Notes under the pieces: model-generated | Database searches by the model: none | Told to the model about the DNA's origin: nothing | What the model saw: only the letters and a program-made list of their open reading frames with translations | Source of the DNA: Desmodesmus armatus | Taxonomy: Eukaryota > Chlorophyta > Chlorophyceae > Sphaeropleales > Scenedesmaceae | NCBI GenBank assembly: GCA_007449985.2 | Contig: VIIQ02000247.1 | Span: 56,639-120,638 of the forward strand | Length of the DNA stretch: 64,000 nucleotides | Direction: 5' to 3' | Shown here: positions 1 through 64,000 of the stretch, piece by piece | Position numbering within the stretch: position 1 is the stretch's first letter | How the letters are laid out: each line of letters begins with the position of its first letter | Position numbers and translations under genes: made by a program

Positions 1-70
1 TGTGCCACCCTGCATTGCCCTACTGCTCTGTGGCACCCGAGAGAATCCAGAACCACCGATAGCTGCTTAC

Positions 71-270
71 GTTGTGTAGAAGCGGGGGGTGAGGAGTGTC
101 TCATCGGATGCCTCCTTGACACCAGAGCGCATGGTCTTGAAGCCCAGGTTGTCTGATGCAGCTGCTGCCTGCACGCGGACGATGCCCCTGCTGGCCCGTG
201 CAGAGCGAGAGGCGCCGCTGCGAGCAACGCGGCCCATCTGGCTGTTGGCCTTCATCATTGTTGCTGCCAT
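71..270 (-). CDS. CRD1: CRD1/CHL27 Mg-protoporphyrin monomethyl ester cyclase, first coding exon (partial)
   Basis: This is the first coding exon of the di-iron aerobic cyclase that makes protochlorophyllide from Mg-protoporphyrin IX monomethyl ester at plastid membranes. The ATG at 270-268 opens a Ser/Arg/Ala-rich chloroplast transit peptide ([19 protein letters not shown]...). The mature N-terminus reads [19 protein letters not shown], the hallmark start of plant and algal CRD1/CHL27 (AcsF) proteins. The exon ends at 71 inside a Thr codon, followed on the minus strand by a GTAAGC donor; the rest lies left of the window, so the di-iron ligands cannot be checked. Chlamydomonas has two reciprocally copper-regulated paralogues, CRD1 and CTH1, and this fragment cannot tell them apart. 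GTAC cores at 398-401 and 613-616 lie upstream, but four bases occur often by chance. Confidence 0.85.
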
Positions 271-2449
271 GCTGATGAGATGAGGTGGGAGGGGTGCACA
301 GGAGCTCAACAGAAGGCTCTGAGGCTGACCAATGTGCAGCTGATGACTGATCGAGGCGACAAAGGATGGGCAGAGTTGCAAGAGCCTGCAGATATCTGTA
401 CATCAACCCTGGACCAGTCTCCGCCACGAATTCTGACAGATCCGAAGCCTGAGAACCTAAACCCCAGGATATGTCCAGACCACAAACGCTCCCCCAGAGT
501 CCTGAGCAGCTTACTCAACCGCCAAACATGCTGAGGTCCGTCGTTTAGGGCGGGACGACTGCTTCGGTGCATGTTGACATGTGATCTGTTGGTGCCGCTC
601 TTGTTGCTAGTTGTACGCTTGCAGCCCTTGATGTGCCCAATGGATGTGGATACAATTTGCTAAATGGAATATGTTTTGTTCCTAGTCAGATGGTTGCAGG
701 TAGAGGGGGTGGCTTGTGCAGTCAGTGAACACGTCTCATGATCAGACCCTTGCAAGTCTGATGGGACACTAGCAAGCAGAAGTTACATGGTGAACGCAGT
801 GGTCACAGTAATTCAGGCAAGGCAAGTCGTCAGAGGCTATCCAGCCCACCATACTGTCAGCACCAGCACGAGAATATGACGGATGAACAGATGGAGCGAT
901 AGGCAAGCAGTCCACTGCAGGAGACGTGCCAGGACAGCACTGACTGCAGCAGCTAATGCAGATGTACATATGACATTACTACCGCACCAGAACAACACAG
1001 CTGCATCTACCTGCTTCCACTGCTACCCTCATGTGACGTTCGGCACAACAAAGCCACTTCACACTCACACAACCCCTGGGCAGCATGCACCAGCAGCTGG
1101 AGACAGATGTATTGAAAGGCCCAGGCCCGAGCCATGAGGTACACACACAAGTTCAAGCCCCGAATACAGTGGCGAGCCTGTACAGGCCTCCGCCGCCTGG
1201 CAGGAAACAAGGGCCTTGCATGGGAGTGTCTCATGCAAGTTCCAGGGCTTGTTCCAGACCACAACATTACACCACCAACATCACCTCCATGCAATCGAGC
1301 CACTGCCTCTGTGTTGCACGCATGTTTAGACCCCGATGCCACTGGCAAACAGCGACAGCGCTGTCAGGCAATCCCACTGCGGAGCTCGCACCAACAGCTT
1401 CACCAACATGCAAGAGGAAGCCAGCAATCATGGGTTGCAGGACAGTGTTGTCCTGACATCGACACAAGCGCAATCAAGCTGCCAAGCGGCACAGCAGGTG
1501 TGGTTGGATCACCCAAGGTTAACCCAAGCATCCTTCTAACATACCGTGTCATATGCATGCCCCTTGAGTCCGGCATGCGTGTTTGAAGCATCAGCAAATG
1601 CATGCAGACCTTCATGTAGCGAACGCCAGTGAACACGCACACTGAACAACACAGAACAGTCCTGCAAGACAGACACTAGTAACTCCAAGCTACTGCAAAC
1701 TTGCACATACACAACTGGCCATGCAGATCAGGCAAAAGGGTATGGTGGAATCATGGTGAGGCATGGTTGAAAACAGGTACCCTGTGAGCTTCGCCGCCCT
1801 AATCAGGCGTGAACCCACAGGGTTGAGGAGGGGTGCTTGGCTGCAGGCCAGCACACGCGGACGACAGTCTGTTACACCACAGCGCAAACACCTGAGCCTG
1901 CTGTCTCACCAGCGATGCAGGTCTGTACGTCTAGAGGACCCACTCAGCCCTGCAAAACTCCGAGTTGGTCAAAAGAAGTCAGGCGTCGCCACCACCGACA
2001 CAGACAGACAGACACACACGCCGGCCCGGCATGCAGTAGTGCTGAACCCATGATGTAGCAGTGTAGCCACAAGCAGACGGCGGCTGACGCCACACATGCC
2101 TTGGTGCGGGATCTTCAATTGGGGGACAAGCGACACGCGACAACAGGACAAGCGTCACGCGACAGCAGGCACGAACAACATGCACACTGCTGACACGATA
2201 CAGTACGGCCGTTCGGCAATGCGGCCGGAGAATCCTTGGGGAGTGCAGTCCTGCAAACACAAACAGGCAAGCTGGGCTTGGTAACTCCACTGTAACTCCA
2301 CTGCAACAACCCCAACACTCTACCTGACTGAGGACAATCCATGCTGAGGCAGAGCAGCAAACCTGCTGCGCAAACACACAGCACCAAATGCGCTGGGACC
2401 CATCCCAATCACAGCAACCAGACAATGCGCTGGGCCCCATCTCATTCAC

Positions 2450-2480
<31 letters not shown>

Positions 2481-5420
2481 ACCAACAAACAGGTCGTATA
2501 GCCAGACACGCAGGTGCATCAAGGCCCCCGTTGCCATGCCCCTCTCGCCGCCTGCGGGTGCTGTGGTTGGGTTGAGGGTAAGCAATGTGCCGCTCGGTCG
2601 ATGCCGCAAGGGTGGACGCACCCTGCGGGTACACACCGCTGCTCACACCCAACTCTGCTCCGCACTCAGCGCTGAAGCGAAAGATTGTTTTCGAGACCTG
2701 ATGAGTGGCAAACAAGCTGTGGGCGGCTGTCCACACACGATTGAGACGCCCGGCGTATAGACAGCCCGCTGTCAACTACAGCAGCACCTGCCATGAGCCT
2801 GGGGTGTGCCAACAGGGTGTGCAACAGGAAGATATGTGCTAGCCATAACAGCAACAGGGACCAGTCCACGGCCGAGTCCTGAGGGCCAAACAGCCCTGCT
2901 TGATTCTTGGTGACGTGAGTCTCGGCACGCACGCACGCACACAACAAGCAACCACGGGAGATAGGAGAGCGGGAATGTCCCGCATGCCACCCGGATAAGC
3001 AGAACGCATCCCAGCGTGCGCACGAGCAAATGCGGCCGTTCTGCATCCCAGTCATAGCAACATAGCCTGCCTGACGTTCCTGCCAGGGGGGTGATAGGGA
3101 CAAGGGGACCCTCGGGCTACAGATTTGCAACACGAGGGATGGACCAGGAAGTAAGCAGGGCAGGTCCCACCAGCAGGATGCATACTACGCCAACTTGCTG
3201 CAAGTGTATGCCGCGCGCGCATAGCTACCACAGCAATCCCATGCAAAGGCGCTGCATTGCCTGACCAAACCCGCTTGGCACCAGAGAATGGTGTGCCAAA
3301 CAAAGCCTCGTGCTCAATCAATCTGCCAGCATGCAGCACCACACTGTTCAGGCCAACCTGCTGCACCAAACAGAACTACCCAGCCTGCCCCGCGTTTGGA
3401 CACGCCAAGCACTTGCTTGAAAGAACAACATGCCAAAGGCATCTGGCCAGCGGCATACTTGCATTGACAGCTGGAGACAAACACCATGCCAGCTGCCTTG
3501 CAGGTGGCAATCCCCTTGCATATGGTCGAGAAGCCACTGTCACCATGCAAAGGGCCATTTTCTGAGTCCCTTCCATCGTGCCAGCCAGCCAGCGTGCACA
3601 CGAGGCTCACGGATGTTGACCCAAGCACACACAGCAGCTACAGCCGCTTTGGAGATACCGTTGACATCATACCTCTGGTGCAGATACGAGAAATGTTGCT
3701 GGGATTAAGCACCACCAAGGAGGCCCTACAGTATAGGAAGCGCCAATTAGCCCAATGACAGAGGAGGCCCTGACCCATAGTAAACACAAACACAACACAA
3801 GCCCTGCAGTTGACGACAGCAAGCAATGCAAACTGAAAAGGCCCTGTAGTATGTGCTGCGCCAATGTCGTATGAGTCACATACGCCACAGGCCTAACAGG
3901 GACAAGAGCGACAACAAAACAAAAAATGCTGGCCCACCTTAGCACCTGGAGCTGCATGCAGAGCATACAGAAGCTGGAGCGCTGAGCTGCAACCCCGAGC
4001 ATACAGCAAGCACAAGATGTCCATCAGCACAGACAGGGGTTGAGCCCTGCAGGTGTTGGCCTTGCAAGAACCCCACCCCGGCCAGAAGGGACCCTCAGAA
4101 AGTGCGACACAGGAGCACCCACGCACATCAGCAGGCACCCTATAGCCTTAGACCAGACCACGGTTGTAGTGGCCAGGAACACGCCCAGGGCGGGGACAGC
4201 AGCAAAAACACACACACATACTCACCATTGCAACACGCTGGATTGCTGGTCTGTGGCTGCGCGCCACAGCTGGAACCAGGAGCCATCGCAGATCAAACAA
4301 TCTGGGCGCCACTTCGATCTAGCACACAAAACATCTCACACGAACCTGCAACCGTTGTGGGTGCAGACACATGATGTCGTCACACAATCGCACTCGCTTT
4401 GCAGCGATGCGCGCAGGGCTTGGGGACCTGCACGCAATTGCTGCGCGGAACGGTGCCCATGGCAAACCACCCATGACACGTTCCCTCCACAGAACACACA
4501 TGACACATTCCCTCCCACAGAACAAGCAACCAGCAGCATGACATCACACACACTCTTACACCATTCCACCCAGCAGCTGGGCGTACATGCATCAATCTGC
4601 AAGGAGGCACGCCATGGGGCTGACAAGAAACATGGGCGTTGCAGCTGGGTTTGTGCTTCCGTTGGGGCGACGAGAGCTGCAAACAAGCCAGCACGGCCTG
4701 TACATGCCCCCTGCATTGGTCCCCATGCTGCAAGCCCACCCCACGATCCCCAGATCACGGTACCGCTGACAGCAATGGCACCGACAGCCACACACTCAAA
4801 GACATACAACGCCAAGCGAGTCGAGGGGCGTGATTCTTATGATGCTGTATAACCAATAGAAGCACACAGTGGCGGGCAACTTAGTAAGGGCCTTGGCATG
4901 CAGACATGAACCCTGCACTGACGAGATGACAGGCATTCTGCCGCAGCACACTGCAAGCACACTGAGCCACACAACAGTATCCACGCACAAGGTTGAGTTG
5001 GGGAGTGAATGCTCCTGGCAAAGCAGGACATTGCGGCAGCAGCCGGCCAACACACCATAACACCCAGTAGACAGCAGCAATCCAGGCTACATCCAGCCCA
5101 TGCCAAACATCAGGGGCTCGAACATGAGCTGCGAACAGATGCCCAAGCCTGCAAGGGTCACACTTGCACACCCATCTGCCTGCAGGCTCCAAAGAATGGC
5201 ACGCAGCACTTCAAGCAAGTGCTGCACATACTCCTGTGCGATGACAACAGAACTGGGGTGACAACCCTCAAGCAAACAAGCGACACAGCACACTGCCAAC
5301 ACGAAGTGTTAGGGAGAACAAGCGTAAAGCAGTGCGAAGCAACATCCAAAGCAAACACAAGCACAGGCACCATCTGCGGTGCGCATCAGTGCTCAAACCA
5401 GCCACCCATCAACAAGCTCA
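271..5420. other. Gene-poor interval between CRD1 and the OPR/RAP gene
   Basis: No ORF in this 5.1 kb has domain-like composition, and I found no phase-compatible exon chain. The plus strand is rich in CA and CAG words. The left end should hold the CRD1 5' UTR and promoter, and the right end the 3' UTR of the minus-strand OPR/RAP gene. A TTACA at 4556-4560 (TGTAA on the minus strand) is a possible polyadenylation signal for the latter. Long UTRs or unrecognised non-coding transcripts are possible. Confidence 0.6.
2453..2486. repeat. Pentanucleotide microsatellite (AGACC)n
   Basis: About seven uninterrupted AGACC units lie in otherwise unique intergenic sequence. Confidence 0.9.
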
Positions 5421-8400
5421 TCAAGGAGCCCATATGTTGGCAGAGGTGGGGTCGCCCCACATGAACGCAGCCGCCTTCTTGTTGCTCCCACCGCTGCCGC
5501 CACTACCCTGGGTGCTGCTGGGGCTGTTGTTCCACCTCTGCTGAGCCTTAGCCAGGGCGGCCTGCAGCTCCTCGGCACCTGGCAGGGCATCTGGGCCTGC
5601 GGGTGTGACCCCGCCCTCACCTCCTGCCACGCTGCCGCCGTCCTGCATGCCAGATGCCGGGGAGGGAGGCACAGACGCCATGCCGTCAGCCATGCTGCTT
5701 GCTGCAGCATCAATAGACATCACCCTGTCCTTGGCCGACAGCGCTGCGGCACCATCCTCAGACCCCGGTGCCGCGGCAGTGCCAGCCACACCCTCTGCTG
5801 CAACCAGCGCGTCCCACGCCTGCTGCTGCTGCATCTGCTGCTGCAGGTGTGTCAGCTGCTGCAGCAGGCTGGGCCCTGGCGTTCCCAGGCCACCGTTGCC
5901 GGCCAGTGCGCCGCTGCCCCAAGCGCCGAGCCCGCCAGGCAGGTTCAGCATCCCCAGTCCATCCCCACATGATCCCACGCTGAGTATCCCAGGCTTGTGG
6001 CACTGGCTGCCGCACCCCAGGCCCCTGCACGGTCCATACCGTAGCTGGATGGTGCTGCTGCAGACGCTGTGTTGCAGCCTTGCAGGCCTGAAGACACCAT
6101 GGACGGCATGAAGGCACCACCATACAGTGATGTCATGCCAGCGCTGGACGCTGCTGCCGCCGCGCCGGCCGCGCAGCCGGCGTTCCAGCCATGCAGCATC
6201 ATGTCGCGCTGCTGGTGCAGCAGCGCCTGGCGCTGCTCTGCTGCGGCGGCGGCTTGCGCGGCCTCTGCGTCGGCCACGAGGGAGCCGGGGGCGCGGCTGG
6301 GAGAACCCACGCGTTGCCAGCTGTTGACGGGGCCTAGCTCTGAGGCCAGCAGCTGCAGCAGCGCTGCTGCCTTAGTGTTGACGTCGTCGGGGAGAGCCTC
6401 CCACTCAATGTAGCCAACATTCACAACCTTCCAGCCACGGTCCTGCAGGGGTGAGAGAAGATGGCAGCACGGTCAGCTTCATATAGTTGCAGCCGGCTGG
6501 CCACCTTGTTCTTCAGAAAGGTGGCCAGATCCTCATTAGCATGGGCGCAGCACTGACAGGTTCCACATGCTCCGCGTACTATCCCTGTTACTGGAGTGAC
6601 TGACCTTCACTAGTTATCAGACTCTTAGAGCACGGAGACTGGTGAAGGGATATTCACTCCAGCAACAGGGACAGCACGCGTAGCATGTGGAACCTGTCAG
6701 ACACCAAGAGAAAGACAGACACTAGAGAGAGGGTACAAGCCCAGCACCAGGAACCCCATCAAATCCATGTTTGCAGCAGACAAGCCAGCGCGGGCAGGGC
6801 CTACCTGCAGCATGCGCCTGCGCACCACTACCTCGCTGAGGGGCACGTGTGGCGCACTATTGGTGTAGTGGTGGCTACCGTCAACCTCGACCGCCACGTT
6901 CTGACCATCAACCTGCAGCAGCAGCACAGGGCAAGGCTGGTCGTGTCACAAGAGCTGCGCAGCACGCTCACTCAACACCACGTATCCTCTGGTGGCCATC
7001 TGTGGCACTTGCGTTGGCACAGTGACCCAGACCAATGCCTCAACCCATGATGCGCTGGCTTTTCGCCGTCACATACATGATGTGCTGGCAGTGCGAAAAG
7101 CTGCACAGGTCAGCACGCCTATGCAAACCTTTCCCCGACGCACCTCAAAAGCAATGTCGATGCTGAACAGGCCATCATCCGTAAGCCACTCGATGGTGTT
7201 GGGGATGCCGGCGACCGCGAGCGCCCCGCTGACGTCTGTCTGCAGCTTGCTGACGTGCACGTCCACGGCACTCGCCAGCCACATGTGGCGCGCGTGGCCG
7301 GCCAGGGCCTCTGGCAGGGAGGGCAGCTGCTCCTCGGACAGGGAGGACAGCGGCACTCCAGCCTGGCGGGCGATCTGGCTGTGCAGCATGAGCTGCGCGT
7401 GGAAGGCCTGATGCACACCCTCTGGGGTCAGACCTGCAGCGGGCGCACGCATGGCAGAGGCGAAGATGTCAGAAAAGGCCAACAGCTGTACTGGTCCCTT
7501 ACTGCCTCCTTCACTGCTTTGATCAGCGCGCAAGCTGTGACTGACATTGAATCATGTGATGAGACAGTACTGGTGAGGTGCTGGTACATGTGATGGCAGT
7601 TGAGCTTAGGAGTGAGCCTGCACAGCAGGCCGTACCTTGTGTGTTGACCACGCAGTCGCAGAACTCCTGCCAGGTGTCCTTGTCCAGCTGGCCCAGCACA
7701 CCCAGGGCCCAGGCAGTGTTGCACAGCTCCTGCTGGTTCATGCGCGGCATCAGACGCTTGGCGGCAGACACCAGCACGCCTGCAAAAACAGCAGACGGCG
7801 TCACAAACAGCTGAGATCCAGGCCTGCAGACGCCACTCCACGGCCTATGTGTGGGTGATGTTGTGCGCGTAAGCCCAGCCACTCAGACTGCCCCATGCAC
7901 GGCGAATGATGCACCACAGCAGAGCAACCACACGCACGCCGATTCATGACCGGCCTCACTCAAAGCTCAACCCATCCTGTGTGCAGGACTGCTGCGCAAA
8001 CGTCATGCAGAGGGCGGCTGGTTGCACTTGCAGATCATACTCTAGGATCGAATATGGCTGACTGTGTCCACTGCCTTACAACAGACATGCAGCTAGCGCA
8101 TGGACCTACCGGCAATACCTGTGTGGTTGCCCAGGGGGTGGTTGACGCGCGCCAGCGCGTACAGGCTGTTGGCAACATTCTGTGGCTCCACCTCGTCCAG
8201 GTGGTCGGCCATGCGCTCCAGCAGGGCCGCAAACAGGGAGGGTTGGTAGTGGCGCAGGCTGGCAAAGGCCCACATGGTGTTGCTGCAGTTGATGGCGCTG
8301 AAGTTGTCGGCCTGCTGCAGCACCTGTATGAAGCGACAGACGAGACGCATGACAAGCAATATCAAGACATGTGCTGAAACACCCCGACTCAAAATGCACA

Positions 8401-11400
8401 AGGTAGGCCTGACCATACAAAAGGGCTGGCCGTACTCGCCGCGCTCGCCCATGGTACACTTTCCTGCCCAACCATCGACCCACCTGCTCGGCCAGTTGCT
8501 GCATGAGGCCTGGGTGGTAGTGGCCGACAGTAGCATAGGCCCAAGCAGTGTTGCTGAGGCCCTGTGGAATGAATGCCTCCAGCTTGCCCAGGGCAGCTTC
8601 CGCCAGGGCCTCAAACAGGATGGGGCTGCTGAAACCCAGCTTGGCAAACGCCCAGGCAGAGTTGGACAGACCCTGCAGCAGGATACAGCATGGCATTTCA
8701 GCGTGTGCAGGAAAGGTACGCCGCATGCGGTGGAGGCCTCGTGCCAGTGTCTCATGCTGTGCCCTGCTGCACTAATGCAATTCAGGCGGCTGCGTTGTGG
8801 TGCTGCTGACATTTGCAGACAGCCTGCGCAAGAAGGTGCGGCCTGCATTTTCAATAATGTAGTTGACCCCCTGGCCCAGCACACCTGTGGCTCAAACATG
8901 TCCAGCTTGTGCATGACAGCCTCGGCCCAGCTGCTCAGCAGCCGGCCGTCTGCGTGGCCAAGCGTGGCACAGGCCCACAGCACGTTGCTCAGGTTCTGGC
9001 TGCTCATGCGCTCAATCCTGGTGCCGCACTCGTGAGTGGCGGCGGCCAGGAAGGCAAGGTCCTTGTGGCCCAGGGTGGCGCACGCCCACAGCAGGTTGCT
9101 CAGGCCCTGGGGTAGGGTGGGCAGGCAGCAGACGGGGCACGTGCGCACGATGCATGAGTGCAATGATATATCGCTGGGAGCAGGCGCGTCGACTGTATGT
9201 TGCGGTGCTGGTGTGCTGATGTTCTGGGTATATGCCAGTTGGATGCGCCCCTTCAGTGATCTCTCCTGCAAGAAGTGGCAATCATGCACGCAGCACGCAA
9301 TTGGCCCGACCAGCATTAGCTTACCTGCACATCATAGGAGCTGATGTCGGCCATGCAGTGAGACAGCAGCTTCTCAAAGAGTGCATCGTCACGGTGACCG
9401 GCGGTGGCCAGTGCCCACGCGATGTTGGAGACACCCTGCAGGCAAGCAGTGCATGCAGCGGGCTCTGTCGGACTTGGCAACTCTATGCAAACCCGCATAT
9501 GCCTTAGCCAACAGAGACGCAGCCAATACTCATGTGCAGTCAATCCTGCAGCGGGTCCACACACTTGATGCCCGTGCAGGGAGCCAGGGGCCTGGCAAAC
9601 ACGGCAGCCAAGGGGACAAGGGGTCCCCCAGGAGTTTGCATGCAGCAAGGGCAGCATGAGCAGCATTCTTACCTGTGGCAGGAAGTGGGGCAGCTTGTTG
9701 GTGACGGCCTGCAGCAGCTGCTTGAACATCTCGCTGTCATAGTGGTGCAGCTTGGCAAAAGCCCACACCACGTTGGACAGCTCCTGCTCCTTGAACTGAT
9801 CCAGCATGGACAGCGCACGGCCGCCAACCACCTGCGCAGGAGCACGCACACCTGTAGTGTCAGCACCAAGCCATTGTGCTGCGGGACAGGTAAGCAGTCT
9901 CAGCAGTGTCAACAGTACAACAATTCAGCAGGCAACTGCAAGGCCTGACAAAGACAATGAAAGGTGCCCAGTTACGAGCTTTTGCTGGAACACACCTGCA
10001 TAACCTCAGCATTGTAGTGCTCCATGCTGGCCAGCGCCCACACCACGTTGGCAAGCTCCTGCGGCTTGAACTCATCAACCTTTGTAACCACCTGCAGGAC
10101 AGCAGATAGGCGCAACAGAATGGGACGCAGCACAGCACGTCAAACGACAAAACTTCCCATGCGCAACTGAAAGAAGCGCATGCAACACACTGTGCTGTCC
10201 TGCTGGCATACGCCACATGATGACTGATGTGCTGTTGTAGTATCCGTGTGGGCAGCTCGACTTCGTTCCTGCTGCTACCAGCCCAGTCTGGCAGCCACAC
10301 TAGCACTGACTCTGGGCGCAGCTTCTCCTGCACACCACCCACCCACCTGCTTTGAAACCGCCTCCAGCAGCTCCTCGTTCCTGTAGTGCAGGTACACAAA
10401 GCTCCACAGCAGGTTGCTCAGATTCTGGGCGCTGAAGCCGGGGAGCTTGTCGATGGCGGCAGAGGCGATCAGCGCAGGCAGCTTCTGGTTGGGCGCGTAC
10501 TTGAGCTTGCCAAAGGCCCAGGCGCTGTTGGCCAGGCCGCGCGCGTCAAAGGAGTCGATGTGCGTGGCCATAAGGTTGGCGAGGTCATCAACGAGGGCCT
10601 TGGCGGTGGGGTCAGCCTGCGCACGGTGAAGCCGGTGATGGGTGTAAGAGCTGCAGACACAAGTTTTTGTGCGAGCTTCTCCCATGAGCGAAGCAGTGCA
10701 GTGCTGATGCTTCCAACATATGTGCAGTTGAAGGCGCGGCAGCATGTGCACCTGCTGGGTGCCATCCATGCATGTGCACACCACCGCCCCTACATGTGCA
10801 CAGCACCGGGCGAGAGCCGGTCCTGCAACTGGGCGGCCCATGCCGAGCTGCACAACCTCAAAACCCACCTGCACGCCGCCGCTGCCGCCCACCAGCTTGG
10901 GTACCCGTGCGATGGCGCTGCTGATGTTGAAGAAGTCAAAGTTGGACCCCTTGCTGCGCACGATGGTGTGCAGGTCCCGTGTGCTGTGCGTGTTCATGAT
11001 CTGCTTGTTGAGGCTGATGCTGTTGTTGTTAAATCGCGCCTTGCGCGTGCCGCCCAGCTGCGGGGCCGCCTGCTGCCCTGCGGTGCCGGCCAGCGGTCTC
11101 GTGGCCACTGCAGGCAGGCGCTGGCTGCTTGGAGGGGCGAGTCCTGCGGCTGCTGATGGACGCGGCAGGCCATGGAACTGCGCATGCAGGAGCGGCCCGG
11201 GCAGGGCGTGCTGAGCCCATGCGCTGTTGTCATAGAGGGCAGCTGTGTCAGGGGCGGCGTAGTGGCCTGCCAGGCCTGGGTGCATGCCCCAGTGATGAAA
11301 GGCTGCTGCCTGCTGTGCCAGCAGCTGCTGCGCATGGCTGTTGACTGCGCTAGGGTGTGCTGAGGGGTGGTGGGGGAAGTGCAGGAAACTCAGGCCACCA

Positions 11401-11633
11401 GGGTGCCTGTGGTCTACTGAGCCCTGGGCCTGCTGTCCTGCAGAGCGGCCAGAGCTTGAGGCAGCGGAGCTGGCTGCATGCTGCTGCGGCTGCTGGTGCG
11501 CAGCGGGCGCATGGGTTCCTGTGATGGTGTCCCAAACATTGACTGCAACTGAGGGCAGCACACCCTGCTGCCGTGTCTCAACCTTGGCTGCAGCCTGGGC
11601 AAGCTGCAGCAGCAGCTGCGCCTTGTGTGGCAT
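5421..11633 (-). CDS. Organellar RNA-binding OPR/HPR-repeat protein with C-terminal RAP domain
   Basis: Predicted organelle RNA-processing or translation factor. Twelve exons join in phase: 10869-11633, 10347-10616, 9996-10091, 9673-9831, 9325-9435, 8885-9106, 8484-8672, 8119-8323, 7636-7779, 7144-7490, 6805-6936 and 5421(or 5945)-6442. After a low-complexity N-terminus come at least eight helical repeats of about 37 residues with the core LSNxxWAxAxLGH (for example GLSNLLWACATLGH, ELSNVVWAFAKLHH), as in Tbc2-type OPR and FASTK/RAP proteins. The RAP domain spans exons 10-12 (VDGQNVAVEVDGSHHY, then GWKVVNVGYIEWEAL). The current frame stops at 5945. A Gly/Ser/Gln-rich tail ending GDPTSANIWAP continues to 5421 if one base is missing in the C run 5952-5955. 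The exon 9/10 acceptor (before 7490) is weak, and exon 8 has an alternative donor at 8109. Targeting was not tested. Confidence 0.9.
6553..6700. mobile_element. Foldback (MITE-like) element in the last intron of the OPR/RAP gene
   Basis: The outer 19 bases (6553-6571, CTGACAGGTTCCACATGCT) are the exact reverse complement of 6682-6700. Complementarity continues inward with few mismatches to about 6613 and 6639, leaving a short central loop. This could be a non-autonomous MITE or the precursor hairpin of a small RNA. Flanking bases show at most a 2-3 bp target duplication, so a superfamily cannot be assigned. Confidence 0.75.
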
Positions 11634-12671
11634 GGCTGCTGGCGCGGGGCTTGCGGGGCAATAAAAAGCCGAGAGACCGAAGTGGTGCTGTGTTCAGAAA
11701 GAACCTTTGCTGAAACAGATAGGTGCTTCAAGCCTGCACAGAACACATTGGGACATGCGAGGGTCACGCATGCAGGGTTGGTGATTCGGCGGCAGTGGTG
11801 TGGTAGAGGTTCGCTAATCAGGAACTCAGGACAAAAGCATGCAAGCGAAGATGTGTGAAAGTAAGTAGTTCACGAATGCATGACTGTGGAAAGCAGGCGC
11901 GTCCATGATGAGCACTGCAGATGGCCAGGTGTACTGGGAGTGTTGCACCCCTGCTGTCTGTAGGAGAGCTGAACTACACGTGCGGTTGGGGCACCTTGAT
12001 GGGCTGAGAGCGCCTCACTATACCCACTATACTCATGTAGGTATGCAGGAATTGTTTCAGCTGGTCACTGGATCCAAACGCCGCTGCTTGGTGCGAAAGA
12101 TTCCCTCCGACTCAGACTCACTGGGTAAGCTGTGCCGATCCGCAAGCTGCACCGCGGGCTGGACGTCTAATCAAGTCGAATTGCACACGACAAGTGCGCC
12201 CCTGCTGGCACCGCGATGATAAACTGCTGATGGTGTGATGCCTTTAGTGGCCGGCCTGTCGGACTGCGATTTTATCCTGAAACCTGAAACTGCAGCTAGA
12301 ACTGAGTGCTTTCAGTCAAGCATGAAACGACTGATCACATCCGACTAGGCTTCGAAATATGAGCAGTTTCCGTCATCCTCTCAGTCTCTAAACACGATTT
12401 TACGCTTCTTTGATGCATACAAAGTCGTTGCTGTCTTCGCACGTTCCGTCACGTATTGTATATGAGGGACAGTTGCAACACACCAGGTAGTAATCCTTGT
12501 CAGGCTAAAGAACGCTCAACGTCGCTGACGGCCAGCTTAGCAACGGGCAAAGTCCGGTTTTGAAGTGTGTGCATGCAGCCACCCTGTAGGGGTATGGGTG
12601 GGGAAAGGATCTGTCCAGAGTTTCCAGTTCAGCACAGCTGTGACCTGCCAGTGACTGGAAACAGCGGCATC
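11634..12671. promoter_or_regulatory. Divergent intergenic region between the OPR/RAP and RUN genes
   Basis: The two start codons (11633 minus, 12672 plus) face away from each other across about 1.0 kb, so this interval should contain both promoters and 5' UTRs. I see no further gene and no confident motif. Confidence 0.45.
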
Positions 12672-14286
12672 ATGGATGTACTGGCTGGGCTCCTTGAGAG
12701 CCTGGCTGGCTTGCAGAAAGACCCAAACAGCACTGATCACTTGAGCACTGTGGCCACTCAGGTTCAGCAGCTGTTGCAGGTGGGAAGTCATGCTGCAAAT
12801 TGGCTCCCTGTAACGACCTATAACGCATCTGACTCTTGAGGAGCCACACCGCATCTGCCACCCAGATCCCTTGCCAGTCCTGTACACACGCCCTCTGACA
12901 GTGTACACACAACTCTGGTTGATCCTCTCACAGCTGTCCTAGCCTCTCTCTTGTTTGTATCCACCCCACAGGACGGTCTTGTGGGCAACCGTACTGTCGG
13001 CCACAGTGACGTGTGGGGCCTGGTGCTGGCAGCAACCAGGGCGTTCCCAATACAGCTGAGCCCTAGTGTTGAGAAGGCACAGCAGATGGTGGCAGAGGCA
13101 GCAGGCTCAGCACAGCAGGAGGAGCTCCTGCACACCTGGATCCTGCAGGTGTGGATATTCGAACACCACCCCAACCCCCTCTACTGCAGCACATGCTTGC
13201 ATTGCACGTGACACAGCATGAGTGCTGTGGGCAGCAACCCCCTGTCACATGTCCCATCAGCAGTGCCGCTCAAAAACGCAAGCGCACATGTGCATCGACG
13301 TGCATTGACACAGACGATACATCTGCACCGACTGCAACATCCCAGGAGGACAGCTAACCAAACACCTGTGTGCTCGTCGCATGTCATGTGCAGGCGGCCT
13401 CTGATGGCTCCCTGGCGGTGCTTGTCCAGAAGCTGCGCAGCCAGCCGCAGATACTGACAGCCTACGCGCGGCATGCGCCACTGCGCCAGCAGGCCACTGT
13501 GGACCAGCTGGTGGCAGCACTGCAGCAGCTGCAGGTGGGCACTGCACTGGTGTGGAGGGGGGGGGTGCAGGAAGAAGGGAAGGGACAGCTGCAGCTGGTG
13601 GTCGCACTGCAGCAGCTGCAGGTGGGCACTGCAGGGGGGGAGAGGCGGGGGAAGTGTGTGGGGAGTGTGTTGGCAGAGAGAGTGCAGGTGTGGGTTGGTT
13701 GGGCCACTGGGGGCAGGAGAAGGGAAGGGGGCAGCTGCAGTTGGTGGCAGCACTGCAGCAGCTGCAGGTGGGCTGTGCTGTGGTGTGGAGGGGGGGGGCG
13801 CACACATGTGTGGGTTGGGGGCAGGAGAAGGGATCGTGAAGCTGCAGGTGGAGACAGGCTGTGGTTGGGGTTGGGCTCACGCACATTCAAAAGCAAGTGC
13901 AGTGGCTGGAACGTATCGTGCATGATGGGCACACAAGTGTATACAATGTGCCGCTCATGTCTCCCCTATCCAGGCCTGCCATTTTCGCGCACAAGTCACA
14001 TGTTTTCAGCAGCCACACCTGCCCCGCCCCCCTCCCCGTTCTGTCTTGTCCCATCCTGCAGGCCCTGGTACCTGTCAGCCCCTATGACAGACACATGGCA
14101 GCCAAGGCCGCTGCTCCTGAAGCTTTGCCAGCACAGCAGCCAGTGCATATACAAACTGAGCTGGACCTGCCACAGCAACAGCAACAGCAGCAACAGCAGG
14201 CGCCGCTGGCACCGCATGTCAGCGCTGCAACTGGTGAGAAACCAGGCAGCAGCAAGCAGGTGGTCAACAGCAGTCAAGAAGACTCT

Positions 14287-14323
<37 letters not shown>

Positions 14324-15210
14324 GGTTTGTGGATCGGCTGCGAGGTGCGCGCATGCCACAGCTTGGGTCTTTCACAAGAAAGGCTGCGCAGCAACACCAG
14401 CAGCAGCCAAAGCAGCAACAACAGCAGCAGCCTGATGGCGAGCCATTGCTGCTGCAGGTGCAGTTGTTGCCGACGCCCTTGCAGCAGCCAAGCAGCAGCA
14501 GCAGCAGTGCTGGTGCTGGTGCACACGACAGGCTCGTGCAACTGAGAATCTGCCTGCTGCCAGTCCAGCAGGAGCAGCAGCAGCACCAAAATCGCAAGCA
14601 GCAGCAATCAGCAGCAACCAGCCGATCTCCCAGGGGTGGCGGCAGCAGTGGCAGCAGTGGCGGCCAGGCTGGTGGCAGCAGTGCTGGAGATCAAGTGAAG
14701 GGGCTGCTGCATGGGTTGCAGCAGAGTGCAGCTTCAGGGCTGCAGCAGTCAGCAGCAGCAGCTGCTACAGCAGCAGCGGGAGGGGTGGTGGCAGCAGCTG
14801 CAGCTGCCAAGGGCTTTGCCCGGTTCAGGTCAGGCAAGAAACAGCAGCAGGATGCTGCAGTAGCAGCGCCAACTGACAGCAACGGCAGCAGCAAGGTGTC
14901 CGCAGCAGCAGTGGGCAAACATCAGCACAGCAGGAGCACAGCAGCAGTAGCAGCAGCTGAAGCTGAGTTGCCCCTCATTGCCGTGACCCTTCGCCTGCGG
15001 CCTGATGAAGATGCCGTGCTTGCTGGGGGTCCAGTCAAGCTGGAGCTCAGTATACTTGCACCCTCAGCAGCAGCAGCAGCAGCAGCAGCAGCGGGTGGCA
15101 CTGAGGGAAGCTGGGCCTCTAGAAGTTTCCTTGACAGGCTGAAGCCTAGTAGAGGCACCACCGCCACCAGCAACAACAGCAGCAGAGGGGCATCGTCACA
15201 GCAGCAAGAG

Positions 15211-15244
<34 letters not shown>

Positions 15245-15665
15245 TGGGGACAGCAGGGGTGTTCAGGACCAACAGCTGCAGCATCAGGCAGGGGCCGTCA
15301 CGGCAGAAGAGGGAGACTTCTTGGAAGGGGACATGTGGACAATCATGTCCCGTCTGCGAGCTGGAAGCAGCAGCAGCAACAAGGCTGTAGCTAAGGCAGC
15401 AGCAGGGGTCTCTGCAGCAGCAGCAGCAGCAGGCGCCAGTGACGGCCCTACCCCAGCGCCTACAGCAGCAGCAACAGAAGCAGCAGCTGTCGTGCAGCAG
15501 CTGCAGGAATCAGGTAGCCTGCTGCAGCAGCAGCTGGAGCAGGCCTGCCTGTCTGTATGTGCTGCTGCTGCTGACACCAAGGGACCCCTAGGGGATGAGT
15601 CACCGCAACTGCTGCTGCTCATAGAGCACATCAAATGTTTGCTCAACCATGGCCTCAACAGCAGC

Positions 15666-15700
<35 letters not shown>

Positions 15701-18020
15701 TGGGGGCAGCAGGGGCGGCACTCTGGAGCCTGGGGGAGGCGGCACCAGCAGCAGTGGTGTCACTTGTGCCAACAGCAGCAGCAGCAGCACTGTGGCAGCG
15801 GCTGTCAAGGCGGCAGCCTCGGCGAGGGGCATGCTAGGGGGCCTGCTGATGCAAGGGCGGCAGCAGACGGCCTTTGCGGTGAGTTGCCCTACCAACACAT
15901 CCCACGATTTGCTCCGCCTACTCAACCTGCTCACGATTTGCTGAACCCAGGCTGCTACCCCCAAGTGCACATTCGCAACTAGGGTATGGGTTGTAGCCCA
16001 TCCAGCCTGTTTGTTGGGTTCGATGTGTTACGTGCTTCGTGCATCTGCATCACGGCAGACAACAATCAGCCCAGGAAACCCACCAATACTTTGGCAGCCA
16101 AGGAACACCTTCTTTCCGCGCGTTGAACCTCTCACTCCACCCTATCTGTCTGCACTCCATTTCAACACTGCACCCCTGCCAACAAAACCAACAGGTGCTG
16201 CAGGCCCTGCAACACGGCGCCAAGCAGCAGCCGCGCCTGATGCTAGGCGCAGACGGCATCGCATCCATGAAAGCAGCCAAAGCCTCATCTCCAGCAGCTA
16301 AGCTGGACCTGTGGGTGAGGGCCAGCCTCAATGAACAGCTGCTAGGGGTGCGGCTCTCAACTCTGGCTGCGAACCCTGAGGCCCTTAAACCCTGGTACCA
16401 CCCCCAGGCGCTGCTGCTGCAGCAGGGACCTATGGCTGGGGTGCTGCTGCAGATGCAGGAGCTATCCCAGCAGCGCTTTGCACTACCGGTGGAAGCAGCA
16501 GTAGCAGCAGCGGGGGCAGCAGCAGGAGCGCAAAGGGGCAGAAGGGCAGGCAGGCAGGTGGCAACACAGGGTGCGGAGGATGCAGTGGCAGGGGCGCGGA
16601 ACAGCGAGGCAGGGAGTGACGGACTCCAGCAGCAGCAGCAGCAGCAGGGTGGGGTTCAACCGCACGGTGCGGCTGGTGCGGGGACAAGCAGCAGTCAAGC
16701 TGCTGGTGATACTCCTGCTGCTGCTGCTGCTGCCAGCCGCGGTGGCAGTGTTACATCAGCGCTTGATCCCAGGAGGTATCTTGGAGGGTTGAGTGCAGGG
16801 TTGGGGTCGTTCCGCATGGGCGGCACAACAGCAGCGCCCACGGCAGCAGCTGCCGTCGGCAGCGGTGGCAGCAATGTACCCAGCAGCATACCCACATTCA
16901 CGTGGGGCACAGCAGCACCAGCAGCCGCACATGCAGCCGCAGCAGTAATAGCACCAGCAGCGCCGCCATCCATCAGCACCCCACAAGCTGCGCACGGTAG
17001 CAGCAGTCCAGCAGCAGCGGCCGCCACTGCTGCCACTGCTGCCGCGGCGGCTGCCGTCACTGCTGCCACTGCTGCCACGGGGGGCTTCTTCAGGCGGCGG
17101 CGGGTGCCTCAGATCAAGGAGGTGCGGGTGCCAGCCCTGGCAGCGGTGCAGTCCTCTCCCGAGAGCCTAGCAGCACCCTGTCGCCAATGTCAACCGAGGA
17201 TGACACAGCCTACGCCGAATGGTGGAGCCCCAGCAACAGCGGCCAGGACCTGCCGGCGGCTGCAGCGGCGGCTGCGGCGGCTGGCAGCGATGACGGCCCG
17301 CTGCTGCTGCTGGGCCGGCGGCTGGGCAGCAGCAGCTCGCTGCTGTCCGCTGGGTCCTGCGGGACGCCACGGTCACCTGCGGCAGCAATGGCGGCGGCTG
17401 GGGGCGGGAGCGGGGGTGAGTTTGAAGTCCTAGGAGCGCGGCCGGTGTCTCGGTCTGCCAGTAGGCAGAGCAGGGCGGGAAGTGAGGCCAGCACAGGGGC
17501 GGCCTCAGAAGCAGCACTGCAGCTGGAGCACGACCTTCAAGCCGCGATGAGTGCTCCTCTGATTGTGGAGCAGCTCTCAGGCCGCCGTAGCAGCAGCAGC
17601 CAGGGGGGTGGGGGTGGGGGTGGCAGCAGTGCGGGTGGGAGTGCTGCTGCTGCGGCAGTAGGGGGTATGCGAAGGTCTGGCAGCGCTGGCTGGGATGCTG
17701 CTGTTGCAGCAGCACGTGCCAGGGGTCCTTGGTCTGCTAGGGGGTCCCAAAGTGGGAATAGCGGGGCAGGGGGACAGATAGGGTCCAGTGTGGGGTTGAG
17801 TGCGGGGGGGTTGAGGGCAGGAGCCTTTGCGCATCTGAGCAGGCGCAGCAGGAGTCCAGACCCTGAGGGGTGCAGGAGCATTGTGCTGACACCAGAGGGT
17901 GTCGGGGGTGTGGGGAGTGGTGGTGGGGTGGTTGGGCGGCGGCCGCGGCACATGCACAAACGCAGCAGCAGCTTGAATGACCTGCCAGAGCTTGAAGCAT
18001 TATGGATGGGTGACAGCTGA
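12672..18020 (+). CDS. Protein with two RUN-like domains joined by a long Gln/Ala-rich linker
   Basis: Likely an adaptor for small GTPases or membrane traffic; RUN domains are helical modules found in Rab/Rap effectors. Exons: 12672-12779, 12972-13148, 13394-13534, 14062-15878 and 16195-18020. Exons 1-3 encode a first RUN-like unit (VWGLVLAATRAF, then TWILQAASDGSLAVLVQKL and a terminal helix). A second is split between exons 4 and 5 (LLLIEHIKCLLNHGL; then LDLWVRASLNEQLL and LKPWYHPQALL). Between and after them lie Gln, Ala, Ser and Gly tracts. Two frame changes interrupt the reading, near 15246-15249 (GGGG) and between 17080 and 17122; each needs one missing base. With both corrected the protein is about 1356 residues and ends NDLPELEALWMGDS. 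The N-terminal RUN call is weaker than the C-terminal one. Confidence 0.75.
13591..13852 (+). repeat. Ghost copies of RUN-gene exon 3 and its donor
   Basis: The end of exon 3 (LVAALQQLQ plus a GTGGGC donor, 13508-13540) recurs at 13591-13640 and 13731-13775, with a short third piece near 13836-13852. Each copy keeps the exon end and donor and is followed by a run of G. All lie inside intron 3, in the same orientation as the gene. Confidence 0.85.
14287..14322 (+). repeat. Coding (CAG)n tract in RUN-gene exon 4
   Basis: About eleven uninterrupted CAG codons encode polyglutamine in the linker between the two RUN-like units. Confidence 0.9.
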
Positions 18021-18449
18021 TGGGTTCAAAACTGGATGGCTGATGGCGGCAGTGGGGTTGAAGGGCAGCTTTGGCACAATTTTGGTGTACTATAGGAGGA
18101 AGATGGCGGCAGCAGCAGGCGTACGGGATTGGTGTGCGTCAGAGTGATTCTGCATGACACTTACTGGGGTAGGAGTAGAATGCTGGCAGCAGCAGGCGTA
18201 CAGGATGTGTGTGGGTCTTATAGGTTCCCATAGACAGTGACAAGGTTGTGATTTTCGGAATGCGTCAGTGGTATCAGCTGCATTCGTGGGGCGTGTGTTG
18301 TGCAGAAGGTGGGTGGTGGTCCAACAGTGGCTGACACCAGTCAAACATGTTGTCACAGTACATGTTGTTCAAGGACCTACTCCTTGGGCAGAGGTCATTT
18401 ATGTTGTTCTGACCATATTGCATGTGCTGTAGGCGTCGTGCTGTAGGCT

Positions 18450-18454
18450 TGTAA
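18450..18454 (+). terminator. TGTAA polyadenylation-like signal after the RUN gene
   Basis: TGTAA is the usual poly(A) signal of chlamydomonad genes. This copy lies about 430 bases after the RUN stop codon and just before the TPR gene. A five-base match could be chance. Confidence 0.35.
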
Positions 18455-18545
18455 GCTTGTGATTACTGTCAAGCGATCGATCGGACATTTCAGACGATCC
18501 TTTCTCGGACAGTTGTCGTTCTCGATATACTGCCACACAAACAAG

Positions 18546-21500
18546 ATGCAGAGTCAAATTTTGCAGAGCTGCAGTGGGCAGTGTTCCTTGCACACACCCG
18601 TTCCGTGGCCCAGAACCGCAAGCAGAGAGCGGGTAACCTCGTGCCCAGCTGCCAGGCAGACAGCACAAACGAAGACAGCCAGCACTTCATCAGATGTCAG
18701 CCTTATCAGCCGGCGAGATGGGTTGTTGCATGGCTTGTGCTGGACTGCAGCAGCAGTGTTGGCCACACCACCAGCATTCGCAGCAGCGCTGTCGCAGCCA
18801 GACATTGAGCAGTTGGAGGTGAGGCTGCAGCAATTGCTTCGAGTTGGAAAGCAGACTTGTATGCTGTTGGTTTGGTTTTCTGCATTCCGCATGGTGATGT
18901 CTGCACCCTAGCAGACTGCCAGGCTGTTGGGAGTATGGCTAGTATGGCCACCAAGCTGGCAATAACCGCAACCATTCTGCTTCAATAGCTGCACCATCTC
19001 TCACCCATTTGTCCCAGGATGTTCCTTTACTCATACAGATGCTACTAACAAAAGCCTGTAGAGAAAGCACAGGCGACAACATAACACCTCTTATCTGGAC
19101 CCCAGGCGGTCAATGATTTGCACCCCCACGGCGGTTCTAATCAGCTCAAGTTCTTACTGTAGCGTGCATTCCACAGCTGGAATCTGGCAGGTGCACAGCA
19201 CCTGACTCCCTCAACAGTTAGAGAGCTGCAGCATCGCAAGAGATGCCATATGGCAGAAGCTGAGTGCCAGCACAGCGACAAAAGCAACGGCAGGAGTACA
19301 CACCCATCCACCACATCCACCACCCCCACCACCCACTTCCCCCCCCCAGGTTGAGGCGTTTGAGTCGTATGCCAACAGGGAGTTCAGCACAGTGCTGCAG
19401 AAGCTAGAAGGCATTCTGGCAGCAGACCCCAACAACCCCCGATGGTTTGAGATGAGGGCACAGGTGGGCAGGAGCCATGTGTGCAGCAGGAGTAGGGATG
19501 TGTTGAAGGAGTAGGAGTAGGAGTAGGAGTGTATTGAAGGAGTAGGAGTAGGAGTGTATTGAAGGAGTAGGAGTGTATTGAAGGAGTAGGAGTGTATTGA
19601 AGGAGTAGGAGTGTATTGAAGGAGTAGGAGTGCATTGGATTGAGTCAGGTCTATCGCCACATTGCGACCAGTGTGTTGACTCATCAAGCACCTTCCTTGA
19701 GCACAAACTTATCAAATGAACGCCATTGCTGTTTGGAACAATACTGGGTTTAGCTGGCCAGTGCCGCTGGGGGCCACCCCTTCCCTAGCACACCACCGTG
19801 AGTCCCACCCATCAAGTTTTGCGGCAAAATGCAGGCACAATCACACAGGGTGTTGCAATTAGTATTCCTGTCATCCTTCAGCACTTGTATCATCCTTGTC
19901 TTGCATGTGTCCCCGTAACCTACTGCACCACTCGTTGGTTACCACACTCAGCATGACACTTGGTTTCAAGGGTACAAGCGCAAACACACTCCATGACCGC
20001 TATTTGCACCCCCCCCCCCCCCCCCGCCCACCTCACACTCCATAAATAGTGTGTCGCTCAACTGTGTCTGGTGCTGCTGTCCAACCTCATGCAGGTGCTT
20101 GTGGATGCCAAGCAGTTTGATGCAGCAGTGACGGACTTCAACCAGGCCTTGAAACTCATACCAGCAGGTGGGCGCAGGTGTCGTAGGGTTCTGATGTTGG
20201 GGCGTGGGGCTATCTGCGGTTGTGGTGTGATGCTTCTCGTGTGTAGTGTTTGAAAGAGAGGAAGGGCTCTGCCAAGTCTGCCACAGGGGACAGCCTTTGT
20301 TTGAACTTACAGGGTCAGTTGTTCAGCTTTGCGTGGCAAAGCAGTTTGATGCAGCAGTGACGGATTTCACCAGGCCTTGAATCTCATACCAGCAGGTAAG
20401 CGCAGTTGCTGTAGGGTTTCAGGGGTTGGGGTGTGGGGCTTCTGGTGAGCCTCACCAGTAGTTTTCTGAAACACTAGTAGTTTTCTGAATCAGGAGATGC
20501 ATTGCCAAGTCTGGCACAGCGCATACCCTTGCGGCATTGGCAAAGTCAGTATTTGGTTTGTTCTGGACACTCGTCAGTTGGGTCACTGAACCCTGTGTTC
20601 TTATCAACCTCGTTGGTGGAATCTCCCCCCCCCCCCCCCCGTGCCTCCTCTGCAGACCAGCCCGTCACAATGGCGCGGTTGAGATCAGGTCGTGCCTTGG
20701 CCTATGAGGGCTTGTCACAATGGCAAGATGCCCTCAATGACTACACAGCAGCCTCATGACCTCAACCCCAGGGCCCCCTCCTCTTCACAGATCCACCCAT
20801 ACCCCACGTGCCCAAACCCTGCCCTCGTCAATTGGGTCACTGCACCCTGTGTTCTCGGCATCCCCCCCCCCCCTTCCTCTGCAGACCAGCCCGTCACAAT
20901 GGCGTGGTTGAGATCAGGTCATGCCTTAGCCTACGAGGGCCTGTCACAATGGCAGGACGCCCCTATTGACTACACAGCAGCCTCATGACCCCAAACCGCC
21001 TCCCCTTCAAAGTTGCACCCATACCCTTACGAAAACCCTGCTCTTGTCAATTGGGTCACTGCACCCTGTGTTCTCCCCCCCCCCTCTCCTCTGCAGACCA
21101 GCCTGTCACAATGGCGCGGTTGAGATCAGGCCGTGCCTTAGCCTATGAGGGCCTGTCACAATGGCAGGACGCCCTCAATGACTACATAGCAGCCCTGGAC
21201 CTTGCACAAGCAGCTGGGGAGTCACCCGACGCTTACATAATCAACGCCATTGGCAACTGTCAGAACTCCCTGCAGCGGTGGGGTGAGGCGCGGGAGAGCT
21301 ACCTGACGTCAAGCCAACTCTTCCAGCAAGCAAAGGTAGCTTCTGTGCGACAAGGGTGGGATTGCGCAACAGCGTCAAGCCTGAAAGATTGCAGAGGCAG
21401 TGGTGCGCGTGTGCGTGCAGGCGTGTGTGTGGCTGCTGACGCAGAACACTGCACAAAGCGCTGATGCACAGGGGGGAGGTTGGTCGCGTGTCAGGCCGGC

Positions 21501-23270
21501 CTGTAAGGGCGGTCTGTCAGGGCATGTGCTTTGGTTGTCTCTGTGGTCACCACAGTGACAGAATGCCAGAGGGCAAGCCACCAACCGTTGGTGCATGGGC
21601 CATGCAGCTCTCTAGCGTAAACTAGCTAGGCTAACCCAGCCTAGCTGCAGCTACCTGGTGTGCAGCAAGCGCCTTCGGCAAGCAAAGGAAGGCCACCCAC
21701 ACTGGGCGCCGTTTGTTGGGGTGGGTCCCTTCATCTTACGTGGAGGTGTAGGGTCAACACAATCTCACAGCAGCGTCGCGGCGACATACAGCCAGGGGAT
21801 GCAGCTGCACCAAGGCTTGGTGTGTGGTGGCTGATACCGCCGATGTGGCCGCCACATTGCTCAGTCAGCCCCCAATGTGGCATTCCGGTCAATGTGGCAT
21901 CTACCTGGCATGCTGGTACAAGATCGCTTGCGCCGCAAAGCTATGTCGTTTGGTCCTCTCCCCCCCCCCCCCCCATACACTCTCGTCATCGACAGGGCTT
22001 CAGAGGCCGGGGTGGCACCACCACACACAGCAGCTTGCGGTGACACACAGCCAGGCATGCTGCCTTAAACTGCACTGTTTTTTTGTATTGCACTGCACTG
22101 TTTGTTTGTATTGCACTGCACTGTTTTTTTGTATTGCACTGCACTGTTTTTTGATTTTGTGCCCCCCCCCCGCCCCCACACACACAAAACCACACACGTT
22201 CACCACCACCAGGGCTTCAGGGGCAGGGGTGGCACCACCACGCAGCAGCCTTCAGTGACACACAGACAGGGATGCTGTCTTCCTCTCTTGTGGCTGATGC
22301 TGCCAAAGTGGCGTCTGAGTCGATCTGGCATCTATTTGGCATGGTGATACAATTAGATCACGTTGTGTTTTGTGCCCCCCACCCCCATACACTCACATCA
22401 TCAATAGGGCTTCAGAGGCCGGGGTGGCACCACCACGCAGCGGCTGGACGGTGCCATCTACGCTGCCAGCAATGCAGCCCTGATGCTGGCCCAGCTAGGG
22501 GAGGAGGAGGGAGCACTCAAAGAGGTGAGGGACGCAAGTTTACTGCAGTTGGATTTGCAGGCATTGGCACTGTTATCTGTTTGTAATCGGCTCTACGACA
22601 GTGGCCTATCACTCACAGTTGGCTCAGTTATGCTAAATGGTTGTAGCTGAAACATGACGGGTTGATTGTTTTCAACCCTAGGCCATGTAGGTTCTCAGCG
22701 CGGTCGCTGCCAGCCATTGACGGCCCGCAACATGACTGTATGCCGCATGCTGCTGTGGCGTGCTGCCATCGTATCTCTTTGGGGGCGGGGTACCAAGGGG
22801 GGGCGGGACCCCACTGTTTGGCCACACACACAACAGCAGAGGTACCGCAACTGGCAAGGGCAAAGCTGTGAGAGGCTCCTAATGCCTTTGTGCCAGGAGG
22901 TGCCCAGCACCCAGACCGAAATAAGCATGTGAGTCGAACCCTTACAAAACCACATGTTTGTTTGTTGGCTTGTGGGTGTTTGGACGTGCAGTTTGAGAAG
23001 GTATCTCGTCGTGCCCCAGGCAGCAGCGACACACGTGCAGCCCTCGCAGCGCTCTACTGGCGGGCAGGGAAGTACGAACGGGCAGAAGCTGCGTGGCAGT
23101 TTGCCTGCGACAACATAACTGCAGGCTGCAGGAAGTACCAGGACCGGGAGTGGCTGCAGACGGTGCGCCGGTGGCCCCCGGTTATGGTGGCATACATGCA
23201 GGACTTTTTGCGGTTGAAGCAGGACAGCGGGAGCAGCGGCGGGTTGAAAACGTTGGCGGTTGCGAGCTGA
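18546..23270 (+). CDS. Thylakoid-lumen TPR protein
   Basis: Predicted chloroplast lumen protein with tetratricopeptide repeats for protein-protein contacts. Six exons join in phase: 18546-18818, 19350-19463, 20095-20167, 21097-21335, 22408-22524 and 22992-23270, giving about 364 residues. Exon 1 encodes a bipartite presequence: a Ser/Thr/Arg-rich transit peptide, then a twin-arginine signal (ISRRDGLLHGL), a hydrophobic stretch and a lumen cleavage site (PPAFAAA). TPR helices follow in exons 2-5 (FNQALKLIPA; GRALAYEGLSQWQDALNDY; RLDGAIYAASNAALMLAQLG). The end (RAALAALYWRAGKYERAEAAW...RWPPVMVAYMQDFL) closely resembles, from memory, the plant 'chloroplast lumen common family' TPR proteins. Introns 3 and 4 are packed with ghost exons, homopolymers and minisatellites. 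Molecular role unknown. Confidence 0.88.
19499..19638 (+). repeat. Minisatellite in intron 2 of the TPR gene
   Basis: About seven units related to GAAGGAGTAGGAGTGTATT (19 bp), with shorter GGAGTA sub-repeats at the start. Confidence 0.9.
20334..20397 (+). repeat. Ghost copy of TPR-gene exon 3 with donor
   Basis: Copy of exon 3 (AKQFDAAVTDF...) carrying small changes that shift its frame to a stop. It is still followed by the exon-end CAGCAG and a GTAAGC donor. The functional exon is at 20095-20167. Confidence 0.85.
20656..20987 (+). repeat. Two ghost copies of TPR-gene exon 4 with acceptor
   Basis: Copies at 20656-20758 and 20885-20987 reproduce the poly-C tract, the CTCTGCAG acceptor and the first 34 codons of exon 4 (DQPVTMA..LRSG.ALAYEG). 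Each then runs into TGA (AAS-stop) with no donor. Only the third copy, at 21097, continues into the full exon. Spacing is 229 and 212 bp. Confidence 0.92.
21996..22262 (+). repeat. Two ghost copies of TPR-gene exon 5 with acceptor
   Basis: Segments from 21996 and 22213 repeat the acceptor and exon 5 start (GFRGRGGTTT, encoded for real at 22408), then diverge. Poly-C runs precede them. A 27-28 bp minisatellite with the core TGCACTGTTTTTTTGTATTG, about 3-4 units, lies between them at 22070-22153. Confidence 0.88.
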
Positions 23271-25653
23271 CGGGGCAACAGTTAGTTGCACGCTGTGCAG
23301 CGGAGTGGCAGCTGCTGGCCCAACCTGGGGAGGGGGGCTTGTTGAGGTGAAGACAGCTTGGTACGATTCTGTATCGGTTGTGGCTCAGTATCAGGTGTGT
23401 CATGGCAGTGTGTACTGCAGCATGCATGCCGTGTGTTTGGTGCGGCATATGATTGGTTAGCTGACTCAGAGTGAGTCATGGTGTCACACCACACGTGCGG
23501 TGGATCGTCGCTTGTGGGTATGCATTAGGTGCGCCCCACAGGGGCACCTTTGTGTGACGGTGTACATGAACACTGTTCACAAATGCCGACGGTCGGCATT
23601 TGCCATGGCTGCCTGTGCTTGAGGTTGTGGTGCTGAGATGTGCCATAGTGCAGTGAGTTAGTGCTTGGCGGTCATTGAGCACACAGGAAATGCTGGCCCA
23701 GTAGCTGCTGCCCTTTCTCGCTTCTGGGGTGCGGCTTTCCAGGACTGCTAGTTGGCCTCAAGGAGCCTTCATAGGCTATGACTCATAGCCTATGAAGGCT
23801 ATGGGTCATCCCGGGCCGGGATCAGCACAGAGTGTGCACATGTGGGGATCAAGGCAGCATGGTTGACGCAATTTCTGATGGGGGCACTCCTGCACTTGAT
23901 TGATGTACACCATGCCATTCTACTTGCCAAATATGTGTATCGCTGCAACTTGCGTCAAAGTTCGGGCTTAAAGAAAAAAGAACAGTTACAGTTACAGCTC
24001 TGCAATGACTCTGCATGCATGGCCACAAACTTGGGCATACCAACTGTGTCTGCCAACCATGGTATGATGTACACCATCCCATTGATGTGCAAGGTGGCAC
24101 CGCACAGTAGGTTGCTCAGGATCCAGTAAAACTTCACAGCACACAACTCCAAAACACAATGATTTTGACTTGCTTGCCCCCTAACCACCAATCGACTCGC
24201 ATTTCAAGCCCCCCCCCCCCCCGCTCTGAAAGCAACCAATTCAACTTCAACCAATTGCTGTTTGGACATAACTGTCTGCCAGGCCACGGCATCAACATAA
24301 TTGAAATACTGGAAAGTTTACACCCCAGGGCCCCTACATGCTGACTGAGGGCAGAGCCGTTGGAGCCCACCCCTCGCCACGCACACCAACCGGCAGGCAA
24401 GCCTGCACACTGCTGCTTGATGCCTGACCGTCAACGCACTCCCTGCAACCATTGGCAATTGCAAACCTAGCACAACACAAACGCCATCAAGTTGATGTCA
24501 GGCATACAGACACAAGTCAGCACCCCTAGCTAGCTAGTTGGGTTTTCAAGAGGCCCATGAGCCCGGCATACTGTGACACACCTTCTGCCAGGCATCCTCT
24601 TTGCGCACCCGGCAAATTGCCAATCATCCAGAATTGCAGAGACAAAGCCAAGCCGCCCTGCTTGCAACTTGAGACTGCACAACATACATGAAGCGTGAAC
24701 AAACAGCATGGGAATGGATCCTGGCGAAGCATATGGGCATCAGGAGACACACTCAGCCTGCAAACGTTGAGCGCAGCACGCTCTACAGACTGCGGACAGC
24801 AAACAGCTGACAACACACTTATCCTCAGGACGGCGCCTCAGCAGGCCCTGCGCACTATCTCAACGGCAGCACAAGCGGCCGCCCACAATGACCCTTATGA
24901 CACCACACAAAGCTCCGGCTTCAAAACAGCAATTCAACTGTCCGAAGTGCAACCAGCACTGCTGACAGCGCTGCAGGTTCAAACTTGCCATCCTGCCAGG
25001 CCCAGTGATTTCAGTGCTACAACAACTTACATGCCTGGAGTGCAGTGTGCTGGCTATCCAACCAAGTGCCATACTGCACATCATGCAATGCACAGCCCAC
25101 AACCACCTTTGCAACCATTACCAACAACTGGGTGCCACCCAGTGACTGCCATGCACGATGCATTCCTCTGCCAGACTGAAAGCCTCCCTCCAGCCTCAGA
25201 ACATCATATGTGGATGGCAACCAGTGGCTCGTTGAGCTGATAGTGCCATCAGCATGTTGCAGGGCATGCTTCAGCCAGTGCCCAACACATCCACAACTTA
25301 CTGATCAGAACCTGCCCAAGCAGCAAACACCACTTGCACTGCCATGCGTGTAACAACCCTTTCCCAAAGGTACGACCCTTGGAGTGACCCCGCCCGGGCC
25401 TGGGGCATCATAGGGCATGTGTACACAATACCTGTGGTCGACCTAGTCATGCCCAAGATGCAGCACAGGGCACACATGCAGATGCACACTCAACACTTGC
25501 ACTACAAGAACTTTTTGTTGAGAGTCTCATGAAACACATGAACATGTGCCACGTGCAGGCTTTGGGAGTCCCAAAAGCTTCAGCCAGCGTCAGCTGCTGA
25601 CTGATTTGGATTGGATTGACAACCACTGAGTACAGGCTTTCAGGGTACAAGCC
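23271..25653. other. Intergenic interval between the convergent TPR and secreted-protein genes
   Basis: This should contain both 3' UTRs. No exon chain is recognisable. It holds a perfect short hairpin (23764-23800) and a poly-C run near 24210-24223. Confidence 0.55.
23764..23800. repeat. Perfect 17-bp inverted repeat (hairpin)
   Basis: AGCCTTCATAGGCTATG, a 3-base loop ACT, then its exact reverse complement, about 490 bases after the TPR stop codon. It could be a 3'-end processing hairpin, a small foldback relic or a small-RNA stem. Confidence 0.9.
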
Positions 25654-27169
25654 TTAGCCAGTGCAGGACACAACCATGGGCAGCAAGATCAGCTCATTGC
25701 CCCTTGCCACCTGCCCCACCAGTAAGTACCTCCCCGCAGAAGGGAACACCACCTCGGTCTTGAGCACAGGGCCAAACCTAGCGGGCAGTGCAGTGCCTGC
25801 CTCTGCACCACTGTGCCCTGCATGTTGTGCTGCAGGAGGGGCGCCGAGCTGTGCTGACATCAATGTCGGCATGGGAGCTGGGCTTGTGCTGTTAGGAGCT
25901 GCTGCCTGGAGCATCTTCCTGCCGTGGCTGGTATGGATTCCTGTGGAACGGTACAATTCAGGAACAGATATCAGCACAAGGGACAGCGTGAGTCCGACTC
26001 ACCTGAGGCTTATAGTGACAACGGCATGGCGACAAAGCTGCATGCTGGGCGCTCAGATCAGCAAGGTACCGGGTACACGGCCCAACGCTCCTGCTGATAC
26101 TGATCATCATGGTGTACAGTTTGCATCACACAGGATGAGATGGTCGCTTTGCTAAGCGTACCTGCATCGTGTGGCGTCGTGCTTGTGTTGCTTCCACTGG
26201 TTCCGCTGGTGCTGCCGCTGCGTGCCTTGCTGTCTGTGACGACATCGCCATGCACGTGCTGAATGGACCCCAAGTCGCTCGCACAACCGCCAAGTGCATG
26301 GGGGCCCCATAGTATGGGTTCAAGTCATTCACTGGCTGGCTCAGCATGCGGCTTGTGCTGTTGTACTTTCCGATTGGCCTTGTCAGCGTCCATACATATG
26401 TCACCGCAGTGCCTGGCTTGCAGGAAGCACCCTGCGGCCCGAACAGGGTCACTGTGTACACCCCAGGGGTGAAGATTGTGGTGGTCGCCCTGCTGCTGCT
26501 GCTGCTGTTGCCAGGCGGGATGACAGTGCTGTTCGTGCCACCCGGTGGCACTGCGGCAGTGCTGGCAGCCCTTACAGCATCTGGCTTGACTAATAGAGCT
26601 CTGAGGCTGACTGCCGGCTGATGGGGCATCAGAGGGACGCTCCTGACCGTCACTACAGGTGGACTGTCAGCACTGGTACCCCCTGCCGCTGCTAGACCGC
26701 TGGTGCTGGGCGCACCCATGCGGGGGCTGCCTGGGATCGAGATCCTGGTGCTGTTGGCAATTGGCCCTCCTGCCAGCGCGCCATCCACAGCGATGAGGTA
26801 GGTTCCAGCTGAGGGAAAGACGGTGTTCTTGATGGAGAAAGCGGATGGGGTCTTGTGTGAGGGGTGCCAGTGGAAGAAGGTGTCCAGGTCCTGACCCACC
26901 CCCAGCACATGCAGCAGCTGATCATGAGACACCTGGAATGCGGATGTTGGGATGGGCTGCAGGCCAGGGAGGCTTTTGAGGCCGACTGAAAGATTCAGGG
27001 GGCGTCCAGGCTGAGGGGTCACTGACGATGCTAGGTCTATATGTGCTGGCACTGCAGTAGGTTCAGCACTGTCAGCTGCTGCTTTTGCCCCAGCCCAGTG
27101 CGGCAGGACCAGAACACAAAGAAGGACACACGATAGCCTGTGAGCGCAATTGGTGGCATGTGCAATCAT
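25654..27169 (-). CDS. Secreted protein with two metal-binding-like beta repeats
   Basis: Exons 26162-27169 and 25654-25940 join in phase (PHDAG|GIHTSHG). The N-terminus is a signal peptide (MIAHATNCAHRLSCVLLCVLVLP...AGA), so the product should be secreted or lumenal. Two related units follow. Unit one has LLHVLGVGQDLDTFFHWHPSH then TVFPSAGTYLIAVDG. Unit two has PMHLAVVR...DLGSIQHVHGD then VVFPSAGRYLLVGQ. The HxH pair followed by a VFPSAGxY strand is reminiscent of bacterial YtkA/FixH-like periplasmic domains involved with metal handling; that link is from memory and tentative. The two halves of unit two are in different frames: one base is missing close to 26268-26275. Length is about 430 residues. 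Confidence 0.7.
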
Positions 27170-27559
27170 TGTGATGTGATGAATTGACACTTTTTGCGTG
27201 ATGTGCTTGATGGGGCTCCACACGATTGCACTGTCAGCTTGTTGCAACTGCCACCGCAACTGCCACCGCAACTGCACAGCTCACGTACTAATGTTGCGTG
27301 CGACAGCTCAACCTTATTTTTTATGTTTCAGCCAAACGTCTCGACGTGCGCCGAGAGGGTTCACGTCTCTCTCTGCTGCAGAAGCTGGTGCAAGCGTGAT
27401 GACTCATCAAAACCGTCAGACACACTCATCACGGTTGCGGGTTCAGTGAAGCTTGCGTCGACTTACCTCCTGTTTTGGGCACCAAACAGAAGCACAACCA
27501 CACGATTTCTGAAGGAGCCTTCGCAAGCATCCCGCCACTTTTCCACCACAACTGCTGCA
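27170..27559. promoter_or_regulatory. Compact divergent promoter of the secreted-protein and F-box/LRR genes
   Basis: Only 390 bases separate the two start codons, which point away from each other. It includes a short tandem repeat of CAACTGCCACCG (about 27245-27279). Confidence 0.5.
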
Positions 27560-29428
27560 ATGTCTGTGGGTCTTTCCTCTTTGCCCGATGAAGTGTTGAA
27601 GCTCGTATTGCAGCATGTTCCCGTCCAGTACCGGCTGAGCAGCTGCTGTCTGGTGAACAAGAGACTGCATGCTGCTGCAGTAGCAGCGACGCAGGACTTG
27701 CAGCTGTGGTTTGGTGATGACCAGCACCCAAGCAAAGGGATGCTGATACCACGCGATCAGGAGGGATCATTCCTGGACTGGACTCTCCACCACGGCCAGC
27801 ACTTGACACGCCTTGAGCTGGACAGATTCCAACGGCCACTGCAACAGCTGCTCTGCACCAACCTGCAGGACTTGAGGCTGAACCGTGGGTGTGCTGAGGT
27901 GGGCCTTGCACCATCATACTTCAGGGTGCAGCTGGGGGCAGCAGATGGCCAGTCAGGTGTGATCGCCGGGTGCACTAAGCTGACCCGACTGGAGTTGAAC
28001 TGTGACATCATCGATGTTCCTGCGCGTGCTGTGGTCAGCAGCTTCTCAAGCCTGGTGCATCTGCAGCACCTGGACGCGCTAGCCATGAAATATGTGGCAC
28101 ACCGTGGTGCTGTTGAGTGCGCATTGGGGGGCTTTTCAGGTGCTACGCTGCCGCGTCTGCAGGACCTCACGTATCTTACCGGCTGGTTGTCTGTTGAGAA
28201 TCTGCAGCAGCTGGGCGAGCTCACCCGCCTGCAATACCTGTCTTTTGCGGTTGATGACATGGCAGTTGACCTCGGTGTCCTGCGTAGTGTGCCAGGGTTG
28301 GTGTTCCCTGCTTCCCTCACATACCTTGGTATTGGTTCGGGTGTGGAAGCTGGGGTGCTTTCGTCTTTCCCTACGGGTTTGAGGCATGTGCGGCTTGCTC
28401 ATGTGGCTGAAGGGCCCCCTGAGGGGCCGGGCTCGTTGTTATGTTGCATGTCACGGCTGCAGCATCTGACACAGCTGTCACTGAAGTGCAGAAGTAGCCT
28501 GGATTGGCCACCTGCCGGTTCTGCATACTCGGCGCTGACGGCTAGCAGCAACCTAGAGGAGGTGTTGCTGCACGGATGCAAGCTCCCCAAGGGCGTATGG
28601 CCGCATGTGTTCCCTGCTGCACGCAAGCTGCCACAACTCACCCGCTTGAGCTTTTCGCTCATGTTTCGAGATGAGGAAGACGTGCCTTGGTGGGGTGCAG
28701 CAGACCTGTCTAGCCTTGTCAGCTGCTGCCCTAACCTGTGTGATCTGATCGACATCACCCTGCAGTATGGGCTGCACGTGTCTGAGCTGCACCAGCTGTC
28801 AGCCCTGACCAAGCTGCACGTGAACTACCCTTCTGATGACTGGTATGCGTTTGAGGAGTCACTGGAAGGCCTGACGGCTGTCAGAAGGCTGAGGTTCCTG
28901 CGCATAGCCATGCCACATGGCAACGAAGACACTGACATCACCTCCTTCCAGCCCCTTACACAGCTGACAGCTCTGACACACATCGAGTTCTCCAACGTCC
29001 CCGCACGCCCTCCTGACGGGCCGGTGGTAATCACGCACTTCGAGCTGGACTTTTGTTTCAGCGCACAGGTAGGTGCCAGGCTACAGCCTTCATGAAGGGT
29101 CAATAATTCAAAGTATATCACGTTGGTGCACTGGGATTGCATGTGATACTTTACTGCACTATGGCCCACCCGGGGTGCTGCCAGCTTCAACGGTTGAAGG
29201 CACTAGCAGTCAGTCCGCCAGGTGCAAGGCTGGTTTGTTGGTTCAACCAGGCAGCACCAATAGCACCCCAACCGCATGGTGATCTCGATGCTTTCGTGCG
29301 TGCTCTGTGCTGAAGGTTATTACATGTTGCTTTCTTGTGTGCAGGTCGATGATGTACCCAGCGTGTCGTGGATACTGAACGATGAGATAGAATGTTCCAA
29401 GTGTATGCGCGCATACTCAGACAGTTGA
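27560..29428 (+). CDS. F-box protein with leucine-rich repeats
   Basis: Likely substrate receptor of an SCF ubiquitin ligase. The start chosen is the ATG at 27560, because the F-box begins at once (LSSLPDEVLKLVLQHVPVQY...CCLVNKRLHAAA). Leucine-rich repeats follow through exon 1 (for example TKLTRLELNC, LQDLTYLTGWLSVENLQQLG, LTRLQYLSFAVDD, PQLTRLSFSL). Exon 1 is 27560-29068; exon 2 is 29345-29428 and ends MRAYSDS-stop, giving 530 residues. The join is in phase and exon 1 is one uninterrupted 503-codon frame. The single intron has neither G/C runs nor ghost copies. A truncated relative lies at 48202-48820. Confidence 0.88.
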
Positions 29429-31066
29429 TGGGCTGCGGCGCTGCGCAGCACCTCAGGAGCTTGCGCAGATGGTGCGCACCAACGCGCACATGCAGGCTGC
29501 CTGTCTCCCGGGAGTGCGTCGGCACAGTGCCGCAGACATGTCTGTCCTGCAGGGTCCCTGCAAGGCCCTAGGGGCACCAACACAGACAGTGCACCAGCAG
29601 CAGGACTGGGGCTTTTTACTGTTCTAATTCTGTGTGCCGGGTGCGCACCTATTGGATGGCTGGCAGGTGTGACTGCAAGAGCTGCTGTCGCTCGGACTAC
29701 TTTGGTCGTTGCAACAGTACAGGGGGGCTATGCATGCCCAAGTGCAGCAGCTTGAGAGTCACTGAGTGGCTCTGTACATGGCATGGCCCAATGTTGCGAA
29801 TATCCCATGCTTGGGCCAAGCTGTGACGGTCATGGCAGTGTTGGCTGCAAGCTGTTTTCAGTGGCATGGTTGGCCCTGTTTCCTTCAGAATTGCTGTAGC
29901 CTACTGGATACAGTGTGCATTGGCAGTACTGCATGAGATACGTGGAACCTTGTTTGGGCTGTACATTTTTGCTGTAGCATGCAAAGTACCATCCAAATTG
30001 CATGTTCTGCATTGAGAGGTGTCTTCAGCAAGCAAACTCCTGCCAGATTCAGAGAAACAACTCCCATCATGCAACGGTTGCAGATGGTGGTCATCACGTG
30101 CTAGTCAACTTGCAATTCTTGAAAGGCCTCTAGGCCAGCTCACAACAGGAACAACAGATGCTGACGATGCACAGCCTTGCAACACCCCCAACACACCGCC
30201 AAAAAGCGCCAAAGGGGTTTGCACACCAACCAAAGCAGCCGATGGGGCGCACATGCTCCCAGTGTCGTTGTGGCATGTGCCACCCATGACTTCTCATCCG
30301 ACTCAAACTGCCCTGAGCAGCTGCCGGCCGCAGAACCACAATCATCAACAATCCATGCATAATTATGTTCCACCTTCAGGAACGTCCCCACAAACAGCAA
30401 TGAACACTGCGACACATTGCTGTGCTGGTGCATTCATGACAATATGACGGCGGCCAAGCAAATTGAAGTGTGGCCCTTCAACCGAACTGGCGGCCCCCAG
30501 CCACTTCCTGCCCATGCAAGCTTACAGCACTACAGCACCCATCAAATCTGTGCAGAGATAGCAAGCCTGCTGATGTTGATGCAGCACAGACTGCTTCTCA
30601 TGGCTGCTGACAGCCGCCCACAGCAGCGACAAGCCCCCTCTGCAACTTGACTGAACCGCAATACCCCAGCAACTTCACCAAGGCATCTGGTACAGCAATC
30701 AGATAGCCCTGCTGACAGCCTCACAGGAGCACCAGCCATCCAGCAAACATGAATATGGTCTACCGCAGCCGCTGCTGACCACTGCCCCACAGCTGCTGCC
30801 GCTGCACAAACCACTGCATTACAGCAGGTGCAGTGCACATGACCGACAGGCACGGAGACCTCAACACCCTCACGACTGTCAATATCAACCAGCAATCTCC
30901 GACAATGCTGGCAGCCATTGTCCAAGCAACTACAAAACACCCCCCACACCTCTGATTGAGCACAAGGGGATGCCTGTCACCGTTCTCGCCTCACAGCATC
31001 ACCCCCATCCCTCCTTTCATTGCAACAAGTAGGCAAAACCCTCACAGCACCAAACCCTTGGAAACC
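29429..31066. other. Intergenic interval between the convergent F-box/LRR and PTH2 genes
   Basis: 3' regions of both genes. I see no further gene; the ORFs here look random in composition. Confidence 0.55.
30819..30823 (-). terminator. TGTAA polyadenylation-like signal for PTH2
   Basis: TTACA on the plus strand, 245 bases beyond the PTH2 stop codon in the direction of transcription. Another lies at 30522-30526. Assigned by position and motif only. Confidence 0.35.
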
Positions 31067-32419
31067 TCACAACAGCACCAGGCCACCAGCAATCTTAGGC
31101 AGGTCCTCAGCAGGCATGGGCCCCAATGCAAGTATCGTTCGGCTCTTGCGCGGCACCGCAGCATCCCCACCGCTGCTGCCGCCGCCGCCGCCGCTGCTGC
31201 TGCTGGGCACTGCCTCTGCTATGCTGTGGTATGGTATGCCTGCTGCTCGTGCTGCTTCCAGTGCTGCTAGTAGCTGCTGCTCGCTGTCGGCGCGTAGCAC
31301 CAGCTTGGGACCCTTGGACAGCTCCTGGCGTGACAAAAAGTGACAGGTGACCAGGTAAGGTGACAAGAGTAACAGAGGGTGAGAAAGAGTGAGGGCAGGC
31401 AACGGTAGTACCACCGGCATGCAATGCACAGGCAGTACTAATGCTGCACCTTGCACCACTGCATACCACCCCCTCTTTAGACAAACCTGAGTGGCAGCTT
31501 CTGCAGAGCCTCGCGTAGCTGGTACTACGGCATACCCAGCCTCTCCCCCCCCCCAAATTCCTGTAGTGCCCTGCAAGTCACCCATGGTGTGACGGCTGGG
31601 TTGCACATATCTTGCCAATACTGCACCTGGCACTCTTACATACCCCCCCCCCCCGACACAACCCAGACTTGCAGCTGCGCGGCCTGGTGTAGCTGCACCA
31701 TAACTGCACAAATCAGCCTCGCCCCCCCCCCCCCCCCCCCGCCCCCTCCTCATGTCCCAAAGGCCCTGCAACTCACCCACGGCTGCAATGCTGGGTTGCG
31801 TGCCTTGTAGAGCTTTCTGAACATAGCCAGTGCTGCATCCCCCCCCCCACCAGACACCACCTACGCGGCAGCTGTTGCTCAGCTGGGATAGCTGGTACTG
31901 TTACCCCCCCCCCCCCAAGGGCCCTGCAACTCACCCACGGCTGCAGTGCTGGGTTGCGGGCCTTGTAGAGCTTTTTGAAGAGGGCCAGTGCTGCGTGTGC
32001 CGTCATCACGGACAGCTTCTGCTTGCTCCACTGCAGGTCACGACGTACCACAAACACCATGCGCAACCTGCACACATACACGCGGCGGGGGGGGGGGGGG
32101 GTCAGGTGGTGGTGGTGGGTGTGTGTGTGTGTGGGGGGGGGGGGGCAGGGGCAAAAGTGGCAGTTGTTACACGATAGTGTAGTGCACTACAAACACCATC
32201 AGCAATCTGCAAGCAAGGGGGGGGGGACTGGCAGGTGGGGGGGGGACTGGATCTAGTATGGTGGCGGTGGGGAACAAACAGGCGGGGGGTTTGAGAGTGT
32301 CATGACATGGCACCACATGAACTCCAACCTCTGCTACTGCCGATACTCTTGTGCTGCTGATGCTCCTGCACTGCAACTTTCTGCTGCTGCATACTTGCCT
32401 GCTGGAGAATCCTGCCACA

Positions 32420-32456
<37 letters not shown>

Positions 32457-32859
32457 CCCCGCCCCGCCCGCCCCCCAAAACACAAAAGCTTGCCCCCTCA
32501 AAAGCAATGCTACTCCGTGTAAAAGCACATACGCCACAGTACTCACCCCGTGTCGCTGCCGCCGCTGCTGTTGCGTGCCGAGCCCTGCCTGCTGATGCCA
32601 TTGCTGTTGACGCTGCTGCTTCTGCTCATGCGGGGTGTGGGGGCAGGCTGAAGCTGCTGACACTTGCAGTGGGACTCAAACCGCCGCCAGAGGGCACGGG
32701 TAAGCCCTGGAGCGCCGATAGATCGATAGTTTGAACCTTTGGCTCGCTGTCTGCTGCTGCTTTGGCGTAGTAGTGCATGGCATAGGCTCCTGCTGCTGCT
32801 CCACAGGCAAAGGCAGCTGCACAGGCGCCCCAAATCTGGACGCTGCTGCTACTAGACAT
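31067..32859 (-). CDS. PTH2: Peptidyl-tRNA hydrolase 2 (Bit1 type) with N-terminal membrane anchor
   Basis: Releases tRNA from prematurely dropped peptidyl-tRNA. Exons: 32547-32859, 31935-32067 and 31067-31324. Exon 1 encodes a hydrophobic anchor (WGACAAAFACGAAAGAYAMHYY) like that of eukaryotic PTH2, then a Ser-rich linker. The catalytic domain begins in exon 2 (LRMVFVVRRDLQWSKQKLSV, then TAHAALALFKKL) and ends in exon 3 (KLVLRADSEQQLLAALEAAR; RTILALGPMPAEDLPKIAGGL-VLL). Both joins are phase-exact. A Ser/Gly insertion interrupts exon 3 before RKSRTILALG. Exon 1 changes frame near the run 32639-32643 (CCCCC in sense); one extra C would restore LPPTPRMSRSSS. Ghost copies of the exon 2 end lie in intron 2. 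Confidence 0.9.
31567..31838 (-). repeat. Two ghost copies of PTH2 exon 2 end and donor
   Basis: The exon 2 end and donor (31919-31996) recur at 31761-31838, still readable as LYKARNPALQPW with a GTGAGT donor, and more degenerately at 31567-31604. Each copy is followed, in the sense direction, by a long G run. They lie inside intron 2. Confidence 0.9.
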
Positions 32860-34094
32860 GGTCGTTGGGATAGCGAGCGATTAAGGGATTGTCAGGCCGC
32901 TATGGGTTGTTGCATGGACAGCCACAGGCTGGCTGCTGCTGTGAGAGGTTACTACTGCTGCTGCTGTGGAGTCAAGTAAATGGTTGCCGCTGCTGCGTTG
33001 AATTGCCTGTAAATCGTGAACAAAGTAATCTGACTGTTTGGTTATAAGCCGACGAGGCACGTTGACGCCAGCAAAGTGATAGGTGCTCCTTGGCGATGGG
33101 ATGTGAACACTGACGAAAACGTCTGCAAGCAGGCAACACTTGCAGTTTGAACGGCTGCAACGATGGTGATATTGCATCTACGTCTGTCAGGAGGGGTTTA
33201 TGACAAGTGCTGGTGCTGTACTGGACAATAACGTCCTGTAAAAGGCCTTCACTTTGCATGTCCAAGGCCAAGGTCTTACATTCAACGTATGCATTTCAGA
33301 ACAACCGCTCATCGTGACTTCAACATGGCCCCACCGACAGCTGATGCTGCAGCATCACCAGGAGCAGTGAAACTCTGGCTGGAGCTGTTGCAACCAAAGA
33401 ATGAACAGTGCAATACGCCAGCACCCTTTGTCAAATAAGCTACACATAACCTTGAAGACATTGCCTATCCGGTACATTGAGCTGCCACACCAACAGCAGG
33501 ATCCTGAGTGCCGCAAGGACAGGGCGCCCTGTAAAATCCCTTCCATGTATAAACAAAGAAGGTATGGGATATGCCCAGGCTTGCCACGCCTGGGTTAGTA
33601 ACCCACTAGGCAGTACACCAAAGCATAGTACTGGCAGTTGCAAATGGTCGGTCACCCAAGTAATCAACAGGTGTCAGCAGGGTAAAACAACATCACACTG
33701 CCCACTGCATGACAGAAACGCAAACGGTCGCTTTGTCCCGTAGCTGCAGCTACGGTGAAAGTGCTTTGCCTTGAGCAACACAGTTTGCAAGCCAGCCTGG
33801 TCGCGTAAGGGGTTAGCGATACGAGTACACGCCGTGTACACGGTGTAGCAGACAATGAAAGAAGCATCTTGGGACAGGGGGTTCATCGTGCACAGCTTCC
33901 AATCTTCGTGTGCTGCTTGGGTCACTCCCCTTGCTATCTGGCAACAATACAGTACACCAAACAGCCTTGCACATTTGTAAATAAAAATTCAGCTCAAACA
34001 CTGTGGCAAACCCAGAAAGCAATCTGGCTGAGGAAAGGTCGAACAAATTCTGTCACCACAACTGCTAGACAAACTTTGAAAGAGGTGCCAACAA
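32860..34094. other. Interval between the PTH2 start and the JmjC gene end
   Basis: This should hold the PTH2 promoter and the JmjC 3' UTR. TTACA at 33276-33280 could be the JmjC poly(A) signal. No coding region is supported. Confidence 0.5.
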
Positions 34095-34150
34095 TCACAA
34101 GCTGAACCCAAAGCTGAAACCAACCCCTGGGCCATCTCCTTGACCTTCCA

Positions 34151-34186
<36 letters not shown>

Positions 34187-37100
34187 CGCTTTCACACCCT
34201 ACACTGAACCCAAAACTAAACCCAGCAGCCCCTGCAGCACTGCCAATCCCCACTGCATCTCCATCACCTTGAACACCTGCTGCTGCTGCTGCTGCACGAT
34301 GAGGCTGTCCCGACCTCTCTTCATGCTGCTGCTGCTGCTGGTGTGGATGCTGGCGTGTCGACTTGAACAGCTCGCTCAGTTTGTGCTCTGCCTGCCTCTG
34401 CTGTAGCTGCTGCTCCTGCTGCTGTCGCACTGCTGCTAGCACCTCAGGCCGCTGCTGCTGCAGGGCCGACACGAAACGGTCATGCAAGCTGCCCCTGCAC
34501 AACAACATTGGCAAAAGGGAGCAACAGCAAATGGGCAAAATTGAGGGGCACGATTCCGTACAGAGGAACTTTCAAGCATTGAAAACCACGGTCCAGCACA
34601 CAACTTCTCACAAATCACATCAGTCCTTGGATAACATGACCCTGGCTGTGTGGTATAACAGTGCAATGGTAGTTGCGACTTGTTGCAAGTGATTGCTGAA
34701 ATACACACCTGTCCTCCATCCCACAGCCCAACACCAGCTATCTCCTTTCAGCCCGTAGGTAATCAAGACACAAAGCCTTACCAACCAGGCCACCAAACAG
34801 GGCCCCCAATCAACTTTAGGGCCTCAAAACCCCACTCACAACCCACACATGCTGAAGCAACCACACACCACAACATGCCCTTCTGATGCACCTCCCGCCC
34901 ACCCACCCACCTGTCCTCCATCCCACAGCCCGACACCAGCTCCTTCCTCCCAGGCCGTAGGAAGTCCAACACGCGGGGCAGCCCGGTGCTGCTCACGAAG
35001 TTTTGTGTGACCGCCACTGTGTGACCAATGTTCAGCACACAGTGCCACCAACCCCGAGGGACATAGAGGACCTCCCCTGGCTTGCAGATGCACTCGATAG
35101 GGGGAACCTGTTCGAAGAAGAAAAGAGCGTGGGCGGGGGGGGGGGGGGGGGTGTTGCAGTCACAATCATGTGGTTTTTAATGAGGGGTCTTTGGGAGAGG
35201 GGAAGCACAGCACAACGCTGCTCGCATAACTTTCTGTGACCGCCGCTGTGTGACCAAGGTTGAGCACACAGTGCCACCAACCCCGGGGGACATAGAGGAC
35301 CTCTCCTGGCTTGCAGATGCACTCAGTAGGAGGGACTTGTTCGAAAATAGAAAAGAGCGCGGGGAGGGGGTGGGGTGGGGAAGTTGTTGCAGTCACAATC
35401 ATGTGGTTTTTGATGGGGGAGGGGTCTTTGGGAGAGGGGAAGCAGCACAACGCTGTTCGCAACTTTTTGTGACTGCCACTGTGTGACCAATGCTGAGCAC
35501 AGAGTGCCACCTACCCCGGGAAACGTAGAGAACCTCCCCTGGCTTGCACATGCACTCAATAGGGGGAACCTGTTGAACAAGAAAAACGAGAGGGGGGGGG
35601 GGGGGGAGGGGCACGAGTGTGTTGAATTCAGATCTAGATAAGTGTTGGTGGGACAGAGACTGGTCCTTTGAGAGCGGGAGAGCAGCCCAGTGCTGCTCAC
35701 AGTAGCTTTGTGTGACCGCCGCTGTGTGACCAAGATTTAGCACACAGTGCCACCAACCCCGGGGGACATAGAGAACCTCTCCTGGCTTGCAGATGCACTC
35801 GACAGGAGGGACCTGTTTAACAAGAAAATAGCAGGGGGTGGGAGTGGGGTTGGGGGGTTGTTGAAGGCAAATATAGATAAGTGCTGCTGGGGGAGGCAGG
35901 GGAGAGAGGGGGAGCAGCCCAGTGCTGCTCACGAAGTTTTGTGTGACCGCCGCTGTGTGACTAAGATTTAGCACACAGTGCCACCAACCCCGGGGGACAT
36001 AGAGAACCTCTCCTGGCTTGCAGATGCACTCGACAGGAGGGACCTGTTTAACAAGAAAATAGCAGGGGGTGGGAGTGGGGTTGGGGGGGGTTGGGGGGTT
36101 GTTGAAGGCAAATATAGATAAGTGCTGCTGGGGGAGGCAGGGGAGAGAGGGGGAGCAGCCCAGTGCTGCTCACGAAGTTTTGTGTGACCGCCACTGTGTG
36201 ACCAAGATTTAGCACACAGTGCCACCAACCCCGGGGGACGTAGAGAACCTCCCCTGGCTTGCAGATGCACTCTATAGGAGGGACCTGTGGAAAAGCAAAC
36301 AGGGAAGGGAATTGTAGAGGAAGACTCAAGGAAAAATGACGTGAAGCCCCCCATCCCACCCCATGAACATCACCCTTTGACCTGCCCACCACAGTTTTGC
36401 CCTTGAAGGTCCAACCCATAGCTCACACATCATGCCTGAATATCTGAACCTGGCCCCACCTGGCCCACCTGGTCCACCTGGCCCACCTGGCTCACCTACC
36501 TTTGAGTTGCGTGCCTCGTCATAGAAGTTGAGGAACCACTCGATGATGCTCACAGGGGCTGCCACGTCAGCACCATCGGGACTGGGGTGCACGCCAGGAG
36601 GGGGGCTGCCTGTGTGGTGGCAGGGTGAGGCAGTGCAAGGCGAAACACGTTGTAATGCGTACAGTACAGTGTATGGTGTGGGAACAGAACCCCCTCAGCA
36701 CTGGCCAGCAAGCCGTGCCCTCCAGTCCCTCAGGTCTGAAGAGAAACCAAACAAAGTGAAAGCAATTCAGCATACTATACTGGCAGGAACGTACTACGTT
36801 CCTGCCAGAAGTGGGCGGCGACCCCCCATGTTGACACCCTGTCACACTCATCCCCCTCTCTCTCACTCCTGTTTAAACCCACCTGGAGGGAACAGGATCC
36901 ACTTCTTCATCCCGCTGACAACCGCGTTCCACGCACACGTGGCGTTGGGGTCGACATGGAACGACGAGCCGGATCGGTGAGGGCCGATAATCAACCACCT
37001 GAACACAGACAAACCCCACAAAGTTTTCAGGGCGATCCAATCGCATGACGCAAGTCGGGTACACGCGTCAGACTTTTATACACCAGAAACCGCTAGCAGA

Positions 37101-37779
37101 TTTGAAGTCAGTATCCGATATTGAATCCGCGTGATGAGAGTGATTCATGTGCGGGGGACAAAGAGGAGCTTCTGTCTTGGCTCATGTGATGCTTGCAAAT
37201 GTCGGATGCGATAAGTACAGCGCATGAGCTGTACAGCCATGGTGACCAGCATCTGGCCATCTCCTCCCTCCCCCTACAAGCCACATGCTCATCATGTTAT
37301 AACGTTTCAATTAGTCCCAACATTGCGCAGGCCCACAAGAGCAGTCCAAACCTCAGACATGCACCTGTAGTGTGGTCGTTTGTCTTCCCCCAGCAATTCA
37401 AACCGGTCCTCAGTGAATGAATTGAGGTTTAGCGTTGAGGGGTTAGCGCCCCCCCCCCCCCCACACAAGCCTGCCACCAGTTGGAATACGCACCTGTAGT
37501 CAGGTCGTTTGTCTTCCTCCCAGCACTTCACTGTTTGAAACAGGTCATCAGTGGATGCAAATGGGACCCATAAAGGTTGGTCCATGATCACTAAACGTAC
37601 AGGTCTCAGTGCAGGTCAAGCCCCCCCCCTTCCCCCACCCCTAACAGCATTTGGAATGCGCACCTGTAGTCTGGTCGTTTGTCTTCCCCCAGTACCTCAA
37701 AGAGGTCCTCAGTGAATGCAGAAGGCACCCAGTAGTCACTTGAGAGGTGGGGACAGGCTGACGCAAAGGCCTGCAGGGT

Positions 37780-37855
<76 letters not shown>

Positions 37856-39167
37856 CAATCGTGAGGTGCGGGGACGAAACCCAAAAGTCTGCAGGGGCGG
37901 CAGCAATAGGGCAGGCTCAATTTGCGTTGTAATGGGCAGGCAATGTGCGATTCACTCACTGTGGCAACCTTGTTCTGGTGCTATTGACTCAATAAAAACT
38001 TATGATAACATAGCTGGGAGTGCAGTGGCCCTTCATAAGGAGCACTTCTTAAGGTAAATAAAATACCCCACTCCCCTCACCTTCCATCACACAAAACAGG
38101 GTCTGCAAAGTGCGATTGTCACAACAAAACCCTCGGCCAGACAATTTGACAGTTTGAACACAGTTTGAAAACAAGACTGAACGCACAGTTTGAACACAGT
38201 TTGAAAGCAAGACTGAACACACAGTTTGAACACAGTTGAAAAACAAGACTGAACACACAGTTTAGACACAGTTTGAAAACAAGACTGAACACACAAACAC
38301 AAACCCACCTTGTCAAACATGTAGAGGGGCATTTCGTCCAGCTCTGCCCCGTTGCGGCAGTAGGCCAGGTAGGAGCCAAAGCGCCACGCGGCATTGCCCA
38401 CGATTACCTGCAAGATACGACAGCGGACAATGAACACAAGAGTGAAGCAGCCAAGTTTGCAACGAACATGAAGAGCACCTGATTTTGGATCTTGCAAAAT
38501 CCAAACACCGGCTGGCCAGCAAACGCTGCTGCAAAGCAATCCTGGCTCCACTTCTGCAGGGCCTGCCAGCCTGACGCCCCGTCAGTCAGCAGCACGCTGA
38601 CAGCACCCCCTTTCCCTCAACACTCTCGGGTGCTACTTGCGGCACAAAGAGCCAAGAATATCAATTCGGGGGTACCAGTGACGGTGCAGAGTGTTCAAGG
38701 TGTATCCTTGCATCCTAGCTTTTTGCATTCCCAACTTACCGGCCGGCCCGCGAATGCTGCTGCATCTTGGCTCCACTTCTGCAGGGCCGGCCAGCCTGCT
38801 GCCCCATCGGTCAGCAGCACAGTACGGGCCCCTCCCTCCCTCGAACCCCACTTCGTCCCCCAGTTGAGGGCCCTATCCCACTTCAACCCCATCCCTCAAA
38901 CAATTCCCAACGGTCAGCGGCTGGCCAGCAAATGCTGCTCTTCTGCCCCCCCCCCCCACACACACATGCGCCCCAGTCAGCACACTCCGATCCCCCCCCC
39001 ACTGATTTGTCAATACTCACCGGCCGTCCGGCAAATGCTGCTGCCAGGTAACCTAGACTCCACTTCTGCAGGGCCGGCCATCCTGCCGCCCCGTCAGTCA
39101 GCAGCACAGGCCTGTTGCGGGACTCATACTGAAGCTGGAACTGCTCAGGGGTGAGGCCGGTGCGCCT

Positions 39168-39241
<74 letters not shown>

Positions 39242-41430
39242 GTTGACAAGGGCCGCCAGTAGGTTAGCAGCACAGGCCTGTTGCGGGACTCATACTGAAG
39301 CTGGAACTCATTGGGCGTTAGGCCAGTGCGCCTGCAGCATCAGCAGTGGCAGCAGCGCCGACATCGGTGGTGGCAGGAGCAGCAGCAGTTGGTTCCGACA
39401 GTGGATGCAACACTAGGAGTGAATCCTGTCAGGCAGCAGCACCAGTCCACTCTGCTGGCGGGAGCACACAAGCAGTGATGAACAGAGGATTGCCAGTAGC
39501 CGTGGTCAACCGTTGACGCATCTACCCTGCCCAGAGTCTCTTTACCCCCCCCCCCCCCTACAAAGCCCCCACCCCCCTCGCGACCCCCACCTGTCAATGT
39601 TGTCCACCTCCAGCCACTCCCTCTGCAGCTCAACTGTGGCACAAAACCACGGCTGGTTCAACAGGTCACTGTAAAACCCTGATACCTGTTGGGCAGGCAA
39701 GGCAAGCAAACATGCAGTATGCTGTGCTAAGAAGTAAGGCATTATGGGGGAGATGTTACATGAGCGCTCTTCCCCGCCGTTCATGTAACAGCAGCATACC
39801 CAGTATGTTACATGGACATGTCCGCCAAACAACGATGGCATTGTCCAGCAGGGTCGAGCCAGGTCAACCTCATAAGTTGTGTGTGTGGTCTTGCCAAAAC
39901 GCCAAGCTGGGTGTGGGGTTGATTGCGGCACCTTGCTGATGAGTGCAGCTCAGCTGCAAGGAGACGTGCTGCTACGAGTCTGACACAAAATACGCTGTAG
40001 AATATCACCTTCCCGCATCACCTGCAGGGGTTTATGGCTGCCCAGCTTATACCCTGGTGCTGCGTGGGCCAGGTAGGTCTCACGCCAAGTGCCCCGCCAC
40101 TCAAAGTCTCCGCCTAGCTCCTACAAAGCAACAAAGTGAAGCATGAAAAAGAAGGCCAGTGGCTGTTGACCGCATGTGTGAGGGGTTATGGCTGCCCACG
40201 TCTCACGCCAACTACCGTGTCACTCAAAGTCCCAGCTTAGCTCTTGCAGATATAAACATCACCAGGGGAGCGTGGTTGTTCCCCAGACCAATGCAGCTGT
40301 GGTTGCGGCTGTGGTTGCCTGACTACACCTTTGAAGGAATGCATTTGACACCACAGACCTGTCAATCACACCCACCTGAAGCACCAAAGCTTTCCAGAGG
40401 TCATTCGTATGTGCGAAGCAGTAAAGGGCTTTGCTGGCCAGACCCAGCCTCGCCAGGTCAGCAGCAGGCAGCAGCTCCAGGAAACCTAGGATTACGTCAT
40501 CTGACAGACCTGACAGCACACCCAGTCCTGTAACACAGAACAGCACGCACAGCACAGCACAGCACAGCACAGCATAGCACAGCACAGTGTCAGCAGCAGG
40601 CATCAGCTCCAGGAGACCTAGGATGACATCATCTGACAGACCTGACAACACACCCAGGCCTGCAGTACAGCACAGCACGGCACAGCACAGCACAGAACAG
40701 GAGTGAGCACACAAAACTGCATGACATCGACAGCAACATCGTCCGATCAACCTGACAGCACACCCAGGCCTGCCACACAGCACATCACATCACATTACAG
40801 CACAGCACTGCACAGCGTCAGCAGCAGGCAGCAACTCCAGGAGACCTGAAATGACGTCATCTGACAGACCTGACAGCACACACAGGCCTGCAACACAGCA
40901 CAGCACAGCACGTGAAAGTGAGCCTGGGCGCATTTACATCCCCAGCTCCTCCTTGATAGTGCTGTTCTTGGTGCTTGTCAGCTGCTGTGTATTTTTTCAC
41001 TTACAGTTACAGTTACACAGTTACAGTACCATAAAAATGATTTTCAAACACCAAACTGAGGTCCCTCTGCCCTATCCGCCTTGAACCTCTGCCATACCAC
41101 GGCCCTCTCATTGCCCCCAGCCGTCCCCCACCTGCTCTGAAATATGCTGCTGCAACTCCCCACCCCCACTCCACCCCACAACCCCCCCCCCCATGCTTCA
41201 AGTGTATCTGCTGGTGGTCGGTCTCAGTGCACACACAACCCTCCCCCCACTACTCAACTGCTGTGCGTATATCACACACCCACTTTATGCAAACACACAC
41301 GCACCTGCTGTGCGTATCTCAGGCATTTGGCTGAGGTAGTAGTTACCTCAGGGTTGCACTCCAAGTCAAACCATCAACACTCCCACTTCTTTGCCCCTAC
41401 ACATGTCCAATTGATGTGCATTTGTACTGC

Positions 41431-41461
<31 letters not shown>

Positions 41462-42178
41462 ATACCCACACGCCTTTTGATTGCTGCCGCGTTGCCCCCC
41501 CCCCTTCTTGCCCCCCAACCCCCGCCAAACACGCACCTGCTGTTCGTATCTCAGGCGCTTGATTGAGGTAGTAGTTGCCCCTCCCGACCCCACTGTCAGT
41601 CTCGCCCCCCCCCCCCCCCCCCGCCGCCCCCCCCCCCCCCCCCCCCCGGCCCCTCCCACACCCAGTAAATTCGCGTGTGCAACACACGCACCTGCTGTGC
41701 GTATCTCAGGCACTTGGCTGAGGTAGTAGTTGCCCCAGGGCTGCACTCCATAGGGGTGGCTGCGGGGTGGGGTTGACTCATCATCATCATCTGACCCCTC
41801 CTCTTCTACAACACTAGCATCAGCACTATCGACCTCCTCTGACGATCCAGACCCGCTGTCTGACTGAAACTGTCCATTTGTGACGTGATTTCGCGACGGT
41901 TCAGCTGCCAGACCGTCTAACACAGCTGCTGCTGCTGTTGGGGTGCTGTCAGATGGTAGTTCCGCAGCTGTCTCTGCTGCCCGCCGCTTCGCTGCTGCTG
42001 CTGTGGTGACTGAAACGTCCAGCTGCGGGTATACTGCTATTTCGTCGACCAACTTGCGTTTTTGAGCCTTGCTGCTACTGGATGGCTGGGGTTCCTGCAG
42101 AGCCCCAGCTAGTGAGGGAAGGGGGGTGTCTGCAGCTGGCTGCTGCTCTGCCTGCGTGTCTGCTGCCTGCACGGGCAT
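34095..42178 (-). CDS. F-box plus JmjC-domain 2-oxoglutarate/Fe(II) oxygenase
   Basis: Eleven phase-exact exons encode 668 residues: 41692-42178, 40376-40527, 40022-40120, 39591-39685, 39021-39165, 38309-38407, 37664-37770, 36883-36998, 36500-36609, 34911-35107 and 34095-34494. Order: acidic N-terminus with a KAQKRKL basic patch; F-box ([20 protein letters not shown]); linker with VSGFYSDLL; then the JmjC domain. The predicted iron ligands are present: HxD in exon 8 ([13 protein letters not shown]) and His in exon 10 ([13 protein letters not shown]). [10 protein letters not shown] supplies the expected 2-oxoglutarate Lys. The Gln-rich tail ends GFSFGFSL. Architecture matches F-box/JmjC proteins such as plant JMJ21 and the JMJD6 branch, which hydroxylate or demethylate protein residues; the substrate here is unknown. 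Nearly every intron carries ghost exons. Confidence 0.93.
34150..34180 (-). repeat. Coding (CAG)n tract in the JmjC C-terminal exon
   Basis: About ten CTG units on the plus strand encode polyglutamine before LEGQGDGPG in the last exon. Confidence 0.9.
34707..34765 (-). repeat. Ghost copy of the end of JmjC exon 10
   Basis: Reproduces the last about 50 bases of exon 10 and its donor (GGGATGGAGGACAG then GT) inside intron 10, downstream of the real donor at 34910. Confidence 0.85.
34990..36290 (-). repeat. Six-copy tandem array containing the start of JmjC exon 10
   Basis: Landmark AGTGCCACC (plus strand) recurs at 35041, 35270, 35503, 35746, 35977 and 36218, a period of 229-243 bp. Each unit has an acceptor region and the code for [22 protein letters not shown], including the third iron-ligand His, plus a pyrimidine or C-rich tract. 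Only the last unit in sense (35107 down to 34911) continues to a donor. The acceptor AG is lost in the unit near 35340, and one copy has RGRWHS instead of RGWWHC. Others remain open for over 40 codons. Confidence 0.97.
36430..36492 (-). repeat. 9-bp tandem repeat just after the JmjC exon 9 donor
   Basis: Repeats of CCTGGCCCA on the plus strand (GGTGGGCCA in sense) follow the exon 9 donor at 36499. Every unit carries a donor-like GGTGGG. Unspliced read-through would encode a Gly-Pro-Gly collagen-like stretch. Confidence 0.85.
37366..37570 (-). repeat. Two ghost copies of JmjC exon 7 end and donor
   Basis: The exon 7 end ([18 protein letters not shown] with donor) at 37664-37730 recurs at 37489-37570 ([17 protein letters not shown]) and 37366-37430 ([15 protein letters not shown]). 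Each keeps TACAG then GTGC or similar. Runs of C on the plus strand separate them. Confidence 0.93.
37781..37855 (-). repeat. (CAG)25 microsatellite at the JmjC exon 7 acceptor
   Basis: On the sense strand this is (CTG)25, ending a few bases before the ACCCTGCAG acceptor of exon 7 (exon starts at 37770). It occupies the place of the polypyrimidine tract. Confidence 0.95.
38151..38294 (-). repeat. 36-bp minisatellite, four units, in JmjC intron 6
   Basis: Four contiguous 36-base units (core AGTTTGAACACAGTTTGAAA plus ACAAGACTGAACACAC), one base shorter or changed in places, directly after the exon 6 donor in sense. Confidence 0.93.
38505..38822 (-). repeat. Ghost copies of JmjC exon 5 end in intron 5
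   Basis: The exon 5 end ([17 protein letters not shown]...AAAFAGRP with donor) at 39021-39110 recurs at 38745-38822, in frame and with a strong GTAAGT donor, and at 38505-38602 ([17 protein letters not shown]...AFAGQP). A small fragment lies near 38920-38940. Plus-strand C runs lie between some copies. Confidence 0.93.
39171..39333 (-). repeat. (CAG)n tract at the JmjC exon 5 acceptor and an upstream ghost of the exon start
   Basis: 39171-39240 is about 24 CAG units with one TAG. In sense it is a (CTG)n block that runs straight into the CTGCAG acceptor of exon 5 (exon starts at 39165). Beyond it, 39262-39333 is another copy of the exon 5 start ([22 protein letters not shown]) with its own CTGCAG acceptor. 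Confidence 0.93.
40178..40250 (-). repeat. Ghost copy of JmjC exon 3
   Basis: Partial, degenerate copy of exon 3 (40022-40120), keeping the acceptor-side code for ELxxDFE and the TWRET region, interrupted by a stop. It lies in intron 2. Confidence 0.85.
40590..40890 (-). repeat. Three ghost copies of the JmjC F-box exon start
   Basis: Copies of [23 protein letters not shown] at about 40590-40662, 40725-40775 (short) and 40817-40890, each with an acceptor-like CAG. They are separated by (AGCAC)n microsatellite. The real exon is 40376-40527. All lie in intron 1. Confidence 0.93.
41258..41580 (-). repeat. Ghost copies of the JmjC exon 1 end and donor
   Basis: The exon 1 end ([16 protein letters not shown] with GTGCGT donor, down to 41692) recurs at 41537-41580 and 41305-41368, with a small third piece near 41258-41275. 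Long plus-strand C runs (sense G runs) lie next to the copies. Confidence 0.93.
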
Positions 42179-42552
42179 GCTGAACGGTAAGAACACGGCT
42201 TTCGATTGTGCCACTTGCCCTGTATACTTCTGACTGTTGGGTGTTTCGGAGCAGCACGACAGCAGATCTGTGTTTGATGTCGGCTAGGAGTTTCTGACGC
42301 AGTGGTGGTGATGAGCAGTTTATTGGGTAGTTAGCGAATCATACTCCGACCCAGAAAGCGCAGATGGGGTCTGTCACTGTGTCCGTGACGCTTCATCTTC
42401 GTTGGCACATTGATGTGCTTGTCCAACCTCGCATCTCAACGAGTCTGATTTGTGCAGCAGTGCAGCAACCCCTTACGTCTTAGCAAGGTCGTTTGCTGCC
42501 AGCCTTCCAATCTACTACCACCTCACGATCTACAACCAAATTCTGGTCCCAA
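42179..42552. promoter_or_regulatory. Compact divergent promoter of the JmjC and peroxiredoxin genes
   Basis: The two start codons (42178 minus, 42553 plus) are 374 bases apart and face away from each other, so both promoters and 5' UTRs must share this space unless upstream non-coding exons exist. Confidence 0.5.
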
Positions 42553-44643
42553 ATGCTCGCCAGCGGCCAAGTAGCACATCGGTTGGGTCTTCTCGCAGCA
42601 CAAAGCTTCTCTCGATACTCTCAGACGCTGCTGCAGTGTGACTTTAGCGCAGCAGCAGCATCAACAGCCAAAAGCACATACAATGTGCCTGAAGGGCACC
42701 ACAACAGCGACCTATCCAGCACAGCATGCCACATTGGGCTAGGCAGGCGGCGTGATTTGACCATGCGGCAGGACTTGAGGCTGTGGGATGGCGATAAGCC
42801 ACTGTCGCTGGCAGAGGTGTTCCAAGTGAGTTGGGGTTGGTGCTGTTGGTGGGGTGGTTGAGACCTGTTGGGGGCACAAACAGTTTTCAAGCGCAAGCTG
42901 TACTGGTGTGGTGTACAAACGCGACTATAGAGCAGTAGGTTTGGCGTGCTCCATGTGGGTTGGGGCTAGTGGGGTGGGCGGTGTAGATGCTCACTTTACT
43001 GGCTGAAGTTTCCTTACAATTCCTTACAGTTTCCAGCCATGAAAGCTGTGGTGGGCTTTGCTGTAACACAGCGCACCTGTCATGGGGTAATAGTTTGCTG
43101 AGAAAGCAGTGTCCCTGTGTGTACAAGGGTGGAGGGTGTCTATGGGGAGGGGCTTGTGCGGTGTTGGAAGTACTGTCTAGATGGGCAGGGCTGGAGTCAG
43201 TCAGTCCGATGGATGTGGGGTGTGTTGGGGGCTAGGTGCTAGTTGTAAGCTAGTGCTCACTCGGAACATGCCACAATGGTCAAAACCCCCGCATAGAGGG
43301 AGGGCACATGTGTCAGGTCCTACACTGCAACATGGCTGAACGCTTCATCAAGCAGCAGCAACTGCAGTAGCCTAAAGGTAAAATGTCTGGCAGTAGCTGT
43401 TATGGTGGTGGCAGCAGCAACGGCAGCAGCATCACAATCTCCCAGCACATTGGTGCAGTTCAAGATGGGGCACTAGCAACGTGTTGCTATCGTTATACAT
43501 CACAGTAGAGTGGCCTGCTGTTGGGCAAAGAATCCTGCTAGGTGCGAGAACAGAGGCAATGGTTGTTTTAGAGTTGATGTGTCAAAGAGTGGGAACCTGA
43601 AAGCAGCAGCAGCAGCAGCAGCAGCAGCATGGCATCGCCGCTGTGTGTGCTTCCACGTCTGCCTTGCGCGCCATTCGTGTGTTTCCCTGCCTCACTATCA
43701 ATCAGTGCAGCAACAGCAGCAGCAGATGTAGCGCAACAGTTCTGAGCAGCAGCAGAAGCAGCAGCAGCAGCAGAAGCAGCAGCAGAAGCAGCAGCAGAGG
43801 CAGCAGCACACTCCTCATTCAACCTGTATCACACTCATTCAACCTGTATCACACTCATTGCCTCTCGTCCCCCCAACCCCAACACCAACCCCGACCTCCA
43901 AACCGTTTCCAAACCATCACCAACAAACACATGGTTCCGCTTTATGCGTCACACTCTCACTCTGTGTGTCGCTCCCAGCCTGAGACGATCGCTCTCACGT
44001 GATGTGTCATTGCCTCTCTAATGCGTCAATCCATGCTGTGTGTCACGGTCATTCTTCATTCTCACTCCCTTGATTCTAACTCTCTTCATTCTCACTCCCT
44101 TGATTCTAACTCTCTTCATTCTCAATCTTTGTCCAACCCCCCCCCCCCCCCCCCCCCCCTCAACAGGACTGTAAGGCGCTGCTGGTGGGCTTCCCAGGTG
44201 GCAAGGTGTGCAGCGAGCAGCAGATACCAGGATATGCAGCAGCGGTGAGTGACAGGGGCTGGGGTGGGTGGGTGGGGATGTGTGTGTGTGTGGGGGGGGG
44301 GGGTGCCGGGATTAAAATTTGCTTCAAGGCTATGGTAGGGGTGTTGTTTCTTAGTGGAATTGCTGCGTTATTGCTGTTGACGGGTGGTGGTGGCGTGGGA
44401 GGGGGAGGGGGGAGGTGCGGCGCGCACCAGATACCAGGCTATGCAGCAGCGGCCAGTGACCGGGGTCGGAGGGGGGGGGTGAACTTGAAGGGCAGCTTGT
44501 CTGTGTCAGTGTTTCGGGGAGGGGGGGGGGCACAGTAGACAACCAGCTATGCAGCAGCAACGAGAGGCAGGAAGGGGGGTCGCCACTGACATCTGTTCCC
44601 CACTGCTGCCGCCACCATTGCTGCTGCTGCTCCGCCCCACCTC

Positions 44644-44721
<78 letters not shown>

Positions 44722-46907
44722 AGTCGTCTGCGCTGAAGGCTGCTGGTGTGGACAAGGTTGTGTGTGTCACCGTGGGGGAGCCAGCCGAGGTGCAGCGGTG
44801 GGCAGCACAGCACGGCTTTGACAAGGCACCACTGGTGAGACAGAAGGATATGTCTGGGTCGTGGGGTGGGGGACGCTGGGGCAGGAGAGGGGCCGGGGAG
44901 GGGGGGGGGCATAGCAGGAGAGGGGGGTCCCAGCACCAGTGGTGAAGCCGGAGTTGGGCCTGAAGGGAGCGGTGGGCAGCACAGCACGGCTTCGACAAGG
45001 CAGCACAAGACAGACGGGAGGGGGGAGCCGGCTGAGGTGCAGCGGTGGGCAGCACAAGACGGCTTCGACAAGGCAGCGCTGGTGAGACACTGTTTCTTCT
45101 GGCAGGAAGGGGGGTGAGGGGAAGGGGGGAGAGGGAGGGTGGGGGTGGGGGTGTCAAAGCAGCGAGGTGTGTGGTGGTGTATGCTGAGGTCTGGCTGAGG
45201 TGCAGCTGTGGGCAGCACAACACCGTACCTGTTTGGCTGGGGGGGGGGGGTCAAAGCAGCAAGTGTTGTGGTGCTGTGGGGTTGGGGTCAAAGCAGCAAT
45301 GGTGGGGGGTCAGACCAATGGTGGGGGTCAAAGCAGCAAACTGTGTGTATGTGTATGCTGAGGTTTGTCGGAGGTGCAGCGGTGGGCAGCACAACACGGA
45401 TTTGAATATTAATTATTAAGTTATTATTTTTAATTATTAAATAATAAATAATAACAATTTTGACAAGGCAGCACTGGTGAGACTGGAGGGTGCAGATGTG
45501 TGTTGAACGCATACGTGTGTGTGGGGCGGGGGGGGGGGGGAGGGAGAGGGGAAGGGGGAGCCTGGTTCAGCGAAAGTGCAGCGCCGATGGACCGGTGAGC
45601 AGCACAGCATGGCTTCAACAAGGCAGCGCTGGTGAGACTGGAGGGAGGGGAGGAGGGCAGGGGAGGGGCAGCACAGCACAGTCATGATAAGGCAGCAGAT
45701 GCTGACCACAGCTAGTCGTGTGCGTGTCCACAGCCACAACTCTTCTCGTGCTGATGTCCCTTCCCTGCTGCCCTCTTCACCCCCCCCCCCCCCCATTTCT
45801 CACCCGACAGCTGTGGGTGTTGTAGCCGACCGCAGCTAGTCGTCTGCACTAGTCGTCTGCACGACACAGCTACAACCACTTTCACCCTGACGTCCTCTTC
45901 TGCCTTCTGCTGCCCTCCCCCCCCCCCTCTCACCCCCAGCTTCAGGTTTTGTCTGACCGCAACCATTCCTTTGTGCGTCTGGTGGATTCACCCCTCTGAC
46001 CCCCCCCCCCCCCTGCTCCCCCCCCCCTGCTTTGTGCTGCCCCCTGACCTGCATGTGTCAACAGCTGCGGGTGCTGTCTGACTGCAAGCAGTCCCTGGTG
46101 TGCCTGTTGCATTCACCCCTGTGATCACTCCCTATCTTGTCCCGCCTGCTGTATGTGCCCACAGCTGCAGGTGTTGTCTGACCGCAACCAGTCCTTTGTT
46201 CGCTGTACAAAACCCTCTCCCCCCCCCCTTCCCTCTGATCCCCCCCTTCCGTCTTTGTGCTATCTTTATGTCTGTCCACAGCTGCAGGTGCTGTCTGACC
46301 GCAACCAGTCCTTTGTGCGGCTGCTGGGTCTGGAGCTTGGCCCTGAGGGGCCGCAGTGCCAGCGCTTTGCAGCAGTGGTGGATGGTGGCATACTGCTCAA
46401 AGTGGTGCGTGGTGTCAGTGCAGGCGGGGGGGGGGGGGGGTCCCGTAAAAGGGGTGGGGAGGGAAAAAGGGTGGGGAGTGGTTGTGTTAGTGCGGCGGTG
46501 GTGACGGAGATTGCATTGTTCAGACCAGTGTGTGGCACATGTGGGGTATGTGGCAGACGTGTGTTACTTGGGCAGGGGTTGGGGAGGTGGGGGTTTGGGC
46601 TGGTTATACCGCACAACCAGCGGCTGTTTGTGCATGTGGGTCTGGAGTTGGGTCCTGAGCAGCAGCCACAGTGGCAGCTCTTTGTATTGTTTTCTGCTTT
46701 GTACTGTTGTTGCAGCTCAGGCTGTATGAGTCTCCTGTATGTTTCTTGCACAGTTCGCGAGTCTATCTGATGGCAACTGCTGTACTCACCCTGCTGCTGC
46801 TGCTGCTGCTGCTGCAGAGGGTTGAGGCTGCCCCAGCAGACCTGAAGCTGACCGATGCCAAGTCAATGCTGACAACCTTCAAGGCAGCATACGGCCAGCA
46901 CGAATGA
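42553..46907 (+). CDS. Organelle-targeted type II (PRX5-like) peroxiredoxin with altered active-site loop
   Basis: Thiol peroxidase family. Five phase-exact exons: 42553-42825, 44167-44244, 44724-44834, 46282-46404 and 46818-46907, giving 224 residues. Exon 1 holds a long targeting-like N-terminus and the conserved start LRLWDGDKPLSLAEVF. Exon 2 carries the peroxidatic Cys (LLVGFPGGKVCSEQQIPGYA), exon 3 the expected second Cys (GVDKVVCVTVGEPAEVQRWA), exon 4 LSDRNQSFVRLLGLELG...FAAVVDGGILLKV, and exon 5 VEAAPADLKLTDAKSML. Compared with the usual PGxxTxxCS loop, PGGKVCS is two residues shorter and lacks the catalytic Thr. The protein may therefore be weakly active, a sensor, or specialised. Most of the 4.35 kb is intron filled with ghosts and homopolymers. 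Confidence 0.88.
43812..44125 (+). repeat. Short tandem repeats in peroxiredoxin intron 1
   Basis: 43812-43855 holds two copies of a 20-bp unit (ACTCATTCAACCTGTATCAC). 44055-44125 holds about two and a half copies of a 30-bp unit (CTTCATTCTCACTCCCTTGA then TTCTAACTCT). A 20-base-plus C run follows, just before the exon 2 acceptor. Confidence 0.9.
44427..44560 (+). repeat. Two ghost copies of peroxiredoxin exon 2 end
   Basis: The exon 2 end (CAGATACCAGGATATGCAGC, 44221-44240) recurs at 44427-44451 and, more degenerately, at 44531-44560. Both are preceded by G runs and lie in intron 2. Confidence 0.85.
44655..44720 (+). repeat. (CTG)22 microsatellite forming the peroxiredoxin exon 3 acceptor tract
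   Basis: Twenty-two CTG units run directly into CAG, and exon 3 starts at 44724. No conventional pyrimidine tract lies between. Exon 5 has the same arrangement with (CTG)8 at 46791-46814. Confidence 0.95.
44960..45695 (+). repeat. About six ghost copies of peroxiredoxin exon 3 end
   Basis: Copies of VQRWAAQHGFDKAPL with its GTGAGAC donor recur near 44963, 45028, 45184, 45360, 45574 and 45668, each with small changes. G runs follow several of them. The copy at 45360-45481 is split by an AT-rich insertion (45406-45458). Confidence 0.92.
45401..45463. mobile_element. 53-bp AT-only insertion flanked by TTTGA duplications
   Basis: A ghost of exon 3 is interrupted after TTTGA (45401-45405) by 53 almost pure A/T bases and resumes with TTTGA again (45459-45463). 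Comparison with the uninterrupted exon (CGGCTTTGACAAGG) shows this is an insertion with a 5-bp target-site duplication. It shares an exact 20-base AT word, in opposite orientation, with the tract at 49620-49663. Confidence 0.75.
45810..46215 (+). repeat. Four ghost copies of peroxiredoxin exon 4 start with acceptors
   Basis: Acceptor plus CTGCAGGTGTTGTCTGACCG-like starts occur at about 45810, 45940, 46065 and 46165; the real exon starts at 46282. Spacing is 100-130 bp. C runs precede the copies. Each copy loses similarity after about 40 bases. Confidence 0.93.
46615..46680 (+). repeat. Ghost copy of the middle of peroxiredoxin exon 4
   Basis: CGGCTGTTTGTGCATGTGGGTCTGGAG... matches the code for RLLGLELGPEGPQCQRF with several changes. 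It lies in intron 4, downstream of the real exon. Confidence 0.75.
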
Positions 46908-48201
46908 GGCACTACACATCATTGACCATCGAACTGAATTAGTAATTGTGGTTCAGCAGGCATGAGGGAGTGACTGAATGAGGCTGGGTGGCGCACCCTG
47001 GCAGCTGCTGTGGGGATGTCAGCAAAGTTTGCAAGCCCTGGGGTCTGTCAGCTGTCAGCGCACATCATTTGTGCACTAGCAGCATTTTTGTCAGGTGGTT
47101 TGTACCACCTGAACTAGTGCCTGCAAGGCTGACTGGCGTGTGTCAGGTGCATGGAGGATGTTTTGGAGCTGCTGGAAAGGCATTGCTCTAGTCGGGAAGT
47201 GTACGTGCTGTATGAGCAAGAGCTGCTTGTTGCTGTTCAGCAGGTTGGTCAGATGTGTTACGTCTATCTGTCACACTGGTACGATCTATAGTGTGTGTCT
47301 GTAAGCCTGTTGAACAGCAAGTGCTGTTAGTGACATTCCTTGCATCACAACACTCATTCACAACGGCTGTTGGGTACCTCTTCTGTGCTGTGTATACATT
47401 GCTGGTGAACACCTAGGGGCTCACTCTTTGGCAAGGCAAGGGCCAGACAGTTGCGTTTCAGCAGATGTCACTGGTGTAATCAGCTCATCACATACAAAAC
47501 TCCATTGGGCACACTCGTTGACAACGTCACCAGTCGTCAAACCAGCATGAATGCCACATATGCACTTCAAGCAACTGGGCACAACGATACCAAGCCACCC
47601 ACAAGGGCACCTTGGGCTCATGAGGTGCTGCTGGTCAGTGCTGGTGCTGACAGTGACACTCCGTAACCCACTTATCTGCCAACCATTGACCCAGCGCAAA
47701 GGTCACGCAGCAGGCAGGCAGGCAGGTACAAGCTACTGTGCTATGATTGGTCACGCAGCACCTCATGCGGTTGCGCCTGCTGATGTCTGCACACCGGGCA
47801 CCCCTGTGCCGTCACGGCGTGGTGCAGACCAAAACAACCGGTGGTTGTGTGCAACAGACAAGCAACACAGGTGTCACCCCAATACTCGGGCCCCGCGGCA
47901 CAGCACACATTTAGTACCCAGGCAGGCCTCGGCCCGCAGAACAACACCACCCAATGGTGCTGCGTTTGAATGGGTGCAGCATACACGAGCGACTGCAGCC
48001 GCATATCACAAGGCCTGCAAGCAAGGCTGCAATGCAATGTAGATACCAACACCAGTCGGGGTGCAGTCCCCTCTGTTGCAGTGCAACTGCTGGTGTAGTC
48101 TACTGATGGCACACCGACAGCCATGGCTCCCCCATGCACGTGTCTGCACACCCTTTGCTCAACTAGCTGCTGTGCTAGGTTGCATGGGGCTGTGGGTGCA
48201 T
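46908..48201. other. Interval after the peroxiredoxin gene
   Basis: 3' UTR of the peroxiredoxin gene and, at its right end, the 3' side of the F-box/LRR fragment. No exon chain found. A short (GGCA)n tract lies at about 47712-47730. Confidence 0.5.
47300..47304 (+). terminator. TGTAA polyadenylation-like signal after the peroxiredoxin gene
   Basis: TGTAA lies 393 bases after the stop codon in unique sequence. Position and motif only. Confidence 0.35.
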
Positions 48202-48820
48202 TCAGTCCTCATACCCCTCAGACCCTTCATAATCTTCGTCGGCCTTGTCGATGTGCTCCTGCAGCTGCTGCCACACATCTGGCTCACAGCCGGCCTGTAG
48301 GCAGACGCACAGCCACACAGACACACACAGGTCGGACACGTCAGCACAAAGCAAGAGCTTGGGTAGCGAATCAGGTCATTGGCATCTTGCAACAGCACAG
48401 CTTATCCGCTATGCAATGATCCAAAGCTGTGCTCTGTTGGAAAAGGGCTGTCCTGCACCAAAGTCCTCTGCTTTACCACCGTTTACAACTGCGCAACTCT
48501 CTGGTAGTAGTTGCCCTAGGCTGGGGCTTGCAGTCCTAAACCCAACAAGTTCAAACTCAAGTCAAACTCACCCAAGTAGTCATCAAGAACCCCATGTACT
48601 GGTGAACCCCAGGCTCTGTGCCATCATCATAGTCATCATTGCTGTCAATGAACTCCAGGGTGGTCAGTGCCCTCAGATTGGTGAGGGGCAGGAAGACCGA
48701 CACTTCAACACCACCAGTGTACATAGTAATGCATAAACACCGGAGTTGCGTAACAGCTCCCAGGCCTGCCAGGGACTCTTCAAAGCCGAAGCAGTCATTG
48801 TGGGGGAACCGCACGTGCAG
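48202..48820 (-). pseudogene. 5'-truncated F-box/LRR relative
   Basis: Exon 48572-48820 (KLHVRFPHNDCFGFEESLAG, then LTNLRALTTLEF) aligns with the end of the F-box/LRR protein at 27560-29428 (KLHVNYPSDDWYAFEESLEG, LTQLTALTHIEF). It joins in phase to 48202-48294, an acidic tail ending DEDYEGSEGYED-stop. Upstream there is no F-box and no further repeats before the divergent MYND gene, which starts at 49116. I read it as the surviving 3' end of a duplicated gene. Its splice sites and frame are intact, so expression as a short protein is possible. Confidence 0.6.
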
Positions 48821-49115
48821 CTTGGGGGAGGAATACCAATTCAGAAATGGGGAGTGGATTGTTTTCCTGCTGTCGTTCAAGGCAAGATGCAACTTCAGCA
48901 CTTTGGTTTGACTAGATCAGCTTTAGATCGTTGGGTCGGGATTGAGTCACCGACCCGCAGCTACGCTGTTACCACCCCTGGTGTATGTCCAGTCTCAATC
49001 GTTCCATAAAGTTTGTTCTCACCACTTGAAGCACTAAAGTGAGTTGTCCAAGAATTCAGTTTCAAATTGCTGAAACGGACACCAGCTGCTGTACACCAGC
49101 ATCAGCTGTGTATGC

Positions 49116-50445
49116 ATGGGCACAAACATTCCAACTTTGTGGCAGAGGGTTGCCAAGCTGCTGCAGAATCGTAGCGCTGGAGGTGCAGATGCAGAGTCAG
49201 CAGCGCGCAGTGTGCAGGATTTGATTGACAAGCTTGATGAGCTGCCCACACCTCCCAAAGCAGTCTGGAAGAAGCTGGTGCAGCAGTTGCAGGTGTGATA
49301 CGCACAACACATGGAAATTGGCGACCCTCCTAGCGCCTTGGTTGTCAACGTCCCAGGGCACAACATGCATGACACACACCAAACAGCAGCTACATCAGCA
49401 CAGCAACTGCTGGGGTTCAGAGCCCCAGACCTCAACAATTCTGTACATCTACAGATTTGGTGTTGCTGACACGCCATAATGAGGCTCTTAGTTCCGTGCG
49501 CAGCGCCTCTTCCCTGGAATGACAGCAGCAGTCTGGCAGCACAGTGCAGCTCTGCTTCTTCGTGCTATGTCGCCATGCGGTTGTGCACCAGCTGTACGCC
49601 ACTTCGAGGGACCAACACGATAATATATATAATAATATATCATTTATTATTTAATAATTAACAGGACTCGCACCAACAGTACACTGCTTCTGTTGTGCTG
49701 CACAGGTCCCCTTGCAGCTTGGAGCCGCCTTCACTGCAGCAGCTCAGCACAGCTGGAAGTCGCCAGCCACACAGGCAGCCTTGTATGCGCTGAGCGCTTT
49801 CGTACGCATAGGTGCTCGCGCAGGCATCGTCAATAAGGTCGCCGACAGAGCCAGCAGCAGCCTGCATAGCAACATCAGGGAGCAGCTGCAACAGTCTGGC
49901 ATGCTGCAGCAGCTGCCTGCAGTCATCACAGGGATAACAGCAGCGCTACAGGCTGACACAGCTGCCCTAGCGGCTGGGGGCTGGGGCGCTCAAGCTCAAG
50001 CTCATGCTCAAGAAATAGAGGCTGCCGGTGCCTTGCAGTCCCGTTTTGCTGCAGTTGCACTTGTGCGCCGCCAGCTGTGGGTGTTTTGGCAGGTCGAGGT
50101 CCTTTCAGAGGAGGTGGCCCACGCGTGGAACCCTAACCGCGACGCAGGTGTCATGATGCAGCTGGCAACGGCAGCCCTGCAGCATGCCAGCAGCGTTGTG
50201 CAGCATGTGCTGCCAGCTGTGCGTGAGCGCTTGCTGCAGCAGCAACAGGGTTGGTTGTTGGCTATCCTGCGACAAAATAGTGATCTAGCTTGCACCCTCC
50301 TCCTCTACAACCTCGCCCATCTGCCGCTCCAGCAGGGCCCACAGCAGCAGCAGCAGCAGCAGCAGGGCCCACAGCAGCAGCAGCAGCAGCAGCAGGGCAC
50401 ACAGCAGCAGGGCCCACAGCAGCAGCAGCAGCAGCAGCAGGGCCC

Positions 50446-50489
<44 letters not shown>

Positions 50490-50523
50490 GCCCACAGCAG
50501 CAGGGCCCACAGCAGCAGGGCCC

Positions 50524-50561
<38 letters not shown>

Positions 50562-50637
50562 GCCCACAGCAGCACCAGCAGCAGCAGCAACAGGGCCCAC
50601 AGCAGCTGCAGCAGCAGCAGCAGCAGCAGCAGGGCCC

Positions 50638-50680
<43 letters not shown>

Positions 50681-53055
50681 GGCCCACAGCAACAACAGCA
50701 GCAGCAGGGCCCACAGCAGCAGCAGCAGCAGCAGCAGGGCCCACAGCAGCAGGGGCAGGGCAGTCCAGCGTGCGTCTGGCAGCAGCTGCTGCTGTCGCCT
50801 CACCTGCTGCCTTGTGTTGCAGCGGTGGTGGTGATGGTCGCCTCTTACTTGAGCACTTCCTCGCCAACACCATATGCCCAGGTGGAGAGCAGAGTGCTGG
50901 CCAAAACACCAGCAACAGCAGCGGTGGCGGCCCCAGCACTCGCACCAACATCAGTGGCAGCAGGGAGTCCGTCAACAGCAGCACTATAGGGCTTTTCGAG
51001 ACCGGCAACAGTTGCAGCAGTGGGATCAGCAACAACCCCCGTACGGCCTGCCAGCTGCAGTTGCTGCAGCTGTTGGGCCTAGCCCCTGAAGTGGTGGACT
51101 GGGCACTGCAAGACTACGCGGTCTCCTCACATCACATCCAACTGCAGGTAGCACTCAAGGCATGTCTGGATTGCGTTGGTGCATCTTTCAAGCTGTTGTG
51201 CAGCAGTAGCACAGGGTCTGGAGAGCAGCAGCAACAGCAGCAGCGGTGGCAGTTTGAGTGGCAGCTGTGGCGGCTGCTGCCAACGGTGCTGCTGCCGTGC
51301 GCGAGCAGCTTGTTGCTCACCGGGGCCCCACACACAGTAGCACCAACGACAACGGGAAGCAGCAGCAGCAGCAGCAGTAGCAGCAGCGCCAGCGCCGGGG
51401 CCCCACACACCCCAGGGTCGCAGGTTGAGGGCACGATGCAGCAGCTGCTGCGTCTCAGTGAGCTGCTGCGTCTCAGTGATCCTGTAACATTGACTGCCAA
51501 GCTGCAAAAGCACCTGGGCACCCTTGGCATACCTACTGCGGCGCCAACTTCTGCCTGGGTTGAGGAAGTGCTGGGTGTGCTGCTGCAGCTTGCAGGGCAG
51601 CTGTTGTACCCGATACACCCCTCCACACCGGCAGAGGCAGCAGCAGCAACACCTGGGCCATCAGGAAGCAGCAGCAGCAGCACCAGCTCGCCGCAGCAGG
51701 CAGCAGCAGCAACACCTGGGCCAGCAGGAAGCAGCAGCAGCCCCAGCGCCAGCACCAGCACGGCGCAGCAGGCACCAGCAGCAACACCTTGGCTAGCAGG
51801 AAGCAGCGGTACCAGCACATCGCAGCAGGCAACAAAGACAGCATGTGCCGGGCATCTGCTGATGCTGCTCGCAGATGTGGCGCAGGGCAGCCAGGCTTCC
51901 ATCACAGCCCCCGACAGCAGCAACAACCATTGCACTGACAGCGCCTCAGTGCCAGGTATTGTACTGCCGGTGACCAAGAGGTTTGTCGAGTTTGCTGCTG
52001 CTCTAGAGACTGCATTACGTGCAGTTGCATCGGGAATGCAGGGCAGCACGCACAGCGCACGCATGGAGGGGGTTGCATGTGCCAATGGCGTGCATTTCTG
52101 TGTGCTTATGCCTCGCGATGGACAGAGCAGCTTTTCGTTGATGCAGCACATGGGCTTACATGGGCCTGTGGCGCTGGCACAAGAGCAGCAGCAGCTCTAC
52201 AGCTTGCTCAACACAGTGCAGAAGCTTTCCTGCCGTGCCAGGCCAGGAGTACCGGGGGACTGGGAGGAGCAGATGGCCGCTGGGTGCTGCGTGGCAGCTG
52301 CACACACAGCTGTGGGGCTGCTGAAAGTGGCTTCAGCAGCAGGTGCAGGAGGGTCAGCAGCAGCAGAGCGGCAGGCTCAGGCACTCGCAGCTGCAGCAGC
52401 AGCAGTGCCTTCCTTGAGCTACCTGCCCAGCCTTGTGCTCTTTGGGCGCTGCCTGCTGCAGTGGGCGCGACAACTGCTACAGCAGGCGTCACATCTGGTG
52501 TTGCTGGGGGCTGGTGAATTGCAGCAGGAGGATGCTCAGGATCTGTTGTATGACTTCAGTGTGGCTCGTGTGTGCATCCCGCAGCTGCGGCAGGGTGCAA
52601 TCATCCTGCCAGGGGAATGGTTAGAAAGCTTGGCAGCCACAGTTGCTGAGTGGGTGGGTGGCGTTGACGCACCAGCCATCCAGCAGCTGACGGCTGCTGG
52701 CTGCTCACCACAGCAGCTGCAGGAGCAGCTGGGGGCCATGCTGTCAGCCCAGCAGGGCACGCAGCAGGGGCTGACGGATGTCTCACTCACAGCACTGGTG
52801 CAGCAGCTGCAGGCAACTGGGGCCATGCTGAGCAGCATTGCAGTACCGCACTTCTGCAACAACCCGGCCTGTGTGGACCTCAGCGGCCCAACGGAGGTGC
52901 GGTTGGTATCAGGGCGCAGCTGTGTATGTGCGGGGTGCCGAGCCGCACGCTACTGCGGGCGGGCATGTCAGCGGGCAGCATGGAAGCAGCACAAGCACGT
53001 GTGCAAGGCGCTGGCAGCTGCTGCATCCACTGCCGCAACCGCAGGAGGAACGTGA
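49116..53055 (+). CDS. Large MYND-type zinc-finger protein
   Basis: Exon 1 is 49116-49292 (MGTNIPTLWQRVAKLLQNRS...), joining in phase to 49706-53055. The body is Ala/Gln/Ser-rich with predicted helices. The C-terminus is a MYND finger with the expected Cys/His order (FCNNPACVDLSG, then CVCAGCRAARYCGRACQRAAWKQHKHVC). MYND fingers bind proline-rich peptides and occur in many large uncharacterised chlamydomonad proteins. A (CAG)n/GGCCCA array (50333-50757) reads as GPQQQ in the upstream frame and AGPTAAA in the downstream one. The upstream frame stops at 50989 while the downstream frame carries the finger, so one base is missing somewhere in about 50757-50985. Corrected length is about 1175 residues. 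Function unknown. Confidence 0.82.
49620..49663. mobile_element. AT-rich tract in MYND intron 1
   Basis: Forty-four bases of almost pure A/T in a GC-rich region, ending in TTAACAG. It contains ATTTATTATTTAATAATTAA, found exactly in reverse complement in the 53-bp insertion at 45406-45458. A target duplication is not clear here, though ACCAACA occurs on both sides. Confidence 0.55.
50333..50757 (+). repeat. Coding (CAG)n-GGCCCA array
   Basis: Blocks of 2-13 CAG units separated by GGCCCA, about 17 blocks, inside the MYND gene. The array is open in two sense frames, as Gln-rich and as Ala-rich sequence. Confidence 0.95.
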
Positions 53056-54077
53056 CGAAGCGGTTGTGTAAAACCTGGTAAGCTGCAAAATAGTGAAGAG
53101 TACGCCCTCACGTGTACTGCCGGACAGGCTGCGGATTGAAACACAGCACCAGCTTGCAATGCTGAGGACTGCTGTGGCATGTCTTGACTGCAGCAGCACA
53201 GGTTGTCGCTGTCTGTATCAGCAGGTCAGCTTTCTTTGGTAACTTGCTGTGATGTGTTGTCTGTGCTGCAGCTTCCTGCAGGTCCATGTCTTCCTTGAGC
53301 TCGAGAGAGCCCATGCAGCGGTGCAGCAGACAGACTGAGACTAATGCCCAGCGACTGCAGATGGACAGTCCCACAAGGAGCGCCAGGCACGTGCAGTGAG
53401 CCCCATGCACAACGGAGGGTGAAGGCGGCGGCAGCAGTGGCAGCAGTTGCAATGCAGCTGTCAAAGAACAGCCCCGTTGCCACTACATTGTTGCGCCACG
53501 GGGCACGCCTATGGTGGGGTTACGTGTATGTATGTGTGGGGTTTGTAGGCCAGGTGCCAGGTGAATTGAGTTGGATCCTTTTTTCTGAGTGTGTAACAGC
53601 CGTGTCAACAACCCCGGGAAGCAGTAAGGGTTCATGCATGCACGCACGTCCAGCCGCAGCACTTCTAAATGCTGCTCAGCCCATTGAATTGAATTAGCGC
53701 CAGGGGTACAGGTCACAGCCGTCACTGATGGCCACTAATCTGTGTGTGCACCACGTGGGAGGGCCTTAGTGGGCTGTTCTGCTGGATGCTGAATGGGATA
53801 TGTGGGGAACTAGTTCATGCATAGCCTGCTTGCAGCATTTCGGCACCTGTTGGTCAAGGTGGTCAAGTTCAAAAAGTGAAATGAGTCACAACTTTGACTC
53901 ACAACCGCACAGGGTTGCAAGAAGATGTGTGCAGTGTCGCAGAAGACCTTCGTGAAGATTGTGCGTTCCCCCTTGTAGGTGTGCCTGTTGTTGAGCAACC
54001 AACAGTGAACAAGATCTGCGTTCCTGTCAGCTCCTTGTATAGCCCTCAGCATCCTCACATCGAACATCGTGATCGAC
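53056..54077. other. Interval between the MYND and mTERF genes
   Basis: 3' UTR of MYND and promoter of mTERF. TGTAA occurs at 53067-53071 (only 12 bases after the stop) and at 53590-53594, the more plausible poly(A) signal. No further gene found. Confidence 0.5.
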
Positions 54078-56615
54078 ATGATGCAACAAAAACTGCAGAT
54101 GCAAGCTCGGGTGGAGCCTTCGCGTTCTGTGGCCACAGTGTCTAAATGCCAACGTGGCGTTTCCATCCTCTGCAGCAGCACACGCACAGACGCAGGCACA
54201 AATAGGGCTGGGAGGACCCTAGAAGCCGTTCTGCAGGACGCAGGCATAGAGGCTTCGGTCCTGGGCAGCGTGCGTCAGGTAGGGTGGTAAGCCAGTCTGT
54301 TGCTAGGTTGGGGTTGCTGCAACCTCTCAGAGGACGTTGAGCCCCCTGTAACTCGTGCATCTCACACTATCACCCTTCCATCACCCCTCTGAAGTGGGTT
54401 TCATGCTGCTGCTGTACCTTGCAGAGGGCCCCCGAGCTGAGCTGTGTCAGTGTGCAGGATCGAGTGGAGCCGCTGCTGCAGTTCCTGCAGTCCATGCAGC
54501 TCCAGCCTGACGATCTGCGAGGCATGCTGCTTCGCTGCCCTCGCCTGCTGTCCTTCAGCATGCAGCGGCAGGTGCTGCCTGTGGTGCAGTTCCTGCAGGA
54601 GGACCTTGGGTTTGATCAGCACCAGGTGTCAGCAACACTCAAGCGCTTCCCTGGCATCATGGGGTAAGCGTGATCTTGCAGCTGTCACTCAGGCTGCTGT
54701 GCTGGGTAGTGCCCCGCATAGACAGTTATATGATCTGATCAAGGCTGTGCCTCCTGCTAAGCAGTGCTTCCCTGTTGGACTCCTGTTGTGTGTATCCATG
54801 GATGGTGGTGGATGGGGGGTGGTTGCTGCTGTTCGCACCTGACCAGGAGGAGACCTTCTGCTGCAAGGCATGCGCTCTTTGGTTGTTGGTGTCAGTGAGC
54901 ACCTCACCAAGCTTTGTGTGCTAGGCAATGCACGGTCACAATGCTTGCGCCCTGATGTCAGTGCGGTTGGCTGGGGCTGCTCCTTCACCACCACCTCAAT
55001 GTGTCCCTACTGATGTGCCCAGCCCACCTGTCTGCCTGCAGGTATGGTGTGAAGAGCCACCTTGTGCCGCACTGCCACTACCTCAAAAGCCTGGGCATCT
55101 CGCAGGAGGAGCTCCCACAGCTCATTCTGGCACGGCCACAAGTCCTGGTGAGCAACCCTGCTGTTTTTTTGGGGGGGGGGGGGAGTTTGTTACAAGTAGA
55201 TACTTTCACCGCAAAGTGGTACTCTCTACCGTTCTAGGGACAGCGTCCAGCAACTTGGGGCGGATTTTGAACCCTGGGTAGTTGACTGCGGTATGGAAAC
55301 TGCAGTTGCAGGGTGCGTGGGTGGAAACATTGGACAGTGTGTATGCCCTCACACCATGCAGCCGCAGAAGCATGTGATGCACTTGAAGCCATTAGCAAGT
55401 AAGGATGGTGCCTGCATCTTCATGATGCTGCGCCATGTGCCAAACATGCCCCCCCCCCCCCCCGGCTCATTCTCCCTACTCCTTCACCCTCCTTCAAGAC
55501 GACAATCAAACAGACCATCCGTCTAGTTTCAACCCTACGCCCTGACACAAGGTGCGCGCGTGCGCCCGCACGCGCCTTGTGTCAGGGCGTAGGGTTGAAC
55601 TATACAGATAATTTGTTTGATTGTCGTCTTGGCACCTTATGGTTTTCGCAGGGCACCAGCATCAAGCTGGTGATCACCTATCTGCGCAAGCGGGTATGCA
55701 TGTTGGCCGCCTGCTGTGGTCCACCCGCTGGACTTGCCCCACTGCGCCAGGGGCCCCCTTTTCAGTTCCCCCTTTTCACCCCCAGGGCGCAGCAGTGGGC
55801 TTGTGATGTACCTACCGCACAAGATATCCAACGTCCGTCACTCACACCAGCCCCCCCCCCACCCCTCTCATACTCCCATTCCCTCTATGATATCTGCAGG
55901 GCACCAGCATTGAGCTGGTGATCACTTACCTGCCTCCCCTCGCCCCCAGCCCAACCTTCCCTCCTTGACTCCTGCAGGGCACCAGCATTGAGCTGGACAC
56001 CACCACCTGCGCAAGAGGTTTTCCCAGGCTTCCGCACACCCCTCACCTCACCTGCAACCCCCGATGTTTTGCTGCACCCCCACCTCATTTACCTCACACC
56101 CTCACCTTCCTTGCACCGCTTGCTTCACGCAGGGCACCAGCATTGAGCTGGTGATCACCTACCTGCGCAAGTGGTTGCGCATCGAGCGCAGCCATGTTGG
56201 CCGCCTGCTGTGGTCCTACCCCCTGGACTACAGCCTGCCGCGCCTGGTCATGCCAGCAGACACCACCCCAGTGGAGGCTACTGCTACCTTGGATGAGGCA
56301 GATACTGCTAGTCAGCTGACTGACTCTGATATTGGCAGCGGCAGCAGCGCGAGCGCGTCCTCGCAGCCGACGAGCAGCAGCGGCGGCGATGGCAGCGCTG
56401 TGCCGGAGCAGGAGCAGGGGCAGCAGCAGGCGCGGCAGGCGGTGTCTATGTGGGGGTCGCCGGATGCGTGCAGCTGGTTGGACTTGGCCTTGAACAAGGA
56501 TGGCACCGTCAGCAGCAGCAAAGACGGCGGCAGCAATAGCAGCGGTGACGCCCCCGACAGCAGCAGCGGTGAGGAGGGCAAAGGTGGTGAGCAGCCGCCT
56601 CCTACTGCAGCGTGA
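54078..56615 (+). CDS. mTERF-domain organelle protein
   Basis: mTERF proteins bind organellar nucleic acids and act in transcription or RNA maturation. Exons 54078-54278, 54425-54663, 55042-55147 and 56133-56615 join in phase, giving 342 residues. The start is the first ATG of an in-frame basic, Ser-rich targeting-like segment. The mTERF repeats read VEPLLQFLQSMQLQPDDLRG, MLLRCPRLLSFS, VVQFLQEDLGFDQHQVSATL, LKSLGISQEELPQLILARPQVL and IELVITYLRKWLRI, then VGRLLWSYPLDYSLPRLVMP. The tail after 56250 is Ser/Gly-rich and poorly conserved in type. Intron 3 carries a long foldback and three ghosts of exon 4. A TGTAA lies at 57502-57506. Confidence 0.9.
55496..55630. mobile_element. 135-bp foldback element in mTERF intron 3
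   Basis: Outer arms 55496-55511 (AAGACGACAATCAAAC) and the last 16 bases of the element are exact reverse complements. An inner 25-base perfect pair starts TTCAACCCTACGCCCTGACA and continues ACAAGG. Between outer and inner pairs the arms diverge. The tip is a GC-rich purine/pyrimidine alternation (GCGCGTGC). It could be a MITE-like insertion or a strong RNA hairpin. Confidence 0.85.
55652..56010 (+). repeat. Three ghost copies of mTERF exon 4 start with acceptors
   Basis: GGCACCAGCATTGAGCTGGT-like starts follow acceptors at 55652, 55900 and 55978; the real exon starts at 56133. The first copy also keeps a damaged version of the HVGRLLWS region further on. C runs precede the copies. Confidence 0.93.
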
Positions 56616-58889
56616 TGAGGCAGGGAGGGCCGCAACAGCGGCAGCAGGAGCCACAGCAGCAAAGCAGCTGCACTGGTGGGCGGAGTTAGGGCCGAGCAGC
56701 CGTCTCCAAGGCTTGCATTGTGGTTCGCTGTTCTGGTGTTGGAAGGGCGATGTGCTGGGGTGTGTTGGTTGACATGGGATGGGTTTAATGAGGGGTTGGG
56801 CAAGTGTGGCACAGCCTGTGTTGTGCCCCTGGTGTCCTGTACGATGGCTACTTGTTTCTGTTGTACACTAGATGCACGCTAGATGTACACTAGTTGTGTG
56901 AGGGTGTTGGCAGCTGCGGGGGCAGATGGTGGGGATCCATCTGGTTGATGGGCATCAGGACATGCAAGGCAGTAGGGGAGCGACAGCTGGGTAGCGTGCG
57001 GCCTTGGGTTGTGTGGTTGCTGTACCCACGTAGCTGTTGTCTTTTAATTAATGTATCCACTCCCCTGATGACATGACACATCAGTGTGTCTCGCGGTGCG
57101 CATGGCGCCCCCATGGGCTGTGTCTGGTGTTTGAGCTGTCAGCTGCTGTGTGCGGGTGTTCAATCATTAGTCGTGGGAGTGTTTGCTGTACACAATGTGA
57201 TGCGCCTGGGCGCGGCTGTTTGCTTGGACCTTCCTTTCGGCCGTGCGGCGGTTGTTGCTCTTCAAGTTGTTGACACGCCTGCATTGTGACTGCATCTCAC
57301 ACAAGACACAACACTTGCCAGCTGCTCAGAGATGAGCAGCACTTGTATCAGTAGGGACTTGGGTTGGACTCCCCCCGTCCTGCCAGCATTCTGGGGTGCT
57401 GTTTGCAGGCGGTGCGCAGGGGGCACTGTATCGGTAGTGAAGAGTGACCTTGTGCATTGCAGTACCTGCATGCTGTAGGGTGACAGGTAACCCACATTGG
57501 GTGTAATTGTGAAGACACTCACTGCCTGGCAGGTGCAGGAGTGATTGGGTACTAGCTGGACTGAGGGGAGCTTGAAAAACACGAGCAGCCCTGCTGACAT
57601 GCTGGTCGTTGACAACAGGGTAGGGGCGCCTGCGTGTGACAGGAGAGGATTTGGTCAAGCGTGGGATGGGGCCTGTTTGTTTGGGGCCATCAATGTGTGT
57701 GACAGGGTGGTGTTTCTATGGATTATCTTGTTGAGGACAACCCCTAGAGTTGTGTGTTGGGGCTGATGACGGGTCCATATGCCCTGAAGGGGCCCAGGCG
57801 ATTGTACATTATCAAGGTATCACGCCAGCTGGCAATCTGTTGCTGCTAGCTGCAGTATCGACGGGGGTCCTAGGGTCTAGCTGGATGGGTGTCTACAGTG
57901 GTGCTTGAGGGTATAGGTGACATCCCTACTGTGCTGCATTATGGGCGCAGCAAATGGGCCTTTGGAGTGAGTCCAGCACATGCCTTTGCCACCTTGCTAG
58001 CCTTCTTTACGTCCATGTCCACACTGTGGACAGGAAGCAGGGCGGTGTCCAGTTTGACAAGGCGTGATGACTGTGAATCACTGAACGGTGCTCCAGGGTT
58101 GGTGGCATGCGGTTCTGGCTGCTGCTTGGTCTGGGTCCCCTGTCACAATGTAGGATATGCTTTGACAGAGCAACCATCATGGCATGTCGCTGATGTTACT
58201 GTCCAGCAAACATCTGCATCCGCAATCGCTGCGGCCTAGTGGCAGTGATTGGTTATGCACTCCGAAATCTGTAGAAAAAGGATTGCAACAAGGTTTCTGT
58301 GACAAAGAATCTGAGGAAGGCCATGACAGTCAGCTGCACGGAAGGCCATGACAATCAGTGTCAGTGGTCACACAACTGAAACGGCCTGTGATTGATCATC
58401 AAGAAAGGGTAACCCAAAGATGATACGACATCTTGAGTTTTAACCGAAATATGTTAGTGCGTATAGTGCGCCCCTAGTGAAGTGGATGCAGCTTGATGTA
58501 CAACGCTCCGCCTACTGAGCAATTGACTGCACCTTCCCTGTTCGTCGATCACAGCAACATTCAGTGTTACATGTGCGGTGAATTCCGTCGCGGACAAGCA
58601 TTCAGCAGAGAGTACGCAAGGTCAGCAGAATTGGCAGTGTGTTGGCACTACAGTAAATGATTATATGTTCAGCTGGTTGTGTTGGCTTTTGCCAGCAGTG
58701 TATGATTATTTAATCAAATTCAGCTCCCTTCACAGCTAGAAGCGTTGCTTGGAAAGCAGCATATGGGTTTTGAGCTGGCCTCAGCAGCAGCAAATGTCGT
58801 GAAGACTGCGCACACAGTTCATACATTCACCCTTGCCTTTGGCTGACATACTCTCAACCAAATCCTTCATTGTGCAGGTTTTGTTAGTG
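56616..58889. other. Interval after the mTERF gene
   Basis: 2.3 kb with no recognisable exon chain. ORFs here are short and unremarkable. A real gene with short exons could be missed. Confidence 0.45.
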
Positions 58890-59315
58890 ATGATGCAGAG
58901 GGCTGGCACAGTCATCTTGCTGCTGTTGCTGCTCACATCAGTGACAGCAGCACGGCCGATCCGCGGCCTCTCAGAAATCCCATCCACCCAGACTGCAACA
59001 ACCACTCTTCCTGCAGCCGAAGCACCACAATCAGCCATCACCAGCAGCGATGCAGTGCCCCTTGCCACAACACCCGTCTCAGCACAAGCTGCCGCGTCCG
59101 ATGCACCAACCGACCAGCCTGCAACCGTTGCAGCGGCAGCACCAGCACCTGCCCCACCACCTGCGCCAGCAGCAGCAGAGCCGCTGGTAGCAGCAGTTGC
59201 ACCTGAGTCATGTTGGCAGGGTGTGACGTGTGCACCAAGCAATGAGCTCATCGTGCAGGCCCATGACTCTGAGCCCATGATTACATCGGAGGGCTTGCCG
59301 CCGCTGCTGCGATGA
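58890..59315 (+). CDS. Small secreted Ala/Pro-rich protein
   Basis: 141 codons from the first of two adjacent ATGs. The N-terminus is a clear signal peptide (MMQRAGTVILLLLLLTSVTA). The mature part is rich in Ala, Pro, Thr and Val (a PAPAPPPAPAAAEP stretch) and ends with a short segment holding two Cys (ESCWQGVTCAP). It could be a cell-wall or extracellular hydroxyproline-rich peptide. No family recognised. The opposite strand also has an open frame, but it lacks comparable signals. Confidence 0.5.
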   Translation: MMQRAGTVILLLLLLTSVTAARPIRGLSEIPSTQTATTTLPAAEAPQSAITSSDAVPLATTPVSAQAAASDAPTDQPATVAAAAPAPAPPPAPAAAEPLVAAVAPESCWQGVTCAPSNELIVQAHDSEPMITSEGLPPLLR

Positions 59316-59774
59316 GCCCCACTGCAGTGAATGAAGGGCTGCAGCAGCAGTGGCAACGGGTAGCTGCACTCTACAGTCTGCAGCAGCAGCGGCACAGGTT
59401 CACGTAGGCAGCTACAGTAGCAGTGCAGCTGAGCAAGTGACAGTTACTTTGGTGAGGTCTAGAGTACAGTCAATGGGAATAACTGAGGGAGGCTCCCTGC
59501 TGGCAGCCAGTGATTAGGCCGCCTGGATATGCTTGACGGTGCCAGCTTCGTGTGTACTGCTGCAGTGCAGCAGGTTGGGTGATCACAACAGCAGCATCAG
59601 CAGCAGCAGCAGCAGCAGCAGTGGCTATTGGTGTTTCAAGCCTGGTGTCTCAGTTCAGCAGGTGCTAGCGGACATTGAATCAGCAGTGCTGGTGTCATCC
59701 AGTTGTTTGGTGATGGAAATGGAATGAAATGATGCATCGCCTGTGCAGGCAAAAGTGTACTTGAAGTACTGGGC

Positions 59775-60260
59775 TGGTCGCAGTCACGTGCTGCAGTTTG
59801 CACCGCAGTGCTTGTAGCTGCGTGTTGACTGTTTCAAGCTTTATGGCCCGCAGTATAGGTAGCTGCCTGTTGACTGTTTCGAGCTTTATGCCGGGCATTG
59901 CTGTAGACATCAGCACTTGCCATACTGGCACACGGTGTGCCCTACACCATTGGGTGCATGGGTATGTACAGCATTGATCCAACCGGATCAACCGTACGTT
60001 CTGAGTCGCAGACCATGTGGTGATGCGGTAGGGGCAATGGTCGCAGTCACATGGTACAGTCTGCACCACAGAGGTAGTGGCTGTGTGCTGACTGTTTCAA
60101 GCCTTATGGCCCATTGCTGTACAGCAATGACAGTGTTCTGACTGTTTCAAGCCTTATGGCCCATTGCTGTAGACCCCAGCAGTCGCCCTACTATTTGCCA
60201 GTACTGGCACACGGTGTGCCCAACACCACCCTACTAGGGGTCAGGCCTGTTGGGTGCACG
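59775..60260. repeat. Tandem duplication with 263-bp offset
   Basis: TGGTCGCAGTCAC starts both copies (59775 and 60038), and CTGGCACACGGTGTGCC recurs toward their ends. Within each, a smaller unit with the core TTGACTGTTTCAAGC...TTATGGCCC is itself duplicated. Confidence 0.85.
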
Positions 60261-60498
60261 CGAAATGCACAAATTCATTCAGCCATATGTTCAAGTTGGA
60301 AAGCATGTGGTGATTAGGAAGGGGGCAAATGCCAGCGGCCACAGCCGCAGGTCCTGCCTATGCATTATGGTTTTGCTTGCTGTGCTACTGGCAGAGCAGC
60401 AGCCAAAATGTGTGCATGCCTTGGCAAGCCATATCATGCATGTGTCATACAAAGGCTTTACTTGGCCTGCAACTGCTGCACCAGCTGGTGATCATCAT

Positions 60499-60580
60499 TT
60501 TGGGTTGCAAGTGTACCTTTTGGCGTTGCGAGTGTTCCTTTTTGGGTTGCAAGTGTTCCTTTTGGCGTTGCAAGTGTTTG
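60499..60580. repeat. Minisatellite of about 20 bp
   Basis: Four units of the type TTTTGGGTTGCAAGTGTTCC with alternating GGG/GCG variants. Confidence 0.85.
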
Positions 60581-60970
60581 CTGTGAACGTCTTTTGGCGG
60601 CCAGGCTTGGTCCTGGGCCACTGCATTTTTACCAAGGGGTTGTACTGCACTGAGGCTTTGTTGCCATAATGACTAATGACTACGTTTATACTAGACTACC
60701 AATCGCCGCAGCGGCTGCAGTGCATATCCTGTAGGCCCTACACACTGCCAGGCGGTCTGCTCATGTTATGTTGTAGTAAGTTCGCAGAGGCTGAAGCTGT
60801 CGTGTCTGTCAACGAAAAGAAGTGGTTAGTGATGCATATGCATGTGCAAATGCGGCTAGACGAGCTTCTGTTATGCTCCTGTTATGTCATCCCAGCAAAC
60901 AGTGTTGGCAGCAGCTATCAGAACACGTTATGGTGGGGTGGTAAAGTGCTGAAACAACAAAAGCCCGGTG

Positions 60971-61219
60971 CTTTGCAGTGCAGCCAGAACAGAAGGCATG
61001 TGCCATGTAGAGATCCTTCCGTGGGTGTATGTTATGCAGGATTTGGTCCAAAACCCCTCAGCATACTGTTCAGGCCGAATGCATGAACTGCTTCAAAGAC
61101 AAGCCTCCAGCACATTGGGTGAGCATTTGGTTGTAGATCAGTTGGCAGCGCTGCTGGCCCAGCTTGCAATGCAGCTGCAGCCAAAGTTCAACTGCCTCAA
61201 ATCAAAGTTACACCTGTAG
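60971..61219 (+). CDS. Doubtful terminal exon or gene relic
   Basis: An open frame with helix-like composition (LPWVYVMQDLVQNPSAY, LVVDQLAALLAQLAMQLQ) ends at a TAG at 61217-61219. I cannot place it in a family or connect it to other exons; it may be chance. Confidence 0.2.
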   Translation, partial: LCSAARTEGMCHVEILPWVYVMQDLVQNPSAYCSGRMHELLQRQASSTLGEHLVVDQLAALLAQLAMQLQPKFNCLKSKLHL

Positions 61220-61836
61220 CTATGGAGCTCAAGAGCTCATGCCAGCCATTCACTGGCACCGGGCACATGTGCCTGGCACAAAAAACGTATCTCCTCTCAG
61301 GCAACAGGTTGGATGGACTTACAACCAAGCCATATAGCATCTACATACACTATGTCACACTTGTATTGTGTGAGATTGGACTGATATCACGGAGACCTCA
61401 TCACAGCTCCCTCAGGAGGTATGGCCACCACAGCAGGAACATGAGCACCACAACAACAGTGTTGCACCACAGCACAGCACACCTCAGCATGGCAGTGCAC
61501 TGCATCACCACAGCACAGCACAGCACAGCATCAACAGTGTGACACGTGCATCACTGATACACGACATAATCACTGATACATGGCACTGGTCATGGCATGA
61601 TCGCAGCCAACTGTCCCAACCATGGACAGCTGTCGCTAGCACAAGCCCAAGGTGGTGCACGGACAGCATCCAGAGAGCACACACACTGCTTCACCATTCC
61701 CGCAGCTGCTGTCGCTGCTGGCAGCTGCACGAGGGAACAGCAGCTGCTGTCTCCCAGCTTGCCATCGCTGCTGCTGCTGCTGCTGTTGCAGTATGCATAA
61801 TTTCCTCAATCCCCTGTTCATGCCATGAATGACCCT

Positions 61837-61949
61837 CTAGTCCATGAACAGTGGTGGGCATGCAGTGCGCCGCCACTCTGCCAGGGCAGAAGCCCGCAGC
61901 ACAGCAGCAGCACGAGCAGCAACAGCAGCAACGTGAGCCTCCTTGGCCT

Positions 61950-62012
<63 letters not shown>

Positions 62013-63418
62013 ACCAAAGGCATCAGCAGCAGCGCGGATACACAAGTGCAACAGGTGCCAGGAGCCCTCCCTGCCAGGTAGTGGATGCGCTCCTCCCTCT
62101 CTGTCGTATGTGTGAAGTTGCCCCACATGTTGACAGAGTCAATGCTGCTCGGCCCCACACAGCCCACAGCACCCCTCCTTATGAAGCCAAGTGTCTCACC
62201 CCCCCCCCCCCTTCACCACCACAACCACAATCCCTTCGGGACAACCCCTTGCATTGTCACACTGCTCCCCTGTGCCCCTTGACCTGCTTGAGACGACCCC
62301 CACCCCCTGTTCACACAACTTGCCCCCCCCCCCCCCGTGTTCACCCCCCCCCCCCCCCCGTGTTCACCCCCCCCCCCCCCATTCCCCCGTTACCTTGTCG
62401 CACTGTTCGTTGTGTTTGTCCAGCTGCTTCTGCTGCTCTGCCTTCTCAGCGTCTGTGAGGGGCAGCTCAGTGTCCTCACCATCACTGTCCTCATCATCAG
62501 CCTTGGCAGCTAGCCTGCAGAAAAAAGTGTACGCATGTGATGGGTTTGCAGGCAGATGGGGGGGGGGGGGGGGTCAGGGGGGGGGGGGGGCCAAGTGTGG
62601 TTGCTGGAATGCAGTGCAGCATTACTGTCCTCCTCATCAGCCTTGGCAGCTAGCCTACCGGGGGGGGGGGGGGGGGGGGAGGGGGAGAAGATGTGCAATG
62701 GGGGGAGGGGGTGTCTCAGTGTGTGGGTGTATATGTGTGTTGTAGTACTGCAGGGCCGTCTCACTGCCCTCCTTGTCAGCCTTGGCAGCAGGCCTGCAGG
62801 GGGAGGGGGGATCAGGGAAGGGGGGGGGGGTAAAATTGGGTGTTGGGGCAGGCGTATTTTGCATCAGGGTGCCAAGGCTTACATCAGCAGCCAGCCTGCA
62901 GGGGTGGGGGTATGTGGGAGGGGGGGGGTTCCAACAAAGTGAGCGTGAGAGCAGGTAGACGTGTCAGGGCACTGCAGTGCGGCATTACTGCCCTCCACAT
63001 CAGCCTTGGCAGCAAGCCTGTGAGGGGGGGGGGGGGGAGGGCAGAGAGGGGGTAGGGGGGTGTCCAACACAATGATGAGTGTAAGGCCAGGTAGATGTGT
63101 GTTAGGGCGCTGCAGCTCTGCAGTCAAGTCTGCCTCCACTACTACTACTACTATTACTACTATCACCCCCCTTCCTTTGGGAAGGTGGCCATCCCCTTTG
63201 CTTATAGATGTGAACATGCAGTGCACTCACTTGCGCCTGAAGCGTGGTGGCAGTGGGATCTCCAGGGGTGGCACAGGGGGTGGGGGTGGACCCAGCAGTG
63301 CAGCACTGCCCAGCTGCTGCTCCAGTCGAGCCACCAGGGGGTGCAGCAGCGGCTTGCCGTGCTGTGAGAGGGGCGTCAGGCGACTTGACACACCACAGCA
63401 CAGCGTGCCCTGTGACAT
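61837..63418 (-). CDS. Unrecognised Pro-rich/acidic helical protein (5' end uncertain)
   Basis: Three phase-exact exons: 63231-63418, 62394-62514 and 61837-61947. They encode a Gln/Pro segment (HPLVARLEQQLGSAALLG, then PPPPPVPPLEIPLPPRFRRK), an acidic stretch (AAKADDEDSDGEDTELPL), a charged helix (AEKAEQQKQLDKHNEQCDK) and an Ala-rich helix ending EWRRTACPPLFMD-stop. The ATG at 63418 gives 138 residues. However, a strong pyrimidine tract followed by CACAG just inside it suggests an acceptor before GTLCCGV, so upstream exons may lie to the right. No family recognised. Intron 1 carries ghosts of exon 2, and intron 2 ends in a (CTG)n acceptor. Confidence 0.65.
61951..62009 (-). repeat. (CAG)20 microsatellite at the exon 3 acceptor of the right-end gene
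   Basis: In sense, (CTG)20 runs directly into TAG, and the exon begins at 61947. This is the same arrangement as in the peroxiredoxin and JmjC genes. Confidence 0.93.
62611..63022 (-). repeat. Four ghost copies of right-end gene exon 2 start
   Basis: Copies of the acceptor-side code (LAAKADDEDS) lie at about 62611-62659, 62745-62800, 62865-62901 and 62965-63022. Plus-strand G runs (sense C runs) sit beside each. Spacing is 100-140 bp. The real exon is 62394-62514. Confidence 0.92.
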
Positions 63419-64000
63419 GGTGAGAGGGGGGGGGCAGAGGGCAGTGCATCGGGTCTGTGTGTGGAAAAGGGACGGGTCAAGGAGAGGAGGGGGGGTGGAA
63501 GGCCAAGCAGGACACGGCATGAGCAGCGGAATCATGTAGACCAAAAGTGAGAGACCGCACAAAGGAATGCAATAATTTGGGGGTGGGCAAAGGGCAGAAA
63601 CACTTCCCAAAAACAGAGGCATGATTGCAGCCAACGCTTTCGTGTACACTAGCAGATTTGTAGTTACATTCCGGACAGCCCCCCCCCCCACCCACCCACC
63701 CACCCACTGTACAAACGGCAAAAGGCCGTTCTCGGGTAGGTGGGGTCCCTGCGGGTCCGGTGGCTAGGCACACCGAACCCTCGGGCTTACGGAGCTCACT
63801 GTGCCTCGTGCGGGCTCAGATCGAGGTCCCCCACAACATCCCAACGGAGAACCGGCCAACGACAAGATTCGAACGCTGTACGCTCCTGTCTGCTCCACCT
63901 CAGCCCCCGCCTTGTACTGCCGCGCCGCATGGGTTACCTGGCCTCCTTACCAGCTACTGGAAGCGATTCAGAGTTCCATACATGGATATCCTTGGCCAGG
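63419..64000. other. Right edge, unassigned
   Basis: Probably upstream intron or promoter of the right-end gene. At 63951-64000 on the minus strand one frame is open (AKDIHVWNSESLPVA) and ends at a GTAAGG donor, so the end of another exon is possible, but its phase does not fit the next exon. Confidence 0.3.

What the first reader, a model, noticed from the sequence alone, without database searches (positions are those of the whole stretch)
13591..63022. Splice-junction satellites: tandem 'ghost exons' in the introns of seven genes
Real exons of the RUN, TPR, PTH2, JmjC, peroxiredoxin, mTERF and right-end genes are accompanied by roughly 40 partial tandem copies of themselves. Each copy includes one splice junction (acceptor plus exon start, or donor plus exon end), in the gene's own orientation, at 80-250 bp spacing. 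Copies decay by substitutions, lost AGs and early stops, and usually only one carries both junctions. The genes are unrelated, so this is a locus-wide mutational or selective process. I know of no described class that matches. It would enlarge introns and create decoy splice sites.
Basis: partly seen in the sequence, partly recalled or inferred. Interest (0 to 1): 0.93.

Follow-up and report, generated by a model that had tools for sequence, protein, structure and literature searches.

The report
Decaying tandem copies of exon ends
Short stretches of DNA in this green alga have repeatedly been copied next to themselves across exon-intron borders, leaving decaying exon fragments that make up about half of the intron sequence in the genes examined; it looks like an extreme case of a known kind of duplication, made visible because the working exon stays unchanged while its copies rot.

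Summary
In seven hand-modelled genes of this Sphaeropleales-like alga, 16 of 26 introns (17 with one borderline) hold 49 partial copies of their own flanking exon ends, in gene orientation. Copies come from the adjacent exon (20 of 52 tests, against 1 of 128 for other introns of the same gene). In the 4 introns with both kinds, donor-side and acceptor-side copies never interleave.

Best explanation: local tandem duplication (unit about 50-350 bp) crossing a splice junction. One junction keeps working; the other copy joins the intron and decays. Codon positions 1, 2, 3 differ by 0.087, 0.090, 0.193 and intron flanks by 0.169, as expected of a neutral copy beside a constrained exon. A 233-bp, one-mismatch example elsewhere shows the first step, with 3-bp microhomology. 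Similar copies occur near 6 of 30 helicase exons (0 of 30 on the reverse strand). Arrays span 48% of intron bases.

Geometry alone does not fully explain the junction link (P 0.003-0.02 with array-free intron lengths); adding survivorship does (masking exon-derived bases drops detectable families from 16 to 4). Junction targeting, with G/C-rich breakpoints, stays possible. Single junction-crossing duplications are in print; dense arrays are the new part.

The parts
13394..13789 (+). RUN-domain gene: exon 13394-13534; donor-side copies 13592-13633 and 13738-13789 in intron 3
   Evidence: RUN domain
20095..20418 (+). TPR gene: exon 20095-20167; donor-side copy 20336-20418 in intron 2
20645..21335 (+). 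TPR gene: acceptor-side copies 20645-20762 and 20875-20990 upstream of exon 21097-21335
   Evidence: a query from 21163 onward has a single match in the genome
21649..22524 (+). TPR gene intron 3: acceptor-side copies 21975-22064 and 22190-22249 upstream of exon 22408-22524; weak donor-side copy 21649-21691
31565..32067 (-). PTH2 gene: exon 32067-31935; donor-side copies 31836-31759 and 31604-31565
   Evidence: PTH2 domain
40585..42178 (-). JmjC gene intron 1: donor-side copies 41581-41524, 41363-41301, 41279-41252; acceptor-side copies 40911-40798, 40794-40736, 40685-40585
40022..40248 (-). JmjC gene intron 2: one weak acceptor-side copy 40248-40200 upstream of exon 40120-40022
   Evidence: flank not recognisably homologous
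39021..39335 (-). JmjC gene intron 4: acceptor-side copy 39335-39252 upstream of exon 39165-39021
38506..39165 (-). JmjC gene intron 5: donor-side copies 38939-38893, 38822-38734, 38595-38506
   Evidence: intron flanks of the two testable copies not recognisably homologous
37361..37770 (-). JmjC gene intron 7: donor-side copies 37570-37470 and 37419-37361
34911..36302 (-). JmjC gene intron 9: five acceptor-side copies (36302-36152, 36063-35911, 35832-35674, 35585-35442, 35362-35208) upstream of exon 35107-34911
   Evidence: genome search matched only this locus
34703..34771 (-). JmjC gene intron 10: donor-side copy
   Evidence: flank not recognisably homologous
44167..44465 (+). Peroxiredoxin-like gene: exon 44167-44244; donor-side copy 44415-44465
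   Evidence: Redoxin domain
44724..46404 (+). Peroxiredoxin-like gene intron 3: seven donor-side copies within 44968-45711, then four acceptor-side copies within 45795-46205, upstream of exon 46282-46404
   Evidence: genome search with 44960-45100 matched only this locus
46608..46684 (+). Peroxiredoxin-like gene intron 4: decayed donor-side copy
55627..56615 (+). mTERF gene intron 2: acceptor-side copies 55627-55751, 55769-55823, 55896-55933, 55955-56020 upstream of exon 56133-56615
   Evidence: intron flanks not recognisably homologous
62394..63020 (-). Right-end gene: acceptor-side copies 63020-62962, 62799-62761, 62656-62617 upstream of exon 62514-62394
   Evidence: flank homology between copies, not with the real exon

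Best explanation
Short local tandem duplications (about 50-350 bp, probably from replication slippage or microhomology-mediated template switching) occur often in this genome. A duplication with one breakpoint in an exon and one in the adjacent intron is harmless, because one intact junction remains: the outer one is spliced and the inner copy becomes intron. The copy then decays neutrally while the working exon is held by selection. That keeps these duplications recognisable long after purely intronic or intergenic ones have faded. Repeated rounds at the same junction build arrays and lengthen introns. Shown: local direct copies, adjacency, donor/acceptor separation, neutral decay on average, homologous intron flanks in many pairs, one nascent case. 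Inferred: the DNA-level mechanism, that the copies are not spliced, and that survivorship rather than targeting makes up the rest of the junction link.
For: Exon against adjacent intron 20 of 52 hits, non-adjacent introns of the same gene 1 of 128. Donor and acceptor copies separated in 4 of 4 introns holding both kinds (chance 1/20, 1/330, 1/3, 1/3; one search also prints JmjC intron 9, which rests on the dropped hit). 50 copies including the dropped one: codon positions 85/975, 88/977, 188/975, intron flanks 109/645; ratio of position 3 to positions 1+2 2.18, bootstrap 1.79-2.66. Intron flanks homologous at P<=0.05 in 18 of 47 real-copy and 17 of 54 copy-copy pairs. L038 4028-4496: 233-bp unit carrying an exon end plus GTGAGC donor, one mismatch, 3-bp AGC microhomology. 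Genome searches with two arrays matched only their own locus. Masking. Arrays span 8136 of 16825 intron bases; median intron with arrays 639, with arrays removed 258, array-free 357.
Against: 29 of 47 real-copy pairs show no significant flank homology. Some of these have little-changed exon blocks: JmjC intron 5 copy at 38739 (2 of 55 changes at positions 1+2) and the outermost copy of JmjC intron 9 at 36284 (2 of 89), whose upstream side should match if the whole unit was copied. Homologous flanks are 0.78 identical (1339/1716), a little below the roughly 0.82 the exon data predict. With array-free intron lengths, geometry alone gives P 0.003, or 0.02 with a 1.5-fold survivorship weight; only a weight of 3 gives 0.18. 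Array-free introns are longer than copy-bearing ones with arrays removed (357 against 258, P 0.014). In JmjC intron 9 two copies share nearly identical intron parts but differ in the exon part, suggesting gene conversion. Density varies unexplained: 0.60 families per 10 kb in 20 stretches of four large contigs, 2.72 in helicase loci on other contigs, 2.97 in the window. Residual intron excess after masking 2.89 against 0.77 per 10 kb, P 0.08. Microhomology rests on one event.
Confidence: 0.8

Rival explanations
1. Duplication is targeted to splice junctions: G-runs after donors and C-runs before acceptors (or R-loops there) stall or break DNA, so copies arise preferentially at junctions.
For: 15 of 16 genic families cross a junction where geometry with array-free introns predicts 60% (P 0.003); G/C-runs of 8 or more in 14 of 17 copy-bearing introns and 2 of 9 others, Fisher P 0.0085 (counts, test); bases just outside donor-side copies G-rich 0.43 against 0.37 (P 0.046) and outside acceptor-side copies C-rich 0.43 against 0.33 (P 0.005); residual intron excess P 0.08.
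Against: Survivorship can make up the difference. Runs sit inside the repeated unit and are copied with it; copies are not independent; run length at the edges is not raised (P 0.34, 0.35); several copy-bearing loci lack runs (JmjC introns 2 and 10; L014 and L023).
Confidence: 0.25
2. The copies are functional or alternative exons (tandem exon duplication, mutually exclusive splicing), kept by selection.
For: Some copies differ mainly synonymously (JmjC intron 5 copy 38822-38734, 8 synonymous and 2 non-synonymous codons; L015 and L027, read by eye); AG intact in 23 of 25.
Against: Overall 136 synonymous and 162 non-synonymous codon changes, 6 stops in 50 copies, positions 1 and 2 changing at about half the intron rate; by eye no copy has both junctions.
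Confidence: 0.04
3. A dispersed mobile or satellite element (introner-like) inserted into introns.
For: Many introns of unrelated genes are affected.
Against: Each array resembles its own adjacent exon; the only distant pairs in the window are CAG repeats; 1 of 128 non-adjacent hits; the two arrays searched genome-wide matched only at home.
Confidence: 0.02
4. Assembly artefact or merged haplotypes.
For: L038 is 99.6% identical and was not checked with reads.
Against: The window copies differ by 9-19% per site class, with stops and indels; artefacts would be near-identical.
Confidence: 0.02

Closest known systems
Tandem genomic duplication crossing an intron-exon boundary, potato RdRp gene (PMC4974935; abstract and Results read)
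   Different: In potato the event created a new intron and an inserted exon segment; here the copy appears to be swallowed by the intron and decays. The paper treats one such event; here 49 copies lie in 16 introns.
Tandem exon duplication / mutually exclusive exons (PMC9013439; Methods and Results sections and passages read)
   Same: Exon sequence copied in tandem within its gene. At 80% identity or more, about 2% of human, 0.08% of fly and 0.06% of worm exonic nucleotides have such homologs.
   Different: Here the copies are partial and on average neutral, and far denser: 34% in the seven window genes (picked because they have copies) and 4.7% in 30 helicase exon cores. Methods differ, so only the order of magnitude compares.
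Exonize 'inter-boundary' and 'intronic' exon matches (PMC12343006; passages read)
   Same: Categories for exon copies that run over exon-intron borders or lie in introns, including degenerate exons.
   Different: A catalogue category; the passages I read give no junction arrays, neutral-decay test or intron-growth measure.
Intron gain by exonic AGGT tandem duplication (Rogers model, as described in PMC4974935, Results read, and PMC2891723, passages read)
   Same: Tandem duplication of exon sequence reshapes an intron.
   Different: There an exonic segment is duplicated and a new intron forms; here one breakpoint lies in an existing intron.
Introners / introner-like elements (recalled)
   Same: Intron-associated repeats in algae and other protists.
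   Different: Introners are dispersed copies of one element; these arrays are private to each junction.

Membership tests
Junction-crossing tandem duplication | Copies local, direct, from the adjacent exon | tested here: met
Junction-crossing tandem duplication | Whole unit, intron side included, is homologous | tested here: inconclusive
   18 of 47 real-copy pairs significant where about 2 are expected; 29 not recognisable
Junction-crossing tandem duplication | Breakpoint microhomology | tested here: inconclusive
   one young event, 3 bp
Junction-crossing tandem duplication | Redundant copy evolves neutrally beside a constrained exon | tested here: met
   on average over 50 copies
Mutually exclusive / alternative exons | Copy has both splice sites and an open, constrained frame | tested here: not met
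   by eye no aligned block spans both junctions; 162 non-synonymous, 136 synonymous codons, 6 stops
Mutually exclusive / alternative exons | Spliced into mRNA | not testable with these tools
   no RNA data
Introner elements | Same element dispersed through many genes | tested here: not met
Satellite DNA | One monomer family in long arrays or at many loci | tested here: not met
   the two arrays searched genome-wide matched only at home; the others were not searched

The most novel reading that the evidence does not exclude
Splice junctions are real duplication hotspots in this alga: G-runs downstream of donors and C-runs upstream of acceptors provoke template switching, so that splicing signals themselves drive intron growth.
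Probability: 0.25. Interest if true: 0.8.

Novelty: new variant of a known kind. Interest (0 to 1): 0.55.

Why it matters
How introns lengthen is usually invisible, because intronic duplications fade. Here the conserved exon freezes one member of each pair, so the number and age of duplications can be read and the rate of intron growth measured. It also offers a natural library of partial decoy acceptors and donors for testing how the spliceosome picks the outer site, and a warning for gene annotation: protein-to-genome aligners may pick copies as exons.

Tried and rejected
Ab initio gene finding: a self-trained HMM missed most exons that I could read by eye and was abandoned for hand models. 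The models are partial (TPR and mTERF lack their first exons). The RUN model has 14 stops in all, though its first 400 residues, as printed, are open; its first four introns were used. PRX had one stop until its last exon was moved; it was not re-translated. JmjC exon 11 was still misplaced by a few bases and corrected.

Selection against decoys: AG intact 23 of 25 (expected 0.83, P 0.30); GT intact 15 of 25 (P 0.005), but 4 of the 10 losses are the dropped minisatellite or copies whose alignment stops short of the junction (ranges), leaving 15 of 21, P 0.15. Frame preference of spacing: 18, 17, 14 by modulo 3. JmjC intron 9 looked selected by eye, but its family totals are 31/440 at positions 1+2 and 44/218 at position 3, not set apart. 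My first placement null used a 250-bp cap; the fairer one with each intron's array removed fits less well, so I lowered confidence from 0.85 to 0.80 and raised the targeting rival from 0.20 to 0.25. An earlier count gave 11 families in the 20 stretches; searches give 12.

Literature: eight paper searches listed no paper that I recognised as describing arrays of this sort; only four papers were opened, and the library lacks most subscription journals.
Full report
What was checked. The window's JmjC protein is 72% identical, over the full query, to a Tetradesmus obliquus protein, its best hit, so I take it to be a Sphaeropleales green alga (inference). Self-comparison showed 57 local direct pairs, 2 distant ones and, with palindromes set apart, no separate inverted pair.

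Gene models. I modelled seven genes by hand, some only in part. TPR, PTH2, JmjC, mTERF and the right-end gene read open across the modelled exons. Pfam finds RUN, TPR, PTH2, JmjC/Cupin_8 with an F-box-like match below its cut-off, Redoxin and mTERF, and nothing in the right-end fragment. The JmjC model matches the T. obliquus protein without extra copies (read by eye). There are no RNA data.

The copies. With simple repeats masked, 17 of 26 introns hold copies of their own junctions, against 1 of 52 reverse-complement tests and a threshold set at the top 1% of 1044 other-intron tests. A rerun with longer queries gave 50 copies; I drop one minisatellite hit, leaving 24 donor-side and 25 acceptor-side in 16 introns. 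In one search, 20 of 52 exon-adjacent-intron tests were positive and 1 of 128 exon-non-adjacent-intron tests. In the 4 introns with both kinds (5 with the dropped hit), donor copies lie together next to the donor and acceptor copies next to the acceptor. Tandem duplication forces this; scattered insertion would not.

Neutral decay. Differences between copy and working exon are 85/975 at codon position 1, 88/977 at position 2, 188/975 at position 3 and 109/645 in adjoining intron. If the copy mutates freely and the exon only silently, positions 1 and 2 should change at about half the intron rate and position 3 near the intron rate, as seen. The ratio 2.18 (bootstrap 1.79-2.66) excludes a ratio of 1; a much higher ratio, expected of selected copies, is also outside the interval. 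A minority look more synonymous than average (JmjC intron 5; L015 and L027 by eye).

Whole-unit duplication. Intron flanks beyond the junction are homologous in 18 of 47 real-copy pairs where about 2 were expected by chance, and in 17 of 54 copy-copy pairs. 29 real-copy pairs are not recognisable. Some have little-changed exon blocks (JmjC intron 5, and the outermost copy of JmjC intron 9), which a simple whole-unit copy does not explain; later deletion, gene conversion or more complex template switching could. The clearest event is outside the window: L038 4028-4496, a 233-bp unit with an exon end and its GTGAGC donor, one mismatch between copies and a 3-bp AGC microhomology (the exon was read by eye).

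Why junctions? I placed random units of observed sizes in the genes and asked how often a tolerated one crosses a junction: 36% with present introns, 60% with each intron's array taken out, 64% with a 350-bp cap, 81% with a 250-bp cap. Against 15 of 16 observed families this gives P 2e-6, 0.003, 0.008 and 0.16; with junction copies detectable three times longer, 0.006, 0.18, 0.26 and 0.67 (an earlier version with present lengths and the 250-bp cap is). A factor of that size is plausible, because with exon-derived bases masked the same search finds 4 instead of 16 families in the genes and still 3 outside. After masking, introns still have 2.89 families per 10 kb against 0.77 outside the genes (P 0.08). 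So geometry plus survivorship suffices, geometry alone does not, and modest targeting is not excluded. Unit sizes, the weights and the classification of families are my choices.

Genome-wide extent. I took the best 30 of 87 Helicase_C matches as a sample not picked for copies. 6 of 30 exon cores have a same-strand partial copy within 1.5 kb and 0 of 30 a reverse-strand one (L018 and L028 lie in the same gene region). Family density is 2.72 per 10 kb in 26 helicase loci on other contigs, 0.79 in 4 on the large contigs, 0.60 in 20 evenly spaced stretches of four large contigs and 2.97 in the window. The low value on large contigs is unexplained. Those contigs hold 12 of 87 helicase and 7 of 141 kinase matches (lists) on 4.9 of 115.8 Mb (lengths), so they do not look gene-poor.

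Scale. Copies at 80% identity or more amount to 34% of exon bases in the seven genes, which were picked because they have copies, and 4.7% in the helicase cores. A published survey reports about 2% for human, 0.08% for fly and 0.06% for worm, with a different method (PMC9013439, Results read). Arrays span 8136 of 16825 intron bases.

Mechanism hints. Copy-bearing introns have G/C-runs more often (14 of 17 against 2 of 9, P 0.0085), and the bases just outside copies are G- or C-rich (P 0.046 and 0.005), but runs are part of the repeated unit, copies are related, and run length at the edges is not raised. Spacerless palindromes (17 rows, 16 distinct by position, and no separated inverted pair) suggest template switching at forks, which could also make tandem duplications; this is inference.

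Relation to known work. A junction-crossing tandem duplication is in print for a potato gene (PMC4974935), and degenerate or border-crossing exon copies are a recognised category (PMC12343006). What I did not find in eight searches of the held library is a description of arrays of such copies making up half of intron sequence.

Noticed in passing
window 55495-55631, 6553-6700, 23764-23800, 36780-36808; L004, L016, L018, L022, L031, L034, L038, L044, L050: Short spacerless palindromes (29-192 bp, 71-98% identity), 17 rows and 16 distinct by position, with no separated inverted repeats; the one at 55495-55631 matched nowhere else in the genome.
   Followed up: partly
introns of the seven genes: G-runs go with donor-side copies and C-runs with acceptor-side copies on the coding strand; the two could base-pair across an intron.
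   Followed up: no
L037 6739-7896, L048 6861-7383, L049 4309-4664, L039 332-809: Repeats that look coding by eye have offsets that are multiples of three (423, 138, 144, 309); coding status was not tested and the examples were picked by eye.
   Followed up: no
window 14287-15700, 37780-37854, 39168-39240, 44643-44721, 50342-50737: Long CAG-type triplet runs in both exons and introns.
   Followed up: no
window 35813-36302 (-): Two neighbouring JmjC copies with nearly identical intron parts but different exon parts, and mosaic-looking alleles among the six units, suggesting gene conversion.
   Followed up: no
contigs C2, C3, C4, C563: Far fewer local duplications and G/C-runs of 9 or more (1.4 against 9.4 per 10 kb) than the window.
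   Followed up: partly
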